From assembly GCF_000373385.1 (NCBI RefSeq), contig NZ_KB891333.1:62001-126000 (forward strand): DNA of 64,000 bases. The letters run 5' to 3'. This DNA comes from Thiobacillus thioparus DSM 505. GTDB lineage: Bacteria > Pseudomonadota > Gammaproteobacteria > Burkholderiales > Thiobacillaceae. Below are positions 1 to 64,000 of the stretch, piece after piece; position 1 is the first letter of the stretch, and the number at the start of each line of letters is the position of its first letter. A model generated the notes under the pieces. It did not search any database and was not told the origin of the DNA. It was given only the letters and a program-made list of their open reading frames with translations. The position numbers and the translations under genes were made by a program.

Positions 1-833
1 TCTTCGTCGAGAAATGTGTGGTGCAGCCCAAGCACATCGAGGTGCAAATCCTCGGCGACACCCAGGGCAACATCATTCACCTGTTCGAGCGCGACTGCTC
101 GATCCAAAGGCGCAACCAGAAGTTGATCGAAATCGCGCCAAGCCCCCAGTTGACCGAGGCGCAGCGCCAATATATCGGCAAGCTGGCGGTTCGCGCCGCC
201 AAGGCGGTCGGCTACGTCAATGCCGGCACGGTGGAATTCCTGCTCGACCAGGACAACCAGTTCTATTTCATGGAGATGAACACCCGGCTGCAGGTCGAGC
301 ATCCGATCACCGAGACCATCACCGGCGTCGACATCGTGCAGGAGCAGATCCGCATCACCTCCGGCCTGCCGCTGCAATACAAGCAGGAAGACATCGCGCA
401 TCGCGGCTATGCGATCGAATTCCGCGTCAACGCCGAGGACCCGAAAAACGAGTTCCTGCCCAGCCTGGGCCGCATCACGCGCTATTACTCGCCGGGCGGC
501 CCCGGCGTGCGGGTGGATGCGGCGATCTACACCGACTATGTCATCCCGCCCTACTTCGATTCGATGTGCGCCAAGCTGACGGTGTGGAACCTGACCTGGG
601 AATCCGCCATCGCGCGCGGCAGCCGTGCACTCGCCGACATGCTGGTGTACGGCGTGAAGACGACGATTCCCTACTATCAGGAAATTTTGAAAAATCCCGA
701 GTTCCGCAGCGGGCGTTTCAACACCAGCTTCGTTGAAATGCACCCCGAACTCACCCAGTACACCGAAAAGAAACCGCCGGAAGTGATCGCAGCTGCCATT
801 GCAGCCGCCATCGCCGCGCATCAAGGGTTATAA
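1..833 (+). CDS. pycA: Pyruvate carboxylase subunit A (biotin carboxylase), C-terminal part
   Basis: This is the 3' part of a biotin carboxylase that is open at the left window edge; about 277 residues of an expected ~470 are visible. The text starts inside the ATP-grasp domain (FVEKCVVQPKHIEVQ) and runs through the FMEMNTRLQVEHPITE active-site stretch and the biotin-carboxylase C-terminal domain (YAIEFRVNAEDP, PPYFDSMCAKL). The enzyme carboxylates biotin using ATP and bicarbonate. The carboxyltransferase/biotin subunit begins 3 bp downstream, so the two form a two-subunit pyruvate carboxylase used for anaplerosis. Acetyl-CoA carboxylase AccC is the alternative, but the neighbour argues against it. 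Confidence 0.9.
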   Translation, partial: FVEKCVVQPKHIEVQILGDTQGNIIHLFERDCSIQRRNQKLIEIAPSPQLTEAQRQYIGKLAVRAAKAVGYVNAGTVEFLLDQDNQFYFMEMNTRLQVEHPITETITGVDIVQEQIRITSGLPLQYKQEDIAHRGYAIEFRVNAEDPKNEFLPSLGRITRYYSPGGPGVRVDAAIYTDYVIPPYFDSMCAKLTVWNLTWESAIARGSRALADMLVYGVKTTIPYYQEILKNPEFRSGRFNTSFVEMHPELTQYTEKKPPEVIAAAIAAAIAAHQGL

Positions 834-836
834 GAA

Positions 837-2681
837 ATGGCCAAAGTACACATCACCGATCTCGTCCTGCGCGACGGCCACCAGTCGCTCATCGCCACCC
901 GTATGCGCACCGAAGACATGCTGCCGATCTGCGGCAAGCTCGACCAGGTCGGCTTCTGGTCGCTGGAAGCCTGGGGCGGCGCCACCTTCGACGCCTGCGT
1001 GCGCTTCCTGCGCGAAGACCCGTGGGAACGCCTGCGCAAGCTCAGGAAGGCCTTGCCCAACACGCGCATCCAGATGCTGCTGCGTGGGCAGAACCTCTTG
1101 GGCTACCGCAATTATTCCGACGACGTGGTGCGGGCTTTCGTGCAGAAGTCGGCCGACAACGGCGTCGACGTGTTCCGCGTGTTCGACGCGATGAACGACC
1201 TGCGCAACCTCAAGGTCTCGATCGAAGCGGTGAAAGCCGCCGGCAGGCATGCCGAAGGCGCGATCTGCTACACCACCAGCCCAGTGCACGACATCCCGCA
1301 TTTCGTCGGACTCGCCAAGGGGCTGACCGAGATGGGCTGCGACACCATCGCGATCAAGGACATGGCGGGGCTGCTCACGCCCTACACCGCATACGACCTG
1401 GTGTGCGCGATCCGAGAAGCCACCCACCTGCCGATCCACACCCACAGCCACGCCACGTCCGGCCTCGCGCACATGACGCACCTGAAGGCGGTGGAAGCCG
1501 GCGCGACCCTCATCGACACCAGCGTCGGCGCGTTTGCCGAGGGCGCCAGCCATCCCACCACGCAGAGCCTGGTTGCCGCGCTCGCCGGCACCGCCTACGA
1601 CACCGGCCTGTCGCTGCCGCTGATCGAGGAAATCTCGGCCTACTTCAAGGAGGTGCGCAAGAAGTACTGGCAGTTCGAATCGGCCTTCACCGGCACCGAC
1701 ACCCGCGTGCTGATCAACCAGGTGCCGGGCGGGATGATTTCCAACCTGGCCAACCAGATGAAGGAACAGGGCGCGCTCGACCGGATGGACGCCGTGCTCG
1801 ACGAGATCCCGCGCGTGCGCCAGGACCTCGGCTACCCCCCGCTGGTCACGCCCACCTCGCAGATCGTCGGCACCCAGGCCGCGTTGAACGTGCTCACGGG
1901 CGAGCGCTACAAATCGGTCACCAACGAGGTGAAGCTCTACCTGCAGGGCCGCTATGGCAAGGCGCCAGGGCACGTCAACGAGGAAGTGCGCAAGCTTGCC
2001 ATCGGTGACCTCGAGGTCACCACCTGCCGTCCGGCCGACCTGATCGCCGATGAGCTCGACAAGCTGCGCGGCGAAATCGAAGGCCTGGCCAAGTCCGACG
2101 AGGACGTGCTGACCTACGCCATGTTCCCCGAGATCGGCAAGACCTGGCTGCAGGAACGCGCGGCCGGCAGCCTCAAGCCCGAACAACTGCTGCCGCCGGG
2201 CGCATCGCAGGAAGACAGCGCGCCGCGCTACGCCGCCGACGAATTCAAGATCACGCTGCACGGCGAGACCTACCACATCAAGCTTTCCGGCAGTGGTCGC
2301 AGCGACGCCGCCCAGCGCCCGTATTTCGTATCGATCGACGGCGTCTCGGAAGAAGTGCTGGTCGAGCCATTGAACGAGGTTGCGGTATCAACCGGCAGCG
2401 ACAACACGCCACGCAAAACCGCTGCCACCCCCGCGCCCGGCCAGAAGCCACGCGCCAGCCACCCCGGCCACGTCACCGCCGCCATGCCGGGCACCATCGT
2501 CGACGTGCTGGTGAAGATCGGTCAGACGGTCAAGGCCGGTGACGGCGTGCTGGTGATCGAGGCGATGAAAATGGAGAACGAGGTGCAGGCGCCGATTGCC
2601 GGCGTCGTCATCAGCATCTTCTGCAAGAAGGGTGACGCGGTGACGCCCGACATGGCGCTGGTCGAGATCCAGCCAGAATGA
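837..2681 (+). CDS. pycB: Pyruvate carboxylase subunit B / oxaloacetate decarboxylase alpha-type carboxyltransferase with biotinyl domain
   Basis: A 614-residue protein transfers CO2 from biotin to pyruvate to form oxaloacetate. The N-terminal TIM barrel shows LRDGHQSL near residue 12 and a metal-binding HTHSHATSG near residue 200. A PYC/OADA conserved region follows, then an Ala/Pro-rich linker and a C-terminal biotinyl domain with EAMKME, in which Lys579 is the predicted biotinylation site. No OadB/OadG sodium-pump subunits are adjacent, and the biotin carboxylase gene lies directly upstream, so pyruvate carboxylase is preferred over a Na+-pumping decarboxylase. The start ATG is 3 bp after the pycA stop. 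The 3' end overlaps the next start by 4 bp (ATGA), suggesting translational coupling. Confidence 0.92.
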   Translation: MAKVHITDLVLRDGHQSLIATRMRTEDMLPICGKLDQVGFWSLEAWGGATFDACVRFLREDPWERLRKLRKALPNTRIQMLLRGQNLLGYRNYSDDVVRAFVQKSADNGVDVFRVFDAMNDLRNLKVSIEAVKAAGRHAEGAICYTTSPVHDIPHFVGLAKGLTEMGCDTIAIKDMAGLLTPYTAYDLVCAIREATHLPIHTHSHATSGLAHMTHLKAVEAGATLIDTSVGAFAEGASHPTTQSLVAALAGTAYDTGLSLPLIEEISAYFKEVRKKYWQFESAFTGTDTRVLINQVPGGMISNLANQMKEQGALDRMDAVLDEIPRVRQDLGYPPLVTPTSQIVGTQAALNVLTGERYKSVTNEVKLYLQGRYGKAPGHVNEEVRKLAIGDLEVTTCRPADLIADELDKLRGEIEGLAKSDEDVLTYAMFPEIGKTWLQERAAGSLKPEQLLPPGASQEDSAPRYAADEFKITLHGETYHIKLSGSGRSDAAQRPYFVSIDGVSEEVLVEPLNEVAVSTGSDNTPRKTAATPAPGQKPRASHPGHVTAAMPGTIVDVLVKIGQTVKAGDGVLVIEAMKMENEVQAPIAGVVISIFCKKGDAVTPDMALVEIQPE

Positions 2682-3277
2682 AACTGGTGCTCGCTTCCAC
2701 CTCGCGCTACCGGCGCGAGCTGCTGTCGCGCCTGCATATCCCGTTCGAAATCCTGTCGCCCGACGTCGACGAAACGCCGCTGCCGGACGAGTCGCCATCG
2801 GCCACCGCGCTGCGGCTCTCGGTGCTGAAGGCGCAGGCGGCAGTCTCGACGCATCCCGACGCGCTCATCATCGGCTCGGACCAGGTGCTGATGCTCGACG
2901 ACGAGCAACTCGGCAAGCCCGGTAATTTCGACAAGGCCTTCGCCCAGCTGAAGAAAATGCAGGGCAAGGCCATGGTCTTCCATACCGCGCTGACACTGCT
3001 GAACAGCCGCACCGGCCACACGCAGACGCGCGACGTACCGACCGTGGTGCACGTCCGGCCGCTCAGCGACGCGCAGATCGAGGCCTACCTCAAGAAGGAA
3101 CAGCCCTACGACTGCGCCGGTTCGGCCCAGAGCGAATCGCTCGGCATCGCCCTGATGGAACGCATGGACAGCCCCGACCCCACCGCCCTGATCGGCCTGC
3201 CGCTGATGGCGCTGACCGGGATGTTGCTGAACGAAGGCGTCGACGTCCTCACATGGCAACCGGTAGCCTCTACCTGA
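2678..3277 (+). CDS. Maf/YceF-family nucleotide pyrophosphatase
   Basis: A 199-residue Maf-like protein opens with the family signature LVLASTSRYRRELLSRL, followed by the DVDE segment and a central IIGSDQVLMLDD motif. Members hydrolyse the alpha-beta phosphate bond of non-canonical nucleotides. The YceF branch, which this resembles (SSxYR-type start, length ~195), prefers 7-methyl-GTP. It overlaps pycB by 4 bp and the downstream methylase gene by 25 bp, so the three genes are probably one transcript. The exact substrate subfamily is inferred, not shown. Confidence 0.88.
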   Translation: MKLVLASTSRYRRELLSRLHIPFEILSPDVDETPLPDESPSATALRLSVLKAQAAVSTHPDALIIGSDQVLMLDDEQLGKPGNFDKAFAQLKKMQGKAMVFHTALTLLNSRTGHTQTRDVPTVVHVRPLSDAQIEAYLKKEQPYDCAGSAQSESLGIALMERMDSPDPTALIGLPLMALTGMLLNEGVDVLTWQPVAST

Positions 3278-3960
3278 TTCCGGTGCCGCTGGGGCCGGTC
3301 AGTCCCGAGGCCTGCCTGCCGCCCGACACCCTCGCGGTCGCGCGCCGGCTCGAGCACTTCGTCGTCGAACGCGCCAAGACCGCGCGCGCGCATCTGAAGG
3401 CGATGGGCCATCCTCTACCGATCCAGGCGCTGCACCTCGAAGAGCTCAACGAACACACTCCGGCCGCAGCCATCCTGTCGCTACTGGCGCCGCTCAAGGC
3501 CGGACACGACGTCGGCCTGCTGTCGGAAGCAGGCTGCCCTGCGGTGGCCGACCCCGGGGCGGAACTGGTCCTCGCCGCACATCGTGAGAATATCCGGGTC
3601 GTTCCGCTGATCGGTCCGTCGTCCATCCTGCTGGCGCTGATGGCCTCGGGTCTGGGCGGACAGCGCTTCGCCTTCCACGGCTACCTGCCCGCCAAGGAAC
3701 CCGAGCGCAGCCAGGCCATCCGCGAACTCGAAAAAACCGCACGCCGCGACCGCGCCACCCAGCTCTTCATCGAGACGCCCTACCGCAGCGCGGCCCTGCT
3801 GGACGCCTTGGCCACCACCCTGTCGCCCGATACCCTCGTCAGCGTCGGCGCGGATCTCAGCCTGCCGAGCCAGCTGATCCAGACCCGCAGCGCAAAAAAC
3901 TGGCGCGACAAGACCGATGCGGTCAAGGACCGCCTGGTCGTATTCGGGGTCGCTGCCTAG
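3253..3960 (+). CDS. RsmI-related tetrapyrrole-methylase-fold SAM methyltransferase
   Basis: A 235-residue protein of the RsmI/CbiF fold begins with GSLYLIPVPLG, contains the SAM-binding GLLSEAGCPAVADPG loop near residue 95, and has the family motif PLIGPSSILLALMASG followed by FHGYLP. RsmI proper 2'-O-methylates C1402 of 16S rRNA and is about 280 residues. This shorter form belongs to a paralogous group often found beside maf, so the rRNA target is uncertain. The start overlaps the maf-like gene by 25 bp and the gene ends the plus-strand operon. The genes downstream are convergent. Confidence 0.8.
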   Translation: MATGSLYLIPVPLGPVSPEACLPPDTLAVARRLEHFVVERAKTARAHLKAMGHPLPIQALHLEELNEHTPAAAILSLLAPLKAGHDVGLLSEAGCPAVADPGAELVLAAHRENIRVVPLIGPSSILLALMASGLGGQRFAFHGYLPAKEPERSQAIRELEKTARRDRATQLFIETPYRSAALLDALATTLSPDTLVSVGADLSLPSQLIQTRSAKNWRDKTDAVKDRLVVFGVAA

Positions 3961-3971
3961 AACGCAGGCAA

Positions 3972-4184
3972 TCAGAATGTCAGCGTATCGAGCCTGAACG
4001 TGACCACGTCACCCACTCCGGTTTGCGCTTTCAGCCATTCGGCGCCATCGCGGGTGTACACATCCAGAGGCAGCAGGCGTTGCGCCATGCCACCGCCTAC
4101 CGTCACCTGCAGCCACTGTTTTGTGAGCGCGGCAAACTCCAGCCGCTCGTGCTTGGCGCAGGGAATCGGCCGGTAATCGCTCAA
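3972..4184 (-). CDS. rof: Rof-like Rho-binding antiterminator
   Basis: A 70-residue protein opens MSDYRPIPCAKHERLEFAA, which matches the Rof/YaeO family pattern (YxPIxCxxHDxLE). It ends with a strand-rich segment finishing FRLDTLTF. Rof binds Rho and inhibits termination. It is the last gene of the minus-strand block rluC-gph-Rieske-sppA-rof, and its start overlaps the sppA stop by 4 bp. The family assignment rests on short motif similarity. Confidence 0.6.
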   Translation of the reverse strand: MSDYRPIPCAKHERLEFAALTKQWLQVTVGGGMAQRLLPLDVYTRDGAEWLKAQTGVGDVVTFRLDTLTF

Positions 4185-5119
4185 CGCAGCGTGACGCCTG
4201 CCTTTTCAAACGGCGCCAGCGCCGTTGCCATCGACGCGCCCAGGCGTCCGGCGAGCCGCTCGGCGAGGCCCTCGTGCTGGGTGAAGTCGACGATATCCTT
4301 GGCCTTGATGACGTCGCGCGCAACCGATTCGACATTGCCCAGGCCATCGGCCAGGCCCAGCTGGATGCTCTTTTCGCCGCTCCACACCAGGCCGCTGAAC
4401 ATCTCGGGGGTTTCCTTCAGGCGCTTGCCGCGGCCTTCGCGAACCACGCTAATGAACTGGCCGTGGATTTCTTCCAGCATCTGCTTGGCATAGGCTTCCT
4501 GCTTGGGATCGACCGGCGAGAAAGGATCGAGGAAGCCCTTGTTTTCGCCCGCGGTGAGCAGGCGGCGCTCGACACCGAGTTTCTGCATGGTCTGGGTGAA
4601 GCCGAAGCCATCCATCAGCACACCGATGGAGCCGACGATGCTGGCCTTGTCGACGAAGATCTTGTCGGCTCCGACGGCGACGTAATAGCCGCCCGAGGCG
4701 CAGATGTCGTCCACCACGACGTACAGGGGAATATCCGGATGCAGGCCACGCAGGCGCTTGATCTCGTCATGGATCTGGCCGGCCTGGACCGGGCTGCCAC
4801 CGGGGCTGTTGATGCGCAGGACTACGCCTTTGGTCTTCTTGTCGTCGAATGCGCTCTGCAGGCTGGCGATCACGGTATCGGCACTGGCCTTGTCGGACGC
4901 GATCTCGCCCTGCAGATCGACCAGCGCGGTGTGTCCATTGATCGACACGCCGTCCGACCCGAACCAGCCCGCCACCAGAAACAGCACGATGAAGAGATAC
5001 AGGAAGCCCAGCGTCTTGAACAGGATGCTCCAGTGGCGGCTGCGACGCTGCTCCTGGATCGCCGACAGCGCCAGTTTTTCCAGGACTTCACGTTCCCAAT
5101 TCGGGGTGGGTTCACTCAT
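4181..5119 (-). CDS. sppA: Signal peptide peptidase SppA-type S49 serine protease
   Basis: A 312-residue, single-domain (short-form) S49 peptidase. One N-terminal membrane segment (about residues 30-50, ILFKTLGFLYLFIVLFLVAG) anchors a periplasmic protease. The nucleophile lies in DDICASGGYYVA, with the S49 core INSPGGSP upstream and VGSIGVLM downstream, and the general-base lysine is expected in the ENKGFLDPF region. It degrades released signal peptides and membrane fragments. Its start overlaps the stop of the Rieske gene by 4 bp, and rof overlaps its end. Confidence 0.9.
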   Translation of the reverse strand: MSEPTPNWEREVLEKLALSAIQEQRRSRHWSILFKTLGFLYLFIVLFLVAGWFGSDGVSINGHTALVDLQGEIASDKASADTVIASLQSAFDDKKTKGVVLRINSPGGSPVQAGQIHDEIKRLRGLHPDIPLYVVVDDICASGGYYVAVGADKIFVDKASIVGSIGVLMDGFGFTQTMQKLGVERRLLTAGENKGFLDPFSPVDPKQEAYAKQMLEEIHGQFISVVREGRGKRLKETPEMFSGLVWSGEKSIQLGLADGLGNVESVARDVIKAKDIVDFTQHEGLAERLAGRLGASMATALAPFEKAGVTLR

Positions 5120-5466
5120 TGTTCTTCCATCAGATAAACATGGCCGTCACGTTCGACGACCGGGACTGGGATCAGGCCGCGTCCGGCGCAGCGTCCGCCG
5201 ACGCAGTGCCCGCTTGCGGGGTGGTAGAGCGCGCCGTGGGTGGAGCAGATCAAGTATAGCCGCGAGTGATCGAAGAATTCGCCTTCCTGCCAGTCGAGTT
5301 CCACCGGCACGTGGCCGCACTGGTTGAGGAAAGCGCGCGGCTGGCCGTCATAACGCACCACGAAGGCCTGCTGCGGCTGACCGAAACGGGTCAGCTCGAA
5401 GCGCATGCCGCGACCCAGTTCGGCGAGATCGCTTGCGGCGCAGATCAGGCGTTCGCGGCAAGCCAT
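5116..5466 (-). CDS. Small Rieske [2Fe-2S] protein
   Basis: A 116-residue soluble Rieske protein. The cluster ligands are visible as CGHVPVE (C-x-H) and CSTHGALYHP (C-x2-H), the standard Rieske pair; the protein is otherwise without transmembrane segments. The ATG start at 5466 is chosen because upstream in-frame codons fall inside gph; the gene overlaps the gph 3' end by 22 bp and sppA by 4 bp. Such short Rieske proteins often act as electron-transfer partners, but no oxygenase is nearby, so the role is unknown. Confidence 0.82.
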   Translation of the reverse strand: MACRERLICAASDLAELGRGMRFELTRFGQPQQAFVVRYDGQPRAFLNQCGHVPVELDWQEGEFFDHSRLYLICSTHGALYHPASGHCVGGRCAGRGLIPVPVVERDGHVYLMEEQ

Positions 5467-6101
5467 GCATACACCTCGACAAAACTGTCCATCAGGGCGA
5501 GCGGCGCGTGCGGATGCAGGTCGCCCGCTTCGTGCGCGCCATAGGTGACCCCCAGGCTGGCGACGCCGGCATTCGACGCCATCAGGAGATCGTGGCTGGT
5601 GTCGCCGATCACCAGGGTGCGGGCCGGATCGGCGTCGAGTTCGTCCATCAGTTCCAGCACCATCGCCGGGTGCGGCTTGGAGTGCGTCTGGTCGGCGCAA
5701 CGGGTGGCGGCGAACCAGGTCCCGAGGCTGCTGGCTTCGAGCGCGCGTTCGAGGCCGATGCGGCTTTTCCCTGTGGCAACGGCCAACTGGAAGCCCCGCT
5801 CGTGCAGGTCGCGGATGCCCTGGGGCACGCCAGCGAACAGCGGAATCTGTGCATCGCGGCCGAGGTAATGGTGGCGGTAACGATCGACCAGGCGCGGATA
5901 AGCGTCCGCCGGCAGATCTGGCAGCAGGGTTTGCAGCGCCTGGACCAGCCCGAGGCCGATGATCTGGCGCGATGCGCGATCGCTCGGCGCGGCCAGGCCG
6001 ATATCCTCGCAGGCACGCTGGATCGAGTCGACGATCACCCCGGCGGAATCCATCAGGGTGCCGTCCCAGTCGAAAATCAGTACATCAAACTGCTTGGGCA
6101 T
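5445..6101 (-). CDS. HAD-superfamily hydrolase, phosphoglycolate phosphatase-like
   Basis: A 218-residue HAD hydrolase with motif I FDWDGTLMDS near residue 10, motif II in VATGKS near residue 110, and motif IV IGDTSHD near residue 165; the cap is of the alpha-helical Gph type. Family members dephosphorylate 2-phosphoglycolate or related phosphates. In an autotroph phosphoglycolate salvage would be useful, but the substrate cannot be read from sequence. It sits between rluC and the Rieske gene, the same order seen around rluC in many betaproteobacteria. Confidence 0.85.
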   Translation of the reverse strand: MPKQFDVLIFDWDGTLMDSAGVIVDSIQRACEDIGLAAPSDRASRQIIGLGLVQALQTLLPDLPADAYPRLVDRYRHHYLGRDAQIPLFAGVPQGIRDLHERGFQLAVATGKSRIGLERALEASSLGTWFAATRCADQTHSKPHPAMVLELMDELDADPARTLVIGDTSHDLLMASNAGVASLGVTYGAHEAGDLHPHAPLALMDSFVEVYAWLAANA

Positions 6102-7053
6102 GATTCAGAGTATCCAGAAACTTGGCCAGATCATTGGGCAAGGGCGCTTCGATCTGCATGCGCTCGCCCGAAATGGGATGCTCGAACACCAGCTTGGCCG
6201 CATGCAGAAACATGCGCTTCAGTCCCTGTTTGATCAGCTGTTTGTTGAGTTCGAAATCCCCGTATTTGTCGTCGCCCGCGATCGGAAAGCCCAGATGCGA
6301 GGTGTGCACACGTATCTGATGGGTGCGCCCGGTCTTCAGTTCCGCTTCCAGCAGGGTGAACGCATCAAACTGCTGCAGGCGGCGGAAAATGGTGTGTGCG
6401 GCCTGGCCTTCGTCGCGTACCGTCACCCGTTTCTCGCCCTCGTCGGTGACGCGTTTGTGCAATGGCAGTTTCACATGCTGCACCGGGTTCGGCCAGCGCC
6501 CCGCCACCAGCGTCAGGTAGCGCTTCTCGATCTTGCCGTCGCGCATCGCCGCGTGCAGCCCGACGAGTGCGCGCCGCTTCAGCGCGATCAGCAGAACGCC
6601 CGAGGTCTCCCGGTCGAGCCGGTGCACCAGTTCCATATAGCGGCATTCCGGCAGCTCCAACCGCATCTGCTCGATCACCCCGCGCGAAATGCCGCTGCCC
6701 CCATGCACCGCCATGCCGGCCGGCTTGTTCAGCGCGATCAGGGCATCGTCGCGGTACAGGATGTGCGGCACCAGCCGGAGCCCGCCCTGCGGCAGGTGGG
6801 TCGCGGGCGTGATCACGGGTACGGCTACGCGCACTGGCGGAATGCGCACCTCGTCGCCCAGCTTCAGGCGATAGCCGACGTCGACCCGGCCGCCGTTGAT
6901 CCGCACCTCGCCGCCTCGCACCAGCTTGTAAATGCGGCTTTTCGGCACGCCTTTCAGCCGCGCCATCAGAAAGTTATCCAGACGCTGGCTATCCGCGCTA
7001 TCGTCGATCTTCAGCCGCCTGACCGAATCTTTCTCTAAGTCCTTCATTTTCAT
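6085..7053 (-). CDS. rluC: 23S rRNA pseudouridine(955/2504/2580) synthase RluC
   Basis: A 322-residue pseudouridine synthase with an N-terminal S4 domain (LDNFLMARLKGVPKSRIYKLVR) and the catalytic HRLDRETSGVLL motif, in which the Asp is the nucleophile. It ends with the RluA-family motif TGRTHQIRVHTSH. The start ATG at 7053 is followed by a second in-frame ATG at 7047; either could be used. It is transcribed divergently from rne across a 418-bp gap, the same rluC/rne arrangement known from enterobacteria, which supports RluC over RluD. Confidence 0.9.
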   Translation of the reverse strand: MKMKDLEKDSVRRLKIDDSADSQRLDNFLMARLKGVPKSRIYKLVRGGEVRINGGRVDVGYRLKLGDEVRIPPVRVAVPVITPATHLPQGGLRLVPHILYRDDALIALNKPAGMAVHGGSGISRGVIEQMRLELPECRYMELVHRLDRETSGVLLIALKRRALVGLHAAMRDGKIEKRYLTLVAGRWPNPVQHVKLPLHKRVTDEGEKRVTVRDEGQAAHTIFRRLQQFDAFTLLEAELKTGRTHQIRVHTSHLGFPIAGDDKYGDFELNKQLIKQGLKRMFLHAAKLVFEHPISGERMQIEAPLPNDLAKFLDTLNHAQAV

Positions 7054-7471
7054 ATACACTACCGCCGGTTCAGGCCGATTTTTGCCTGTCCAATTGCCCG
7101 GCATTCATGCCGGAGATTTTAGAGATCACGCCGGTTAAAACGCTCACCGGCCGCCGCCAGCCCGGCCCGTCTGGATTCCTGCCGCCCAGCCAACTCCACG
7201 TTGGCGCGGACAGTCGAAGCCACCCGCCCCGCGCAATCGGCAAAGCAGCGATGTTATCAATGACGCGACAAGAAGCATACGAAATCAGCATTCACGCTCG
7301 GCTCCGTGCCAGCGGGAATCGGAAAGACCGCCCCGGCTCTGCCGGCGCCCCTCTCCAGGAACAGGACACCTCACCCATGCCATTTCACTCAACCCAATCC
7401 GTGATCGCATGAGCCGCCCACTTTAGGCGGCAGTCTGGCCTGTCCCGTATGCACGCGCGCGGGAGTAAACA
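7054..7471 (+). promoter_or_regulatory. rluC-rne divergent intergenic region with a probable long rne leader
   Basis: No convincing gene is present in these 418 bases. The plus-strand side probably carries a long structured 5' UTR of rne. A clear hairpin (GCCGCC-CACTTTA-GGCGGC, 7413-7431) sits 40 nt before the rne start, and GGGAG at 7460-7465 is the ribosome binding site. RNase E is known to autoregulate through its leader in enterobacteria; that this leader does the same is inference. Confidence 0.45.
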
Positions 7472-10063
7472 ATGAAGCGCATGCTTTTCAACGCAACCCA
7501 AGCGGAAGAACTCCGGGTTGCCATCGTCGACGGACAGAAGCTCGTCGACCTTGACATCGAGTCCGCCAGCAAGGAACAACGCAAGGGCAATATCTACAAG
7601 GGTGTCATCACCCGCGTCGAGCCCAGCCTGGAAGCCGCATTCGTCGATTACGGCTGCGAGCGCCACGGTTTCCTGCCGTTCAAGGAAATTTCCCGTGCCT
7701 GCCTGCCCAACGGCGGCCGCGTCCCCGAAAATCTGAAGGAAGGCCAGGAACTGCTGGTCCAGGTGGAAAAGGATGAACGCGGCAACAAGGGCGCGGCGCT
7801 CACCACCTACGTCTCGCTGGCCGGCCGCTATGTCGTGCTGATGCCGACCAACCCGCGTGGCGGCGGCGTCTCGCGCCGCATCGAGGGCGAGGAGCGCAAC
7901 GAACTGCGCGACACCCTGGCGCAGCTCGACATCCCCGAAGGCATGAGTTTGATCGCCCGCACCGCCGGCATCGGCCGCACCGCCGAAGAATTCCAGTGGG
8001 ACCTGAACTACCTGCTGAGCCTGTGGAAGGCCATCGACGGCGCCTCCACCTCGCAGCCCGGCGCCTTCCTGATCTATCAGGAAGGCAGCCTCGTGATCCG
8101 CGCCATCCGCGACTATTTCTCGGCGGACGTCGGCGAAATCCTGATCGATACCGAGGACATCTACGAACAGGCGCAGCAGTTCATGGCGCACGTGATGCCG
8201 GCCAACGTCAACAAGGTCAAACTCTACCGCGACGACGTACCGCTGTTCTCGCGTTTCCAGATCGAGCACCAGATCGAGTCGGCATTCTCGCGCCAGGTCA
8301 ACCTGCCGGCCGGCGGCGCCATCGTGATCGACCACACCGAAGCGCTGGTGTCGGTCGACGTCAACTCGGCCCGCGCCACCAAGGGCAGCGACGTCGAGCA
8401 GACCGCTTACAACACCAACCTCGAAGCGGCCGACGAAATCGCCCGCCAGATGCGCCTGCGCGACCTCGGCGGCCTGATCGTGATCGATTTCATCGACATG
8501 GAAAACCCCAAGCATCAGCGCGAAGTCGAGAATCGCCTGCGCGATGCCCTGCATCATGACCGCGCCCGCGTGCAGACCGGCAAGATCTCGCGCTTCGGCC
8601 TGCTGGAAATGTCGCGCCAGCGGCTGCAGCCCTCGCTCGGCGAGACCAGCTACACGCCCTGCCCGCGCTGCCACGGCACCGGCCACATCCGCGGCACTGA
8701 ATCGTCGGCGCTGCACATCCTGCGCATCCTGCAGGAAGAAGCGATGAAGGAAAACACCGGCGCCGTACACGTGCAGCTGCCGGTCGACGTCGCCACCTTC
8801 CTGTTGAACGAGAAGCGTGTCGACATCCACACCGTCGAATCGCGGCTCAAGGTCAATGTGGTGTTGATCCCCAACATCCACATGGAAACCCCGCACTACA
8901 CCATTACCCGCCTGCGTCACGACGAACTGAACCTGACCGGCTCGGCCGAGCCCAGCTACAAGATGGCGGTCGTGCCGGAAACCGAATCCGTCTACCAGAC
9001 CGCCCAGGCCGCCGCGCCGGCGCGCCAGGAAGCCGCGGTCAAATCCATCGCGCCGCCGCAACCGGTCCCCGCGGCACGCCCGGTGGTACCGGCCGCGCCG
9101 CAAGCAGCCCAGGGCAGCCTGTTCGAGCGTATCTTCGGCTGGTTCAAAAAACGGGGCGAAGAATCCGCCGCGGCCGAAACCGCCCCCGCAGCCGAACCGG
9201 TTGCCGCCATCGCGCGCAGCGAACGCCCAAGCGAGCGCCGGGGCGAACGCGAGCGCAAACCCGGCCAGCGCCGCGGCCGCGGCGAAGGACGAGGCGAGCC
9301 TCGCAATGGCGAAACCCGCCAGCAGGAGCCGCGCCAAAGCGAAGGCCGTGAGAGTCGCGAGACCCGGGAAACCCGCGGCAGCGAGCAACCCAAACAGCCG
9401 CGTCCGCCACGCCAGCCGAAGCCGCGTCCCGAAGCCGAAGTCGCCCCGCGCACAGCGGAAACGGCCGACGCTCCGCGTGAAGCCGGCGCCGAGGAAAAAC
9501 GCGAGTCGCGCAGCCGCCGCGGACGCGGCAATCGCCGCCCCCGCGACGCCCGTCCAGATGCGGCCGAGGCTGGCAGCACGGTCGCGCCGCATGCCGTCAT
9601 CGAAACCGCCGGCTTCCACGCAGTCATCGAAATCGCGCGCAAACCCAAGGCGACGCCCGCACCGGCAGCGGTCACCGCCCCTGCGCAGCAGGCCTTGCAA
9701 CTGGAAACCGTAGCTGCGCCGAGCGCACCCTTACCCGGTGCGGTCACCGCATCGCCGGCCACCATCCTGGCAGACCTGGCAACCAGCAAGGCCGATCTGC
9801 AACAGGTGGAAACCCAGGGTGTTGCCGTCGACACGGCTGAACGTAGCGAACCGTCTCGCTCACGTCGGCGTCGCCGGCCCGCGGTCAAGGCAGAAGCCGA
9901 AGCCGTCAGCCTGATGCAGGTGGAAACCACAGCGCCCGTGACCAGCGTCACCGAGATGCCGGCATCGGCTGAAACGGCTCCGCATCCCACGCGCCGACGT
10001 ACCCGCCCGCAGGTGACGCCGCCCCAGGAGCCGCTGGTGCAGGTGGAAACACAGTCGAAGTAA
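7472..10063 (+). CDS. rne: Ribonuclease E
   Basis: An 863-residue RNase E. Residues 1-~510 are the catalytic core: an RNase H-like/S1 region ([24 protein letters not shown]), a 5'-sensor, a DNase I-like domain with the catalytic aspartate in IVIDFIDME near residue 334, and the Zn-link CPRCHGTG near residue 398. The remaining ~350 residues are a low-complexity Arg/Pro/Glu/Ala-rich tail, as expected for the degradosome scaffold. An [12 protein letters not shown] segment near residue 550 resembles a membrane-targeting amphipathic helix. It initiates bulk mRNA decay and rRNA/tRNA processing. A strong terminator follows. Confidence 0.95.
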
Positions 10064-10082
10064 TCCACTGCACCGCCCCACA

Positions 10083-10113
10083 GAACATGGGCCGCTTGAA
10101 GCGGCCCATGTTC
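10083..10113 (+). terminator. Hairpin terminator between rne and the convergent cytochrome gene
   Basis: A near-perfect 15-bp inverted repeat (left arm GAACATGGGCCGCTT, right arm AAGCGGCCCATGTTC) lies 20 bp after the rne stop and is followed by TTGCT on the plus strand. The gene to the right is convergent, so it may work in both directions. Confidence 0.75.
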
Positions 10114-10145
10114 TTGCTGCATCCAAGGATGACGTGCGATTCGAC

Positions 10146-10544
10146 TCAACGCGCGCGGCAGACCTCGGAATGACCCGCCTGTTCGATATAGGCGATCAGA
10201 TCGGCACGCTCCTGCCTGTCTTTCACGCCGGCATATCCCATCGTGGTTCCAGGAACGGTCTTCAGCGGATCGGCCAGAAAACGATCGAGGGTTTGCTTGT
10301 TCCAGACCCAGTTCGCACGCTTCATCGCCGCCGAGTACTGGAACCCCGCCACGCTGCCTGCGCGCCGTCCCAGCAAGCCGCAATGTTTCGGGCCGGTGCG
10401 GTTGTAAGCGAGCGCATGACAGGCAAAGCAGCGCGCATAGATCGTTTCGCCTGCTTTCGGGTCACCGGTTAATTCGCCTTTCGCCGCAGCCGCGCCGACG
10501 ACAACGGCGAGCACGACGGCGGCCGACATAGGCGCCAGCTTCAC
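10146..10544 (-). CDS. Secreted class I c-type cytochrome
   Basis: A 132-residue cytochrome c with an N-terminal signal peptide and one heme site CFACH (residues 39-43 with the chosen start). The fold markers of cytochrome c2/c-550 follow (GPKHCGLLGRRAGS, FQYSAAMK), and the Met ligand is likely in PGTTMGYAGV. A GTG start at 10544 is chosen because it gives a signal peptide with a basic n-region (MKLAPMSAAVV) and overlaps the preceding stop as GTGA. It is an electron carrier in the periplasm and probably works with the co-transcribed Tat-exported ferritin-like protein. Confidence 0.85.
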   Translation of the reverse strand: MKLAPMSAAVVLAVVVGAAAAKGELTGDPKAGETIYARCFACHALAYNRTGPKHCGLLGRRAGSVAGFQYSAAMKRANWVWNKQTLDRFLADPLKTVPGTTMGYAGVKDRQERADLIAYIEQAGHSEVCRAR

Positions 10545-11140
10545 GACATGAACGCAGCAGGCACCGGCGCGTCGCCCAGCGCGTTGCGCAGGATCGCCCA
10601 ATGCATGGCCTCGTCGCCCAGGATACTGGCTGCGGCCTTGGCCAGATCGCGATTGTCGAAGACCGGTACCGCGCCCAGATAGGCACTGACTGCGCCCTTT
10701 TCGAGCATGGCGGCAAAACGCAATACATCGGACTGGGTTTTCAAAGTCTCCACCGGGAAGGTGTACTTCTCTTTTGCCGACACGGGCTGGCCGCCCAGCT
10801 TGATGATGGTTTTTGCGAGCACGTCGGCATGCTCCTTGTGATGCCCCTGGAACGTCACGGCCAGGTTGAGCACGGGCTTCTGCAGCAGGCCGCTTTCCGC
10901 CCCTACCTGGTATGCGGCGATGGCCTCGAGCTCTGCGCCCAACGCGCTATTCAGCACGTTCACATCGGAACCGGCAGACCGGTTCCCTTTTGCCAGCACA
11001 TCCCGGCCGGCCAGCAGCGCGACCGCCGCACCGGACAGAACAAGCCCCGATTTCCCGAGGAAGGAACGGCGTGTTTCCAGGTCCGGCACGTCAGAGGCGA
11101 GGGAGAGTGAAGCATCCGGGGATTGAATGCGTGAAGACAT
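10541..11140 (-). CDS. Tat-exported ferritin-like domain protein
   Basis: A 199-residue protein with a Tat-type signal (TRRSFLGKSG near residue 23) and a four-helix ferritin-like domain. Candidate metal residues are in LGAELEAIAAYQ, GHHKEHADVL and GDEAMHWAILRNAL, which fit the E...ExxH pattern of the Ferritin_2 group. Function is not established for this group; oxidative-stress or metal handling outside the cytoplasm is inferred. The start at 11140 has AAGGAA upstream. It overlaps the cytochrome start by 4 bp and lies 87 bp downstream of an ECF sigma factor gene. Confidence 0.8.
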   Translation of the reverse strand: MSSRIQSPDASLSLASDVPDLETRRSFLGKSGLVLSGAAVALLAGRDVLAKGNRSAGSDVNVLNSALGAELEAIAAYQVGAESGLLQKPVLNLAVTFQGHHKEHADVLAKTIIKLGGQPVSAKEKYTFPVETLKTQSDVLRFAAMLEKGAVSAYLGAVPVFDNRDLAKAAASILGDEAMHWAILRNALGDAPVPAAFMS

Positions 11141-11227
11141 GGTGTTTTTCCTTTTCAAAAGTGCTGCGAACAAACCTGCATGCCCAGCCGCGGCCCAGCT
11201 GTGCCTTGTGCCGGACAACCAGGCGAA

Positions 11228-11944
11228 TCAAATACCGGGGGATGAATTGCCGAGCTGGCGCAACACGCCAGCGACGATGCGATCGCAGCGATCGCCGGCA
11301 AACGAGAATGCCTCGCTCAGGCTGAAGTCGATTTCGCGTGCCAGGGCTTCGCGCAACAAGCCTTTCGCCCGGAAATAGCGCGTGCGTACCGTGGCCTCTG
11401 GAATATCCAGGCAAATCGCCGTCTCGGTCACCGACATTTCCTCGATCGCACGCATGACGAATACCGTGCGGAAGGCATCCGGCAGCAGGCTGATCTTGTC
11501 CTCGATCAGCCGCCGGGTTTCCGCGCGCAAGGCGGCACGTTCAGGTTGCTCAGGCGTGTGTTCATCCATCTCGGCCCCCTGCGACATCCCTCCGGTCTCG
11601 CGGAAATCCGCCGGGTCGGCAACCAGGTCGATCACCTTGGCGCTACGGTTAAGCTTGCGTGCGCGCCGGATCGACACATTGACCGCAATACGGATCAGCC
11701 AGGTCGACAATTTCGCATCGCCGCGGAAATGATCCATTGCGTGATAGGCCAGCACATAGGCCTCCTGAACGGCATCCTCGGCTTCGGCATCGTCTTTCAG
11801 GATGCTGCGTGCGGTACGGTAGAGCGTCTGGTTGTACCGGCGCATCAGGCACTGAAGCGCAAGCCTGTCCCCCGATGCGATGCGTCCCGCCAATTCGGCG
11901 TCCGTCAAATCCTTGATGGGGGCTTGCGGCACAGGCTGCTGCAT
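11228..11944 (-). CDS. ECF-family RNA polymerase sigma factor
   Basis: A 238-residue sigma-70 family factor. Region 2 is clear (LMRRYNQTLYRTARSIL, DAEDAVQEAYVLAYHAM, FRGDAKLSTWLIRIAVN), and region 4 follows a linker (LPDAFRTVFVMRAIEEMSVTETAICLDIPEATVRTR). No anti-sigma factor with an obvious zinc motif is adjacent. The linked Tat-ferritin-like/cytochrome pair is the natural target, giving an oxidative- or metal-stress module by inference. A short inverted repeat lies just upstream. Confidence 0.9.
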   Translation of the reverse strand: MQQPVPQAPIKDLTDAELAGRIASGDRLALQCLMRRYNQTLYRTARSILKDDAEAEDAVQEAYVLAYHAMDHFRGDAKLSTWLIRIAVNVSIRRARKLNRSAKVIDLVADPADFRETGGMSQGAEMDEHTPEQPERAALRAETRRLIEDKISLLPDAFRTVFVMRAIEEMSVTETAICLDIPEATVRTRYFRAKGLLREALAREIDFSLSEAFSFAGDRCDRIVAGVLRQLGNSSPGI

Positions 11945-11966
11945 GAATGTCTCCTGATGTGCGATC

Positions 11967-11992
11967 TGCTGTCACGCCATTAGATGACAGCA
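11967..11992. promoter_or_regulatory. Inverted repeat upstream of the ECF sigma gene
   Basis: A perfect 8-bp inverted repeat (TGCTGTCA-N10-TGACAGCA) lies 23 bp upstream of the sigma-factor start. Its size and position fit an operator for a dimeric regulator. Nothing else identifies the binding protein. Confidence 0.35.
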
Positions 11993-12098
11993 AAACACAT
12001 CCCGTTCCCACTGGCGATACCCAGCCTGGAATAACGGTGATCACGGAGAGGAGACAAGCCGGGCCATCAGCAGCCCGGTCTTGCAAGTCGGCGAAGCG

Positions 12099-12585
12099 TT
12101 AAACGGATTTTCGGGTGCTTACGCTTGAATCGGAGGTGATTTCGCGGATCAGGCCCTGTACTGCATCCGCGATCATGTCGAGGTTTTCCTCGAATCCCTG
12201 CGGGCCGCCGTAATACGGATCGACCACATCGAGGTTGGGGTATTTGCGGCTGAACGACAGCAGCCGGCGGATCTTGCCGTGGTGGCGCGCCGGCGCGCGC
12301 TGGATCAGCTTGTCGTAATTGTCGCCGTCCATGACCAGAATGTAGTCGAAGCGCTCGAAGTCCTCGTCTGCCACCTTGCGCCCGCGCAGATTGCTGATGT
12401 CCACCCCCCGCTGGCGGATCGCCTGCTGCGCACGCGGATCAGGCGCCGACCCGATGTGGTAGGCATGCGTGCCGGCCGAATCCACTTCCACGTGTCGGTC
12501 GAGACCCGCCTCCTGCAGGGCTTTACGCAGCATGCCCTCCGCCATCGGCGAACGACAAATGTTGCCCATGCAGATCATCAACACC

Positions 12586-12593
<8 letters not shown>
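12099..12593 (-). CDS. Low-molecular-weight protein-tyrosine phosphatase
   Basis: A 164-residue LMW-PTP with the N-terminal P-loop CMGNICRSP (C-x5-R) and the general-acid DPYYGG near residue 125. It dephosphorylates tyrosines, classically on polysaccharide-export kinases, or acts in arsenate-type chemistry in related families. The ATG at 12593 overlaps the uvrB stop by 8 bp, so the two are probably co-transcribed. No cognate tyrosine kinase is in the window. Confidence 0.9.
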
Positions 12594-14613
<2,020 letters not shown>

Positions 14614-14616
14614 CAG

Positions 14617-14836
14617 AACCCGGATATTTCATAAATTAGGACGCGCCGCTCGCTGGTCAGCGGAGTCGTTGCGCCTTGGCGCTTACGAATCCGGCGTCCC
14701 CCTTGCGGGGGCTTTTGCTTCGTATGGAAACTTTGCTCCGTCGGGCGTATGAATCACTACGCCACTCCTTCACAAAATTCCCCTACAAAACAAAATCCTG
14801 CGCGATCATCACGCGAATTTATGAAACATTCGGGTT
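14617..14836. repeat. ~220-bp element bounded by imperfect 21-bp inverted repeats
   Basis: The segment between uvrB and aspC starts with a 21-base sequence (14617-14637) whose reverse complement recurs at 14816-14836 with two mismatches. Inside are stacked hairpins: CGCTG/CAGCG (from about 14648), GCGCC-TT-GGCGC (14671-14682), and a nested stem TACGAA/TTCGTA (14684-14724) enclosing CCCCC-TTGC-GGGGG followed by CTTTT. It could be a MITE-like mobile element, or two copies of a promoter element placed in the same orientation relative to uvrB and aspC. No target-site duplication is obvious. Confidence 0.45.
14640..14716 (+). ncRNA. Candidate small RNA ending in a Rho-independent terminator
   Basis: Three successive hairpins end in a GC stem (CCCCC-TTGC-GGGGG, 14698-14711) followed by C and TTTT on the plus strand. 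No plus-strand gene precedes it, so a terminator here suggests a short independent transcript or part of a mobile element. The 5' end and promoter are not defined. Confidence 0.25.
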
Positions 14837-14904
14837 AAAATCGCGCGGCTAAAACTTGTCGATAGTAGCACTTCCGCTCCAGCGGATGCTCTGAAGGAAC
14901 CATA

Positions 14905-16098
14905 GTGGAACTCTCCCGCCGCGTACAGGCCATCAAACCCTCGCCCACCCTGGCCGTCACCGCCCGCGCCGCCGCGCTCAAGGCGAGCGGCCGCGACATC
15001 ATCGGCCTCGGCGCCGGCGAGCCCGACTTCGACACGCCGCAGCACATCAAGGACGCGGCGATCAAGGCGATCAACGCAGGCTTCACCAAATACACGGCGG
15101 TCGATGGCACGCCCAGCCTGAAGGCGGCGATCATCGACAAGCTCCGTCGCGACAACGGCCTCGACTATGGCCCCAAGCAGATCCTGGTGTCGTGCGGCGG
15201 CAAGCAAAGCTTCTTCAACCTGGTGCAGGCCGTGATCAATCCCGGCGACGAGGTCGTCATCCCGGCGCCGTACTGGGTCTCGTACCCCGACATCGTCATT
15301 CTCGCCGATGGCAAACCGGTGATCGTCGAGGCCGGCATCGAGCAGGGCTTCAAGATCACCCCCGCGCAACTGGAAGCGGCGATCACGCCGAAGACCCGGC
15401 TGGTCGTCATCAACAGCCCGTCCAACCCTACCGGCGCGGTCTACAGCGGCGACGAGTTGGCCGCGCTGGGCGCCGTGCTGCGCAAGCACCCGCAGGTACT
15501 GATCGCCTCCGACGACATGTACGAGCACATCCGCCTGAACGACGTGCCCTTCGTCAACATCCTCAACGTCTGCCCCGACCTCTACGACCGCACCCTGGTG
15601 CTGAACGGCGTGTCGAAGGCGTATTCGATGACCGGCTGGCGCATCGGCTATGCGGCCGGGCCCGAGGCGATCATGCGCGCGATGACCAACGTGCAGTCGC
15701 AGTCCACTTCCAACCCCACCTCGATCTCGCAGGTGGCCGCCGAGGCCGCGCTCAACGGCGATCAGGGCTGCATCACGCCGATGCTCGACGCCTTCAAGGA
15801 ACGCCATCGTTTAGTCGTCGATGGACTCAACGCCATCCCCGGCTTCAGCTGCGTCGACAGCGGCGGCGCGTTCTACGCCTTCCCCTACGTACGCCCCGCG
15901 ATCCTGAACCTGCTGGCGCGCGACGTCATCGAGGAAGCGACCGACATCGCCTTCTCCGAATATCTGCTCGAAAGTGCCGACGTCGCCGTCGTTCCCGGCT
16001 CGGCCTTCGGTGCCGAAGGCTATATCCGCCTGTCGTTCGCCACCTCGCACGCCAACCTGGAAAAGGCGCTGAAACGCATCGCCGCCGCGCTGGCCTAG
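14905..16098 (+). CDS. aspC: Aspartate aminotransferase (class I/II, Ib-type)
   Basis: A 397-residue PLP enzyme of aminotransferase fold type I with a GTG start preceded by GAAGGAA. The family landmarks are GLGAGEPDFDTP near residue 34, NSPSNPTG near 170, the PLP lysine K238 in NGVSKAYSMTGWRIGY, and the C-terminal substrate arginine in SAFGAEGYIRLSFA. Length and motifs fit the thermophilic/rhizobial type I-beta aspartate (or aspartate/prephenate) aminotransferase found in many betaproteobacteria. The paralogue alanine aminotransferase AlaA is less likely. Confidence 0.87.
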   Translation: MELSRRVQAIKPSPTLAVTARAAALKASGRDIIGLGAGEPDFDTPQHIKDAAIKAINAGFTKYTAVDGTPSLKAAIIDKLRRDNGLDYGPKQILVSCGGKQSFFNLVQAVINPGDEVVIPAPYWVSYPDIVILADGKPVIVEAGIEQGFKITPAQLEAAITPKTRLVVINSPSNPTGAVYSGDELAALGAVLRKHPQVLIASDDMYEHIRLNDVPFVNILNVCPDLYDRTLVLNGVSKAYSMTGWRIGYAAGPEAIMRAMTNVQSQSTSNPTSISQVAAEAALNGDQGCITPMLDAFKERHRLVVDGLNAIPGFSCVDSGGAFYAFPYVRPAILNLLARDVIEEATDIAFSEYLLESADVAVVPGSAFGAEGYIRLSFATSHANLEKALKRIAAALA

Positions 16099-16125
16099 CG
16101 CGCCCGGCGCGGGTAGGCTAGCGGC

Positions 16126-17424
16126 ATGTCTCCACCCTCCGCCCTGCCCTCCCCGCACGGGACTGTTTCCCTTCCGGGAACGCTGAGCTGGCTGCTCCAG
16201 CTCGGCTACACCACCGCACGCCTGTTCAAGCAGAACAGCCTGCAGAACCACGCCGCGGCAACCTCGTTCTACTTCCTGCTGTCCGCCACCCCGCTGCTGC
16301 TGTTGCTGAGCTACGCCCTGCAGCTGCTGGGCCGCATCGCCGAGAACTCGGTGCCTGCCACCATCCTCATGGCCGCGCTCTACAGTCAGATGCAACTGGA
16401 CACGCTCACCTCGCTCGGCTTCATTCCGCGTCAGACGCAACTCGCCGCCGGCGGCGTCGGTCTCGTCACCCTGCTGCTGTCGTCGCGCGGGCTGGTGAAC
16501 ACGATGCAGGGCACGTTCAGCATCATTTTTCCCGACACCATCAGGCGCAATATGGTGGTGTCGTGGGTGCTGCCGCTGATCATCCTGCCGGTGCTGTTCC
16601 TGCTGATGGGCGTGGCCGCCCTGGCGCAGGTGACGCTGAGCTTCCTGGCGCAGAACGACTTCATCGGCATCGGCAACGCGCTGGTCCTGAAGGCGCTCAA
16701 CTCGCTGTTCGGCTTTGCCATGATCTGGGCGCTGCTGTTTGCCGCCTACTGGCGGCTGCCGCGCAGGCATCCGCGCGCGCGCGTTGCCGCCGCGTTCGCG
16801 CTGGCTGCGACGGTGAGCCTGGGGATGTTGTTCGCCCTGTTCGGCGCCTTCTTCAAGCTGGAGAACTACCACAGCCTGTACGGCGCACTCGGCGGCGTGG
16901 TGTTCGTGCTGATCGGCGCCTATTTCGCCTTCCTGCTGCTGTACCTGTGGGCACAGGCGCTGTATGCCTGCGGCAAGGCCGACATCACCGCCCTGGAGAA
17001 GCTGTTCCTCGCCGCCACCGACGAAGGGACCAGCACGCTCGAAAGCTATGTCTTCGGCAACGCCCATCGCCTGCTGGAAAAATACGGCGAGACCTACCCG
17101 GCCGGCCATGTGCTGATCGCGGAAGGCGACGACTCGCGCATCGCCTACTTCCTCTACGCCGGCCGCGCCGGAGTCTACAAGGACACCGCCGAAGGCCGCC
17201 GCCGGCTGAGCGAACTCAACGAAGGCCAGCTGTTCGGGGAAATGGCCTACCTGCTGAACGAAAAGCGCACCGCCTCGGTCGTCGCCGACAGCGAAATCAC
17301 CGTGCTGGCCTTGCCGCCGCATCTCCTCGAAGAACTGATGCGCCATTCCGCCCCGTTGTCGCGCCGCATCATCGACACACTCTGCCAGCGGCTGGAACGG
17401 ATGAACCTGGCGAATCCAGGCTGA
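16126..17424 (+). CDS. YihY/BrkB-family membrane protein fused to a cyclic-nucleotide-binding domain
   Basis: A 432-residue fusion. Residues ~20-290 form a YihY (UPF0761/BrkB) domain with about six membrane segments (from HAAATSFYFLLSATPLLLLL to YFAFLLLYLWAQALYACGKA). Residues ~310-425 are a CRP-type cNMP-binding beta-roll (YPAGHVLIAEGD, YFLYAGRAGVYK, GQLFGEMAYLLNEKRTASVVA), but with no DNA-binding helix-turn-helix. YihY is commonly misnamed RNase BN; its function is unknown. The roll's phosphate-binding GEMA-type cassette lacks the downstream Arg-Ser of classical cAMP sites (KRTASV instead), so the ligand is uncertain. Confidence 0.85.
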   Translation: MSPPSALPSPHGTVSLPGTLSWLLQLGYTTARLFKQNSLQNHAAATSFYFLLSATPLLLLLSYALQLLGRIAENSVPATILMAALYSQMQLDTLTSLGFIPRQTQLAAGGVGLVTLLLSSRGLVNTMQGTFSIIFPDTIRRNMVVSWVLPLIILPVLFLLMGVAALAQVTLSFLAQNDFIGIGNALVLKALNSLFGFAMIWALLFAAYWRLPRRHPRARVAAAFALAATVSLGMLFALFGAFFKLENYHSLYGALGGVVFVLIGAYFAFLLLYLWAQALYACGKADITALEKLFLAATDEGTSTLESYVFGNAHRLLEKYGETYPAGHVLIAEGDDSRIAYFLYAGRAGVYKDTAEGRRRLSELNEGQLFGEMAYLLNEKRTASVVADSEITVLALPPHLLEELMRHSAPLSRRIIDTLCQRLERMNLANPG

Positions 17425-17436
17425 ATTGATCTGAAA

Positions 17437-17456
17437 TAGTGTATGGATATACACTA
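17437..17456. promoter_or_regulatory. AT-rich palindrome before the Y-family polymerase
   Basis: A perfect 8-bp inverted repeat TAGTGTAT-GGAT-ATACACTA lies 64 bp upstream of the polymerase start. Its layout resembles a LexA box (CTGT-N8-ACAG) but the outer bases are GTGT/ACAC, so LexA binding is doubtful. It could also be the terminator of the preceding gene. Confidence 0.3.
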
Positions 17457-17519
17457 CTTCAATCGTAACCCCAGCCCGGCCTTTCCGTCATCCGGGAAAG
17501 CCGGGATATCGCAGCCGCC

Positions 17520-18755
17520 ATGTCCTTGCAGTCGCTCTACGTCGATCTCAATTCCTTTTTCGCCTCGGTCGAGCAGCAGTTGCGCCCCGAATTGCGCGGC
17601 CGGCCCATCGGCGTGCTGCCGGTGATGGCCGACACCACCTGCTGCATCGCCGCCAGCATCGACGCCAAGCACTTCGGCATCCGTACCGGCACCCCGGTGT
17701 GGCAGGCCAGGAAGCTCTGCAAGGACATCGTCTTCGTGCAGGCGCGGCCCTCGATCTATGTGGACATCCACCATCGCATCATCGCTGCGGTGGAATCCTG
17801 CACCCCCGTCGGCGACGTGCTCTCGATCGACGAAATGGCCTGCGAGCTGATGGGCAGCGACCGCGAGGAAGCCAACGCCATCAAGCTCGGCAAGCAGATC
17901 AAACAGGCGATCTACGACCAGGTCGGCGAAATGCTGCACAGCTCGATCGGCATCGCACCCAACCGCTTCCTCGCCAAGACCGCGTCCAACATGCAGAAAC
18001 CCGACGGTCTCGTCGTCATCCGCCAGAGCGAACTACCTGGACGGCTGTATGGCCTCAAGCTCGGCGCGCTGACCGGCATCGGCCGCGCCATGGAACACCG
18101 CCTCAACCAGCTTGGCATCCATACCGTCGAGCAGCTCTGCACCGCCAGCAAGGAGACCCTGCGCCATGTCTGGGGCGGCATCGGAGGCGAACGTTTTTAT
18201 GCCAAGCTGCGCGGCGACGCGATGGCCGCCGCCCCCACCCAGCGCGCCAGCATCGGCCATTCGCACGTGCTCGCGCCCGAACTGCGCGATCCGGCCTCCG
18301 CCCTCGCCGTGCTCAAGCGCCTGCTGCACAAGGCGGCGATGCGGCTGCGCTACTACGGCTACTGCGCGGGCGCCCTGAGCCTGCATCTGCAATACATGAA
18401 GACCGGCACCGGCCATCCCCGCTGGGTCGACCAGGCGCGCTTCTCGCCGCACGCCGACACCTTCAAGTTCAACCCCGTGCTGGCCGAACTGTGGCAACGC
18501 CGCCCGTCCGACCCCGGCCCCATCCTCAAGGTCGGCGTCACCCTGTCCGACTTCGTCGAACCTGGCCAGGTCACACGCGACCTGTTCGACCCCGAAGACC
18601 TGCACGAACCCCTCAACAACGTGCTCGACCAGATCAACCAGCGCTACGGCCCCAATACCCTGTATTTCGGCGGCGCCCACAGCAGCCGCGGCACCGCGCC
18701 GATGCGCATCGCCTTCAGCCACGTGCCCGAATTGCAGGTGGAAAATGACGGCTGA
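17520..18755 (+). CDS. DinB-like Y-family DNA polymerase
   Basis: A 411-residue Y-family polymerase. The palm metal ligands are in LYVDLNSFFASVE (Asp9) and LSIDEMAC (Asp-Glu near residue 103). A helix-hairpin-helix thumb contact (LGALTGIGRAMEHRLNQLGIHTVEQL) and a little-finger domain follow. It differs from E. coli DinB by GVLPVMADTTCCIAASIDAKHFGI in the fingers, which places it in a divergent DinB-like branch. It performs translesion synthesis. It is followed by the tRNA-Asn promoter. Confidence 0.88.
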   Translation: MSLQSLYVDLNSFFASVEQQLRPELRGRPIGVLPVMADTTCCIAASIDAKHFGIRTGTPVWQARKLCKDIVFVQARPSIYVDIHHRIIAAVESCTPVGDVLSIDEMACELMGSDREEANAIKLGKQIKQAIYDQVGEMLHSSIGIAPNRFLAKTASNMQKPDGLVVIRQSELPGRLYGLKLGALTGIGRAMEHRLNQLGIHTVEQLCTASKETLRHVWGGIGGERFYAKLRGDAMAAAPTQRASIGHSHVLAPELRDPASALAVLKRLLHKAAMRLRYYGYCAGALSLHLQYMKTGTGHPRWVDQARFSPHADTFKFNPVLAELWQRRPSDPGPILKVGVTLSDFVEPGQVTRDLFDPEDLHEPLNNVLDQINQRYGPNTLYFGGAHSSRGTAPMRIAFSHVPELQVENDG

Positions 18756-18758
18756 GGG

Positions 18759-18787
18759 TTGACCGAATCGCCCGCCATCTCTAGAAT
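18759..18787 (+). promoter_or_regulatory. Sigma-70 promoter of tRNA-Asn
   Basis: TTGACC (18759-18764) and TAGAAT (18782-18787) are separated by 17 bp and followed by a GC-rich discriminator (GCGCGC), typical of stable-RNA promoters. The -35 box starts just past the polymerase stop. Confidence 0.75.
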
Positions 18788-18800
18788 GCGCGCTTCCCAT

Positions 18801-18876
18801 TCCCCGATAGCTCAGTCGGTAGAGCGACGGACTGTTAATCCGCAGGTCCCTGGTTCGAGCCCAGGTCGGGGAGCCA
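18801..18876 (+). tRNA. tRNA-Asn (anticodon GTT)
   Basis: A complete 76-nt cloverleaf: 7-bp acceptor (TCCCCGA/TCGGGGA), D-arm with AGCTCAGTCGGTAGAGC, anticodon loop CTGTTAA with GTT, T-arm GGTTCGAGCC, discriminator G and an encoded 3' CCA. A strong terminator follows. Confidence 0.97.
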
Positions 18877-18881
18877 GATAC

Positions 18882-18911
18882 AAAAAGGCCCGCAACGATG
18901 CGGGCCTTTTT
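18882..18911 (+). terminator. Rho-independent terminator of tRNA-Asn
   Basis: A perfect 13-bp stem (AAAAAGGCCCGCA / TGCGGGCCTTTTT) with an ACGA loop is followed by further T residues. The A-tract on the left means it could also terminate minus-strand transcripts from the XRE gene. Confidence 0.9.
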
Positions 18912-18983
18912 TATTTCCAGTTGCCACCCTTTGCATGCAATCGTTTGCAGGCACGGCAACTCCGATCCGACAATCAGCCTCGG

Positions 18984-19340
18984 CTAGTTCTCTTTGATCT
19001 CGCCGAGCAGTTGCGAGAATTTTTCCATCTGCTGCTGGGAAAAGCTTGCCCTTGCGAAGGCAGCCAGCATCATCGCTTTCTGCGGGTTCATGCCTTCCAG
19101 CGATATCGAGCGGTTCGCCACATCTGCCAGTTTGCGCAGATTCGGGGTAGCGACACCTTTATGCTTGAAGAACGATTCAATTCTCGTTGCCCATTCTTCC
19201 GGAATCTTGCTTCGCCCTTTCTCCAAATTACTCAAAAAAGCTGACGTCACGCCCAGCGCGGCCGCCATTTCGCTCTGGGTCACCTTGGCGTCAAGCCTCG
19301 CTTTCCTCACGACTATCCCAAATTCCGTTAGATTGACCAT
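18984..19340 (-). CDS. XRE-family helix-turn-helix regulator
   Basis: A 118-residue protein with an N-terminal Cro/CI-type HTH (FGIVVRKARLDAKVTQSEMAAALGVTSAFLSNLEKG split over residues 6-42) and a helical C-terminal part ending QQQMEKFSQLLGEIKEN. ATG at 19340 is used; a second ATG lies 5 codons upstream. No toxin or phage gene is next to it, so it is an orphan that may be the residue of a mobile element beside the tRNA. Confidence 0.82.
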   Translation of the reverse strand: MVNLTEFGIVVRKARLDAKVTQSEMAAALGVTSAFLSNLEKGRSKIPEEWATRIESFFKHKGVATPNLRKLADVANRSISLEGMNPQKAMMLAAFARASFSQQQMEKFSQLLGEIKEN

Positions 19341-20016
19341 ATAGTTTCCATGCAAGCGTCCATCAACGATTAGGGGGATTCATTGATGCGTATCAAGGGG
19401 AGTAGCGTTAGCAGCTCGGCGGGGTTTCCCGTGTGGGAAGGCATGGCGATTCGTTTGATCGGCACGCCATGAAAGACTGGAAAGACAAGCACCACGAACA
19501 TCCGGTGGTGGCGTTCGCTTGAGTTGGCGGGTGATGCCTCTGTCCGGGAGCCCCGTTGGTTTGGCCAAAGGCCGCACGGCCCAAAAAGACTTCACGCCAT
19601 CGTTTAACGCATCCAAGAATCCTTAATTTTCAGTACGAAAACCTCCTTGCCTAGGGAGGATCTTTGCTTGATCCTCCAGAACATCAACGATCCTGGCGCC
19701 TTCGCATAGCGGGACGTTATAAAACCGAGAGGCGCAGCAACAGAAATTATTGACGACCCCAATCATCAATCAAGCGATTGCCATTTTCAAAGACTTAATG
19801 TCAATAACTCATATAGGAAATGACTATGAGTTGGCGAATGGGCGTTTTCATCCCGGTTTGATGCGGCCTGGAAACGGAAGCGGCGCATTTGCGGGTTGCC
19901 AGTTCGTCGTCGATTGGTCCACGTTTCCGTTCATTCGCGCCACGATCGTGCGGGCTCTCTCCAAGGATCGCTACAATAGGCGCTGAACCGGCCCCGCCGC
20001 GCCCTCTCAATGTGCC
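19341..20016. other. 676-bp region without a supported gene
   Basis: Only very short open frames are present, including a 28-codon frame (19386-19472) overlapping a 17-codon frame by ATGA, and a 78-codon TTG frame (19750-19986) with no family features. The sequence is patchily AT-rich. Together with the orphan XRE gene and the tRNA it may be a decayed mobile insertion, but no integrase, att duplication or transposase can be seen. Confidence 0.4.
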
Positions 20017-22494
20017 ATGACAACCCAGAAAATCGCGCGTAACGATCCGTGTCCGTGCGGAAGCGGAAAGAAGTACAAGCAGTGCTGCCTGCTCACGGCG
20101 GGGCAACCCGTCCCCCCCGCTTCGGCAGCGATGGATCTCGCGAATGCCTTGCAGCGCGCCTCCGCACACTACCAGGCGGGGCAGTTGCGCGAGACCGACG
20201 CGGTTTGCCAGCAGATCCTGCAACTGTCGCCCAATCATCCGGATGCCTTGCATATGCAGGGGATGATTGCGTATCAGATCGGCATGCTCGATGTGGCGGC
20301 CGTCCTGCTCGGCAGTGTGACCAAGATCGCGCCGAACTTTGCCGACGGGCACAACAACCTGGGGGTGGTGCTCATGGCGCAAGGCGCGCTGGACGAGGCG
20401 ATTGCCCACTACCGGAAAGCCATTGCGCTGCAGCCCAACCATGCCAATGCCCATTACAACCTGGGGAATGCGCTCAAGGAGCAAGGCCGACTGGACGAGG
20501 CGATCGCCAGCTACCGCAAGGCCGTCGCGTTCACGCCCAACTATGCCCAGCTGCACAGCAACCTGGGCGATGCGCTGCAGACGCAAGGCCGGCTGGACGA
20601 GGCGATCGCCAGCTACCGCAAGGCCCTCAGGCTCGATCCGGATCTGGTGGAAGTGCACTACAACCTGGGCGATGCGCTAAGGGAGCGGGAAGACCTGGAC
20701 GAAGCAGCCGCAAGCTACCGACGGGCGATCGAGCTCAAGCCGGACTATGCCGACGCCTACAACAACCTGGGCAACGTGCTGAAGAACCAGGACAAGCTGG
20801 ACGAGGCGGCCGAGGCCTATGAGCAGGCCATCCGGCTCAAGCCGGATTTCGCCGAGGCCTACAACAACCTGGGCGTCATTTACCAGAAGCAGGACAGGCT
20901 GAACGAAACGATCGCCTGCTGCCGACAGGCTGTTTCGATCAAGCCGGATTTCTCCGAGGCATACAGCAATCTGGGCGAGGCGTTCTATGCACTGGGCCGG
21001 CTGGACGAAGCCATCGCCTCCAACAAGCGGGCGCTCGAAATCAGGCCGGACTCCGCCGAGACCTACAACAGTCTGGGAACCGCCCTCAGGGAACACGGCC
21101 GGCTGGACGAAGCCGCCACATGCGGCAGACAGGCACTGCTGCTCAAGCCGGATTTCGCCGAGGCCTACAACGGCCTGGGCAATACGCTCCAGGCGCAAGG
21201 CAGGCTGGACGAAGCCATCACCTGTTACCGGCAGGTCCTGTCGCTCAAGCCGGATTCGACGATCGCATACAGCAACCTGCTGTATACGATGCAGTACATG
21301 GATACTGTCACGCCGGCGGAAGTATTCAGCGAACACCAGCGCTACGCCGAGCGCTTCGAAACCCCGCTCAAGGCGCATTGGCGGCCCCACGCCAACAGCC
21401 GCGACCCCGAACGACGACTCAGGATCGGGTACGTCTCCGCGGACTTTTACAATCATGCCGTGGCCTTCTTCATCGAGCCGATTCTGGCCGGACACGACAA
21501 ATCCCAGATGGAGATCCATTGCTACTACAACCACATCAAGCGTGATGCCCATACCGAGCAGATTGCCGCCCACGCCGATCACTGGCTGGCCTGTTCGAAA
21601 ATGAGCGACGCGCAGCTCGCCGAACGCATTCGTGCGGACGGCATCGACATTCTGATCGATCTGTCCGGACATACCGGCTACAACCGCCTGCCCGTGTTCG
21701 CCCGCAAACCGGCGCCCGTGCAGGCCACGTGGATCGGCTACGCCGGCTCCACCGGCCTCACCGCGATGGATTACCGGATCACCAATGCGGAAATGGACCC
21801 GCCCGGGCTGACCGAGCGTTACCACAGCGAGTCGCTGGTGCGCATGCCGGACTCGGGCGTGGCCTACCGGCCGGAACCGGGGTGTCCGCCCGTCAATCCA
21901 TTGCCGGCCCTGAGCGCCGACACCTTCGTGTTCGCCTCCCTGAACAACCTGATCAAGATCAACCCATCGGTCGTCAATCTGTGGGCACGGATTCTGAAAG
22001 CGCTACCGCACGCCAGGCTGATGCTTGGCAACATAACGGACGACGGCGTCCGGCAGCGGGTGATCGAACGGTTCGGCCAGGCGGGCGTGGAAGCCGATCG
22101 CCTGATCCTGCAGCCGCGCATGTCGTTCAGCGAGTACCTGGCGCTGCATCACACGATCGATCTGGCGCTCGACCCTTTCCCCTACAACGGCGGCACCACC
22201 ACGATGCACTCGCTGTGGATGGGGGTGCCGGTCATCACCCTGGCCGGCGAACACATGGTGTCGCGCTGCGCGGTTCCCTTGCTGTCGCGTGTCGGTCTGA
22301 GCGAATTCATCACGCACAGCGAGGAAGACTACTTTCAGCTCGCCATACGGATGGCGCAGGACTTGCCAGGGCTGGATCGAATCCGGCAGTCCCTGCGCGC
22401 GCGGATGACGGCGTCGAACTATGGCCCGGAAACCGTCACGCGCCACCTGGAAGCCGCCTACCGGGAGATGTGGCGGACATGGTGTAGCAGCTGA
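20017..22494 (+). CDS. TPR / O-GlcNAc-transferase-like (GT41) protein with N-terminal SEC-C zinc motif
   Basis: An 825-residue protein in three parts. Residues ~8-24 carry a SEC-C zinc motif (NDPCPCGSGKKYKQCC). Residues ~50-430 hold about eleven 34-residue tetratricopeptide repeats with the LDEAIAxYRKAL...P consensus. Residues ~445-825 form an OGT/SPINDLY-type GT41 catalytic region (RIGYVSADFYNHAVAFFIEP, DLSGHTGYNRLPVFARKPAPVQ, DPFPYNGGTTTMHSLWMGVPV). Such proteins transfer a sugar from a nucleotide donor to protein Ser/Thr, or act in glycan assembly. It is convergent with the sugar/acyl cluster that follows, which may provide its donor or acceptor. Confidence 0.88.
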   Translation: MTTQKIARNDPCPCGSGKKYKQCCLLTAGQPVPPASAAMDLANALQRASAHYQAGQLRETDAVCQQILQLSPNHPDALHMQGMIAYQIGMLDVAAVLLGSVTKIAPNFADGHNNLGVVLMAQGALDEAIAHYRKAIALQPNHANAHYNLGNALKEQGRLDEAIASYRKAVAFTPNYAQLHSNLGDALQTQGRLDEAIASYRKALRLDPDLVEVHYNLGDALREREDLDEAAASYRRAIELKPDYADAYNNLGNVLKNQDKLDEAAEAYEQAIRLKPDFAEAYNNLGVIYQKQDRLNETIACCRQAVSIKPDFSEAYSNLGEAFYALGRLDEAIASNKRALEIRPDSAETYNSLGTALREHGRLDEAATCGRQALLLKPDFAEAYNGLGNTLQAQGRLDEAITCYRQVLSLKPDSTIAYSNLLYTMQYMDTVTPAEVFSEHQRYAERFETPLKAHWRPHANSRDPERRLRIGYVSADFYNHAVAFFIEPILAGHDKSQMEIHCYYNHIKRDAHTEQIAAHADHWLACSKMSDAQLAERIRADGIDILIDLSGHTGYNRLPVFARKPAPVQATWIGYAGSTGLTAMDYRITNAEMDPPGLTERYHSESLVRMPDSGVAYRPEPGCPPVNPLPALSADTFVFASLNNLIKINPSVVNLWARILKALPHARLMLGNITDDGVRQRVIERFGQAGVEADRLILQPRMSFSEYLALHHTIDLALDPFPYNGGTTTMHSLWMGVPVITLAGEHMVSRCAVPLLSRVGLSEFITHSEEDYFQLAIRMAQDLPGLDRIRQSLRARMTASNYGPETVTRHLEAAYREMWRTWCSS
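20390..21270 (+). repeat. 102-bp tandem coding repeats (TPR units)
   Basis: Roughly 102-bp units, each encoding one TPR, recur through the middle of the GT41-like gene. Units beginning with CTGGACGAGGCGATCGCC are nearly identical at DNA level, so recombination could change the repeat number. Confidence 0.7.
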
Positions 22495-22504
22495 GGCGCG
22501 CGCC

Positions 22505-23614
22505 TCAATTCACGCCGGTGCGGCGCAGGAACAGGGTGTCGCCGCTGACGAACGCCGAATCGTAGAGGGGACTACCGAGCAGTTCGTCGCCCACCCGCCG
22601 CGGTCCGTCGCCGAACGCCCACACATAGTCGTCCAGCAGCAGCCAGCCCCCCTCGACGAGATAAGGGCTCCATAGCTCGACGTCCCGCCGCACGTGGTCG
22701 TAGCGATGGTTGGCGTCGACGTGCAGCAGGCTCAGCTGCCCGCTGACCGGAATGCTGCCCAGTTCGGGGCTGCGCAATGCACCGCTGCGGATGGCCGCCT
22801 CATACTCGCCCGTCGCTTTCTCGGAGGTTTTGCGGATATACCCCACGTTGTCGAGCAGGGCTGCGGCATTCAGGAATACCCGGAAGATTTTTTCGCTGTC
22901 GATGTCGGTGTTGGCGAGTTCGACGTTGATGATCGCGGCGTCGGCGCCCTGGTCGGTCAGCTCGGCGGTATTCCACGGATCGACGCAGATCATGCTGCCC
23001 AGCGTGTACTGGCGGGCCAGATAGCCCAGCGCAAACGCCGAGCGTCCGTACAGGCATCCCACTTCGAGCAGGTCGCCGAGGGGCAACAGACGGGCAATGT
23101 CGCACAAGGCATGAAGTTTTCCGACATCGGAATCCCCGGGAATGCTCAGGAACTGCCGATGCAGCGCAGAATACCGTGCAGGCGACAAGGGCGGACGGAT
23201 CGGCTGGGGTGCCGCAAGTCCTGCAAGCGGGGAGTCGGACGACATCAAGGCAGCCCACGCCTCGTGTGGCGCAAAGCGCTGCTGCGTCGCGGAAAACGGA
23301 TCGGGGCTGCAGAGCGTGAAGCGGAAGCGGCCCGGGTGTGTTTTCAGGAGCGTATTCAGATGGCGCCAGACGCCCTGATGCGGCGCATAGACCGTCGTCA
23401 CCGCGTGCTGTTCGAGCGCGTTCTGCAAGGCCCGGTCAAAGGCCGGGTCGGTGATGAAGGGCAGCCGGAGGAAACCGTCGACCGCTTTATCCCCCGGGCC
23501 GGCCATGGCAGAGCTGGCGCCGACGACCGTGCGGCCGAGCGCCTTCGCGGTCCGGATGAAGGCGTCCGCGTCGTCGATATCGAGCGGGAAGATCAGTATC
23601 GTTGTCGTGTTCAT
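22505..23614 (-). CDS. Class I SAM-dependent methyltransferase with N-terminal Rossmann/pre-ATP-grasp-like region
   Basis: A 369-residue two-part protein. Residues 1-~110 (MNTTTILIFPLDIDDADAF..., VTTVYAPHQGVW) resemble the pre-ATP-grasp Rossmann unit of sugar or amino-acid ligases but have no grasp domain after them. Residues ~170-369 form a class I methyltransferase (Methyltransf_24/CmcI-like): LLEVGCLYGRSAFAL motif I, ICVDPWN, LLHVDANHRYDHVRRDV and GGWLLLDDY. ATG at 23614 leaves 16 bp to the upstream Fe-dehydrogenase gene. It is the last gene of the nine-gene cluster; the substrate is unknown. Confidence 0.72.
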   Translation of the reverse strand: MNTTTILIFPLDIDDADAFIRTAKALGRTVVGASSAMAGPGDKAVDGFLRLPFITDPAFDRALQNALEQHAVTTVYAPHQGVWRHLNTLLKTHPGRFRFTLCSPDPFSATQQRFAPHEAWAALMSSDSPLAGLAAPQPIRPPLSPARYSALHRQFLSIPGDSDVGKLHALCDIARLLPLGDLLEVGCLYGRSAFALGYLARQYTLGSMICVDPWNTAELTDQGADAAIINVELANTDIDSEKIFRVFLNAAALLDNVGYIRKTSEKATGEYEAAIRSGALRSPELGSIPVSGQLSLLHVDANHRYDHVRRDVELWSPYLVEGGWLLLDDYVWAFGDGPRRVGDELLGSPLYDSAFVSGDTLFLRRTGVN

Positions 23615-23630
23615 GTCAGGCGATGCCGGT

Positions 23631-24782
23631 TCAGCATGCATGATGCGTCCAGTCGAGGATGCATTTCAGATCGCGCACGTGCAGGTTTGCGCGAGCGAGA
23701 AAATCCATGTCGGCCGACAGCCGCGCCACCATCTGCGCCTTCTCCGCATCGCTGAGCAGCGGATGCGGATCGCAGCCCATCAGCGCGAAGTGATCGAGAA
23801 AATACTGTCCCAATTGGGCCGCATCGGACAGCGCCAGCTTGTCGGCAAGCTGGCGCGATCGCGAGGCATAGGCGGGGTTGCCCGACAGCCAGACGAGCCA
23901 GCCCGGCATGACGATCCTGAGCGATGCGCCATGCGAAATGGGGCGACGGGCGGCCAGCGCATGGGTCAGGTAATGCAGGATCCACGGGACTTTCTTGCCG
24001 CAGGAAAACAGATAGGACAGCGAGAGCGTCGATGCAAACATGGTGTTGGCCCGGAAGCCGTACGAATCTTTCCAGGTTTGCAGTGCCGGCGTGTTCTTCA
24101 GCAGGTAGTGGATGGCTTCGAGAATGATCGCATCGACGATTCCCGTGCTGTCCTCCATCGAAAAATACTGCTCCAGCAGATGGGACAGGATGTCGGTGTA
24201 ATTATCGGCCAGCACCTGCGGCGGCAGCGTGATCGTGTAGTCGGGGTTGCAATAGGCAAAGCGCGGACGCGTGGACAGGCTGCTGAACGCAATCTTTTCG
24301 TTGTCGGCGCGGCGGCTGATGACGAAGCCGCCGTTGACCTCGGTGCCCGTCCCCGTGGTGGTCAGCACCACGCCGAGCGGCAGTGCGGGCGCGGTGAAGT
24401 CTTGCCGTGCCGCGTGATACGCCCAGATGTCACGTGCCTGGTTGGCCGCCAGCAGAGAGATGGCCTTGGCGGCGTCGATCACCGAACCGCCGCCGATCGC
24501 CAGGACGAAATCCACGCCGTGATCGAGTGCAAGGTCGGCGCCTGCCCCGACGAATTCGTCATCCGGGTCTTCCCGGCATCCCGGATGCTCGAGGTACGCG
24601 ATGCCGCGCGCTTCAAGCAGGCCGGTGACGTCGTCGTAGCTGCCATTCAGACGCGCGCTTTCGCGTCCATAGACCAGCATTACCTTCGAAACGGGGTGCT
24701 CGTCCAGTTCCCGTTCCAGCAGCGATCGCGCACCCGACCCGAACAGGATCCGGGTCGGCATGGAGAACGCGAAATCAAGCAT
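23631..24782 (-). CDS. Iron-containing alcohol dehydrogenase
   Basis: A 383-residue group III alcohol dehydrogenase. NAD(P)-binding is shown by IGGGSVIDAAKAISLL near residue 85, with a TTTGTGTEVNGGFVI segment. Metal ligands are expected in DILSHLLEQYF (Asp, His) and in the ALAARRPISHGASLRIVMPGW region. It would reduce an aldehyde to an alcohol or the reverse. It sits between the FkbM gene and the methyltransferase. The nearest known groups include YqhD-like and phosphonoacetaldehyde-reductase-like enzymes; no other phosphonate gene is visible. Confidence 0.85.
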   Translation of the reverse strand: MLDFAFSMPTRILFGSGARSLLERELDEHPVSKVMLVYGRESARLNGSYDDVTGLLEARGIAYLEHPGCREDPDDEFVGAGADLALDHGVDFVLAIGGGSVIDAAKAISLLAANQARDIWAYHAARQDFTAPALPLGVVLTTTGTGTEVNGGFVISRRADNEKIAFSSLSTRPRFAYCNPDYTITLPPQVLADNYTDILSHLLEQYFSMEDSTGIVDAIILEAIHYLLKNTPALQTWKDSYGFRANTMFASTLSLSYLFSCGKKVPWILHYLTHALAARRPISHGASLRIVMPGWLVWLSGNPAYASRSRQLADKLALSDAAQLGQYFLDHFALMGCDPHPLLSDAEKAQMVARLSADMDFLARANLHVRDLKCILDWTHHAC

Positions 24783-24799
24783 GGGCGAACGCCGGGCAG

Positions 24800-25861
24800 T
24801 CAGACCGCATAGAGGACGGTTTCGATCGCGCTGATCGTGGAGTGATGCTTGACGTGCAGGCGATAGCCATAGCGCTCGCTGATGATGAGCGGAATCCTGA
24901 AGTAGTCGTCGAGGTTGTGGTACAGGCAAAGGCACAGACGCGGGCGGTCGCGTTCGATCATGCGATGCGCGCCCTGGACGACGCGCTGCTCCGAACCTTC
25001 GACGTCGAGCGCGATCATCGACACCTTGCCCTCGATGATCTCGTCGATGGCGACGCCTTCGTGCTGGTAGGTGCTGTTAGCCGCGTCCGCAGTCACGTGC
25101 GCGTCGAGTCCGGAATTGGACATGTCGTCGTCGAAGCTCAGTAGCGTGTTCTCGCTCCAGAGGATCTTGTTGTGGATCGTCACCTGCGGTGCGTCCTTGA
25201 ACTTGTCCCGCAGATAGGCCGACCAGGTCTTGCTCGGCTCGAAGGCCGCGATGCGGATGGCAGGGTTGTTCTCGAGGGCGCGGTCGAGATGCTTGCCGTT
25301 GAAGGCGCCGGCAAAGACGAGCTGGCCGGATGCGTCGAGCCGTTCGTTGATGTCGTTGCCGAAATACGGGCTGGGGCTGAACAGGGACTGGTCCCACAGC
25401 CGTCCGCACAGGATGTTCTCGATGCAGCCCCGGTAGGTCTTCTTCGACACAGGATCGGCCAGCAGGCCAATGGCCCGGTCGCACTGGTCCATGTTTTTCT
25501 GCAGGTAGTCGTAGACCTCGAAGGTCCGGCAATGGAACAGCGGGAAATAGTAGAGTTCGCTTGCAACCACCCTCGCCTGCAGTTCCAGCAGGCCGGCCGT
25601 GATGATGATCACGGTATCCTTGGGCAGCATGTTCTGCACGTCCTTGAATGGCAGGACGGGGATGCCCCAGAGCGTCTTCTCGGCAATCTCGCGCGTGCTG
25701 TCGCAGATGCCGTAAGGCGTGGGCAGGAGCTTGCCGTCGCCGCAGTAGTGCTCGACGAAACCCTTGAGCCGCCGCCCGGCGCCCCACAGGATGAGCTTTT
25801 TCCCCTGCAGGCCCTTGATCGTGTTGGCCAGGTAAGTCGTGTCGATCTCTGAAAATAACAT
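24800..25861 (-). CDS. FkbM-family methyltransferase with N-terminal nucleotide-binding-like domain
   Basis: A 353-residue protein. The C-terminal ~170 residues show FkbM features (FAGAFNGKHLDRALENNP, IRIAAFEPSKTWSAYL, VSMIALDVEGSEQRVVQGA, RPRLCLCLYH). The N-terminal ~110 residues (KKLILWGAGRRLKGFVEHY, PYGICDS, GIPVLPFKD) look like the GxGxxG Rossmann unit often attached to sugar-modifying enzymes. It probably O-methylates a sugar or lipid-linked intermediate. It lies 12 bp downstream of the class III aminotransferase gene. Confidence 0.8.
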   Translation of the reverse strand: MLFSEIDTTYLANTIKGLQGKKLILWGAGRRLKGFVEHYCGDGKLLPTPYGICDSTREIAEKTLWGIPVLPFKDVQNMLPKDTVIIITAGLLELQARVVASELYYFPLFHCRTFEVYDYLQKNMDQCDRAIGLLADPVSKKTYRGCIENILCGRLWDQSLFSPSPYFGNDINERLDASGQLVFAGAFNGKHLDRALENNPAIRIAAFEPSKTWSAYLRDKFKDAPQVTIHNKILWSENTLLSFDDDMSNSGLDAHVTADAANSTYQHEGVAIDEIIEGKVSMIALDVEGSEQRVVQGAHRMIERDRPRLCLCLYHNLDDYFRIPLIISERYGYRLHVKHHSTISAIETVLYAV

Positions 25862-25873
25862 GGGGGTCGCTCG

Positions 25874-27154
25874 CTAGAGAGGTTGATCGAGTGTGGCCTG
25901 GAACCGGGCCAGCGTGGCCTGCAATCGGGCCGCAAAAAAGTCGAAATCCGCCTCGGTGGCGGCGTAGTTCGGCAGCAGGCGGATGGTCCGGCCGAGATTG
26001 CAATGCTGGAGCAGCAAGCCGTTCTGCTGGGCCAGCCTGCAGAACAGGTCGCCCGCCTGCTTGCTGTCGAGCCTGCCCGTGTCGCTCAGGTCGAAAGCGC
26101 ACATCAGCCCTTGGCCTCGGGGATTGCCGATAAGGGAGGATTCGGCAGCAATCGCGCCGAGTTTAGCCAGGAGGTACGCGCCGGAGGCGCGGTTGCGGTC
26201 GAGCAGGCCGCGGGCTTCGATCTCGTCGATCAGGTGCGACACCAGGGCGCCGGCGTAGGACTCGTTCTGGTGGGAGCTGAAATACTCCATCGCGAACTTC
26301 GCATGGGGAACGGTATGTCCGTTGGCGATGACGCAGGAGACCGGGTAGCCCATTCCCATGGCTTTTGCGGACACGACGAAATCGGGCACGCATCCGAGCT
26401 GCTGATAGTAGAACCAGCTGCCCGTCCTGCCGAAGCCGGTCTGGCATTCGTCGAAGACCAGGAAGATGCCGTTGTCGTCGCAGATTTGTCGGATCGCCTG
26501 GAAATACCGGCGCGACGGAAAGAAGAATCCCCCGCCCGAGATGATCGGCTCGAAGATCGCCGCGGCAATGTCGTCCTTGCACTCGCCGAGGATCTGGCGG
26601 AACGCCTCGATGCAGCGGTCGGTTTCCACTTCGTCATCGGCATGGGCACGCGGCGCAGGCGTGACGTACGAGTGCTCGACCGGCGGCCGGATCCGGTCGC
26701 GCGACATCGAGTACGCGGCGCTGCCGTGCGTCAGCCCGTGATAGGCCTTGTCGAAGGCGATGACGCCCGGCTTCTCCTTGATGTGCTTCGCGTACTTGAG
26801 ACAGCATTCGACGGCCTCCGCGCCGGTCGACAGGAAGAGGATCCTGCCGTTCATCTCCGGGGCGCGGTCATGAATCTGCTTGGCGGCCAGCAATACCGAC
26901 CGCGTCAGCGTGGAGGTGTCGGTGTCCTGCAGGGTCTGGGCGATCTCCTGCATCTTGCGGGCGACGCCGGGGTCGGAGTGGCCCAGCACCGCGCAGAACT
27001 GGCCGCTGTTCAAATCCAGATACTGGTTGCCATCCGCGTCCCAGACGTAGCTCCCCTGCCCCCGCACCAGGACGATGTCGCGGAAGCTGAGGACGGGAAG
27101 CATGTAGCGCCCATATTCGGCAAGCAGGGACGCGTTGTTGTCTGGCAGACTCAT
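25874..27154 (-). CDS. PLP-dependent class III aminotransferase
   Basis: A 426-residue class III aminotransferase. LNSGQFCAVLGHSDP near residue 48, the FLSTGAEAVECCLKYAK phosphate loop near 108, the EPIISGGGFFFP and FDECQTGFGRTG motifs, and the Schiff-base lysine in VVSAKAMGMGYP are all present. These enzymes transaminate omega-amines, ketones or glutamate-semialdehyde-like substrates. Being next to an acyl carrier protein and acyl-AMP ligase suggests a carrier-bound or carrier-derived aldehyde substrate, which is inference. Confidence 0.88.
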   Translation of the reverse strand: MSLPDNNASLLAEYGRYMLPVLSFRDIVLVRGQGSYVWDADGNQYLDLNSGQFCAVLGHSDPGVARKMQEIAQTLQDTDTSTLTRSVLLAAKQIHDRAPEMNGRILFLSTGAEAVECCLKYAKHIKEKPGVIAFDKAYHGLTHGSAAYSMSRDRIRPPVEHSYVTPAPRAHADDEVETDRCIEAFRQILGECKDDIAAAIFEPIISGGGFFFPSRRYFQAIRQICDDNGIFLVFDECQTGFGRTGSWFYYQQLGCVPDFVVSAKAMGMGYPVSCVIANGHTVPHAKFAMEYFSSHQNESYAGALVSHLIDEIEARGLLDRNRASGAYLLAKLGAIAAESSLIGNPRGQGLMCAFDLSDTGRLDSKQAGDLFCRLAQQNGLLLQHCNLGRTIRLLPNYAATEADFDFFAARLQATLARFQATLDQPL

Positions 27155-27173
27155 GTCAGGTGACCCAATGTCA

Positions 27174-27461
27174 TCAAGGTGCGGGGGATCGATCGCGTTT
27201 CTCTTCGATCAATGCAACCAGTCCGCCGACGGTTTTTGCCTGGTCGCCCAGCATGTCCGCTTCCGAGAACTGGATGCCGAAGCGCTCTTCGATGCGAAAG
27301 ATGAATTTGATGAAGGCGAGCGAATCGATATGGCCGACGTCGAGGTATCGGTAGGCGGGCAGCGCTGCAGGTTCCGGGACTGCGCCTTTTTCTTCGAGCA
27401 GCTGCACGATGAAATCGTAAACGGATGGGGACATGGGGGTGGTCTGGTCGGGGCGCGTCAT
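27174..27461 (-). CDS. Acyl carrier protein
   Basis: A 95-residue carrier protein with the phosphopantetheine site DVGHIDSLAF, where Ser47 is the predicted attachment residue, followed by helix II (FIFRIEERFGIQFSEADM). The start at 27461 overlaps the upstream oxidoreductase stop as ATGA. Together with the AMP-forming ligase two genes upstream it makes a stand-alone activation and carrier module, not the fatty-acid synthesis ACP, whose context (fabD/fabF) is absent. Confidence 0.85.
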   Translation of the reverse strand: MTRPDQTTPMSPSVYDFIVQLLEEKGAVPEPAALPAYRYLDVGHIDSLAFIKFIFRIEERFGIQFSEADMLGDQAKTVGGLVALIEEKRDRSPAP

Positions 27462-28585
27462 ACTGCTTCCCACTTTCGTGTCTGCGCCGATCGGGAAATG
27501 GCTTCCAGGAAACGCAGACCCTCTTCCGACTCCTGGGCACCGTAGACGAACGCATTATGCGTCACGGTGCCGGATTGATGCTGGCGCAGCTGGTCGGCGA
27601 TATCGGCATAGAGATTGGCAAAGGCCTCGATGAACCCGGAGGGATGACCAGACTTGAAACGGTTGTAGCGCAATTGCCGGGCCAGGTCGGCATCGCCTGA
27701 CCCGCGGTCAATGAGTAGTCTGCGGCCGTCAGCCTGGCTGAACAGCAGATCCTCGGGCTGCATCTGGAACCACTCGGCACTGGCGAGACTGCCGTAGACG
27801 CGGATGCGCAGGCCATTGCGGTTGCCGAGCGCCGTCTTTCCGAACCAGGACTGCACCCGCAGGCCGTCCTCGTAGTGCGCGAGGCAATAGACGTTGTCGA
27901 CGATGTCGCCGAACTGGCCATAGGTGGCCTGATCGCCGATGACTTCGAGCGGCGCCTTGCCCCCGGTCAGGAAATGGACCAGATGATGGGCGTGCACGCC
28001 GAGATCGAGCGACACCGTGGGAACGGCATGGTCCTTGAGGCGCCAGGCTTGCGGCGCAGCCGCCTGCCGCAGGAAGCCTTCCTGGGGGATCTCGATCTGG
28101 ATCTGCTGCAGGCGCCCCAGCTGGCCGTCGGCGATCATGCGGCGCAATTCGCGCACCATCGGATAACCGGAATAATTGTAGGTGACCGCCAGGAAGCCGC
28201 GGTTGCGGTCCACGGCTTCGCCGATGCGCCGGCACGCTTCGCTGGACACCGCCAGGGCCTTTTCGCAAATGACCGGATACCCGGCATCGAGCGCCGCGAT
28301 CACGCTATCCAGATGATCCGGCGTCGGCGTCAGCACCAGGATGGCATCGAGCGATTGCCGCTCGCTTTCCAGGAGCGCGTGCCAGGTGGCGTGCGTGCGC
28401 TCGGATGGGATGCCATACGTCCGCGCCGTGTCTTCGTTGATGGCGGCACGCCGGCTGAAGCACCCGCAATCCACGCGAAAATGGCCGTCCAGCCGGCTGG
28501 AATTGTAGTGCGTGTAGCCGACGGCCGAATTCAGGGCGCCGCCGATAAAACCCAGTCGCAGGGGAGGCAGGTGGGTATGGGCCAT
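27458..28585 (-). CDS. Gfo/Idh/MocA-family NAD(P)-dependent oxidoreductase
   Basis: A 375-residue dehydrogenase. The N-terminal Rossmann motif LRLGFIGGALNSAVG is a variant of GxGxxG, and the conserved EKALAVSSEACRR (EKP-type, here EKA) occurs near residue 105. The C-terminal GFO_IDH domain contains DLGVHAHHLVHFLTGG, which carries the usual active-site His. Members oxidise or reduce sugar C2/C3/C4 positions. The EKP to EKA change is unusual. Its 3' end is coupled to the ACP gene. Confidence 0.83.
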   Translation of the reverse strand: MAHTHLPPLRLGFIGGALNSAVGYTHYNSSRLDGHFRVDCGCFSRRAAINEDTARTYGIPSERTHATWHALLESERQSLDAILVLTPTPDHLDSVIAALDAGYPVICEKALAVSSEACRRIGEAVDRNRGFLAVTYNYSGYPMVRELRRMIADGQLGRLQQIQIEIPQEGFLRQAAAPQAWRLKDHAVPTVSLDLGVHAHHLVHFLTGGKAPLEVIGDQATYGQFGDIVDNVYCLAHYEDGLRVQSWFGKTALGNRNGLRIRVYGSLASAEWFQMQPEDLLFSQADGRRLLIDRGSGDADLARQLRYNRFKSGHPSGFIEAFANLYADIADQLRQHQSGTVTHNAFVYGAQESEEGLRFLEAISRSAQTRKWEAV

Positions 28586-28587
28586 AC

Positions 28588-30132
28588 TTATCCTTTGTGC
28601 AGGCCGGTTGAATAGGCCTGTCGCAGTGCAGGTTTGTCGAGTTTACCCATTGCGTTCCGCGGGAGCGCATCGACGACGAAGAAGCGGCGCGGCTGCTGGA
28701 AATCACCCAGATGCTGCATGCAAAGCCGTTGCAGGTCGCGCGGTTGCGCCGGCGCATCCGGCGCATGGAAGGCGACGACAACGCCGACCACTTCGCCCAG
28801 CTGGTCGTCCGGCAGCGGAATGGCCGCGCACTCTCTGACTGCGGGGTGGGTGGCGACCACGTCCTCGATGTCCTTCGGATAGATGTTGATGCCGCCGCAA
28901 ATGATGATGTCCTTGATCCGTCCGAGAAAGAACAGAAAGCCTTCGCTGTCCATCCTGCCGAGATCGCCCGTACGGAAATAGTCCCCCCACATCGCGGCTT
29001 CCGTCGCGGCCGGCTGGGCATAGTAGCCGCTGAACAGCATGGGCGTGCGGCACGCGATCTCACCTGGCGTGTCCGGCGCCGCCGCCTGCCCGTTTTCGCC
29101 GAGGATCAGGACGTCCGTTCCCGGAATGGCGGTACCGACCGAGCCCAGTTTACGGGACGCCGCGCCGGGCGCCAGGTTGGTGGCAATGGCAATCTCCGAC
29201 GCGCCGTAGCACTCGTGAAACGCGCAGGACAGGTGGGTCAGCAGCCTGGCCTTCGTTTCATCGTCCAGGAGCGCGGAAGAAGACACCAGACAGCGCAGCG
29301 AGGGCAGCGTTTCCCCGCTGGCGATCAAGGCGTCCAGTATTTGCCTGAGCTGTGACGAAACCGCGATGGAGAAGGTCACGCCGTGCTGGCGGACCGCAGC
29401 GATCCAGGTGGCCGGGCTGAAGTGCGCCATGACGATGCTCGTCCCCCCGGAAATCAGCGGCATCAGCACCAGCCGTTGCGCCAGGGAGTGATACAGCGGC
29501 GTGGCGGCCAGCGTCACGTCGTCCGCGGTGACGCCATACAACTCGGCAGCCGCCGCGGCACGCAGCCGCTTGGTACGCTGGCTCAGGAGAATGGGCTTGG
29601 GCTGTCCGGTGGAGCCGGAGGTGAGCACCATGAGATACGGCAACGTCTCCGACAACGTGGGCGCCGGCCCGGGCGTAGCGCGGCCTGTATCGATCAGCGC
29701 CTGCACGGATGTCCAGCCTTCCCGGACACCGCCGGCCACGACACGCATGCCGCCGGGCGGAAGACGCAGGTCGTCCAGGCTGGAAGCCGCGCCTGACCAT
29801 GCGATCAGGTGCCGGACGTCGGCAGCCTTGAAGGTGGCCGCCAACGCTTCCGCACCCAGCCCCATGCTCTGGGGCACGATGACCACGCCGAGGCGCGCGC
29901 CTGCGAGCAAGGTCAGGACAAACTCGGCACAATTGGGCAGGAGCACGCCGATGGGGTCGCCGGCATGCACCCCTGCAATCGACAGGCCATCCGCCAGCGC
30001 ATCCACCTCCTGCAGAAGGTCGCGATAGGTGTAGCGGGCGTTGCCCACCACGAGCGCCAGTTTGTCGGGGCTGCGTTCGGCGGCATGCCGGAAGTGCCCA
30101 TAGAGGGCTGCGGGGTGCGATGAAGTCAGCAT
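28588..30132 (-). CDS. AMP-forming acyl-CoA/acyl-ACP synthetase (ANL superfamily)
   Basis: A 514-residue adenylating enzyme. The P-loop-like LMVLTSGSTGQPKPIL near residue 165, the A5 motif CYGASEIAI, the A7 motif YFRTGDLGRMDSEGFLFFLGR and the C-terminal A10 lysine in PRNAMGKLDKPALR are intact. It activates a carboxylic acid as the acyl-AMP and loads it to CoA or, here more likely, to the linked acyl carrier protein. The ATG at 30132 is chosen because earlier codons overlap the NeuD-like gene's 3' end only 8 bp away. Confidence 0.86.
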   Translation of the reverse strand: MLTSSHPAALYGHFRHAAERSPDKLALVVGNARYTYRDLLQEVDALADGLSIAGVHAGDPIGVLLPNCAEFVLTLLAGARLGVVIVPQSMGLGAEALAATFKAADVRHLIAWSGAASSLDDLRLPPGGMRVVAGGVREGWTSVQALIDTGRATPGPAPTLSETLPYLMVLTSGSTGQPKPILLSQRTKRLRAAAAAELYGVTADDVTLAATPLYHSLAQRLVLMPLISGGTSIVMAHFSPATWIAAVRQHGVTFSIAVSSQLRQILDALIASGETLPSLRCLVSSSALLDDETKARLLTHLSCAFHECYGASEIAIATNLAPGAASRKLGSVGTAIPGTDVLILGENGQAAAPDTPGEIACRTPMLFSGYYAQPAATEAAMWGDYFRTGDLGRMDSEGFLFFLGRIKDIIICGGINIYPKDIEDVVATHPAVRECAAIPLPDDQLGEVVGVVVAFHAPDAPAQPRDLQRLCMQHLGDFQQPRRFFVVDALPRNAMGKLDKPALRQAYSTGLHKG

Positions 30133-30139
30133 GGGTATG

Positions 30140-30832
30140 CTAACGGGTGGAGCGGGCAATAAATTGAAGAAAAGCCTGACTCGAGAGCGGAAAGCGCTCG
30201 CCACTCGCCGAGACATACACCTCGTCGGCGAGCGTGTTCCGGGTCACCAGCGTATTGGCGCCCACGAAACATTGCCTGCCGACCCGGATGTTGTCGCCGA
30301 GGGTAGCGTTGATGCCGAGGAAGCAGGCGTCCCCGATCACGGTCTCGCCCCCGATGGCAACGCCCGAATTGATCCAGCAGGCGTCGCCGATGCGGCAACC
30401 ATGTCCTATCGACGCATTGCTGGCAATGAAGACGCTGTTGCCGATCTGCGTATAGGGGTGGATGGCGGCATGGTCGAGGATGATGGTGTTCTCGCCCACC
30501 GACACGCTGGCGTGGCGCACCACGGACGCGTGGACATAGCTGGCGAAGGCATAGCCCTTGGCCAGCCCTTCCTGGTACTTGCGGACCCGCAAGTCATTCA
30601 TCTCCCGATAGCCGACGGCGATGATCAGGCAATGGTCTGCCGGCGGGTAGCCCGTCTCGATGTCATCGAACGGGATGACGGGAAGGCCTTCGATGAAGGG
30701 ATCGGTCAGGACGGAGCGGTCGACGGTAAACGCCGCAACCTCGTACTCCAGTCGCGCAAACTCCAGAAACATGCGTGCCATCTGGCCATTGCCGTAGATG
30801 ATCAGTTTTTTATTTTCCATCGCAGCTGTCAT
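30140..30832 (-). CDS. NeuD/PglD-like sugar O/N-acyltransferase (left-handed beta-helix)
   Basis: A 230-residue protein. Residues ~8-85 are a nucleotide-sugar-binding Rossmann unit (KKLIIYGNGQMARMFLEFA), and residues ~95-215 are hexapeptide repeats (VGENTIILDHAAIHPYTQIG, IGHGCRIGDACWINSGVAIG) with the expected catalytic His in the HASV/HAAI region. PglD/NeuD relatives acetylate amino sugars made by DegT aminotransferases, and the DegT gene is just upstream, so the two probably act in sequence on one sugar. Confidence 0.84.
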   Translation of the reverse strand: MTAAMENKKLIIYGNGQMARMFLEFARLEYEVAAFTVDRSVLTDPFIEGLPVIPFDDIETGYPPADHCLIIAVGYREMNDLRVRKYQEGLAKGYAFASYVHASVVRHASVSVGENTIILDHAAIHPYTQIGNSVFIASNASIGHGCRIGDACWINSGVAIGGETVIGDACFLGINATLGDNIRVGRQCFVGANTLVTRNTLADEVYVSASGERFPLSSQAFLQFIARSTR

Positions 30833-30859
30833 GCCCCGCCCTTTTCGCGACGCTCTGTT

Positions 30860-31984
30860 CTAAATGCATGACTGCGCTGCAATCAGTCGGGTAATGGTGT
30901 CGATCTGCCTGTCATCCAGGTTCGGGTAAATCGGCAGGCACAAGATTTTTTCTGCGGCCTCGACCGCGACCGGGAGATTGTCGGGGTGCGCGGAAGGGAG
31001 CCCTCGATACATCGAGAAGTCCGAAATCAGCGGATAAAAATAACGGCGCGGGTGGATGCCGTTGTCCTTGAGTTTCTGGTGAAGGTCGTCTCGGCTGATC
31101 GGATAATCGGCCTCGACCAGAATCGGGAAATAGGCGAAATTGGAAATATCCCCCCGTTCCGCCGGCATGCATTGAATCCCGGCCACCCCTTCCAGGCGTT
31201 TGCGATAGACCGCGTCGATTTCCCTGCGCCGCGCAAGCGCCTGGTCGATATATTTCAATTGGAGCATGCCCAGTGCCGCATTGAACTCGCTCATCTTGCC
31301 GTTGATGCCCGGGGCGACGACTGCCACCTCGCTCACATGGCCGAAATTCTTCAGGTGATCGATCCGCGTTTTGGTCTTGGCATCCGGGCAGACGATCGCC
31401 CCGCCCTCGAAGGTATTGAACACCTTGGTGGCGTGAAAGCTCAGCACCGACAGATCGCCATGCCTCAGAATGCTGCCACCCGCGTCGCGCACGCCGAATG
31501 CATGCGCCGCATCGTAGATGACCTTGAGGTTGTAGTTGTCGGCGATGGCCTGGATGGCCTCGACATCGCACGGGCGGCCGTAGCAATGCACGGGCATGAT
31601 GGCCGTGGTCTGCGGCGTGATGGCGGCCTCGATCCTCGCCGGGTCGAGATTGAGCGTGTCGCGGTCGATATCCACGAACACGGGCTTGATACCGTTCCAG
31701 AGCAGGGAATGCGAGGTGGCCACGAAGGAATAGGGCGTGGTGATGACCTCGCCCGTGATGCGCAAGGATTGCAATGCCGTGATCAAGGCGATCGTGCCGT
31801 TGGTGAACAGGGCGATGTGCTCGACACCCAGATACTCGCCCAGCGCCTGTTCCAGTTGCTGATGGAAGGGACCGTTGTTGGTGAGCTGCTTGCTCTCCCA
31901 GATTTTTTCCAGGTACGGGATGAACTCGTCCAGGGGCGGCAGATAGGGTTGCGTGACGTAAATCTGTTCCGGATCAGTGCTCAT
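30860..31984 (-). CDS. DegT/DnrJ/EryC1/StrS sugar aminotransferase
   Basis: A 374-residue PLP enzyme that aminates nucleotide-linked keto-sugars. Motifs: LTNNGPFHQQLEQALGEYLG near residue 34, TTPYSFVATSHSLLWNGIKP, DAAHAFG, and the PLP lysine in SFHATKVFNTFEGG near residue 185. This latter form is typical of the dTDP-3-amino or 4-amino-4,6-dideoxysugar branch (FdtB/RffA-like). It is the first gene of the nine-gene cluster running to 22505. Confidence 0.87.
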   Translation of the reverse strand: MSTDPEQIYVTQPYLPPLDEFIPYLEKIWESKQLTNNGPFHQQLEQALGEYLGVEHIALFTNGTIALITALQSLRITGEVITTPYSFVATSHSLLWNGIKPVFVDIDRDTLNLDPARIEAAITPQTTAIMPVHCYGRPCDVEAIQAIADNYNLKVIYDAAHAFGVRDAGGSILRHGDLSVLSFHATKVFNTFEGGAIVCPDAKTKTRIDHLKNFGHVSEVAVVAPGINGKMSEFNAALGMLQLKYIDQALARRREIDAVYRKRLEGVAGIQCMPAERGDISNFAYFPILVEADYPISRDDLHQKLKDNGIHPRRYFYPLISDFSMYRGLPSAHPDNLPVAVEAAEKILCLPIYPNLDDRQIDTITRLIAAQSCI

Positions 31985-32121
31985 CGATCAACCTTGGCAT
32001 ATCAATCGTTCGCTACAGGAGAACGCGCGTGCTCATGAATCTATTATGGGGCGCCCGGGGCGGGCGTGACTTCATGAACGGCTCAAGTCGGGCAATCTGA
32101 AGCCGCATGCAAGCTGAGTGG

Positions 32122-32142
32122 AGGCCCGAGGCCCGAGGCCCG
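32122..32142. repeat. Three tandem copies of AGGCCCG
   Basis: Exact 7-bp unit repeated three times in non-coding DNA; a simple slippage-type repeat without visible function. Confidence 0.6.
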
Positions 32143-32230
32143 ATGATAATGGGTTATTTGAAGGATTTGTTGGATTGGGAAGGCCGCCCCCTCTCGGCAC
32201 AGGCTTCAGGCTCGATGAAACGGGCATGCC

Positions 32231-32272
32231 CGATGCAGCAAGGCCCGCATTGCTGCGGGCCTTGCTGCATCG
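32231..32272 (-). terminator. Perfect 19-bp hairpin downstream of the rhodanese gene
   Basis: The arms 32231-32249 and 32254-32272 are perfectly complementary around a TTGC loop. It lies 32 bp after the rhodanese stop, a normal terminator position, although no long T-tract follows on the minus strand. Confidence 0.6.
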
Positions 32273-32303
32273 GACGGCAGGGCCGGCGTTTGCGCCTGCC
32301 GGA

Positions 32304-32726
32304 TCAATACGTGGCTTCGTGGACCTGCGGCATGCCGTCGTCCACCCAACGGGTATAGCCGCCTTCCATGTTCAGCACGTTCTTGAATCCCATCATCTGC
32401 AGCACGGCGGCAGCCATGGCGGAACGTCCGCTGGTGGCGCAGTAGACGACGATCTGACGGTCGCGGGCGGCAGCCAGTTCGGGCAGGTGCTTGGGATAGC
32501 TGGGGTCGGCGGCCGCTTCGATGATGCCGCGCGGCACCAGCTGCGCGCCCTTGATGTGGCCCGTCTCGAATTCGCCGTGTTCGCGCACATCGAGCAACAG
32601 CAGGTCCTCCCTCGCATTGAGTTTGTCCAGCAGCGCCTGCGGGGTGATTTCCCTGACGCAGGATTTGGCGGCGCGGACGAAGTCCATCAGGCTCATGGGC
32701 TGTTCGGGTTTGAAGGTGTTGTACAT
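32304..32726 (-). CDS. Rhodanese-domain protein
   Basis: A 140-residue single-domain rhodanese. The CDC25-like fold elements LLLLDVREHGEFETGHIKGA are followed by the active-site loop VVYCATSGRSA with Cys96 as the persulfide-forming residue, and a C-terminal GGYTRWVDDG. It has no signal peptide. It may move sulfane sulfur in the cytoplasm. It is separate from the thiocyanate island. Confidence 0.87.
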   Translation of the reverse strand: MYNTFKPEQPMSLMDFVRAAKSCVREITPQALLDKLNAREDLLLLDVREHGEFETGHIKGAQLVPRGIIEAAADPSYPKHLPELAAARDRQIVVYCATSGRSAMAAAVLQMMGFKNVLNMEGGYTRWVDDGMPQVHEATY

Positions 32727-32791
32727 CGTGGGGGTTCCAGGATCGGGTTGTTGAAAGGCCGAAAAATATCAGATTGCGGCGCCGGGCACAC

Positions 32792-33184
32792 TCAGGCCCA
32801 GTACTTCGCCTTGTCCGGCAGCACCCAGCGCACACCGCCGCGCGGATCTTCCTTGTCGCCGCGGTAGCGCGGGATGAGATGGATGTGCAGGTGCGGGACG
32901 GTCTGGCCGCCGGCCGGGCCGTGGTTGATGCCGATGTTGTAGCCGTCGGGCTGGTGGTGCTTGTCGAGGATGTCTTTCGCTTGCGCCAGCATGCTGAGCA
33001 ACGCAGTCTGCTCGGCTTCGGTGGCCTCGAACAGGGTGGCGACGTGGCGACGCGGGATGATCACCGTATGGCCGAGCGAGACGGGAAACCCGTCGCGATA
33101 GGCCACGGTGAGTTCATCTTCGGCGACGATGCGGTGCGGGTCGAGTTGGCAGAAGGGGCAGGGTTTGGTTTCAGGTGCGGTCAT
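32792..33184 (-). CDS. HIT-family nucleotide hydrolase/transferase
   Basis: A 130-residue HIT protein with the catalytic triad motif PHLHIHLIPR (HxHxH) near residue 108 and an N-terminal CPFC pair that probably binds zinc with a downstream His. It hydrolyses nucleoside phosphoramidates or dinucleotides. It shares direction with the rhodanese gene 65 bp downstream. Confidence 0.88.
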   Translation of the reverse strand: MTAPETKPCPFCQLDPHRIVAEDELTVAYRDGFPVSLGHTVIIPRRHVATLFEATEAEQTALLSMLAQAKDILDKHHQPDGYNIGINHGPAGGQTVPHLHIHLIPRYRGDKEDPRGGVRWVLPDKAKYWA

Positions 33185-33280
33185 GCCTTGGGTGTGCTCG
33201 TGTTGATGGTGCGGTCGGGATAGGATCGAGTTTACCCGATGCGTTCAGGCAGACGGGAGGCGGTCTCGCCCCCGGCGACA

Positions 33281-34195
33281 CTATCCCTTGGGCAGGATTT
33301 CGTCCCAGGGCGGTTTGTTGCCGATCCGCTGGGCCAGGTATTCAACCAGGGCCCGGACGCGGTGCGGCACGTAGCGATTGCTCGGAAAGACCGCATAGAT
33401 TCCCAGTTCAGGCGCACGGAACGCAGGCAGCAGGATATCCAGGCTATGTTCGCGTACCGCCGTTTCGACAATGAAAGTGGGAAGATAGGTGATCCCGAGC
33501 CCGCCTATCGCGGCAGCGAGCAGGGCGTCGCCGCTGTTGGCCTCGAGCCGGCCGGCGACGGGAAACCACTCGGTCTTGCCGTCAAGGGTGAAGGCCCAGC
33601 TTGTGCGCGTGGCGAGCACATAGCCGAAGCACTCATGCTGGATCAGGTCCTTCGGGTGACGCGGACGGCCATGGCGCTTGATGTAGCCGGGCGCGGCCAC
33701 CACGACGCTCCGGCTGCTGCCGATCTTGCGCGCCACGTCTCCCGGCTCCAGCCGGTCGGTGATGCGGATAGCCAGATCGAGCCCGCCTTCGATCAGGTTG
33801 GTGCGGCGGTCGCTGAATTCCAGTTCGACGGTGATCTCCGGGTTGGCGGCCATGAAGTCGCCGAACATCGGCATCAACTGGCGAATGCCGAAGGAGAACG
33901 GCAAGGTGATGCGGAGGTGGCCGCGCGGCGCCTGGCTGTCCTCGGTCAGGCCGGCTTCGGCGGCATCCACCAGCCCGAGGATTTCGCGGCATTTTTCCAG
34001 GTAGGTCGCGCCAGCCGACGTGAGGCTCAGACGCCGTGTGCTGCGGGCCAGCAGCTTCGTCCCAAGGTGCGCTTCGAGCGCCGCCACCTGTCGCGTCACC
34101 ACCGAGCGCGCCACGTTCATCTGTTGCGCGACGGCGGAGAAGCTGCCGAGTTCGGCCACCCGCACGAAGAGCCGCATGCTGTCGAGTCGGTCCAT
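33281..34195 (-). CDS. LysR-type transcriptional regulator
   Basis: A 304-residue LTTR with an N-terminal winged HTH (MRLFVRVAELGSFSAVAQQM, VTRQVAALEAHLGTKLLARS) and a substrate-binding C-terminal domain of the CrgA/PtxR-like betaproteobacterial type. ATG at 34195 is used because the HTH begins there. It is divergent from the YceI-DODA-OYE-esterase-MFS gene row, which is its likely target. Confidence 0.9.
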   Translation of the reverse strand: MDRLDSMRLFVRVAELGSFSAVAQQMNVARSVVTRQVAALEAHLGTKLLARSTRRLSLTSAGATYLEKCREILGLVDAAEAGLTEDSQAPRGHLRITLPFSFGIRQLMPMFGDFMAANPEITVELEFSDRRTNLIEGGLDLAIRITDRLEPGDVARKIGSSRSVVVAAPGYIKRHGRPRHPKDLIQHECFGYVLATRTSWAFTLDGKTEWFPVAGRLEANSGDALLAAAIGGLGITYLPTFIVETAVREHSLDILLPAFRAPELGIYAVFPSNRYVPHRVRALVEYLAQRIGNKPPWDEILPKG

Positions 34196-34316
34196 GTATG
34201 TTCCCGTCCGATTGTTGCCTACAGAGCAACAATAATTTGCCAAATGTAGCCTATTTCCCCAAGCCCGGCCTGCGTACAGTGAACCTATCGTCTTGTCCGC
34301 ACTCTGGAGTTCAGCC

Positions 34317-34946
34317 ATGAATCTCACCGCTCGCTCTTTCTCCTTGAGCCTGATGAAACCCGGCACACGGCATGTCGCGCCGTTCGCCGGCCTGGCCGCC
34401 CTGGCCGCCCTGTTGCTGTCGGCGGGTGCCCAGGCCATCGAATTCAACCAGCTGCTGGCCGACAAGAGCGCAGTGAGCTTCGCGTACAAGCAAATGAACG
34501 TGCCGCTCGATGGCGGCTTCAAGCGCTTCAACGGCCGGATCAATTTCGATCCGGCAAAGCCGGCGCTCGCCAAGGCCGAAATCGATATCGAGCTCGCCAG
34601 CATCGATACCGGCTCCGAGGAAGGCAACGACGAAGTGGCCGGCAAGCTCTGGTTCAACACCCAGCAGTTTCCCGTCGCGCGTTTCGTGTCCACTTCGATC
34701 AAGCCGCTGGGCAACAACCGCTTCGAAGTGGCGGGCAGGATGAGCATCAAGGGCCGCACACTCGATACGAAAACGCCCGCCACGTTCAGGCAGGAAGGCA
34801 ATCTCGGCATGTTCGAAGGCAGTTTCGTACTGAAGCGTGGCGACTACGGCATCGGCGAAGGCATGTGGGCCGACTACGGTACCGTCGCCAACGAAGTGCA
34901 GATCAAATTCCGGCTGGTTGCCGCTGCGGCAGCCAGCAAGAAGTAG
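34317..34946 (+). CDS. YceI-family periplasmic lipid-binding protein (first copy)
   Basis: A 209-residue secreted protein: signal peptide to about AGAQA, then the YceI lipocalin-like barrel (SAVSFAYKQMNVPLDGGFKRFNGRINFDP, SIDTGSEEGNDEVAGKLWFNT). YceI proteins bind polyisoprenoid or amide-lipid ligands. ATG at 34317 has GGAG 7 nt upstream. It is followed 35 bp later by a second, only distantly similar YceI gene. Confidence 0.85.
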   Translation: MNLTARSFSLSLMKPGTRHVAPFAGLAALAALLLSAGAQAIEFNQLLADKSAVSFAYKQMNVPLDGGFKRFNGRINFDPAKPALAKAEIDIELASIDTGSEEGNDEVAGKLWFNTQQFPVARFVSTSIKPLGNNRFEVAGRMSIKGRTLDTKTPATFRQEGNLGMFEGSFVLKRGDYGIGEGMWADYGTVANEVQIKFRLVAAAAASKK

Positions 34947-34981
34947 TGCGTCCCATCCCTCATTCACCCAGGAGAATCCCC

Positions 34982-35557
34982 ATGAAGAAACTCGCGCTTG
35001 CCCTTGCCTTTGCCTCCTTCGCCGCCAGCGCCTTCGCCGCGCCGGAAACCTACGTCATCGACCCTACGCATACCCAGCCGCGCTTCGAGTACAACCACTT
35101 CGGCTACTCCAATCAGGTGCACAGCTTCGACAAGACCAGCGGCACGATCATGTTCGACAAGGCCGCCCGGACGGGCTCGGTGGACGTCACCATCGACGCC
35201 AAGTCGGTGAACACCGGCTATCCCCTGCTGAACCAACACATCCAGGATGAGGATTTCTTCGATACCGCGAAGTACCCGACCATCACGTTCAAGTCGACCT
35301 CCGTGAAATTCGATGGCGACAAGCCGGTGTCGGTCGACGGCAACCTGACGATCAAGGGCATCACCAAGCCGGTGACGCTGACCGTCACCTCGTTCCAGGC
35401 GATGCCGCATCCCATCATGAAGAAGGACGCGATCGGCGCCAATGCGGTGACCAAGATCAAGCGCACCGAATTCAACATGGGCAAATACGCGCCCTATGTG
35501 TCCGATGACGTGACCCTCGAAATCCCGATGGAAGCCGTCGCGGTCAACAAGCAGTAA
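34982..35557 (+). CDS. YceI-family periplasmic lipid-binding protein (second copy)
   Basis: A 191-residue secreted YceI protein with a clean signal peptide (MKKLALALAFASFAASAFA) and the full family pattern: YVIDPTHTQPRFEYNHFG, SGTIMFDKAARTGSVDVTID, HIQDEDFFDTAKYPTITFKS and DGNLTIKGITKPVTL. It is nearer to E. coli YceI than the copy upstream. AGGAG precedes the start. Confidence 0.9.
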   Translation: MKKLALALAFASFAASAFAAPETYVIDPTHTQPRFEYNHFGYSNQVHSFDKTSGTIMFDKAARTGSVDVTIDAKSVNTGYPLLNQHIQDEDFFDTAKYPTITFKSTSVKFDGDKPVSVDGNLTIKGITKPVTLTVTSFQAMPHPIMKKDAIGANAVTKIKRTEFNMGKYAPYVSDDVTLEIPMEAVAVNKQ

Positions 35558-35591
35558 ACGCCGCCGCTTCTGGCGGAGAATGGAGTCCGAT

Positions 35592-36389
35592 ATGTCTCGC
35601 CTGCCCGTCGTGTTCGTGTCCCACGGCGCCCCCGATGCCCTGCTGAAGGCACCGGAGGCCGTGGCCTGCTGGCGCGGGATCGGCCGGGACATTCCGCGGC
35701 CGACGGCGATCCTCGCGATCTCGGCGCACTGGGAAGCGCGCCAGCCCACGGCCAGCCTGTCCGGCGCGCCGGAGACGATCCACGACTTCTCGGGTTTCTC
35801 GCCGACACTGCATGCCATGCAGTATCCCGCGCCAGGCGCGCCGGCACTGGCCGAGCGCGCCGTCGCCCTGCTGGCCGCTGCCGGCGCAGCGGCCGAGCTC
35901 CATCCCAGCCGCGGGCTCGATCACGGCGCCTGGGTGCCGCTGTCGGCAATGTTTCCGCAGGCCGACGTGCCGGTCGCGCAACTCTCGCTGGTGCGCAACG
36001 CCGGCCCGGCGGCGCATTTCGCGCTGGGGCAGGCGCTGGCGCCGCTGCGCGAGGAAGGCGTGCTCATCGTCGCCACCGGTTCGATCACGCATAACTTCGG
36101 CTGGCTGGACTGGCAGGCGGCCGGCGACCCGATGCCGGTTCCGCAGGCGAAGGGCTTCGCCGACTGGGTCGCCGCGCGCGTCGCGGCGCAGGATGTCGCG
36201 GCCCTGCTGGATTATCGTTCGGCGCCCCATGGTTCGGCGTCGCATCCGACCGAAGAACACTTCCTGCCGTTTTTCGTCGCCCTGGGCGCCGCGGACGGCG
36301 ACCGGGCCACGCGCCATCAACCTCCCTTCGCCTATGGCGGCCTTGCCATGGATGCCTATGTGTGGCGGGACCCGGCGGAAGCCCATTGA
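35592..36389 (+). CDS. DODA-type extradiol dioxygenase (YgiD-like)
   Basis: A 265-residue class III extradiol ring-cleavage dioxygenase family protein. Metal and catalytic residues are in VFVSHGAPDAL (His), ILAISAHWEA (His), GLDHGAWVPL (His) and ATGSITHNFG (His). Members open catechols such as DOPA with Fe(II) or Zn(II). ATG at 35592 is preferred over 35580 because GGAG then sits at proper spacing. It lies in a row of oxidative genes opposite a LysR gene. Confidence 0.85.
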   Translation: MSRLPVVFVSHGAPDALLKAPEAVACWRGIGRDIPRPTAILAISAHWEARQPTASLSGAPETIHDFSGFSPTLHAMQYPAPGAPALAERAVALLAAAGAAAELHPSRGLDHGAWVPLSAMFPQADVPVAQLSLVRNAGPAAHFALGQALAPLREEGVLIVATGSITHNFGWLDWQAAGDPMPVPQAKGFADWVAARVAAQDVAALLDYRSAPHGSASHPTEEHFLPFFVALGAADGDRATRHQPPFAYGGLAMDAYVWRDPAEAH

Positions 36390-36411
36390 TCCCTTAAAGG
36401 AATCCATCATC

Positions 36412-37509
36412 GTGAGCATCTTGTTTTCTCCCATCACACTCGGCGGGCAGGTTCTGGACAACCGCGCCGTCATCGCTCCCATGTGCCAGTACTCCGCCGA
36501 CGAGGGTCGGGCGACCGACTGGCACCAGATCCACCTGGGACAGCTGGCCTTGTCCGGTGCCGGCCTGATGTTCATCGAGGCCACGGCGGTCGCGCCGGAG
36601 GGCCGCATCTCGCCCGCCGACCTCGGGCTCTGGTCGGACGAGACGGAGGCGGCGCTGGCACATGTCCTCCAGTCGGTCCGCCGGCATTCCCCGATTCCCA
36701 TCGCCATCCAGTTGGCGCATGCCGGCCGCAAGGCCTCCACCGCGGTGCCATGGGCAGGTGGCCAGTCCATCGCCACGGCCAGCGGCGGCTGGCAAACCGT
36801 CGCACCGTCCGCCCTGCCCTATGCGACAGACGACACGCGCCCGCTCGCGCTCGACGATGCGGGACTCACGCGCATCCGCAACGATTTCGTGGCCGCGGCG
36901 CAGCGCGCGCAACGGCTGGGCTTCAACGTGATCGAACTGCACGCGGCACACGGCTATCTGCTGCACCAGTTCCTGTCGCCCCTGTCGAATACCCGCGACG
37001 ACCGCTACGGCGGCACGCTGGACAATCGCATGCGCTTTCCGCTCGAGGTATTCGACGCCCTCCGTGCCGCCGTGCCGGATGACACGCCGGTGGGCATCCG
37101 GATTTCCGCCACCGACTGGGTGGACGGTGGCTGGGAGATCGAACAGAGCGTGGCGTTCGCACAGGAACTGCAACGCCGCGGCTGCGCGTTCATCGACGTG
37201 TCCAGCGGCGGGCTTTCTCCCTTGCAAAAGATCCCGGTGGGGCCAGGCTACCAGGTCGCCTTCGCCGACAGAATCCGGCGCGAAACCGGACTGCCCACGA
37301 TCGCCGTGGGCCTGATCACCGAGCCCGAGCAGGCGGAAACGATCCTCGCCTCGGGCCAGGCCGACATGGTGGCGCTCGCTCGCGGTATGCTGTATGACCC
37401 GCGCTGGCCCTGGCACGCGGCGGCAAAGCTCGGCGACCAGGTCGATGCGCCAAAGCAGTACTGGCGTTCCCAGCCGCGGGCCTACAAAGACCTGTTCAAG
37501 CCGGGATAA
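36412..37509 (+). CDS. Old-yellow-enzyme family NADH:flavin oxidoreductase (YqjM-like)
   Basis: A 365-residue FMN enzyme. LFSPITLGGQVLDNRAVIAPMCQYSA at the start with the YqjM-type Cys, AIQLAHAGRKAS, the HAAHGYLLHQFLSP catalytic pair, and GLITEPEQAE/ALARGMLYDPRWPWHAA at the C-terminus match thermophilic-like ene-reductases. They reduce activated C=C bonds with NADPH. A GTG at 36412 preceded by AAAGGAA is chosen as start. Confidence 0.88.
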   Translation: MSILFSPITLGGQVLDNRAVIAPMCQYSADEGRATDWHQIHLGQLALSGAGLMFIEATAVAPEGRISPADLGLWSDETEAALAHVLQSVRRHSPIPIAIQLAHAGRKASTAVPWAGGQSIATASGGWQTVAPSALPYATDDTRPLALDDAGLTRIRNDFVAAAQRAQRLGFNVIELHAAHGYLLHQFLSPLSNTRDDRYGGTLDNRMRFPLEVFDALRAAVPDDTPVGIRISATDWVDGGWEIEQSVAFAQELQRRGCAFIDVSSGGLSPLQKIPVGPGYQVAFADRIRRETGLPTIAVGLITEPEQAETILASGQADMVALARGMLYDPRWPWHAAAKLGDQVDAPKQYWRSQPRAYKDLFKPG

Positions 37510-37541
37510 ACAGCCTGCCGGACTGGCGGCGGAGACAGCAC

Positions 37542-38219
37542 ATGAGCGAACGCGACTTGCAAGGAATCGAATTGCTGCCCGCCGCACTTCCGGTCCGGCA
37601 GCTTTTCATCTTGCTGCATGGCGGGGGCGGGACGCCCGCGGACATGCTGCCGCTGGCCGACACGCTCAGTGCCGTCTTTCCCCAGGCCGCGTTCCTACTG
37701 CCCGAGGGGCTCTCCGAATTCGACGGACACGACAGCGGCAGGCAGTGGTTCTCCCTCGACGGCCTGAGCGACGACAACCGGGCTGCCCGCGTGGCCGCGG
37801 CCATGCCGGCGCTGCACGCACTGATTCGACAGGCCCAGGATCGTCTCAAGGTGATGCAGCCGGACACGGCGCTGGTCGGCTTCTCCCAGGGCGCGATCAT
37901 GGCACTGGAATACGGCATTGCGCATGACGGCGGCGTCGGCCGGGTCCTGGCGTTTTCCGGCCGCTTTACGACGCTGCCCGACCGGGCGCCCGAGTTCACG
38001 ACCTTGCACGTGCTGCACGGAAAAGACGACCCGATCATCCCGGTCGAGCATGCCTATGCCGCCTATGAACGGCTCATGCAGTGCCAGGGAGACGCCACGC
38101 TGGACGTGGCCTCGCCGGTCGGGCACGAACTCCATGCCGCGCTTGTCGACCGCGCCGTCCATCGCCTGCAGACGTGCATTCCGCTGCGCACCTGGAAAAA
38201 CGCGCTCAACGGTGCCTGA
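37542..38219 (+). CDS. Carboxylesterase/phospholipase-type alpha/beta hydrolase
   Basis: A 225-residue alpha/beta hydrolase of the COG0400 group: oxyanion-hole LLHGGGGTPAD near residue 24, nucleophile elbow VGFSQGAIMA with Ser about 108, acid in LHGKDDPIIP and histidine in VGHELHAA. It hydrolyses short esters. It sits 32 bp after the ene-reductase gene and 12 bp before the MFS gene. Confidence 0.85.
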   Translation: MSERDLQGIELLPAALPVRQLFILLHGGGGTPADMLPLADTLSAVFPQAAFLLPEGLSEFDGHDSGRQWFSLDGLSDDNRAARVAAAMPALHALIRQAQDRLKVMQPDTALVGFSQGAIMALEYGIAHDGGVGRVLAFSGRFTTLPDRAPEFTTLHVLHGKDDPIIPVEHAYAAYERLMQCQGDATLDVASPVGHELHAALVDRAVHRLQTCIPLRTWKNALNGA

Positions 38220-38231
38220 CGCGGACGCATC

Positions 38232-39854
38232 GTGACAGCCGAGACGCTCAAGCCCACCTCACCCTGGATCCCCCTGCACAACCGCGTGTTCCGGACGTTA
38301 TGGATTGCTTCGGTCGCGTCGAACATCGGTTCCTGGATGCACGAGGTCGGCGCCGGCTGGCTGATGACCTCGCTCGCGCCCAACCCCCTGATGGTGGCGC
38401 TGGTACAGGCCGCCACCACAGCACCGGTCTTCCTGCTGGCGCTGCCGGCCGGGGCGCTGGCCGACATCGTCGACCGGCGGCGCTACCTCATCACCTCCCA
38501 GGTGTGGATGCTGGCCATGGCGGCTACGCTGGGCGTCCTCACGCTCGCGGGCCTGACCACCGCACCGCTCCTGTTGCTGTTCACCTTCGCACTCGGCATC
38601 GGCAACGCCATGATGATGCCGGCCTGGGGCGCGATCACGCCGGAACTCGTGCCACGCGCCCAACTCCAGGCAGCGATCGGCCTGAATTCCATGGGGCTGA
38701 ACGTCGCCCGAGCCGTCGGCCCCGCCCTGGCCGGTGTGATCGTGGCCGCCGCCGGGCCGGGCGCGGTCTTCGTGCTGAACGCCGTGTCGTTTCTTGCCGT
38801 CATTGCCGCCTTGAAGCATTGGCAGCGCCCGCCCACGGCAAACGGGTTGCCCGCCGAACGCCTTGTCGGTGCGGTGCGTGCCGGCCTGCGCTATGCGCGC
38901 CATTCGCCCGAGTTGCGCGCAGTGCTCACCCGCGGCGTCGCCTTCTTCGTGTTCGCCAGCGCCTCCTGGGCCCTGCTGCCGCTCATCGTCAGACAGGAAC
39001 TGCACAGCGGCCCCGGGACGTACGGACTCTTCCTGGCTTGTCTGGGCCTGGGCGCAGTGGCCGGCGCCTTGCTGCTGCCCCATGCGCACGCCCGCCTCGC
39101 GCGCGACCGGATCGTGGCTGGCGCGACCGGGCTGTACGCCCTGGCCATGCTGGCGCTCGCCCACAGCGGGAACGTGTATGCGGCCGGGACGGCCATGCTG
39201 CTGATCGGGGTTGCCTGGATCAGCGTGGTTTCGTCGCTGATGACCGCCGCGCAGATGGCCCTGCCCGGGTGGGTGCGCGCGCGTGGCCTGGCCTTGTTCT
39301 GGGTCGTTTACATGGGCGGGATGGCGGCCGGAAGCGCATTGTGGGGCCAGGTCGCCTCCTGGACGGGCATCCCGCTCGCGCTGAGTGCCGCCGCCGTCGG
39401 CGCACTGATCGGGATTGCCCTCACCCGCTCGTACCGGGTCGGACAGCATGATGTCGCCGATCTTTCGCCCTCGCTGTTCTGGCCCACGCCAATGATGGCC
39501 GGCGAACTCGAAGCCGACCGCGGGCCGGTCATGGTCACGGTGGAATACCGGATCGATCCGGCCCAGACCGAGGCGTTCACCCGAACCATGCAGCAGATCA
39601 GCCGGATCCGTCGGCGCGATGGCGCCTTCATGTGGGAGCTGTTCTGCGACATCGAACATCCCGAGCGCATGATGGAATGCTTCATGGTCGAATCCTGGCA
39701 CGAGCATTTGCGCCAGCACGAACGGGTCACGGTTGCGGATCGGGACGTCCTGGAACAAACACGGGCATTTCATCGCGGCAGCGAGCCGCCCAAAGTCACG
39801 CATCTGGTCGCCGGCAAGAGCCGGCCGGCCATGACGTCGCGCTTTCCCTTTTGA
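38232..39854 (+). CDS. MFS exporter fused to a C-terminal ABM-like monooxygenase-fold domain
   Basis: A 540-residue fusion. Residues ~15-405 are an MFS_3/EntS-like transporter (12 predicted membrane segments; signature ALPAGALADIVDRRRYLI near 75). Residues ~430-520 form an antibiotic-biosynthesis-monooxygenase-like ferredoxin fold (VMVTVEYRIDPAQTEAFTRTMQQISRIRRRDGA cut across, ECFMVESWHEHLRQHERV). This MFS-ABM layout occurs in several proteobacteria; its substrate is unknown. GTG start at 38232. Confidence 0.83.
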   Translation: MTAETLKPTSPWIPLHNRVFRTLWIASVASNIGSWMHEVGAGWLMTSLAPNPLMVALVQAATTAPVFLLALPAGALADIVDRRRYLITSQVWMLAMAATLGVLTLAGLTTAPLLLLFTFALGIGNAMMMPAWGAITPELVPRAQLQAAIGLNSMGLNVARAVGPALAGVIVAAAGPGAVFVLNAVSFLAVIAALKHWQRPPTANGLPAERLVGAVRAGLRYARHSPELRAVLTRGVAFFVFASASWALLPLIVRQELHSGPGTYGLFLACLGLGAVAGALLLPHAHARLARDRIVAGATGLYALAMLALAHSGNVYAAGTAMLLIGVAWISVVSSLMTAAQMALPGWVRARGLALFWVVYMGGMAAGSALWGQVASWTGIPLALSAAAVGALIGIALTRSYRVGQHDVADLSPSLFWPTPMMAGELEADRGPVMVTVEYRIDPAQTEAFTRTMQQISRIRRRDGAFMWELFCDIEHPERMMECFMVESWHEHLRQHERVTVADRDVLEQTRAFHRGSEPPKVTHLVAGKSRPAMTSRFPF

Positions 39855-39970
39855 GATTTCGGGTCCGGACAACGGTGCCTCGAACACGCTCGGCCAGCCC
39901 GCTGCGGCGGATGCGACCTGACCTCTTTGGGCTTGCGAAGCGGCCTGCAGGAAGTAGGCTTGCGTATATT

Positions 39971-39993
39971 AACGAGAACGATTATCGTTATAC
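39971..39993 (+). promoter_or_regulatory. Fur box upstream of the cupredoxin-FTR1 operon
   Basis: The reverse strand of 39974-39992 reads TATAACGATAATCGTTCTC, matching about 15 of 19 positions of the GATAATGATAATCATTATC Fur consensus. It sits 30-45 bp before the cupredoxin start, overlapping the expected promoter, so iron repression is likely. Confidence 0.7.
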
Positions 39994-40018
39994 ATATGTG
40001 AATTATTTGTAAGCACCC

Positions 40019-40336
40019 ATGAAAGCCCTTGTCCTTGCCTGTTTGATGTTCCCCCTTGCCGCCCTTGCCGCCGATCTGGAAGCCGCGCTGACGATCAAGG
40101 ACCATCGATTCACGCCCAGCGAACTGAAGGTGCCCGCAGGCAAGAAGGTCAAGCTGCTGGTCAGCAATCTGGACAGCACGCCGGAAGAATTCGAGAGCCA
40201 TGAGCTCAACCGCGAAAAACTGGTGGCCGGCAATGGCAAGGCCACGATCTATGTCGGCCCGCTCGCACCCGGCAAATATCCCTTCTACGGCGAATTCCAC
40301 GACAAGACCGCGCGCGGCGTGATCGTGGCGGAGTAA
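40019..40336 (+). CDS. Periplasmic cupredoxin-like protein of an FTR1 iron-uptake system
   Basis: A 105-residue secreted protein: signal peptide to about LAALAA, then a cupredoxin fold (DHRFTPSELKVPAGKKVKLLVSN, LAPGKYPFYGEFHDKTARG). The usual Cys ligand of type 1 copper sites is absent, so it may hold Cu/Fe through Glu, His and Met, or only act structurally. It ends 3 bp before the FTR1 permease gene and is under a Fur box, giving it a role in ferrous iron oxidation or delivery. Confidence 0.82.
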   Translation: MKALVLACLMFPLAALAADLEAALTIKDHRFTPSELKVPAGKKVKLLVSNLDSTPEEFESHELNREKLVAGNGKATIYVGPLAPGKYPFYGEFHDKTARGVIVAE

Positions 40337-40339
40337 AGC

Positions 40340-41158
40340 ATGTTCGGATCGGCCATCATCGTTTTCAGGGAAAGCCTCGAGGCTGCCCTGCTCATCGGTA
40401 TCATCGCCGCCGCCACGCGCGGGTTGACCGGCCGCAACCTCTGGCTCGCCATCGGCATCGGCGCCGGCCTGGGCGGTGCCCTGGTCGTAGCCGGATTGAC
40501 CGAGACCATCGCCGAGATGGCCGAAGGCGCCGGACAGGAACTGTTCAATGCCGCCATCCTGGGCATCGCGGTGCTGATGCTGGGCTGGCACAACATCTGG
40601 ATGGCCACCCACGGGCGTGAAATGGCTGCTCAGGCCAAATCGATGGGAAACGCGGTCAAATCCGGGCAGCGGGAGATGTCGGCGCTGGCCATCCTGATCG
40701 CCCTGGCCGTCCTGCGCGAAGGTTCGGAGACCGCCTTGTTCCTGTACGGACTGGCCGCGGGCGATGGCTCGAGCCGGGTTTCCATGCTGAGCGGCGGCCT
40801 GCTGGGCCTGGCGGCCGGCATCGGCGCGGGATGGGTGCTGTATTCGGGGCTCGCCCGGATCCCCCTGCGCCATTTCTTCACCGTCACCAGCGCCCTGATT
40901 CTTTTTCTCGCAGCCGGCATGGCCGGGCAGATGGCGCGCCTGCTGATCCAGGGCGATCTTATTCGCCCGCTCGCCAGCCCGCTCTGGGATTCATCATCCC
41001 TGCTGCCCATGGACTCGCTCCTGGGCAACCTGCTGCACATCTTCGCCGGCTACGAGGCCCGCCCCAGCGGCATGCAGGTGTTGTTCTACACGCTGACCTT
41101 CCTCGTCATCCTGTTCGGGATGCGCTGGAGTCGCCCCCGCATCCCCCAGGCAACCTGA
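40340..41158 (+). CDS. FTR1-family high-affinity iron permease
   Basis: A 272-residue, seven-segment membrane protein with two REXXE-type iron motifs, FRESLEAAL near residue 9 and LREGSETALF near residue 127. These motifs are the FTR1/EfeU hallmark. It imports ferric or oxidised ferrous iron across the inner membrane. It is coupled to the cupredoxin gene upstream and followed 11 bp later by an outer-membrane-type protein. Confidence 0.9.
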   Translation: MFGSAIIVFRESLEAALLIGIIAAATRGLTGRNLWLAIGIGAGLGGALVVAGLTETIAEMAEGAGQELFNAAILGIAVLMLGWHNIWMATHGREMAAQAKSMGNAVKSGQREMSALAILIALAVLREGSETALFLYGLAAGDGSSRVSMLSGGLLGLAAGIGAGWVLYSGLARIPLRHFFTVTSALILFLAAGMAGQMARLLIQGDLIRPLASPLWDSSSLLPMDSLLGNLLHIFAGYEARPSGMQVLFYTLTFLVILFGMRWSRPRIPQAT

Positions 41159-41169
41159 AAGGAAACACC

Positions 41170-41898
41170 ATGAAACGCAACGCAGTGTTGATTGCTGCAA
41201 TGGGCATGCTGTATCTGCAATCCGCCCTCGCCGGTCCCACCGACTACGTCTATACGCCCACCGTGGAGAAAGGCGAGAAGGAGATCGACTTCAAATTCGG
41301 CACCGTCGACAGCGCGCCGCGGCAATCCATGGCCTCGCTGGGGCTGGGCTATGGTGCCAACGACTGGTGGTTCACCGAAATCTATCTGAAGTATGCAAAG
41401 ACAGGCGGCGACGGCGTCAAGTACGATGCCGTCGAGTGGGAGAACAAGTTCCAACTCACCGAAACGGGGAAATATCCGGTGGACGTCGGCTTCATCACCG
41501 AGATCGAAGTTCCGAGCGACCACGACGAAGGCGTTGAACTGAAAGTCGGCCCGCTCTTCCAGACCGAATTCGGCAAGCTGCAGTTCAATGGCAACATCCT
41601 CTTCGAGAAGCGCTTCAATGCCGCCGTATCCAGCCCGACCGAAGCCGGGTATCAATGGCAGGTGAAATACCGCTGGCAGCCCGCCTTCGAGTACGGCCTC
41701 CAGGGCTTTGGCGGCACCGGCCCCTGGAACGACTGGGAGGCATCCCGGGACCAGTCGCATAAAATAGGCCCGGCCGTCTTCGGCAAGCTGGCTACCGCCC
41801 ACCATCATGTCATCAAGTACAACGCCGCCTGGCTGTTCGGCGTGTCGGACGCCACGCCCGACAATACGTTCAGGCTGCAGACCGAATACGAGTTCTGA
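41170..41898 (+). CDS. Outer-membrane beta-barrel-like protein of the FTR1 operon
   Basis: A 242-residue secreted protein (signal MKRNAVLIAAMGMLYLQSALA). Alternating aromatic strands, DFKFGTV, WWFTEIYLKYA, and a C-terminal FRLQTEYEF ending in Phe suggest an outer-membrane barrel. I do not recognise a named family. Its place after FTR1 suggests a porin-like or structural part of the iron system. It is convergent with the thiocyanate island, 17 bp away. Confidence 0.7.
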   Translation: MKRNAVLIAAMGMLYLQSALAGPTDYVYTPTVEKGEKEIDFKFGTVDSAPRQSMASLGLGYGANDWWFTEIYLKYAKTGGDGVKYDAVEWENKFQLTETGKYPVDVGFITEIEVPSDHDEGVELKVGPLFQTEFGKLQFNGNILFEKRFNAAVSSPTEAGYQWQVKYRWQPAFEYGLQGFGGTGPWNDWEASRDQSHKIGPAVFGKLATAHHHVIKYNAAWLFGVSDATPDNTFRLQTEYEF

Positions 41899-41915
41899 CG
41901 GGACCTGAACTCCCG

Positions 41916-42872
41916 TCAGAAACGCATCGTCAAACCGGCGGTGGCGGCCCAATCGGTCGTCAGCTGGACGCCGCGTACGTTCTGGTAAAGCGGCAACTGA
42001 ATCAGACCAAACGCCTGCATGTTCCTGCCGATGGGCAGCGCCAAGCCAGGCGAGAAGAAAACGAACCGCCCGCCGCTATCGGCCGGCTCGGCGTCCGCAC
42101 CTCGGTCATGGCCGCGCCAGAGCAGGTTGATTTGCGCCAGTGCCTGTACCGGCCCCAGCGGATAGCGGATTCCGGCATCCAGTCCCAGCTGATCGCCCGG
42201 ACGATAATTCTGGCGCTCAAGCACCGCATGCTGCCAACGCAACTGTGCGTGCCAGTCGGTCTGCGCAAAACGACCCGACACGAATCCGCCGGCGATGAGA
42301 TCAGTAGAGCCTGATCCCGGCTGTAGGGAACGCTCTGCTACATCGCCATCGTTGTTGCGCACATCGATGCTGCCGGTAGGCAGCTTGATTCCGCCTAGCA
42401 GGCCAAAAGTCCCCTGTGACGGCACGCTCGTATCCAGACGTATGTGTGTCAGCATCCGGATATCGCCGAGGCGCGTGAAATCCCAGCTTTCAGGAATAGG
42501 GACGCCATGGTGATTATGGATATGCAGATGGTCGCGCGACACCACCGGGATTTGAACCGACAGGTTCCAGTCTGGTGTGAGTGCATGACTCAAGCCCACC
42601 ACCCAGTTGCGGTTATAGGTTTCCACCTCCTGATGGTGACCGCCCCCCAAGACCTTATCCGTCCCTGAACGCGGTTGGTTCTGGTGGATGTATTCCATGC
42701 GCAGATCCAGGCGAGTGGCGTCATTCTCCCAGGGGGCTTGCGTATCCCAGTCGGTATTGACGGTACAGAACGCTGAACCGCAACTAGCGAATGCCAAGCC
42801 GTGAATACCCCATAGCGCGCACATCGCACTATATTTCAACCGCCGGCTTCTTCCTGAAAAGCGCATTTTCAT
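41916..42872 (-). CDS. His-rich outer-membrane barrel protein, last gene of the thiocyanate dehydrogenase operon
   Basis: A 318-residue protein resembling the transporter/Phenol_MetA_deg barrel group: a signal peptide (ends near GLAFAS), a CGSAFC pair, strand-rich sequence such as WVVGLSHALTPDWNLSVQIPVV, and the C-terminal signature AATAGLTMRF ending in Phe. A histidine-dense loop DHLHIHNHHG near residue 108 could bind metal. ATG at 42872 is preceded by GGAG. It is 76 bp downstream of soxK in the same direction. A role in copper or thiocyanate passage through the outer membrane is inference. Confidence 0.7.
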   Translation of the reverse strand: MKMRFSGRSRRLKYSAMCALWGIHGLAFASCGSAFCTVNTDWDTQAPWENDATRLDLRMEYIHQNQPRSGTDKVLGGGHHQEVETYNRNWVVGLSHALTPDWNLSVQIPVVSRDHLHIHNHHGVPIPESWDFTRLGDIRMLTHIRLDTSVPSQGTFGLLGGIKLPTGSIDVRNNDGDVAERSLQPGSGSTDLIAGGFVSGRFAQTDWHAQLRWQHAVLERQNYRPGDQLGLDAGIRYPLGPVQALAQINLLWRGHDRGADAEPADSGGRFVFFSPGLALPIGRNMQAFGLIQLPLYQNVRGVQLTTDWAATAGLTMRF

Positions 42873-42948
42873 CCCTTGCTCCAACATGCACACATCGGGC
42901 AACTTCTGGCTGCATGCGTGATAAAAAGCAGACCGCCACACAGACAGG

Positions 42949-43278
42949 CTAATGCTGGCTGGTAAGCGGGCCATCGACTTGCGCCATGCCGAGAGACGCC
43001 TGCTCGGTGGCAACGGCGGCGTACTTCATCACCGCTGCATTATCTTGTTGCTTGGCGGCTTCCTGGGCTTGGGCAAGCGCACTGGCCGCGGTGGTCCACA
43101 ATGCTTTCTTGGCTATTGCCAGCGCCACGCCAGACTCCGCTCTCGCCAAGGCCTCAGTGGCCTCAGCCGACAAGATCGGCTTGCTGCTGCTTTCGGCAGC
43201 GCGCGCGCCATGTCCCGCCACCCCCATCACAAGTCCACTCCATACGAGCAAACGGATCGCAATACGACATGAATTCAT
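42949..43278 (-). CDS. soxK: SoxK-like SoxAX-binding protein
   Basis: A 109-residue secreted helical protein: signal ending near GARAAE, then Ala-rich helices (EATEALARAESGVALAIAKKALWTTAASALAQAQEAAKQ). Size, secretion, helical Ala content and position directly after soxA fit SoxK/SAXB, the third subunit of SoxXAK complexes. Identification relies mainly on context. AGGAGG precedes the ATG. Confidence 0.65.
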   Translation of the reverse strand: MNSCRIAIRLLVWSGLVMGVAGHGARAAESSSKPILSAEATEALARAESGVALAIAKKALWTTAASALAQAQEAAKQQDNAAVMKYAAVATEQASLGMAQVDGPLTSQH

Positions 43279-43304
43279 TTTTCCTCCTGGCCGCCCCCGG
43301 CTCG

Positions 43305-44141
43305 CTATTTTCTGAAAACTGATGATTTGAGCGGCAGGCCATTGCTGAGATACGAGTGGAAGTACTCCAGGTTGTTGTACTCCTCCCCGCCAATTTCCAT
43401 GGGTACCGCACGCACCAGTTGATTACATGCCGAGTAGCGTCGCTGCAGCGTAAACAAAGCGTAATCGCCCCCACGGAAGGCCGGCCAGTGCGTAGCCTGG
43501 CCCGGCAACATCGAGAGATACTCGGTACGCAGGATTTCGCCGACGTGGTCTACATGGCAGCTTGCGCAGGAAAAATTGAGCTGTCCGCGACGCTGATAGA
43601 AGAAGCGGCGGCCGGACTCGAAGGCTGCCAGGGCGCCGCTGCCCTTCACCTTGATGTTCATGAGCATGCCATCCGACAAGGTCCTGGCGTAAGCGGTAAG
43701 CAGGCCCATGGTATTCATGTCAGCTTGCTTGTAGGGCGCTTCGCCATTATTTGCTCGGCACTGGTTGAGCGCCATTTCGAAGGTGACCACTTTTTTCATG
43801 GCCTCATCGTAGTAAGGGTAATTGCCGGCTACGTTCCTGCCACCTCCGGGAAAGCAATCGGCATAACGCTTGCCGTTGTTGAACGGGGTCTCCCACAACT
43901 GGCGCCCCTTGTCGATCTCGGACTCGAACGGCGGGAACGCCATCATGTTTTCATATTGCGCCTTGGCATCCGGGCTGAAGGCCAGCGCACCATACACATA
44001 GTCTTCGAACTTGATATCGGGGTATTTTTGCTGCACCGCCTGTACGCGGTTCAATCGCTCCTGTTCCGGAGAGAGGGACAGCGCATCGGCACTGAAAGCC
44101 AGCATGCCCAGGCAAGTCAGCATCCATGTTGTTTGTTTCAT
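43305..44141 (-). CDS. soxA: L-cysteine S-thiosulfotransferase subunit SoxA, monoheme type
   Basis: A 278-residue secreted SoxA. One heme site CASCH (Cys192-His196) is present. The N-terminal heme of diheme SoxA is missing, replaced by Cys96 (ADCFPGGGRN) and Cys128 (LNQCRANN), which fit the disulfide of monoheme SoxA. Cys239 in RRYSACNQLVRA aligns with the catalytic cysteine that becomes persulfidated and ligates heme. With SoxX and SoxK it fits a SoxXAK trimer that conjugates thiosulfate to SoxY. No soxYZ, soxB or soxCD is in the window, so here it may serve sulfur released by thiocyanate dehydrogenase. Confidence 0.88.
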   Translation of the reverse strand: MKQTTWMLTCLGMLAFSADALSLSPEQERLNRVQAVQQKYPDIKFEDYVYGALAFSPDAKAQYENMMAFPPFESEIDKGRQLWETPFNNGKRYADCFPGGGRNVAGNYPYYDEAMKKVVTFEMALNQCRANNGEAPYKQADMNTMGLLTAYARTLSDGMLMNIKVKGSGALAAFESGRRFFYQRRGQLNFSCASCHVDHVGEILRTEYLSMLPGQATHWPAFRGGDYALFTLQRRYSACNQLVRAVPMEIGGEEYNNLEYFHSYLSNGLPLKSSVFRK

Positions 44142-44180
44142 GTTTCTTTTCTCTTTCTAAATCACATGACAGCCGGGCAT

Positions 44181-44588
44181 TCACAGCCCGTAGACGTAAT
44201 CCACGACTTTGTTGATCTCCGTGTCGGTCAGAATCCCGTTCTTGCCGAATGGCGGCATCGCCGTGTCGGGATTGGCTCGCGTAGCATCCCAGATCTGTCC
44301 ATACAGCTTTCTTCGATCGGGGAAACGCGCCGCCATGCCGATCAGCGGCGGAGCGATGTTGGTGTTGGTCACCGTTTTGGGCTCACCGGGCATGGCATGG
44401 CATGCCAGACAATTTCCCTTGCGGTTATCGAAGGCCAGTTCCTGTCCGGTCGGTTCCGGCTTGGGCGCTTCCGCTGCCCGTGCCGAGGAAATGAATGTGG
44501 CAGCGAGCAGAAGACCCAAGCTGACTGCGGTGACGATTGCAAGTGGTTTCCCCATCTGTCTTACCCTGTCGGTTTTAATTAACGCCAT
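44181..44588 (-). CDS. soxX: Sulfur-oxidation monoheme cytochrome SoxX
   Basis: A 135-residue secreted cytochrome. With this start the heme motif CLACH is at residues 60-64, inside the SoxX signature FDNRKGNCLACHAMPG. PPLIGMAARFPDRRKLYGQIWDA and the Met111 ligand in AMPPFGKNGILTDTEINKVV follow. An alternative ATG at 44555 gives a more compact signal peptide (MGKPLAIVTAVS). It is 39 bp before soxA and 22 bp after the pentapeptide gene. It receives electrons from SoxA. Confidence 0.9.
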   Translation of the reverse strand: MALIKTDRVRQMGKPLAIVTAVSLGLLLAATFISSARAAEAPKPEPTGQELAFDNRKGNCLACHAMPGEPKTVTNTNIAPPLIGMAARFPDRRKLYGQIWDATRANPDTAMPPFGKNGILTDTEINKVVDYVYGL

Positions 44589-44610
44589 AAAATTACAAAC
44601 ACCTTTGTTC

Positions 44611-45387
44611 TCACCCTTCGTACAGCGTGAGAACAAACTGGAACGGATCCTCTCGAGGCGTAGCGCCCTCGCCCGCAAAATGCGGCTGCCGCATGGTGCC
44701 GAGCTTTTCTCCGCTTTCGCTCAAGACATGCATATCGCAAGGGCCGGGCTTCAAATCAGGGCAGGTAGTCGTGGCATCGGTTGCCACCCCGTTGACGTCG
44801 GCATGACTGAAATCGGCCTCATGCAAATTTGCGCCAATAAAATTTACATTGGTCAGGTCCGCAAACAGGAAGCGGGATTCGTACAAATCGGTGCGGCTCA
44901 GATTCGCGCCCGTCAGGATGGCCCCTTCCATATTGGAATATTCCAGCTTGGCCCCGGAAAAATCGGCACGTGCCAGATTGGCCATGTTTAGATTGGCCCG
45001 GCTCGATACCGCCCGCGTCAGGTTGACGCCGCCCATATCCGCAGCACTCAAGTTGGCCCCGCCGATAACCGCGCCACTCAGGTTAGCCCCGGTCAGTTTG
45101 GCTTGATAGAGCGTGGCACCCGTCAGATAGGCGCCGGCAAGATTGGCCCGGGACAGATCAGCCTGGGACAGATCAGCCCCCATGAGATTGAGGCCGGACA
45201 GATCAACCCCGGACAGGTCGCATTTCACGCAGGCATTGGTCGCAAGCAATCGGTCGCGGCTGTCCCTGTGCGGGACCGTCGTTTGAGCGGTCGCCGCATG
45301 CGCCATCGCCGCGGTCGCCGCCAGGAATGCCAAGCCTGCGATCTGGCCGGCCCGAGAGAACCAATACCTGGGTTGTGCCATCTGCAT
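44611..45387 (-). CDS. Secreted pentapeptide-repeat protein
   Basis: A 258-residue protein: signal peptide (to about MAHAATA), a Cys-x2-Cys pair (TNACVKCDLSG) and then roughly 28 A(D/N)LXX repeats from ~56 to ~195 that would fold into a right-handed quadrilateral beta-helix. The C-terminal ~60 residues have two more cysteines (TTTCPDLKPGPCDMHVL). Its position between the thiocyanate dehydrogenase and soxX suggests a scaffold or assembly factor, which is inference. AGAGGAGAG precedes the start. Confidence 0.8.
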   Translation of the reverse strand: MQMAQPRYWFSRAGQIAGLAFLAATAAMAHAATAQTTVPHRDSRDRLLATNACVKCDLSGVDLSGLNLMGADLSQADLSRANLAGAYLTGATLYQAKLTGANLSGAVIGGANLSAADMGGVNLTRAVSSRANLNMANLARADFSGAKLEYSNMEGAILTGANLSRTDLYESRFLFADLTNVNFIGANLHEADFSHADVNGVATDATTTCPDLKPGPCDMHVLSESGEKLGTMRQPHFAGEGATPREDPFQFVLTLYEG

Positions 45388-45485
45388 GTCTGCTCTCCTC
45401 TCCCGCTAACCGCCGATACCTGTCTGCACCGGAAAGCACAGCTCATCATGCAGTCGCAGATACATCATGATTCCAGGTTCGCGGC

Positions 45486-45953
45486 TCAATGCTTTCCCGC
45501 GTGATCCGCCTTCAAGTCGCCCAGCAGATAGCGAACCTGCAAAGGTTTTTGTCCCTTCATCGTCACGGTCAGGACGATCTTGGTACCGGCAGCAGGCCTG
45601 ATCCGGGAATCCTTTCCTGCCAGTTCGTTGGTGCCGGCCGGATTCAATTTCACCGTCATGGTTTGCGTGCCCGCGATGAAATGCAGGCTGGCGTTCGCAC
45701 CCTGGGTCGATTGGGGCGCATCACCATGGTCGGTGACCCATACCTGGACCTCGCCATCCTTCACCACCAATTCGAAGTGATACATCTCCGCCATGCGCAG
45801 CAAACCGCCGTGGTCGCCCTTGATGGTGGCCAGATATTCGTTACTGTGGGCCAGCGCCGCAGTCGGCAGGCCCAACGCAGACAGCAGACCCAGGCAGGCA
45901 ATCCAGCGCATTGCCGAGGCGAATGTATTCGCGATCGTTTTTTGAATATTCAT
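45486..45953 (-). CDS. Secreted protein of unknown function in the thiocyanate dehydrogenase operon
   Basis: A 155-residue protein with a signal peptide ending near PTAALA. The mature start HSNEYLATIKGDHGGLLRMA and AEMYHFELVVKDGEVQVWVTDH resemble short beta-rich domains seen beside copper and heavy-metal efflux proteins. It carries spaced histidines (start, middle, C-terminal DHAGKH) and no cysteine in the mature part. A copper-binding or enzyme-maturation role is inferred from context only. GGAAG precedes ATG 45953. Confidence 0.6.
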   Translation of the reverse strand: MNIQKTIANTFASAMRWIACLGLLSALGLPTAALAHSNEYLATIKGDHGGLLRMAEMYHFELVVKDGEVQVWVTDHGDAPQSTQGANASLHFIAGTQTMTVKLNPAGTNELAGKDSRIRPAAGTKIVLTVTMKGQKPLQVRYLLGDLKADHAGKH

Positions 45954-45994
45954 GGTCGTCTTCCAGTTCTTTAATAATCTTTCCATCGGATATC

Positions 45995-46019
45995 CCGTCG
46001 GCGGCGATGCCGCCGACGG
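45995..46019 (-). other. Perfect 11-bp hairpin between tcDH and the next gene
   Basis: CCGTCGGCGGC-GAT-GCCGCCGACGG lies 18 bp after the thiocyanate dehydrogenase stop with no T-tract on the minus strand. It looks like an mRNA-stabilising or partial-termination structure that would keep the enzyme message more abundant than the downstream sox genes. Confidence 0.55.
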
Positions 46020-46037
46020 AAATAACGAAACGTTCCG

Positions 46038-47504
46038 TTACACCGAGGTACTACGCGAGAACTTCATGCCTTCCCAGCTTTCCGGCACCACGACGTGGTC
46101 GTGCATGCCGCCGGGAACGGCGATACGGGCTTCGATCTTGTCGGTCTCGACGTTCAGGATCACCAAGCCGGACTGTCCGCCCTGGTTGCCGCTGTACACC
46201 GTGGTCATGTACTTGCCGTCAACGGAGCAGTCGCAGGTATGGGGATCCGGGCCGGTATCCCACTTGGCGGTCACCTTCCAGGTTTTGGTATCCACCTTGC
46301 AGATGTAGCCATTGTTCGGCTTGCGCGCCCACATGGTGAAGTAGGCAAAACGCGAATCCGGCACGTTGCCCATGTGCAGCGGCAGGTATTTGTCGCCGAA
46401 TCCCTCAACGAAGGCTTCCTTCTTCCATTTGAGCGGATTCTCATCGGTCGCACGGTAGATCGCGATGTTGTTCTGCAGCACGTTGTTGCATGCGCAGAAA
46501 TACTCGCCGCTCGTAATGAAGCCAGCCTCATGCAAAGGCGTAAGCACCGACGGCACGGAGAAGGTCCAGGTGAACCCCTGTTGCCTGGTCAGCGGGAAAT
46601 TGTCAGGCGCGCCCTTGGCGGTGGAAAGCAGCGCAACCACTTCCCAGGTACGCGTATCGACGATCGCGCAGCAACCGAGGCGGCGAATCAGGATCGCACC
46701 AAACGGCAGGGTTGGGTGCCAGGTAAAGGCATCCACGAATACCGCGGTCGGGTCGGCCGGCATCAACTCTTCGCCCAGCATCGCCTCATGGGTCGTCTTC
46801 ATGCCCTTGCGGCCCACGTAGTCGAACTTGCCGGTGGTGGCATCGGGGAAGACATGGCTGATGTGAAGCTGCCGCTTGACGGGGTCGTAATCGGCACGGA
46901 AAGCCTTGACGATTTTCGGGTTGTCATCGATGGTGGTGATCAGCACCATGTCCTTCTGGCCATCTGCAAACGCGACATACTTGTTGGCGTTTTCGCCCAC
47001 GCCGATGGACACGTGCACACCCAGCGACATACCCGTGGTCACGCCGATGTCATTGACCACTTCGATGTGGTTTTGCTTGCCGCTACCGTCATAGCGCATC
47101 TTGAACATCTTGAAATCGCCCCGATCACGCCATTCGGGGGAGTTCTCGTTGACATAAGGCGTCCCGGGCGGCTGCATGGTCTGGTAGAAATCGAACCCCT
47201 TGTAGGGATCGGCCGAAGGCATGGCAGCGATGTGGTGCGGGATGGGCATGTTGACGCCAGCCAGGCCGTAGTTGTACCAGGCCAGGGTTTCCGGCACGGC
47301 AAGGTCGAGCGCCTGCACGTAACCGCCGTACTTGCTCGGCAGCAGCACAACGTTGCGATCGAATTTCTTGAAGAAATCAGCCTGCGCTTCGTTGAGCGGA
47401 TCGTGGCGAGCTGCCATGGCGCTTCCCGAACCCAAAACACCCGCTGCCCCGGCCATGCCGGCAGCGAGCGAACCCTGTATGAACTGCCTTCTGGAAATAC
47501 TCAT
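46038..47504 (-). CDS. tcDH: Copper-dependent thiocyanate dehydrogenase (TcDH) homologue
   Basis: A 488-residue Tat-exported beta-propeller protein (MSISRRQFIQGSLAAG signal). It matches TcDH of Thioalkalivibrio in SKYGGYVQALDL, MPIPHHIAAMPSADPYKGF, TPLHEAGF, ACNNVLQNNIAIY and PGGMHDHVVVPES. From memory of the Tv. paradoxus structure, the copper/active-site residues K103, H135, H206, D314, H381, H437, H482 and H528 align here with K58, H90/H91, H164, D258, H325, H377, H422 and H468, so the trinuclear copper centre looks intact. The reaction is SCN- + H2O to OCN- + S0 + 2e- in the periplasm. Nitrous oxide reductase shares the propeller, but its CuA domain is absent here. The protein is shorter than the ~550-residue Thioalkalivibrio enzyme. 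AAGGAG precedes the ATG. Confidence 0.87.
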   Translation of the reverse strand: MSISRRQFIQGSLAAGMAGAAGVLGSGSAMAARHDPLNEAQADFFKKFDRNVVLLPSKYGGYVQALDLAVPETLAWYNYGLAGVNMPIPHHIAAMPSADPYKGFDFYQTMQPPGTPYVNENSPEWRDRGDFKMFKMRYDGSGKQNHIEVVNDIGVTTGMSLGVHVSIGVGENANKYVAFADGQKDMVLITTIDDNPKIVKAFRADYDPVKRQLHISHVFPDATTGKFDYVGRKGMKTTHEAMLGEELMPADPTAVFVDAFTWHPTLPFGAILIRRLGCCAIVDTRTWEVVALLSTAKGAPDNFPLTRQQGFTWTFSVPSVLTPLHEAGFITSGEYFCACNNVLQNNIAIYRATDENPLKWKKEAFVEGFGDKYLPLHMGNVPDSRFAYFTMWARKPNNGYICKVDTKTWKVTAKWDTGPDPHTCDCSVDGKYMTTVYSGNQGGQSGLVILNVETDKIEARIAVPGGMHDHVVVPESWEGMKFSRSTSV

Positions 47505-47555
47505 TAATTTAACTCCTTGCGTTGTATAGCTTTATGCAGACGCCCTAGCGTCGAT

Positions 47556-48209
47556 TCAGATGTCGCCTTTCTTCCAGTCCTGCGGACCGACGAAGACCTT
47601 TTCGATCGTGCCGTCGGCAGACAACAGGAAGCTGGTCGGCAGGCCGCGAATCCCCAGGCGCGTAGAAACGCCTTTAGGGCTCAGCACGTCGTTGGGCGCC
47701 ACATACATATCCCGCTTCAAGTTATGCTCCTTCTTGATGAGGCGCATGGTTGCCGCTGTGGAAGGAATCGCTTGCGTCGGACCGCCCATCAGGTGCGTAC
47801 CCATCGTGTCCGCATTGACAAAAACGACATTCGTTCCACGGCCGTATTTGTCCACGAACTCCTCGGTCTTTTTCAGTTGAGCAACCGAAACCGGTACCGC
47901 GGAGATGAAAAACACCACCAGCGTACGTTTGCCCGCCACCAAGCTGCCGAGATCGGCTTTTTTCGCTTGCGAGTCGTAAATCTCGATGTCGGTCGGCATT
48001 TTTGTGCCTACCGCCATCGGTTGGATGAACACTTCGCCCCCCACCTGCTCGGCAGACGGAAAGGTGCCATCCTTGCCATCCGCCAACACCGCGCTAACGG
48101 GTATTGCAAGCAGCCCCAACGCGAAAAGAGCTGGCCCCGCCGTGCAAAGTGCAGAAACGACGCGTCGCTTCTCCAGCCCACCTGATACCGTTGTTGCCTT
48201 AGATTTCAT
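47556..48209 (-). CDS. TlpA/redoxin-fold secreted protein lacking the CxxC active site
   Basis: A 217-residue exported protein with a long N-region and a membrane or signal segment (residues ~17-43). The thioredoxin-like fold is visible in KRTLVVFFISAVPVSVAQLKK and the cis-proline strand LGIRGLPTSFLLSADG. Where TlpA has WCxPC, this protein reads S-A-V-P-V (residues 103-107), so no redox cysteine remains; the only Cys is in the signal region. It may act as a chaperone or copper-delivery partner. First gene of the tcDH operon, 51 bp upstream of tcDH; AGGAG precedes ATG. Confidence 0.78.
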   Translation of the reverse strand: MKSKATTVSGGLEKRRVVSALCTAGPALFALGLLAIPVSAVLADGKDGTFPSAEQVGGEVFIQPMAVGTKMPTDIEIYDSQAKKADLGSLVAGKRTLVVFFISAVPVSVAQLKKTEEFVDKYGRGTNVVFVNADTMGTHLMGGPTQAIPSTAATMRLIKKEHNLKRDMYVAPNDVLSPKGVSTRLGIRGLPTSFLLSADGTIEKVFVGPQDWKKGDI

Positions 48210-48366
48210 CTGTAAATTCTCCTGTTGTTAAACCCTGTCGCACGACCGACCCGAAATCAGAACCGGATGCCACACAACCGAACCGCCATCCAGAAACCCG
48301 GCGGCCAAACCGCTCTCCAGAAAGCCTGTCCAACAAAGCTGCGACACCTTGTCGCGGTTGGTCTGG

Positions 48367-48383
48367 AGCACTTACCATGCCAA
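48367..48383 (-). promoter_or_regulatory. Sigma-54 promoter of the redoxin-tcDH-sox operon
   Basis: On the minus strand the sequence reads TTGGCATGGTAAGTGCT: TGGCA(T)G, four bases, (G)TGCT, with the invariant GG (48381-48380) and GC (48369-48368) exactly 10 bp apart. It differs from the TGGCACG-N4-TTGCW consensus at two positions. The predicted start is near 48356, giving a ~146-nt leader. Confidence 0.75.
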
Positions 48384-48434
48384 TTTAATTTACTGTTTAT
48401 TTTCAATGGATTGAACGCACTCCCCCTCGCTCTG

Positions 48435-48461
48435 TTTCAACGAATGTTTCACGTTGAAATA
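48435..48461. promoter_or_regulatory. Enhancer-like palindrome for the sigma-54 activator (tcDH operon)
   Basis: GTTTC-ACGTT-GAAAT (48446-48460), also part of a wider TTTCAACG/CGTTGAAA repeat from 48435, is centred at 48453, 72 bp upstream of the -24 GG. The same GTTTC-N5-GRAAY palindrome precedes the RND operon at the same distance. Confidence 0.65.
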
Positions 48462-48498
48462 CTCTGTCTGGCCTGCGGAAGCCCCCCATCACCCACGC

Positions 48499-48529
48499 AA
48501 AAAAAAGCCGGTAGCGCATGGCTACCGGC
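48499..48529 (-). terminator. Rho-independent terminator downstream of sodC
   Basis: A 9-bp GC-rich stem GCCGGTAGC/GCTACCGGC with a 5-nt loop is followed on the minus strand by eight T residues. It lies about 230 bp after the sodC stop and 38 bp before the tcDH-operon enhancer, so it separates the two transcription units. Confidence 0.85.
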
Positions 48530-48762
48530 AGAGGAGGAGGAGATTGAGCGATTAGATGAGGTCGGCCTTGGATCCACGGCTGAATCAGCCAATGAATAAG
48601 GGCAGCGAGTCCGGAATCAGCACATCGTCAGTCTCTCTCTGGCGATTGTTGCAGGCTGAAAGCCGCCCTGAGTGAATTGCGCTGTTATTGGAATAGGTTG
48701 AATCGATCGCGGCCGGCCCCACAGACCGGAACAGGCGAAACGCTCACGAAGCGGGATGACGC

Positions 48763-49374
48763 TTACATGCGCATGTCGTTGTCCTGCTCGATGACGCCGC
48801 AGGCCACGCGCGCACCGGAATTACCCGCCGGATCGGAAAAATCGTCTTCATTGGCGTGAATGACGATGGCGCGGTTGACAATGGAATTGAGGCCAATCAA
48901 TGCCAGACTCACACCCGGTACATCCACGCTAACGTTGGCAACGCCATTCCGATCCACTTCAATATTGCCGAGGTCGCCCAGATGATGTGCGCCGGAGGGA
49001 GCGCCATGAGGCCCGCCAGAAGGCGCGAAATGACCGCCTGCACTCATTCCATCCGGCGAATCACAATTGCCGTTCACATGGATATGAAAACCGTGCTTAC
49101 CCGGTGTCAAGCCTGTCACGCGTCCTTTGATCAGCACGTTACTGTTGTCATGCTGAACCAGATGCAGCGTACCGTGCGCTTGACTGCCGGAAATGGCCAC
49201 CAGTTCTGCCGTCGCATTCGAGCCCCCATGATTGTGATCCATGGGAGACGCTCCATCATGGCCATGGTGGGAATGCTCTGCCGCACCGGCCTGTCCCATT
49301 GCTCCAAGCAGCACAGCAACGGCGATCCGCCTCATATATCGGGTTTCAGGCATCCCGTTCCACCTGCACTTCAT
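48763..49374 (-). CDS. sodC: Cu/Zn superoxide dismutase, secreted, His-rich N-terminus
   Basis: A 203-residue SodC. After a signal peptide (RRIAVAVLLGAMGQAGA) comes a His-rich extension (EHSHHGHDGASPMDHNHGG), which may pre-bind copper. The catalytic core has copper ligands in HGFHIHVNG, the first disulfide Cys in GNCDSPDG, zinc ligands in GGHFAPSGGPHG...HHLGDLG, and the C-terminal HANEDDFSDPAGNSGARVACGVI. It removes periplasmic superoxide. ATG at 49374 has AAGGAG upstream. Its own sigma-54-type promoter links it to the copper/thiocyanate regulon. Confidence 0.93.
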   Translation of the reverse strand: MKCRWNGMPETRYMRRIAVAVLLGAMGQAGAAEHSHHGHDGASPMDHNHGGSNATAELVAISGSQAHGTLHLVQHDNSNVLIKGRVTGLTPGKHGFHIHVNGNCDSPDGMSAGGHFAPSGGPHGAPSGAHHLGDLGNIEVDRNGVANVSVDVPGVSLALIGLNSIVNRAIVIHANEDDFSDPAGNSGARVACGVIEQDNDMRM

Positions 49375-49439
49375 CAAATACTCCTTGTCATTGGGTTGAG
49401 TGTATCCAGGACCTCTGTCCATGGCCTGCGGGAAGCGCA

Positions 49440-49456
49440 GGCAATTTTCGTTCCCA
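49440..49456 (-). promoter_or_regulatory. Probable sigma-54 promoter of sodC
   Basis: The minus strand reads TGGGAACGAAAATTGCC, with GG (49454-49453) and GC (49442-49441) 10 bp apart and an intact TTGC. It deviates from consensus at two or three other positions. The start would be near 49429, 55 nt before the sodC ATG. Confidence 0.5.
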
Positions 49457-49506
49457 TCCGCAGCAAGCTTGCTGGGCATAGATTTGAACGGTGTGTCCGG
49501 CGGGTC

Positions 49507-49521
49507 GTTTCATTTTGGAAC
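49507..49521. promoter_or_regulatory. Enhancer-like palindrome upstream of sodC
   Basis: GTTTC-ATTTT-GGAAC, flanked by TC/GA so that 7 of 8 arm bases pair, is centred at 49514, 60 bp upstream of the -24 GG. It is the same motif as before the tcDH and RND operons. Confidence 0.55.
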
Positions 49522-49536
49522 GAACCCGCCCTGCCA

Positions 49537-50058
49537 TCAGAACCCGCCACTGGCCAGGCTATCCAGAATGGCACGCAAGTCATCGTCGAACTGCTTGAGC
49601 GTTGCCCGGCCTTCGTCCGTCAAGTTCTTGTCGCTGGCGAGCAGGCTCAAAATATGGGCCGGACGCTGCATCATGACCGTGGTCTTGCCGTCATGCTCGA
49701 TGAGCGCCAACCGGCAGGGCGCAAACATCTCGAAGTTGGGCACATGATGGGTGACCGTGTAGGCCTTGGTCAGATTGCAGAACTCGATGAGCTGGAGCGG
49801 TGGCGCATCGATCCCGCGCCCCTGCAGGCCTTCCTGCACATTGAGCACGTTGATGATGGCGTAATTCCTGGCTTCGAGTTGCGAGAGCAGCATATCGCGC
49901 ACGGTCGCGATTTTGTCTGCCACGGTAACTTCGAACTTGAGTTCGGTTGCCGCCACATGAGGTTCATCGGCCATGGCCGATGTCGCTGGCAAGATCGTCA
50001 GCAAACCCAGTAAAAATAGCATGCGGCTGTTGCGTTTAATACGGGGAAAAATCTTCAT
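49537..50058 (-). CDS. Secreted DUF302 protein
   Basis: A 173-residue protein with a signal peptide (RMLFLLGLLTILPATSAMA) and a DUF302 domain (VADKIATVRDMLLSQLEARNYAIINVLNVQEG, LIEFCNLTKAYTVTHHVPNFEMFAPCRLALIEHDGKT read in pieces). DUF302 proteins occur in sulfur oxidisers and with heavy-metal genes; function is unknown, though metal or heme binding through the Cys/His/Met-rich part is conceivable. It has its own sigma-54 promoter just downstream of the regulator gene. Confidence 0.82.
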   Translation of the reverse strand: MKIFPRIKRNSRMLFLLGLLTILPATSAMADEPHVAATELKFEVTVADKIATVRDMLLSQLEARNYAIINVLNVQEGLQGRGIDAPPLQLIEFCNLTKAYTVTHHVPNFEMFAPCRLALIEHDGKTTVMMQRPAHILSLLASDKNLTDEGRATLKQFDDDLRAILDSLASGGF

Positions 50059-50115
50059 CACCCTCTCTCCTGTTTGTTTCAACCAACAGGCCGTGAATCG
50101 GCCCTGCGGAACTTC

Positions 50116-50131
50116 AGCAAACAGCATGCCA
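50116..50131 (-). promoter_or_regulatory. Sigma-54 promoter of the DUF302 gene
   Basis: The minus strand reads TGGCATGCTGTTTGCT, one mismatch from TGGCACR-N4-TTGCW, with GG (50130-50129) and GC (50118-50117) 10 bp apart. The predicted start is near 50105, 47 nt before the ATG. No copy of the enhancer palindrome was found nearby. Confidence 0.72.
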
Positions 50132-50145
50132 GATGATGCGAGACA

Positions 50146-51540
50146 TTATTCGCGCCGACTTGGCGTGAACTGGAGATTGAATTCGCGCATCTTGCGCCAC
50201 AGAGTGGTACGGCCGATACCCAATTCACGCGCAGCCTCGCCGATATGCCTGGCACGCTGCAAGGCAGCCTCGATCAACATGCGCTCGGTCTTGGCAAGGC
50301 TGCCACCCTCTCCTTGCGACAACGGGGCGGAGGCATCATTGGCCACGGGTATGCTGCCCAGATGCTGCAACAGATCTTCGGGCAGAGCGTTGATATCGAT
50401 CACCCCCTGCTCGTCAGCGAAAACCACCATTTGTTCCACGAAGTTTTCCAACTGGCGGATATTCCCTGGGTAAGGATAAGCCAGTACGCAAGCCAGGGCA
50501 CGCGACGTCAGACTGAGTCCGCTTCGCCTGTACTTGGCGCTGTAGACTTCGAGAAAACGCGTCAGCAGCCGCTTGAGGTCCTCGCCCCGCTCGCGGAGCG
50601 GCGGCAGATGCAGTCGGATACCGTTGAGACGAAAATACAGGTCGGAACGGAAATGCCCACGTTCCATGAGGCTGTCGAGCACCTGATTGGTGGCGGAGAT
50701 CACCCGGATATCCACTTGTTTGCTCTTGTTCGATCCCACCCGGCGGATCTGCCGCTCCTGCAATACGCTCAATAGCTTGGCCTGCATCGCGGGCGACAGG
50801 GTATCCACCTCGTCCAGAAAAATGGTGCCACCGTCCGCTTCCTCAAACAGACCGGCACGGGAATCGGTCGCGCCGGTGAAGCTGCCCCGCACATGACCAA
50901 ACAGTTCGCTCTCCAGAAGCTGCTCCGGTAAGCTGGCGCAATTGATGCTGACAAAGGCATGCCCGCTGCGCGCACTTTTCTCGTGGATGAGACGGGCAAT
51001 GCGGGTCTTCCCGGTGCCGGTCTCGCCGGTAATGAGCACGCTGATGTCGGTGGCCGCCAGCCGTTCCGCCTTGATCAGGGTCGCGCGCATCTGCGGGGTA
51101 TCGGCCACGATGTCGTCTGCCTCACGCAACTCCGCCGTGGAGGGCATGCGCATTGCAGTGACGTAATTGCGCAATGCCTGGCTGGCGTGGATTTTCTCCA
51201 GAATATCGTGTTCGCTGAACGGCTTGGTGAGGTAATCAAATGCGCCCAGGCGCATCGCATCGACTGCCGATTCGATGCTGCCATAGGCTGTGATCAGGAT
51301 CACCGGCAGATGGGGATTGATCTGCTTGATCTCGCGCAGCAGATCAATCCCGGACATGTCATCCATACGCAAATCGGTAATCACCAGGTCGTATTCAGCC
51401 TGGCTCAATATCGTCAACGCCTGGCTGCCGCTTTCCGCCTCGCTAGTGTCGAAGCCGGCGCCCAGCAGCATGAGCGACAGGCTACGGCGCAGGCTTTTCT
51501 GGTCGTCCACCAGCAGGATATGAAGCGGTTTGCTACTCAT
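50146..51540 (-). CDS. NtrC-family sigma-54-dependent response regulator
   Basis: A 464-residue regulator. Receiver domain residues 1-~120 with phosphoacceptor Asp56 (VITDLRMDD); AAA+ domain ~140-375 with Walker A GETGTGKT, the sigma-54 contact loop GSFTGA and DEVDTLSPAMQAKLL; C-terminal Fis-type HTH (IGEAARELGIGRTTLWRKMREF). It activates sigma-54 promoters when phosphorylated. The start overlaps the histidine kinase stop by 4 bp. Four sigma-54-type promoters in this island are its natural targets. Confidence 0.95.
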   Translation of the reverse strand: MSSKPLHILLVDDQKSLRRSLSLMLLGAGFDTSEAESGSQALTILSQAEYDLVITDLRMDDMSGIDLLREIKQINPHLPVILITAYGSIESAVDAMRLGAFDYLTKPFSEHDILEKIHASQALRNYVTAMRMPSTAELREADDIVADTPQMRATLIKAERLAATDISVLITGETGTGKTRIARLIHEKSARSGHAFVSINCASLPEQLLESELFGHVRGSFTGATDSRAGLFEEADGGTIFLDEVDTLSPAMQAKLLSVLQERQIRRVGSNKSKQVDIRVISATNQVLDSLMERGHFRSDLYFRLNGIRLHLPPLRERGEDLKRLLTRFLEVYSAKYRRSGLSLTSRALACVLAYPYPGNIRQLENFVEQMVVFADEQGVIDINALPEDLLQHLGSIPVANDASAPLSQGEGGSLAKTERMLIEAALQRARHIGEAARELGIGRTTLWRKMREFNLQFTPSRRE

Positions 51541-54194
51541 GCCATTGCTATCGTACGGTCAATGGTCGCGTCGACCGGTTCGGGCAAGGGCACACGCACA
51601 TAAAACCGCGTGCCGCGCCCCACCTGGCTTGCAATGCGGATACGGCCGCCCCACTCCTGCACGAAGCGCTGCACGATGGCGAGCCCCAGCCCGGCACCAT
51701 GCGAACGCTGGGTATAAAACGGCTCAAAAATCAGCTTGCGCTCCACGGGCGGGATGCCCTTGCCGGTATCCGCCACGACCAGCAGAAACCAGCCGGGGTA
51801 GACACGTACCGTGGCATACACGTGGCCCCGCCCATGAATGGCCTGCGACGCATTGAGCAGGAGGTTCCACAATACGACTTCCAGTCCGTCCGCATCAAAC
51901 AGATGGGGCATGGCGTTGCCCGAGATGTCCGCTTCTACTTCAATCATTTGTCCCTGTTGCTGAACATGGCGTTCCAGGGCTGCACACACCTTGTAAACCA
52001 GCGCCTCCAGCACCACCGGCTTGTTTGCCATCACACGCGGCTTGCCGAACATAAGGAAGTCGCGCGTCAGATTATCCAGCCGCGCCACCTCGTCCTGGAT
52101 GATTTCCAGGGCGTCATGGCTTCGGCCCCCGGTATTACGTTCCGCCTTCAACACCGCCAGACAATTGGTAATGGCCGACAGCGGATTGCGTACCTCATGC
52201 GCCACCGAGGCAGCCATCTGACCCAGCGCTGCCAGGCGTTCCGCGCGGATTTTGTTTGCCTCGGACAGTTTAAGTTGCTGGTTGATTTCGGACAATTGCT
52301 GGTAGCTATGAGCATTATTGATTGCGATGCGGACCTGGCCAGCGAGCAGTTCCCCCTTGGCCAGGGTCGCCTCGCTGAATTGCACCCTCTCCCTGCGTAT
52401 CAGCACCATGGCGCCGATCAAGCGCTCTTCGTCCAGCAGGGGAAACAGCGCCATCGCTCCCCAATGGCAGCCCAATGGCTGTCCTGAGACCAACAACGCC
52501 TGACTGTCCGACCACAGCATGGCACGGGGACGGAAGTGGCCGTCGATATTATTCAGAAGCCGTGCGCACGAACGGCCATCGCGACACCAGGCCTCCAATT
52601 CGGCAGTACAAGCCTTGTCGCTGTCGGCAAACCATCGGGCCGCCAGAGTAAAGCGCCCGGGTTCCTTCTCGCTGGGAAGCCAGACCAGCGCCCCTTCACT
52701 GTCCAGCAGGGCAGCGCTTTCGCTGCATACCGATTCAAGCACCCGCTTGAGGTTCAGGGTTGAGGTCATCATGGCCGATACCCGTAGCAAGGCGGCCCGG
52801 AATTCGTTGGCATCCAGCCAGCGGTGGTAAAGCAACGCATTGTTGACGATAGTGCCAATCTCCGCCGCCAACGCCTGCAACTGGCCCATGCGCTGGCGCA
52901 AGTGCTCGCGATCTTCCATGAGCAGCCGAAGGTGGCCGATCTCCTGACCGCTTGCCGTGAGCGACAGGCAAACCGACTGATCGACCGTACCGGAAGAGCA
53001 CTCGTAATAGCTGCCACCCGACTCCCTCACCAACTGGCAGCTTTGTCCAAAACAGGTGGCGTTCGACGCCTTGGCGCGAATGGGCCAGTGTGATCCCAAT
53101 TGGGGCATGTGCCGCTCGAACTCATCGACTTCATCCGCCGGAATGCTCAGGATCAACTCACCACAGGGGATACCCAGCAGTTGGTTGACCGCACCGGAGA
53201 CCACATCGAGCGCATTGTTGAGATCGGGCGAGGTCATCGCCTCGCGTGCCATGCGGTTGCGTATTCTAAGTTCCTGATTGACGTTTCTGATCCTGCGCTG
53301 GGTGCGATGCAGTCGCCGGTTGGCGCGCATCAGAACATGGCGCGAGCGCTCAATGGTATTGAGCGCCAGCAGGAAACCGACTGACACCGTGATCATGACG
53401 CCCAGATAGAACATCATTTTGACCCCGTGCCACCCCCACCAGATGATGTCCCATAGTTTGGAGAAGTTAAACAGATAGGCACTCTGGGCAAACACCATCA
53501 GCAGACTGGCGATCACAAGTGCAAGGCTTTTCCGATACTTCCGGTAATAACCGTAAAACGCAACGGCATCGAGCGCATAGAGAAAGCTGGCCAGGTAATG
53601 CACGCTATGCGTGGTCGGCAGAAAATCCAGGGAATCGGGGTAAGTGCCCGACATCAGGTTCGGAATGAATATCTGATACAAGACCGCCACCACCAGTACG
53701 ACCAGCCCCCCCATCCCCACAGTGAACACATCGCTGTGAGTAGGCCAGCGTTTCCGATCGGAGAAAATATGGGCCACGATGCCGGCCAGGATCAGCCCGC
53801 TCCCAGACAGGGAAGAGACGGTATGGTAGGCGACAAAATGGTGCAACTCCGGGCCCGGATTCGACCAGGCATGCAGGATGTCCATGACCCCCATGGACAG
53901 GAAAGCCATTCCGAAAAAAGCCCCGTCGTAGCTCTTTTGTCTCGCGCTCACGGCCAGAATCATGCCGGCGACCATCAACGCTACAAAGCCGCAGAATGAC
54001 TCGATCAGCATGTGGCTCTTGATCTCGACAAACTGCTGCGCGAGCAGATGAGGAGAAAGATTCCCAAACAGCAGGATCGGGAGCAAAAGCAGGAATATCA
54101 CCCACAGCATCACTCCGGTCTCGAGCAGGTTGCCCGACCGGTCCGATTCAGGCAGCCCGATTCCACGTTCCATTCGAAAAAATTTCACCTGCAT
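51537..54194 (-). CDS. Membrane sensor histidine kinase with MASE-like 7TM, GAF-like region and cysteine cluster
   Basis: An 885-residue kinase. Residues ~25-285 form a seven-segment MASE-type sensor (SFCGFVALMVAGMILAVSA, GMAFLSMGVMDILHAW). Then coiled coil, a GAF-like region holding an unusual four-cysteine stretch (CFGQSC...ECSSGTVDQSVC, residues ~355-385), a second GAF-like region with another Cys pair (AWCRDGRSC), HisKA (LAALGQMAASVAHEVRNP, His near 663) and HATPase (DTGKGIPP, GAGLGLAIV). The cysteines could bind copper or an Fe-S cluster. It overlaps its regulator gene by 4 bp. Confidence 0.88.
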   Translation of the reverse strand: MQVKFFRMERGIGLPESDRSGNLLETGVMLWVIFLLLLPILLFGNLSPHLLAQQFVEIKSHMLIESFCGFVALMVAGMILAVSARQKSYDGAFFGMAFLSMGVMDILHAWSNPGPELHHFVAYHTVSSLSGSGLILAGIVAHIFSDRKRWPTHSDVFTVGMGGLVVLVVAVLYQIFIPNLMSGTYPDSLDFLPTTHSVHYLASFLYALDAVAFYGYYRKYRKSLALVIASLLMVFAQSAYLFNFSKLWDIIWWGWHGVKMMFYLGVMITVSVGFLLALNTIERSRHVLMRANRRLHRTQRRIRNVNQELRIRNRMAREAMTSPDLNNALDVVSGAVNQLLGIPCGELILSIPADEVDEFERHMPQLGSHWPIRAKASNATCFGQSCQLVRESGGSYYECSSGTVDQSVCLSLTASGQEIGHLRLLMEDREHLRQRMGQLQALAAEIGTIVNNALLYHRWLDANEFRAALLRVSAMMTSTLNLKRVLESVCSESAALLDSEGALVWLPSEKEPGRFTLAARWFADSDKACTAELEAWCRDGRSCARLLNNIDGHFRPRAMLWSDSQALLVSGQPLGCHWGAMALFPLLDEERLIGAMVLIRRERVQFSEATLAKGELLAGQVRIAINNAHSYQQLSEINQQLKLSEANKIRAERLAALGQMAASVAHEVRNPLSAITNCLAVLKAERNTGGRSHDALEIIQDEVARLDNLTRDFLMFGKPRVMANKPVVLEALVYKVCAALERHVQQQGQMIEVEADISGNAMPHLFDADGLEVVLWNLLLNASQAIHGRGHVYATVRVYPGWFLLVVADTGKGIPPVERKLIFEPFYTQRSHGAGLGLAIVQRFVQEWGGRIRIASQVGRGTRFYVRVPLPEPVDATIDRTIAMA

Positions 54195-54276
54195 TGCGTT
54201 TGCTCCAGCCTTGGCGGCCGCGGATAAACCACCTACTTCATGTTAGGTCAGCGCAGTCCGGACAAGGATTATCGGC

Positions 54277-57200
54277 TCACAATCCGCTCGGCACCAGCCA
54301 GCCCTTGCGGCGGCTGGCCATCCAGTGGAAGAGCGTCGGGATCACCAGCAGATTGAGCAGGGTCGAGCTCAACATGCCACCCAGCAAAACAATAGCCAGC
54401 GGCCGTTGCAATTCCTTTCCAGTGGGGTCGCCCATAATCAGTGGAATCACAGCCAGTGCGGCTGTAAATGCCGTCATCAAAATAGGGACCAGGCGGTCCA
54501 CCGACCCTTTCAAGGCGATTTCTCTGGCATTGAGGTCTGGACGCATGCGAAGTAGGGACTGATAGCGGGATATCAGTAACAGGCTATTGCGGGTGGCCAC
54601 GCCGAACAGGGCAATCATGCCGATCAGCGAGGATACGTTGAGGGTCTCTCCGGCCAGTGCAAGTGCGAATACGCCGCCGATCAGAGCCAAAGGCAAATTG
54701 AGCATGACCAGCGATACCAACGACCAGCTCCGGAACGCCTGATACATAACGACCGACATCAACAGTATTGCAGCGGCGGACGTCACCAACAGGGTGCGGG
54801 ATGCACGTTGCTGACCCTCGTAGTCGCCGCCAAATTCAATACTGTAGCCAGGCGGCAACGTAACCTTGTCGCGAATGCGGTCCTGGGCCTCCCGTACCAC
54901 CCCGTCAAGATCGCGTCCTTCGGTGTTCCATTGCACCACCGCTCGGCGTGCGGCACCATCGCGGTTGATCATGTAAGGCTCCTGCACCGATTTCAGCTCG
55001 GCCACTTCACGCAATGGAATGACTGCACCGCCAGGTGACATCAGCGGCATCTCGCCCAAGGTCTGGATATCGCTGCGGGCTGCTTCGTTCACACGCATGA
55101 AAATATCGAAGGTACGGTCCTGTTCCAGAACTTTGGATACCGCCACCCCATTGAACGCGGCACTGACCTGGGTAACGACCGCACCCGGGGTGAATCCATA
55201 GGCGGCTGCGACGGTCCGATTGACCCGGATATCGACACCAGGTACCAAAACCATCGGCTCCATCTGCAAATCCACCACGCCCGTCACGCCCTTCACCGCT
55301 TGATAGACTTCCTGTTGCTTCTGCTGCAGCACCCCGAAATCCTGGCCATAGATCTTCACTGCAACCTGGGCACGCACCCCGGACAGGATCTCCGACATGC
55401 GGTGGGTGATGAACTGGGACACATTGACCGACATGCCTGGAATCTGCGTCAGCTTGTCACGGATGCGCTGCATCACCTCGGGCACGTTGCGGGTACCCGG
55501 CTTGAGAGCAATATCGAACTCGCTGAAATTCACTGGCTGGGCATCCTCGTCCAGACGCGAGCGTCCGGCACGCTGGGCGAGGCTGGCAATCTCCGGCATA
55601 TCGCCGATCAATTGCTCGATCTTGCGGCCCACACGCAAATTTTCCTCCAGTGACGTACTCGGCATCAGCGTGGTCGCGATCACCAGATTGCCCTCGTGGA
55701 AGGCGGGAATAAAGGATCGGCCAAGGGACGGAATCACCAGGATCGCTGCGACCAGGATCAATGCGGACATCGCGGCCGTCGGCAAGGGCCGATCCAGACA
55801 GGGTTTCAATACCTTCGCATAACGGCTGAGCAGCATGTCGGAAATGGGGCTCAAGCCATAGCTCTGATATTGCGGCCGCCGCCCCATGAGGTAGTAACTC
55901 AGAACCGGCACGAGCGTGATGGCAACCACAAGAGAACTGGCAATGGCCGCCAAGTAGGAGATCGCCAGCGGCCGGAAGATACGGCCCTCGATGCCCTGGA
56001 GAAAAAAGATCGGCATGAAGGCCACGATGATCACGAAGGTGGCGAATACCACCGAATTGCGTATCTCGCGCGAGCCTTCGTAAACGATCTCCAGCGCAGG
56101 CAACGGATCCGCAGCCTGCTTGTTTTCACGCAAGCGGCGCAGAATATTCTCGACGTCAATGATGGCATCGTCCACGACTTCGCCAATGGCGAACACCAGT
56201 CCTCCCAGGGTCAGGGCGTTGATGCCGATGCCAAAAAGCCACAGCACCAGTACACCAGCCATCAGGGAAACGGGAATGGCAATCAGGCTGATCGCAGTGG
56301 GACGCCAGCGGAACAGGAACAGCAGCAGCACCAGCGCCACGATAAGGGAGGAATCGAGCAATGCGTCTCGCAGATTGGCGATAGCAGTCTCGATGAAACT
56401 TGCCTGGCGGAATACATCGGGAATCAGCTGAATATCCGCGGGCAGGCTGCGCGCCAGATTGGCCAGCGCCTTCTCGACGTTGTGCGTGGTTTCCAGCGTG
56501 TCCGCACCCCATAGCTTGGAAACGGTTCCGATCACGGCCGGGCCGCCGAAGATCTGGCCATCGCCTCGTTTTACCTCGCTTCCAAAGCGCACCTCCCCCA
56601 CATCCTCGACCCGGATAGGCTGGCCTTCACGCATGACAATCAGTGTCTCGGCCACATCGCGGAGGCTCTGCACCCGGCCATTGACGCGAATGAAATATTC
56701 CTCCTCACTGGTAGGGTAGACGAACCCTCCGGACGCCACCAGATTGGCGCGGCGCAGGGCCTGCATCACCTCTTCGCTGGACACGTCATACTTGCGCATG
56801 CGAATGGGATCAAGCATCACCTGGTACTGCTTCACCCCGCCACCCACTGCCACCACAGACGCGACGCCCGGCTGGGCCAGCACACGATTGCGAATATCCC
56901 AGTCCGCCAGCGTACGCAACTCATGTTCGCGGTTTTCGCCAGACCAGTCGACCAAGGCGAACTTGAGCAACCAGCTCACTGCCGACGTGACCGGCATCAA
57001 TTGGGGAGCCTGGGCCGAGTCGGGCAACTGGCCCTGCACCAGCTGCAATCGTTCCTGGATGATCTGGCGAGCACGATAAATATCGACGCCCCATTTGAAT
57101 GTGATCGTGATGCGCGACAGGCCGACCGACGAGTTGGATCGGATTTGATCGATATACGGGGCTCCCTGCAGGACGATCTCGATCGGCCGGGTGACCAGCC

Positions 57201-57387
57201 CTTCCACGTCTTTAGTCGAGTAACCCGGCACTTCGGTCTGGATCTGCACCTGCGGCGGCGCAAATTCCGGGAATACATCCACCGCCATGTGCAGCGCAGC
57301 GGCGATCGACGCGCCGGCCATCAACACATAAAGCAGCACCACGGCCAGCCGGTTCTTAAGAGACCACTTGATTGCCCAATCAAACAT
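54277..57387 (-). CDS. Heavy-metal-type RND efflux permease (CzcA/CusA family)
   Basis: A 1036-residue RND pump of normal length. N-terminal TM1 (LAVVLLYVLMAGASIAAAL), porter domains, the TM4 signature VFAIGEVVDDAIIDVENI with paired acidic residues for proton relay, and the MFP-contact and docking regions are all present. The TM4 motif differs from the classical CzcA (DFGxIVDGAV) and CusA forms, so the metal cannot be assigned with certainty; copper is likely from context. Two adaptors precede it; no TolC-like channel is adjacent. Confidence 0.9.
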   Translation of the reverse strand: MFDWAIKWSLKNRLAVVLLYVLMAGASIAAALHMAVDVFPEFAPPQVQIQTEVPGYSTKDVEGLVTRPIEIVLQGAPYIDQIRSNSSVGLSRITITFKWGVDIYRARQIIQERLQLVQGQLPDSAQAPQLMPVTSAVSWLLKFALVDWSGENREHELRTLADWDIRNRVLAQPGVASVVAVGGGVKQYQVMLDPIRMRKYDVSSEEVMQALRRANLVASGGFVYPTSEEEYFIRVNGRVQSLRDVAETLIVMREGQPIRVEDVGEVRFGSEVKRGDGQIFGGPAVIGTVSKLWGADTLETTHNVEKALANLARSLPADIQLIPDVFRQASFIETAIANLRDALLDSSLIVALVLLLFLFRWRPTAISLIAIPVSLMAGVLVLWLFGIGINALTLGGLVFAIGEVVDDAIIDVENILRRLRENKQAADPLPALEIVYEGSREIRNSVVFATFVIIVAFMPIFFLQGIEGRIFRPLAISYLAAIASSLVVAITLVPVLSYYLMGRRPQYQSYGLSPISDMLLSRYAKVLKPCLDRPLPTAAMSALILVAAILVIPSLGRSFIPAFHEGNLVIATTLMPSTSLEENLRVGRKIEQLIGDMPEIASLAQRAGRSRLDEDAQPVNFSEFDIALKPGTRNVPEVMQRIRDKLTQIPGMSVNVSQFITHRMSEILSGVRAQVAVKIYGQDFGVLQQKQQEVYQAVKGVTGVVDLQMEPMVLVPGVDIRVNRTVAAAYGFTPGAVVTQVSAAFNGVAVSKVLEQDRTFDIFMRVNEAARSDIQTLGEMPLMSPGGAVIPLREVAELKSVQEPYMINRDGAARRAVVQWNTEGRDLDGVVREAQDRIRDKVTLPPGYSIEFGGDYEGQQRASRTLLVTSAAAILLMSVVMYQAFRSWSLVSLVMLNLPLALIGGVFALALAGETLNVSSLIGMIALFGVATRNSLLLISRYQSLLRMRPDLNAREIALKGSVDRLVPILMTAFTAALAVIPLIMGDPTGKELQRPLAIVLLGGMLSSTLLNLLVIPTLFHWMASRRKGWLVPSGL

Positions 57388-57402
57388 CTTCGTTCATCCG
57401 TC

Positions 57403-58563
57403 TCAGTGATGGTGGTCGCCGTTTGCGGCGCTGGCATGATTGCCGGACATGCGGTACACCCCTTCCAGAATCATCTTGCCGTCGACCACCACCCGGTCGC
57501 GCGGATCGACACCCGTCACCTGGAGCCAACCCTCCGTTTCGCCCAATACTGCTATCGGCTTGCGCAGGTAGTGCCCGGGCGCAGCTTGCACATACACGAC
57601 CGGATCCAGCTTCTGGCCCAGAACCGATTGGCGCGGCACCCAAATTCCCACCCGGCCATCCAGGGCGAGCACAAGCTCCACCGTCTGGCCGGTGGCCAGT
57701 CCAGGCACGCTGCGCCCCAGATCCAGCAGGAAACGGGCACGTTGTGTCCGGGGATCGATACCCGGCACCACCTCGGATATCGGGCGCTGCATCCTTACGC
57801 CGCCAGGCAAGGCGACCTCGACCTTGATGCCTGGCCGAAGCAGGGCCTCCTGACCAGCATAGATATAGCCTTCCACCCACAATGACTGCTTGCTGGACAC
57901 CATGCGCGCCACCGACTTTCCTATCACCACGAACTGCTTCATGGTGCGGTCTCCTGCATTGATCAGCGATCCGGGCTGCACGAACATGTCGGTGACGAAT
58001 CCATCGGTGGGGGCCTCCAGGATGAGGTGTTCCACCACTGTCCCCTTGTCGATCAACGCGGTAATCTGGGGATCGCTCATCCCCCACCAGCGCAGGTTCT
58101 CCTTGGCATCCTTGAGATAGTTCGGCAGACGTCCCTCTTCGCGAAGAACCTGAAGCCGCTCTTCGTTCTGCAGGAATTGCAAATACCCCTTCTGGGTCGT
58201 GATGAACTCGGGATTGAAAATGGACACCATCGGCTGTCCCTTTCTCACGCTGTCGCCGGGGCGCACGAACACCTGAACAATCTGGCCGCTGACGACAGTA
58301 TTTACATCCAGAACCGCCTCGGCATTGGGCACGACCTGGCCGTAAGTCCTCAGCCGTTTGGCAGGAGCATCGGCCCTGACCGATGCGAGCGTGATAACGT
58401 CTCCAATGTCACGCACGCCCGAGGGCAGCCTGACCTCGCTGGCTTCACGGTTGCGTTCGACGATCTGTTCGAATACCCCAGAGTCGCCATGCGCATGAAC
58501 CAGGGCGGACATACTTAGCGCAAGCAAAACAATGGGAAGCGCCAATACCACCTTAATGAACAT
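57403..58563 (-). CDS. RND periplasmic adaptor (CusB-like), larger subunit
   Basis: A 386-residue membrane-fusion protein: signal peptide (VVLALPIVLLALSMSALVHA), barrel-sandwich hybrid (VSGQIVQVFVRPGDSVRKGQP), helical hairpin, beta-barrel and a membrane-proximal domain ending in a His tail (GDHHH). It links the RND pump to the outer membrane and may bind metal. ATG at 58563 overlaps the upstream adaptor by 11 bp; the gap to the pump is 15 bp. Confidence 0.88.
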   Translation of the reverse strand: MFIKVVLALPIVLLALSMSALVHAHGDSGVFEQIVERNREASEVRLPSGVRDIGDVITLASVRADAPAKRLRTYGQVVPNAEAVLDVNTVVSGQIVQVFVRPGDSVRKGQPMVSIFNPEFITTQKGYLQFLQNEERLQVLREEGRLPNYLKDAKENLRWWGMSDPQITALIDKGTVVEHLILEAPTDGFVTDMFVQPGSLINAGDRTMKQFVVIGKSVARMVSSKQSLWVEGYIYAGQEALLRPGIKVEVALPGGVRMQRPISEVVPGIDPRTQRARFLLDLGRSVPGLATGQTVELVLALDGRVGIWVPRQSVLGQKLDPVVYVQAAPGHYLRKPIAVLGETEGWLQVTGVDPRDRVVVDGKMILEGVYRMSGNHASAANGDHHH

Positions 58564-59422
58564 GCGCGTCCCCCGAAAAACTGACCGTTGCCACCACCCC
58601 ATTCAGCAGACCCAGACGCTCAGGCGCACTGAAAACTTGTAACCGCACCCACTGTCTCTGACTGACCGGGTTCACAAAGGCATACACACGCTGCACCTTC
58701 GCGGCCACCGCTATCCGCCCCTTGGCTGGATCAGTCACATAGACCTTGGCAGACTGTCCCGGCTTGATCGCCGAAGCCTCGCTTACCGGTAAACTCGCTT
58801 CCACCACGATTGCGCCAGGCTGAGCGATCGTGGCGATCGTGGTGCCACTGGTCGCGTATTGGCCGCCCTGTGTACCGGCATTGAGAATCTGGTTGTTGAC
58901 CACATTCAGGCTATACAGGTAGCCCGAGGTCGGGGCCTTGATCTTGATCAGCTTGAGCGGCTGGCGCGTTGCTTCCAGACGTTTGATATCCTCCTCCGAC
59001 ATACCGCGCCAGAGCAGATTCATGCGCGCATCGACCATCTTCTCTTCGCTGGTCATGGAAAATGCCCGGACAGCATCCATGTTGGCAAACAAGCCCAGAT
59101 AGGTAGCCTGCACCGTCTCCAGTTCGGCGCTTTCTATCTCGCCCAGCACCTCGCCCCGGCTCACTCTTTTTCCGACATACACGTTGCGGAGATTGGCCAT
59201 GCGGGCGTTGATCTTGATTACCACACTCACCATATGACGGGGATCGATCGATACCTTGGCCGGATAAAGCTTCGCCGGCTCCGCCTCCGCCTCTTCATCG
59301 TCATGATGATGGGCTGCGGCAGGCGCGCTAAACACGGACGAATCGGAATGCGCCCACGCCTGCTGTTGCAGACCGGTCAATAGACAAAACAACGCAGTGC
59401 AACCAATGATGGCGGGCAGCAT
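58553..59422 (-). CDS. RND periplasmic adaptor-like protein, smaller subunit with His/acidic N-terminus
   Basis: A 289-residue secreted adaptor. After a signal peptide (ends QQQAWA) comes a His/Asp/Glu-rich strip (AAAHHHDDEEAEAEPAK), which suggests metal binding, then HlyD-type elements (VYVGKRVSRGEVLGEIESAEL, IKAPTSGYLYSLNVVNNQIL) and a beta-barrel. A second adaptor in the same operon implies a hetero-oligomeric adaptor ring. It is the first gene of the operon, 34 nt after the predicted sigma-54 start. Confidence 0.83.
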   Translation of the reverse strand: MLPAIIGCTALFCLLTGLQQQAWAHSDSSVFSAPAAAHHHDDEEAEAEPAKLYPAKVSIDPRHMVSVVIKINARMANLRNVYVGKRVSRGEVLGEIESAELETVQATYLGLFANMDAVRAFSMTSEEKMVDARMNLLWRGMSEEDIKRLEATRQPLKLIKIKAPTSGYLYSLNVVNNQILNAGTQGGQYATSGTTIATIAQPGAIVVEASLPVSEASAIKPGQSAKVYVTDPAKGRIAVAAKVQRVYAFVNPVSQRQWVRLQVFSAPERLGLLNGVVATVSFSGDAHVH

Positions 59423-59466
59423 GATCAGTATGGACAGCCGTTCCAGAATGTACCGTCCAACCCGTC

Positions 59467-59482
59467 AGCAATGACTGTGCCA
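59467..59482 (-). promoter_or_regulatory. Consensus sigma-54 promoter of the RND/two-component operon
   Basis: The minus strand reads TGGCACAGTCATTGCT, a full match to TGGCACR-N4-TTGCW with GG (59481-59480) and GC (59469-59468) 10 bp apart. The predicted start near 59456 leaves a 34-nt leader. Confidence 0.85.
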
Positions 59483-59542
59483 CTGTCCGACCCCCCGCAT
59501 ACGCGCCGCGGTGAGCCCTCATTCCCCCAATCGGCGTTTCAT

Positions 59543-59563
59543 GATGTTTCAATACGGAACATC
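59543..59563. promoter_or_regulatory. Enhancer-like palindrome upstream of the RND operon
   Basis: Arms GATGTTTC and GGAACATC (7 of 8 pairing) around AATAC contain GTTTC-N5-GGAAC. The centre, 59553, is 72 bp upstream of the -24 GG, exactly as at the tcDH operon. Confidence 0.7.
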
Positions 59564-59713
59564 AATGGCTTGACCCGCGTTTTCTGGAACAGTCCAGGCA
59601 CGCAGGAAAGGAAATGTTCCGGCTTCCCGTCCCTACATAAAATGGCTCATGGCATCGCGTGCTCGTCGTTATTGCAACTAAGATAAAAACATTAAAGGGA
59701 ATAGGGGTTAACC

Positions 59714-60340
59714 ATGGTTTTCGCCAACCGCCATCAGGCCGCGGAGCGTCTCGCGACGGCCCTGGCCTCGTACAAAGGCCAGCATCCCCTGATTCTTGCC
59801 ATTCCGCGCGGCGCCGTGCCGATGGGGCAGCAGCTCGCGCGGGCCCTCGAAGGCGAGCTCGACGTGGTATTGGTACGCAAGCTGCGCGCCCCCTTCAATC
59901 CGGAATTCGCCATTGGCTCGATCGACGAATCGGGCTGGACGTATGTGGCCGACTACGCGGAGTCGGTCGGCGGCACGCCAGCCTATCTCGCGCAAGAAAG
60001 ACAGGCCCAGCTCGACGTCATCAAGAAACGGCGGGCACAGTACACGCCGCTGCGCCCGCCGATCGACCCCACCGGGCGCATCGTCATCGTGGTCGATGAC
60101 GGGCTGGCGACAGGTGCAACGATGATTTCCGCGCTGCATGCGCTGCGCGACAAGAAACCGGCACGCCTGATCTGCGCGGTGCCGGTGGCCCCGGTCGACA
60201 CGGTGGAAAAGATCCGACCCTATGCGGACGAGGTAGTCTGCCTGTCGACGCCGATGTCCTTCCAGGCGGTGGGGCAGTTCTATACGGAATTTCCGCAGAT
60301 CGACGACGCCCAAGTCGAGGCCATCCTCAAGCAGACTTGA
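59714..60340 (+). CDS. Phosphoribosyltransferase-domain protein (COG1926 type)
   Basis: A 208-residue PRTase-fold protein with the PRPP-binding loop IVIVVDDGLATGATMISAL near residue 120 and the N-terminal ILAIPRGAVPMGQQLARAL. These stand-alone PRTases are often found with dienelactone hydrolase or stress genes; their substrate is unknown. The surrounding base composition returns to GC-rich, marking the right side of the thiocyanate island. Confidence 0.87.
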   Translation: MVFANRHQAAERLATALASYKGQHPLILAIPRGAVPMGQQLARALEGELDVVLVRKLRAPFNPEFAIGSIDESGWTYVADYAESVGGTPAYLAQERQAQLDVIKKRRAQYTPLRPPIDPTGRIVIVVDDGLATGATMISALHALRDKKPARLICAVPVAPVDTVEKIRPYADEVVCLSTPMSFQAVGQFYTEFPQIDDAQVEAILKQT

Positions 60341-60343
60341 GCG

Positions 60344-61537
60344 TCAGCGCGGCTTCACGCGCACACTGTCACGGATCGTTTCGTCCGGATGCGCCACCAC
60401 CCGGTCGCCGGCCTTGAGCCCCGACAGCACCTGGGTCACCAGCCCGGCACGCTGGCCGATTTCGACCGGTGTCTGGCGGGCGTGTCGACCATCCAGCCTA
60501 AATGCCGCCCACCCCGAGCCGAGCCGGAACAATGCGCTGGTCGGCAGTTGCAGCACGTCCTGGCCTTCCCACAGCACGAAACGCGCCTCCACCCGGTAGC
60601 CGTCGCCGAGCCGTGCCCACGCCTCACGCGGCGAAGTGAAGTCGACGATGACGCGCACCCGCTGCTCCTCGACGCCGAGCGCGGAGATTTTCGTGAAGCC
60701 GCCCGGCTCGACGACGCGTACCCTGCCCTCGATCGATTGGTCGCCACCCCAGCGATCCAGGATCACCTTCGATCCCGACACGATCTTCACCGCATCGGTG
60801 GACAGCACTTCCACCTCGGCTTCCAGGCTTTCGGGATTGCCGATCTCGAGCAGAGGCTGGCCGGCCGTCACCGGGCCTTCGCTTTCATGCTGCACCCTGA
60901 GCACGCGTGCAGCCACCGGCGCATGCACCTGCAGCGCTTCGGCCGCACCGCCGGCCTGCAGATGCGCGGTGCTGGCCGCCGCCGCGCGCGCCGTCTCCAG
61001 GTCGAACCGCGCCACCCTGACCGCATACTGCGCAGCCTGCTCCGCCGCGCGGGCACGGGTTTCTGCGCTTCGCGCAGTATCGAGTGCCTGGGCGGAGACG
61101 AAATTCGACTGCCGCAGGGATTCGGCGCGGCCGCGCTCCTGCTGCGCCAGCTCTGCGGCGGCGACGGCGGCGCGCGCATTTTCCTGCGCCACCACCAGCG
61201 CGGCCTGTGCGGCGCTCACCTGCGCCTGGGCCTGCACGCGGGTGCGCGGATCGAGCGCCACCGAGCGCGCCGGCTCGATCACTGTGAGAACCTGGCCGGC
61301 GGCAACGGCATCACCGGCCTTGAGATCGATGCGCCGCGCATAGCCGGCGACCGGTGCCGACACCAGGTAGCGCTCGCGCACCCGGGTCTTGCCTTCCTCC
61401 TCCACCGTCACTGTGAGCGGCGCCCGTTTCACCTCTGCGACATCGACCGGCACCGCACGCGGCATGAAGCCGATCACGAGGCCCACGGCCACCACCGCAG
61501 CGATGGCGAGCATTCCGATTTTTGCGCGTAGCCGCAT
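60344..61537 (-). CDS. HlyD-family periplasmic adaptor of an ABC exporter
   Basis: A 397-residue membrane-fusion protein. N-terminal anchor (IGMLAIAAVVAVGLVIGFMP), barrel-sandwich halves (VSAPVAGYARRIDLKAGDAVAAGQ; QVHAPVAARVLRVQHESEGPVTAG), a long Ala-rich coiled coil between them and a beta-barrel (VEVLSTDAVKIVSGSKVILDRW). The ATG at 61537 lies 14 bp after the permease stop, so they form one export complex with an ATPase that must lie elsewhere. Confidence 0.86.
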   Translation of the reverse strand: MRLRAKIGMLAIAAVVAVGLVIGFMPRAVPVDVAEVKRAPLTVTVEEEGKTRVRERYLVSAPVAGYARRIDLKAGDAVAAGQVLTVIEPARSVALDPRTRVQAQAQVSAAQAALVVAQENARAAVAAAELAQQERGRAESLRQSNFVSAQALDTARSAETRARAAEQAAQYAVRVARFDLETARAAAASTAHLQAGGAAEALQVHAPVAARVLRVQHESEGPVTAGQPLLEIGNPESLEAEVEVLSTDAVKIVSGSKVILDRWGGDQSIEGRVRVVEPGGFTKISALGVEEQRVRVIVDFTSPREAWARLGDGYRVEARFVLWEGQDVLQLPTSALFRLGSGWAAFRLDGRHARQTPVEIGQRAGLVTQVLSGLKAGDRVVAHPDETIRDSVRVKPR

Positions 61538-61551
61538 AGCTGTCGTTGTTC

Positions 61552-63921
61552 CTATTCGCGTGTTTTCAGAACTGCCACCAGATCCAGCCGGCCAAGGCGT
61601 CGCCAGAGCAGAAGCCCGGACAGCAGCGCCGAGACGATGACGACACTCGCCCCCATGGCGTAGTTTTCCGGCGTCAGGATCAGCGGCAGCCGGTACAGTT
61701 CGCTCTGGAACGCCACCACCAGGATGCCGACCAGGCCGACGCCGACCAGGAAGCCGACCGGAATCGCCGCCAGCGTCAGCAGCGCCAGCTCTCCCAGCAG
61801 GATATAGGCGATCTCGCCGCGGGTGAAGCCCAGCACCCGCAGGCTGGCAAGCTCGCGCCCGCGTTCCGACAGCGCGATGCGCGCGCTGTTGTAGACCACC
61901 CCGAAACCGATGGCGCCCGCGAGAACCGTGGCCACCAGGTTGTAGAACAGGATGAATTCGCCGATCGTGGCGTAGAAGCTCTGGACCGCCGTCTTGTTGG
62001 CGACCATGCCGAGCACGCGCGGGCGCTCGTGCAGCCTGGCATAGAGTTCCGGCTCGGTGCCCGGCTCCACCGCCAGGTAGGCACCGGTCACTGTATTGCC
62101 CTCGCGCATCAGTGCATTCACCGAGTCCTTCTGCATGTAGGCCGACACGCCCAGATACTGCTGGGTGATGCCGAGCACCGGCACCTGCCGCACCGGCCGG
62201 CTGCCTTCCAGCACCTCCACCGTCAACATGTCGCCCGGCTTCACGTGCAGGATGTCGTTTGCCAGGTAATCGGTGAGCACCACCCCGCCCGGCGGCACCG
62301 CCACCGGCTTCAGCCGGCTGTCGAGCGAGCGGTGCAGCCGGCCTTCCGGCTGGATGCCGAACAGCGCGGCGCGATGCCGGTACTGGCCGAAACGCAGGAT
62401 CGCCGGCACGTCGCGATAGCCTTCGACAAAGTCGACGCCAGGCAGTGCGGCGAGTTCGTGCAGCGCGCGGCCGGAGGTCGGATCGATGAACGCCAGTGCG
62501 AGATCCTCGCGCGAGGCCTGGCGGAACTGCACGTCGACCATGAAATCGATCGCGCCCTTCTGGTAGTTGCCCACCATCATCAGGCCGCAGGCACAGGCGA
62601 TGCCGAGCACGGTCAAGAGCGACTTCAGCGGGCGCCGCCCGATGTGGCGCAGGATCATCCGCGACGGCGCGGCCAGCCAGCGCTGCAGTCCGATGCGCTC
62701 GACCAGGCTGGTGCGATATCGCGCCGGCATCTCCGGGCGCATGCCTTCGGCCGGCGGCAACCGCACCGCGCGCATGACGGACACCAGGGTGCCGCTCACG
62801 GCCGCCAGCGCCGACACCGCCAGCGCGATCAGCACCGTGCCTGGCTGCAGCCGGTAATCGAGATAGGGAAAGCGGAAGGTCGTTTCGCTGTAGACATGCG
62901 ACAGCCCCTGGCCGAACCAGGTGCCGAGCGCCACCCCGGCCGCCACGCCAAGCAGCGCCATCAGCAGCACCATCTTGACGTAGTGCGTGCCGATCGCCGC
63001 ATAGCTGTAGCCGAATGCCTTGAGGATGGCGATCTGCTCGCGCTGCAGCGCAATGAGCCGGCTCAGCACGACGTTCAGCAGGAAAGCGGCGACGCCGAGG
63101 AAGATGGCCGGGAAAATGGTGGCCATGGTGCGCAGTTGCTTCAATTCCTCGCTGAGAAAGCGGTTGGAAAACTGATCTTTTCGTCCATAGGCACCGGTAC
63201 CGCCGTAGTCGGCCAGGATCGCGTCGACGCGGTCGATCACGTCCTGCTCGTTGGCGTCGCGCGCCAGCGTCAGACTGACCTGGTTGAACGCGCCTTTCAT
63301 GTCGTAGGCGATGCCGAGCGCGTTGCGCGCCATCCACAGCACGCCGTAACGCTTGAAATCGGGAAACATGGCGCCCGGCGCGATCTGGTAGACGTATTCC
63401 GGCGACACTGCGACGCCGACGACGGTGAGTGTCTTGCGCTTGCCGTGGATGATGGCGGCGAGCGTGTCGCCGGGCTGCAGATGGTGGGCATCGGCGAAGG
63501 TGTCGGACACCACCACCTCGTCCGTGCTCCATGGCTGCACCGAGCGTCCGCGCTTGAAATACAGACGGTTGAGCTGCGCCTCGCCGACGTCCGGCAGGGA
63601 CAGGATCTGGCCGGTGATCGGATCGGAAAACCCGGCCACTTCCAGCTTCACTCCGGCCCTCACCCGCGTTTCCAGCCGTTCCACCCCTGGCACGCCGGCG
63701 AGCCGTTCCGCCACCGGCTGGGGGGCGCGCTTGAGGCCGGCGAATACGTCGGCGAAACGGTATTCACCATAGAAGCGGTCGCGCGTGCCGACCAGCGAAT
63801 CGTAGGTGGACAGTGACATCACCATGGTCGCGACGCCGCCCATGATGACCGCCGCAATCGCCAGCACCTGCCCGCGCATGTGCCAGAGATCACGGAAGAG
63901 TTTGCGGTCGAGCGCCTTCAT
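61552..63921 (-). CDS. FtsX-like ABC transporter permease (two FtsX domains)
   Basis: A 789-residue permease: N-terminal membrane segment (GQVLAIAAVIMGGVATMVM), a periplasmic MacB-like domain, a first FtsX region near residue 270-400 (IFPAIFLGVAAFLLNVVLSRLI), a second periplasmic part and a C-terminal FtsX region (NLVATVLAGAIGFGVVYNSARI, LALLTLAAIPVGFLVGVGLVGI). It belongs with the HlyD adaptor downstream; such systems expel lipids or peptides. Its ATG overlaps the upstream gene's stop (ATGA). Confidence 0.88.
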   Translation of the reverse strand: MKALDRKLFRDLWHMRGQVLAIAAVIMGGVATMVMSLSTYDSLVGTRDRFYGEYRFADVFAGLKRAPQPVAERLAGVPGVERLETRVRAGVKLEVAGFSDPITGQILSLPDVGEAQLNRLYFKRGRSVQPWSTDEVVVSDTFADAHHLQPGDTLAAIIHGKRKTLTVVGVAVSPEYVYQIAPGAMFPDFKRYGVLWMARNALGIAYDMKGAFNQVSLTLARDANEQDVIDRVDAILADYGGTGAYGRKDQFSNRFLSEELKQLRTMATIFPAIFLGVAAFLLNVVLSRLIALQREQIAILKAFGYSYAAIGTHYVKMVLLMALLGVAAGVALGTWFGQGLSHVYSETTFRFPYLDYRLQPGTVLIALAVSALAAVSGTLVSVMRAVRLPPAEGMRPEMPARYRTSLVERIGLQRWLAAPSRMILRHIGRRPLKSLLTVLGIACACGLMMVGNYQKGAIDFMVDVQFRQASREDLALAFIDPTSGRALHELAALPGVDFVEGYRDVPAILRFGQYRHRAALFGIQPEGRLHRSLDSRLKPVAVPPGGVVLTDYLANDILHVKPGDMLTVEVLEGSRPVRQVPVLGITQQYLGVSAYMQKDSVNALMREGNTVTGAYLAVEPGTEPELYARLHERPRVLGMVANKTAVQSFYATIGEFILFYNLVATVLAGAIGFGVVYNSARIALSERGRELASLRVLGFTRGEIAYILLGELALLTLAAIPVGFLVGVGLVGILVVAFQSELYRLPLILTPENYAMGASVVIVSALLSGLLLWRRLGRLDLVAVLKTRE

Positions 63922-64000
63922 CGCGGGTGACGCCGTTCCCAGTGCCGGTAGAACAGCTGCTTGGCCCACAGCATGACCGCGAGATAGGCGGCGACGATGC
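63918..64000 (-). CDS. C-terminal fragment of an unidentified gene at the window edge
   Basis: Twenty-six residues (ending AKQLFYRHWERRHPR) are visible before a TGA that overlaps the permease start as ATGA, a typical operon junction. The hydrophobic part followed by a basic tail suggests the end of a membrane protein. Too little is present to name it. Confidence 0.5.
   Translation of the reverse strand, partial: IVAAYLAVMLWAKQLFYRHWERRHPR

What the first reader, a model, noticed from the sequence alone, without database searches (positions are those of the whole stretch)
41916..59482. A sigma-54-controlled thiocyanate dehydrogenase, SoxXAK and copper-handling island
Fifteen consecutive same-strand genes combine a TcDH homologue, a redoxin-fold partner, two unexplained secreted proteins, SoxX, monoheme SoxA, SoxK-like, a His-rich barrel, DUF302, SodC, a heavy-metal RND pump with two adaptors, and a kinase/NtrC pair. 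TcDH makes cyanate plus sulfur and needs three copper ions. The other genes fit copper supply or removal, superoxide defence and sulfur uptake. Thiobacillus-type organisms are better known for cobalt thiocyanate hydrolase, so the copper route in this background with its own regulator would be notable. Neither cyanase nor thiocyanate hydrolase is in the window.
Basis: partly seen in the sequence, partly recalled or inferred. Interest (0 to 1): 0.92.

Follow-up and report, generated by a model that had tools for sequence, protein, structure and literature searches.

The report
Thiocyanate-oxidation gene island with sulfur-handling cytochromes
A Thiobacillus genome carries one inserted block of genes for oxidising the pollutant thiocyanate with a copper enzyme, and its cytochrome neighbours recur beside this enzyme in other kinds of bacteria, which suggests where the released sulfur goes next.

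Summary
In detail: fifteen minus-strand genes (41916-59422) form one 17.8-kb island (41899-59712, GC 58% against 64%). Five relatives without the enzyme keep the same flanks with no DNA match to the island between them. The enzyme is a thiocyanate dehydrogenase (TcDH): 13 of 13 published active-site residues are kept, and it is 77-79% identical to the TcDH of two thiocyanate-growing gammaproteobacteria. Their pump-kinase-NtrC-redoxin-TcDH order was published in 2019, so the core is known. Additions: (1) SoxA lies within 20 kb of TcDH in 22 of 28 TcDH genomes (3 inferred across contig ends, 1 decayed); cyanase in 2 of the 20 that have it. (2) The island's SoxXAK is a second copy without SoxYZ. 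(3) The redoxin domain has no cysteine in 20 of 20 aligned rows, so no cysteine persulfide. (4) An unexplained secreted protein models as a CrdA/P19-like copper-binding fold. (5) The "Cus" pump lacks the CusA methionine triad. (6) The genome also encodes all three thiocyanate hydrolase subunits and cyanase, so both thiocyanate routes coexist. Best mechanism: TcDH makes cyanate and sulfur, and SoxXAK loads that sulfur onto the genome's single SoxYZ. The sulfur step is inferred.

The parts
41899..59712 (.). Inserted island, 17,814 bp, GC 58.1% against 64.0% in the rest of the window
   Evidence: Flanks 97-456 bp apart in L135 (G062), L136 (G073), L137 (G087), L138 (G089); 1.7-2.5 kb of other DNA in L140 (G024) and L139 (G085); BLAST matches stop at 41896-41899 and 59703-59713; GC
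59467..59482 (-). sigma-54 -24/-12 site before the adaptor-pump-kinase-NtrC genes
   Evidence: 11 of 12 consensus positions; 0.2 sites of 11 or 12 expected per window
58553..59422 (-). RND periplasmic adaptor 1 (CusB1-like)
   Evidence: HlyD_D23 93.8 bits; near TcDH in other lineages too
57403..58563 (-). RND periplasmic adaptor 2 (CusB2-like)
   Evidence: HlyD_D23 99.6 bits (on the longer ORF 57403-58602)
54277..57387 (-). CusA/CzcA-family RND pump without the CusA methionine triad (A571, F621, E666)
   Evidence: TIGR00914 794.9 bits
51537..54194 (-). MASE3/GAF sensor histidine kinase
   Evidence: Pfam
50146..51540 (-). NtrC-type sigma-54 activator with GSFTGA motif
   Evidence: Pfam; motif
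50116..50131 (-). sigma-54 -24/-12 site before DUF302-SodC
   Evidence: 11 of 12
49537..50058 (-). secreted DUF302 protein
   Evidence: PF03625 50.9 bits
48763..49479 (-). Cu/Zn superoxide dismutase SodC
   Evidence: PF00080 140.7 bits
48507..48529 (-). terminator-like hairpin (9-bp stem, eight T) between the two transcription units
   Evidence: 26 terminator-like sites found against 15.5 in shuffles, so a pattern match only
48367..48382 (-). sigma-54 -24/-12 site before redoxin-TcDH-SoxXAK
   Evidence: 10 of 12 here; a site of 10 or more within 650 nt upstream in 14 of 24 redoxin genes scanned, including 9 of 9 Thiobacillus-type
47556..48209 (-). cysteine-free TlpA/ResA-fold redoxin
46038..47504 (-). 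Thiocyanate dehydrogenase, Tat-exported
45486..45953 (-). secreted protein, predicted copper-binding (CrdA/FetP/P19-like model), kept downstream of TcDH in the main clade; not found in L032, L033, L036, L040
44611..45387 (-). secreted pentapeptide-repeat protein with four conserved cysteines (C53, C56, C209, C217)
   Evidence: Pfam
44181..44555 (-). SoxX, CXXCH and Met ligand kept
   Evidence: TIGR04485 (on the longer ORF 44181-44678)
43305..44141 (-). SoxA, one c-heme, distal catalytic Cys kept
   Evidence: TIGR04484
42949..43278 (-). SoxK-like protein
   Evidence: SAXB model below cut-off; kept in Thiobacillus loci that extend that far
41916..42872 (-). His-rich barrel-like protein, of the copies compared only in this genome's island
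   Evidence: no match in G005, G013, G016, whose DNA runs from 42.9 kb to 41.9 kb with about 50-150 bp between

Best explanation
The island is a thiocyanate-oxidation cassette. Proposed steps: (1) the kinase/NtrC pair senses thiocyanate or a product and fires sigma-54 promoters of two transcription units. (2) TcDH is exported folded by Tat and gets copper in the periplasm with help from the CrdA-like protein (45486) and the cysteine-free redoxin, acting as maturation or docking partners. [quoted passage not shown] (4) The island's own SoxXAK conjugates that sulfur to the cysteine of the genome's single SoxYZ and takes the electrons, so the sulfur enters the Sox/reverse-Dsr route without passing through free thiosulfate or globules. 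(5) Cyanate is hydrolysed by the cyanase encoded near the hydrolase operon. Shown by sequence: the genes, the ligands, promoter-like sites, island boundaries, recurring linkage, a second SoxXA, a single SoxY, cyanase and dsrA. Inferred: every flow of substrate, sulfur, copper and electrons.
For: 13 of 13 active-site residues kept (residue list from the PMC6504805 Fig. 4 legend) and invariant in 15 of 15 aligned rows, window included. TcDH is 77-79% identical to those of Guyparkeria SCN-R1 and Thiohalobacter, which use the cyanate pathway. SoxA lies within 20 kb of TcDH in 22 of 28 TcDH genomes: 18 plain, 3 inferred across contig ends, 1 decayed. Counting Thiobacillus once, 12 of 16 informative lineages against 0.28 expected; 9 of 13 against 0.23 without split or decayed cases. 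Control: cyanase lies that near in 2 of the 20 genomes that have it. The linked SoxA keeps heme and distal Cys, and Thiobacillus-linked SoxA form one clade apart from the same genomes' main SoxA. Gene gaps of 26-98 bp from redoxin to SoxK. One SoxY, in C13, ending GGCGG (printed). In thiocyanate-grown Thiohalobacter FOKN1 the proteome holds 7.1% SoxZ against 2.5% TcDH, Fcc was not found, and the authors name an as-yet-unknown electron acceptor (PMC6934394, passages).
Against: Thiohalobacter and Guyparkeria have TcDH without SoxXA nearby, so local SoxXA is not essential; SoxX was not found in the FOKN1 proteome. G005 has linked SoxXAK but neither a SoxY nor a main SoxA was found, which, unless its bin is incomplete, argues against an obligate SoxYZ step. 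Linkage may reflect clustering of sulfur genes in general. The TcDH tree follows class-level taxonomy, so linkages may be old and not independent, which makes the chance figures too strong. The authors of PMC6934394 read SoxYZA abundance as thiosulfate formed during thiocyanate breakdown, and their purified TcDH did not oxidise SCN-. No expression data exist here for Thiobacillus.
Confidence: 0.5

Rival explanations
1. SoxXAK serves TcDH only as electron acceptor: SoxX/SoxA hemes take the two electrons, and the sulfur leaves as S0 or polysulfide without SoxYZ.
For: TcDH needs an acceptor; Thioalkalivibrio TcDH reduces a monoheme cytochrome c552 in vitro (PMC9456337, passages). SoxXA here lacks adjacent SoxYZ in Thiobacillus, Paracoccus thiocyanatus and the Thiotrichales bin. 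G005 shows no SoxY.
Against: The distal SoxA cysteine is kept in every linked SoxA examined (53 of 53 rows, linked and unlinked), more than an electron relay needs; in Rhodoplanes, Afipia, a Hyphomicrobiales bin, Amaricoccus and Nevskiaceae the linked genes include soxYZ.
Confidence: 0.2
2. SoxXAK is a spare thiosulfate-oxidation set that lies in a sulfur island by ordinary clustering and has no contact with TcDH chemistry.
For: In Amaricoccus and Nevskiaceae a whole sox cluster lies by TcDH; PMC6934394 explains SoxYZA abundance by thiosulfate formation.
Against: Placed 26-98 bp apart in one apparent operon with TcDH; a distinct SoxA clade; near TcDH in 22 of 28 genomes against 2 of 20 for cyanase.
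Confidence: 0.2
3. The redoxin is the sulfur acceptor, as proposed in print (PMC6504805), and SoxXAK acts later or not at all.
For: Beside TcDH in 29 of 29 loci.
Against: No cysteine in the domain in 20 of 20 aligned rows. The paper itself notes the missing motif and invokes glutathione binding, which is not excluded here.
Confidence: 0.07
4. The TcDH homologue acts on another substrate in Thiobacillus.
For: 35% identity to the characterised Thioalkalivibrio enzyme (154 of 437); no activity shown for this clade in what I read; a hydrolase is also present.
Against: All active-site residues kept; 77-79% identity to the only TcDH homologue of two thiocyanate growers.
Confidence: 0.08

Closest known systems
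TcDH locus of Thiohalobacter thiocyanaticus HRh1 and Guyparkeria sp. SCN-R1 (Tsallagov et al. 2019, PMC6504805)
   Same: Two adaptors, RND pump, GAF kinase, NtrC activator, cysteine-less redoxin and TcDH in the same order; TcDH 77-79% identical; the hyp166 and pentapeptide genes downstream of TcDH are also there
   Different: SoxXAK joined to the operon, SodC and DUF302 between NtrC and redoxin, thiocyanate hydrolase in the same genome. The parts of the paper read here do not describe the downstream genes.
TcDH cluster of Thioalkalivibrio paradoxus and T. thiocyanoxidans (PMC5328954, PMC5744179, passages)
   Same: TcDH with a sigma-54 two-component pair; induced by thiocyanate in T. thiocyanoxidans
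   Different: copCD, tatA, fccAB and ABC transporters in place of the RND pump, redoxin and SoxXAK; TcDH only 35% identical
Thiobacillus scnABC thiocyanate hydrolase operon
   Same: Present in this genome: best PDB matches are thiocyanate hydrolase beta (250.4 bits), alpha (242.5, next a nitrile hydratase at 44.3) and gamma (494.7; the best nitrile hydratase scores 187.9), with ABC-transporter and DsrE-like genes and cyanase near
   Different: Cobalt hydrolase giving COS; on the 1.1-Mb contig C1, not in the island
CusCBA copper efflux
   Same: HME-RND pump with periplasmic adaptors
   Different: Methionine triad absent, two adaptors, no outer-membrane channel family hit in the island

Membership tests
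Thiocyanate dehydrogenase | Active-site residues K103 H135 H136 Q156 H206 E288 D314 H381 H437 H482 H528 D529 R544 (5F75 numbering) | tested here: met
   13 of 13 identical: K58 H90 H91 Q111 H164 E240 D258 H325 H377 H422 H468 D469 R484
Thiocyanate dehydrogenase | Tat signal peptide | tested here: met
   PF10518 24.4 bits, cut-off 22.7
Thiocyanate dehydrogenase | Three copper ions and SCN- to cyanate activity | not testable with these tools
   needs the purified enzyme
SoxXA | Family scores over curated cut-offs | tested here: met
   SoxA 205 (cut-off 110), SoxX 88.6 (cut-off 61)
SoxXA | Heme c in each subunit and distal SoxA Cys | tested here: met
   CASCH with RRYSACNQ in SoxA; CLACH and Met in SoxX; the role of these residues is recalled knowledge
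SoxXA | SoxYZ partner | tested here: inconclusive
   SoxY in the genome, in C13 and not in the island; contact not testable
SoxK (SoxAX-binding protein) | SAXB model over cut-off | tested here: not met
   23.4 bits, cut-off 95; called SoxK-like
CusA Cu(I) exporter | Methionine triad M573/M623/M672 (PMC8092243, passages) | tested here: not met
   A571, F621, E666
CusCBA copper efflux system | Outer-membrane channel CusC in the set | tested here: not met
   no outer-membrane efflux family hit among the 15 genes; a channel elsewhere in the genome was not sought
Sigma-54 NtrC-type activator | Receiver, AAA+ and Fis domains | tested here: met
Sigma-54 NtrC-type activator | GAFTGA loop | tested here: not met
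   GSFTGA, a one-residue variant in 12 of 13 NtrC rows of these loci, window included
CrdA/FetP/P19-like periplasmic copper-binding proteins | Fold | tested here: inconclusive
CrdA/FetP/P19-like periplasmic copper-binding proteins | Copper ligands | tested here: inconclusive
   Near-invariant His 36, 48, 59, 76, but HpCrdA is Met-rich and lacks His (PMC9182242, passages); no residue mapping was done
Thiocyanate hydrolase (own genome) | ScnA, ScnB and ScnC subunits | tested here: met
   242.5, 250.4 and 494.7 bits to the alpha, beta and gamma chains of 2dd4

The most novel reading that the evidence does not exclude
SoxXAK in these islands is a thiocyanate-specific sulfur-loading enzyme: it takes the sulfur that TcDH releases from thiocyanate directly onto SoxYZ, a thiosulfate-free entry point into the Sox pathway, and TcDH, the Cys-free redoxin, the CrdA-like copper protein, the pentapeptide protein and SoxXA form one periplasmic assembly.
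Probability: 0.35. Interest if true: 0.8.

Novelty: new variant of a known kind. Interest (0 to 1): 0.62.

Why it matters
How the sulfur and the electrons leave thiocyanate dehydrogenase in neutral-pH organisms is open (PMC6934394 says an as-yet-unknown protein takes the electrons; PMC6504805 proposes the redoxin for the sulfur). The recurring SoxXA neighbour gives a named, testable candidate for both, and another reading of the SoxYZ abundance in a thiocyanate-grown proteome. It also questions two published readings: the pump as a Cus copper exporter and the redoxin as a sulfur carrier. A genome with both the copper and the cobalt thiocyanate routes matters for reading thiocyanate-bioreactor metagenomes, where Thiobacillus was credited with the hydrolase only in the passages I read (PMC8061750, PMC5458468).

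Tried and rejected
Rejected: (a) the enzyme lacks copper ligands: all are kept. (b) The island as a recent transfer between classes: the TcDH tree keeps alpha-, beta- and gamma-type rows largely together and Thiobacillus as one group (95/95, 25 rows), so I claim only gain or loss of the block within Thiobacillus. (c) A single origin of TcDH-linked SoxA: the label needs 7 changes on 53 rows, 5 forced (Pseudaminobacter, G057 and G060 rows stood there as unlinked), and 6 changes, 3 forced, on 42 rows (11 rows of unsure or paralogous status dropped). Since both trees follow taxonomy, old linkage with later duplications is not excluded, so I do not claim a number of recruitments. (d) The barrel as a system part: missing from three near relatives. 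(e) Pfam and NCBIfam gave nothing for 45486-45953 or for the barrel; phmmer against PDB gave only chance-level hits for 45486-45953. (f) Sigma-70-like promoters in the island are fewer than in shuffles (3 against 8.2). (g) No target-site duplication is obvious at the island ends by eye. (h) 10 of 24 redoxin genes scanned, Thiohalobacter included, had no upstream sigma-54 site of 10 or more.

Dropped or uneven in counts: G048 and G057 (TcDH contigs of 9.3 and 3.6 kb) are in the 28 genomes but were set aside in the lineage count. G046 counts there as not linked although its contig ends 0.3 kb upstream of TcDH. Afipia and the Hyphomicrobiales bin are close kin and were counted as two lineages. 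The redoxin alignment A2 holds 20 of the 30 redoxin rows. PF02979 hits in G005, G013, G016, G058, G059 and G061 were not checked for hydrolase against nitrile hydratase.


Full report
WHAT IS THERE. The window is G000:C18:62001-126000 of a 3.2-Mb genome. Its nearest kin among named records are Thiobacillus bins, several with 'SCNpilot' in their titles, and same-genus handles share contig lengths with them. The fifteen genes were found as described. They fall into two apparent transcription units: adaptor 1, adaptor 2, pump, kinase, NtrC, DUF302, SodC (gaps -11 to 87 bp), then a 553-bp gap with a 9-bp-stem, eight-T terminator-like hairpin at 48507-48529, then redoxin, TcDH, hyp166, pentapeptide, SoxX, SoxA, SoxK-like, barrel (gaps 26-98 bp). 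Sigma-54 -24/-12 sites stand before adaptor 1, before DUF302 and before redoxin. The first two are the best in the 64-kb window (11 of 12; 0.2 of 11 or 12 expected in base shuffles). The third (10 of 12; 3.6 such sites expected per window) gains weight because a site of 10 or more precedes redoxin in 9 of 9 Thiobacillus-type loci scanned and in 5 of the other 15.

ISLAND. Matches to six related genomes stop at 41896-41899 and 59703-59713. In G062, G073, G087 and G089 the matching flanks lie 97-456 bp apart; in G024 and G085 other DNA of 1.7-2.5 kb lies between, without a DNA match to the window. Of these six, G089 has a TcDH elsewhere and the other five have none found (G062 is 89% complete). 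TcDH is in 13 of 56 genus genomes searched. GC is 58.1% inside and 64.0% in the rest; 49 other windows of the same length gave 62.3-64.3%. Gain or loss is not decided.

THE ENZYME. TcDH aligns with 5F75 at 154 of 437 identities, and all 13 residues listed in the Fig. 4 legend of PMC6504805 are kept. It belongs to a tight set: 358 of 7998 scored candidates passed E 1e-10, of which the best 120 are listed. In that list, proteins of 58-98% identity are followed by a drop to 36%. The set holds the TcDH of Guyparkeria SCN-R1 (77%) and Thiohalobacter thiocyanaticus (79%), and also Paracoccus thiocyanatus, Rhodoplanes, Afipia, Amaricoccus, Pseudaminobacter, a Nitrospira bin, a Thiotrichales bin and a Nevskiaceae bin. 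I found no shown activity in this clade; purified Thiohalobacter FOKN1 TcDH was inactive (PMC6934394, passages).

SOXXA NEXT TO TcDH. I searched 28 TcDH genomes for SoxA and fetched the surroundings. SoxA lies within 20 kb of TcDH in 22 of 28: 11 Thiobacillus-type (one, G005, across a contig end), a beta bin (G045, across a contig end), Paracoccus thiocyanatus, Rhodoplanes, a Hyphomicrobiales bin, Afipia, Amaricoccus, bin WY3, Thiotrichales, Pseudaminobacter (across a contig end), Nevskiaceae, and a decayed copy in Paracoccus S-4012. Against: Thiohalobacter and Guyparkeria have it far away, the Nitrospira bin has no SoxA over the cut-off, GL140 shows none in 10 kb downstream (its contig ends upstream), and two contigs are too short. 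Arrangements differ: SoxXAK alone (Thiobacillus), SoxXA alone (Paracoccus thiocyanatus, Thiotrichales), soxXYZA (Rhodoplanes, Afipia, Hyphomicrobiales), whole sox clusters (Amaricoccus, Nevskiaceae). A rough chance model expects 0.28 linked lineages of 16 and 12 are seen, or 0.23 of 13 and 9 seen without split or decayed cases. This treats lineages as independent, which the trees do not guarantee. As a control, cyanase, which handles the other product, is present in 20 of 28 and near TcDH in 2. In Thiobacillus the linked SoxA form one clade (14 rows, 100/98), separate from the main SoxA (10 rows, 100/99); a main SoxA was found in 10 of the 11 Thiobacillus-type genomes, not in G005. The linked copy keeps the heme motif and the distal cysteine, as do all 53 SoxA rows. 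The genome has one SoxY, in the main sox cluster on C13, ending GGCGG, and three dsrA matches over the family's cut-off. Result against: no SoxY was found in G005.

TWO ROUTES IN ONE GENOME. C1 holds the three thiocyanate hydrolase subunits: best PDB matches are the beta, alpha and gamma chains of 2dd4 at 250.4, 242.5 and 494.7 bits. ABC-transporter and DsrE-like genes follow, and cyanase lies about 1.6 kb before them. PF02979 was found in 7 of 28 TcDH genomes, including four of the seven same-genus handles (G000, G005, G013, G016); only the own genome's hit was checked further.

LITERATURE. Searches in the open-access library and passages of PMC6504805 (sections 15 and 16 read), PMC5328954, PMC5744179, PMC6934394, PMC9456337, PMC8061750, PMC6382920, PMC8906906, PMC6172326 and PMC5458468 gave no report of SoxXA beside TcDH, nor of TcDH together with thiocyanate hydrolase in one Thiobacillus. 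Subscription papers such as Kantor et al. 2015 were not read.

VERDICT. The core is a known type of locus in a new host. The SoxXAK module, its recurrence, the cysteine-free redoxin survey, the CrdA-like protein, the pump ligand test, the island boundaries and the coexisting hydrolase are the additions.

Noticed in passing
L047:9872-15610, L018:3006-8735, L021:2912-8665: Other Thiobacillus-type TcDH loci carry what look by eye like a BNR-repeat protein, a TlpA-like protein, a TonB receptor and TonB/ExbBD genes between SodC (or its place) and redoxin, which recalls the BNR and outer-membrane receptor genes of Thioalkalivibrio TcDH clusters.
   Followed up: partly
L039:10001-11453 and L115: Paracoccus S-4012 has a decaying island: TcDH in several frames, shortened pump, soxA fragment, soxB in two pieces.
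   Followed up: partly
L033:517-960, L034:637-1080: Two proteobacterial bins have cyanase just upstream of redoxin-TcDH.
   Followed up: partly
L027:12434-12604: A C-terminal TcDH fragment lies downstream of the Guyparkeria TcDH; PMC6504805 mentions a fragment upstream.
   Followed up: no
window 50146-51540: NtrC activator has GSFTGA in place of GAFTGA, shared by 12 of 13 NtrC rows of these loci, window included.
   Followed up: partly
G000:C11:252732, C1:814439, C2:259074-260327: Three dsrA matches over the cut-off in one genome, the third in two pieces of one frame.
   Followed up: no
window 40019-41158: Left flank: small secreted protein and an EfeU/Ftr1-like iron permease below the curated cut-offs.
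   Followed up: no
L012: A record titled Rhizobium sp. carries a TcDH contig identical in length to G005:C52 of the Thiobacillus-type genome, so the title or the bin is probably wrong.
   Followed up: no
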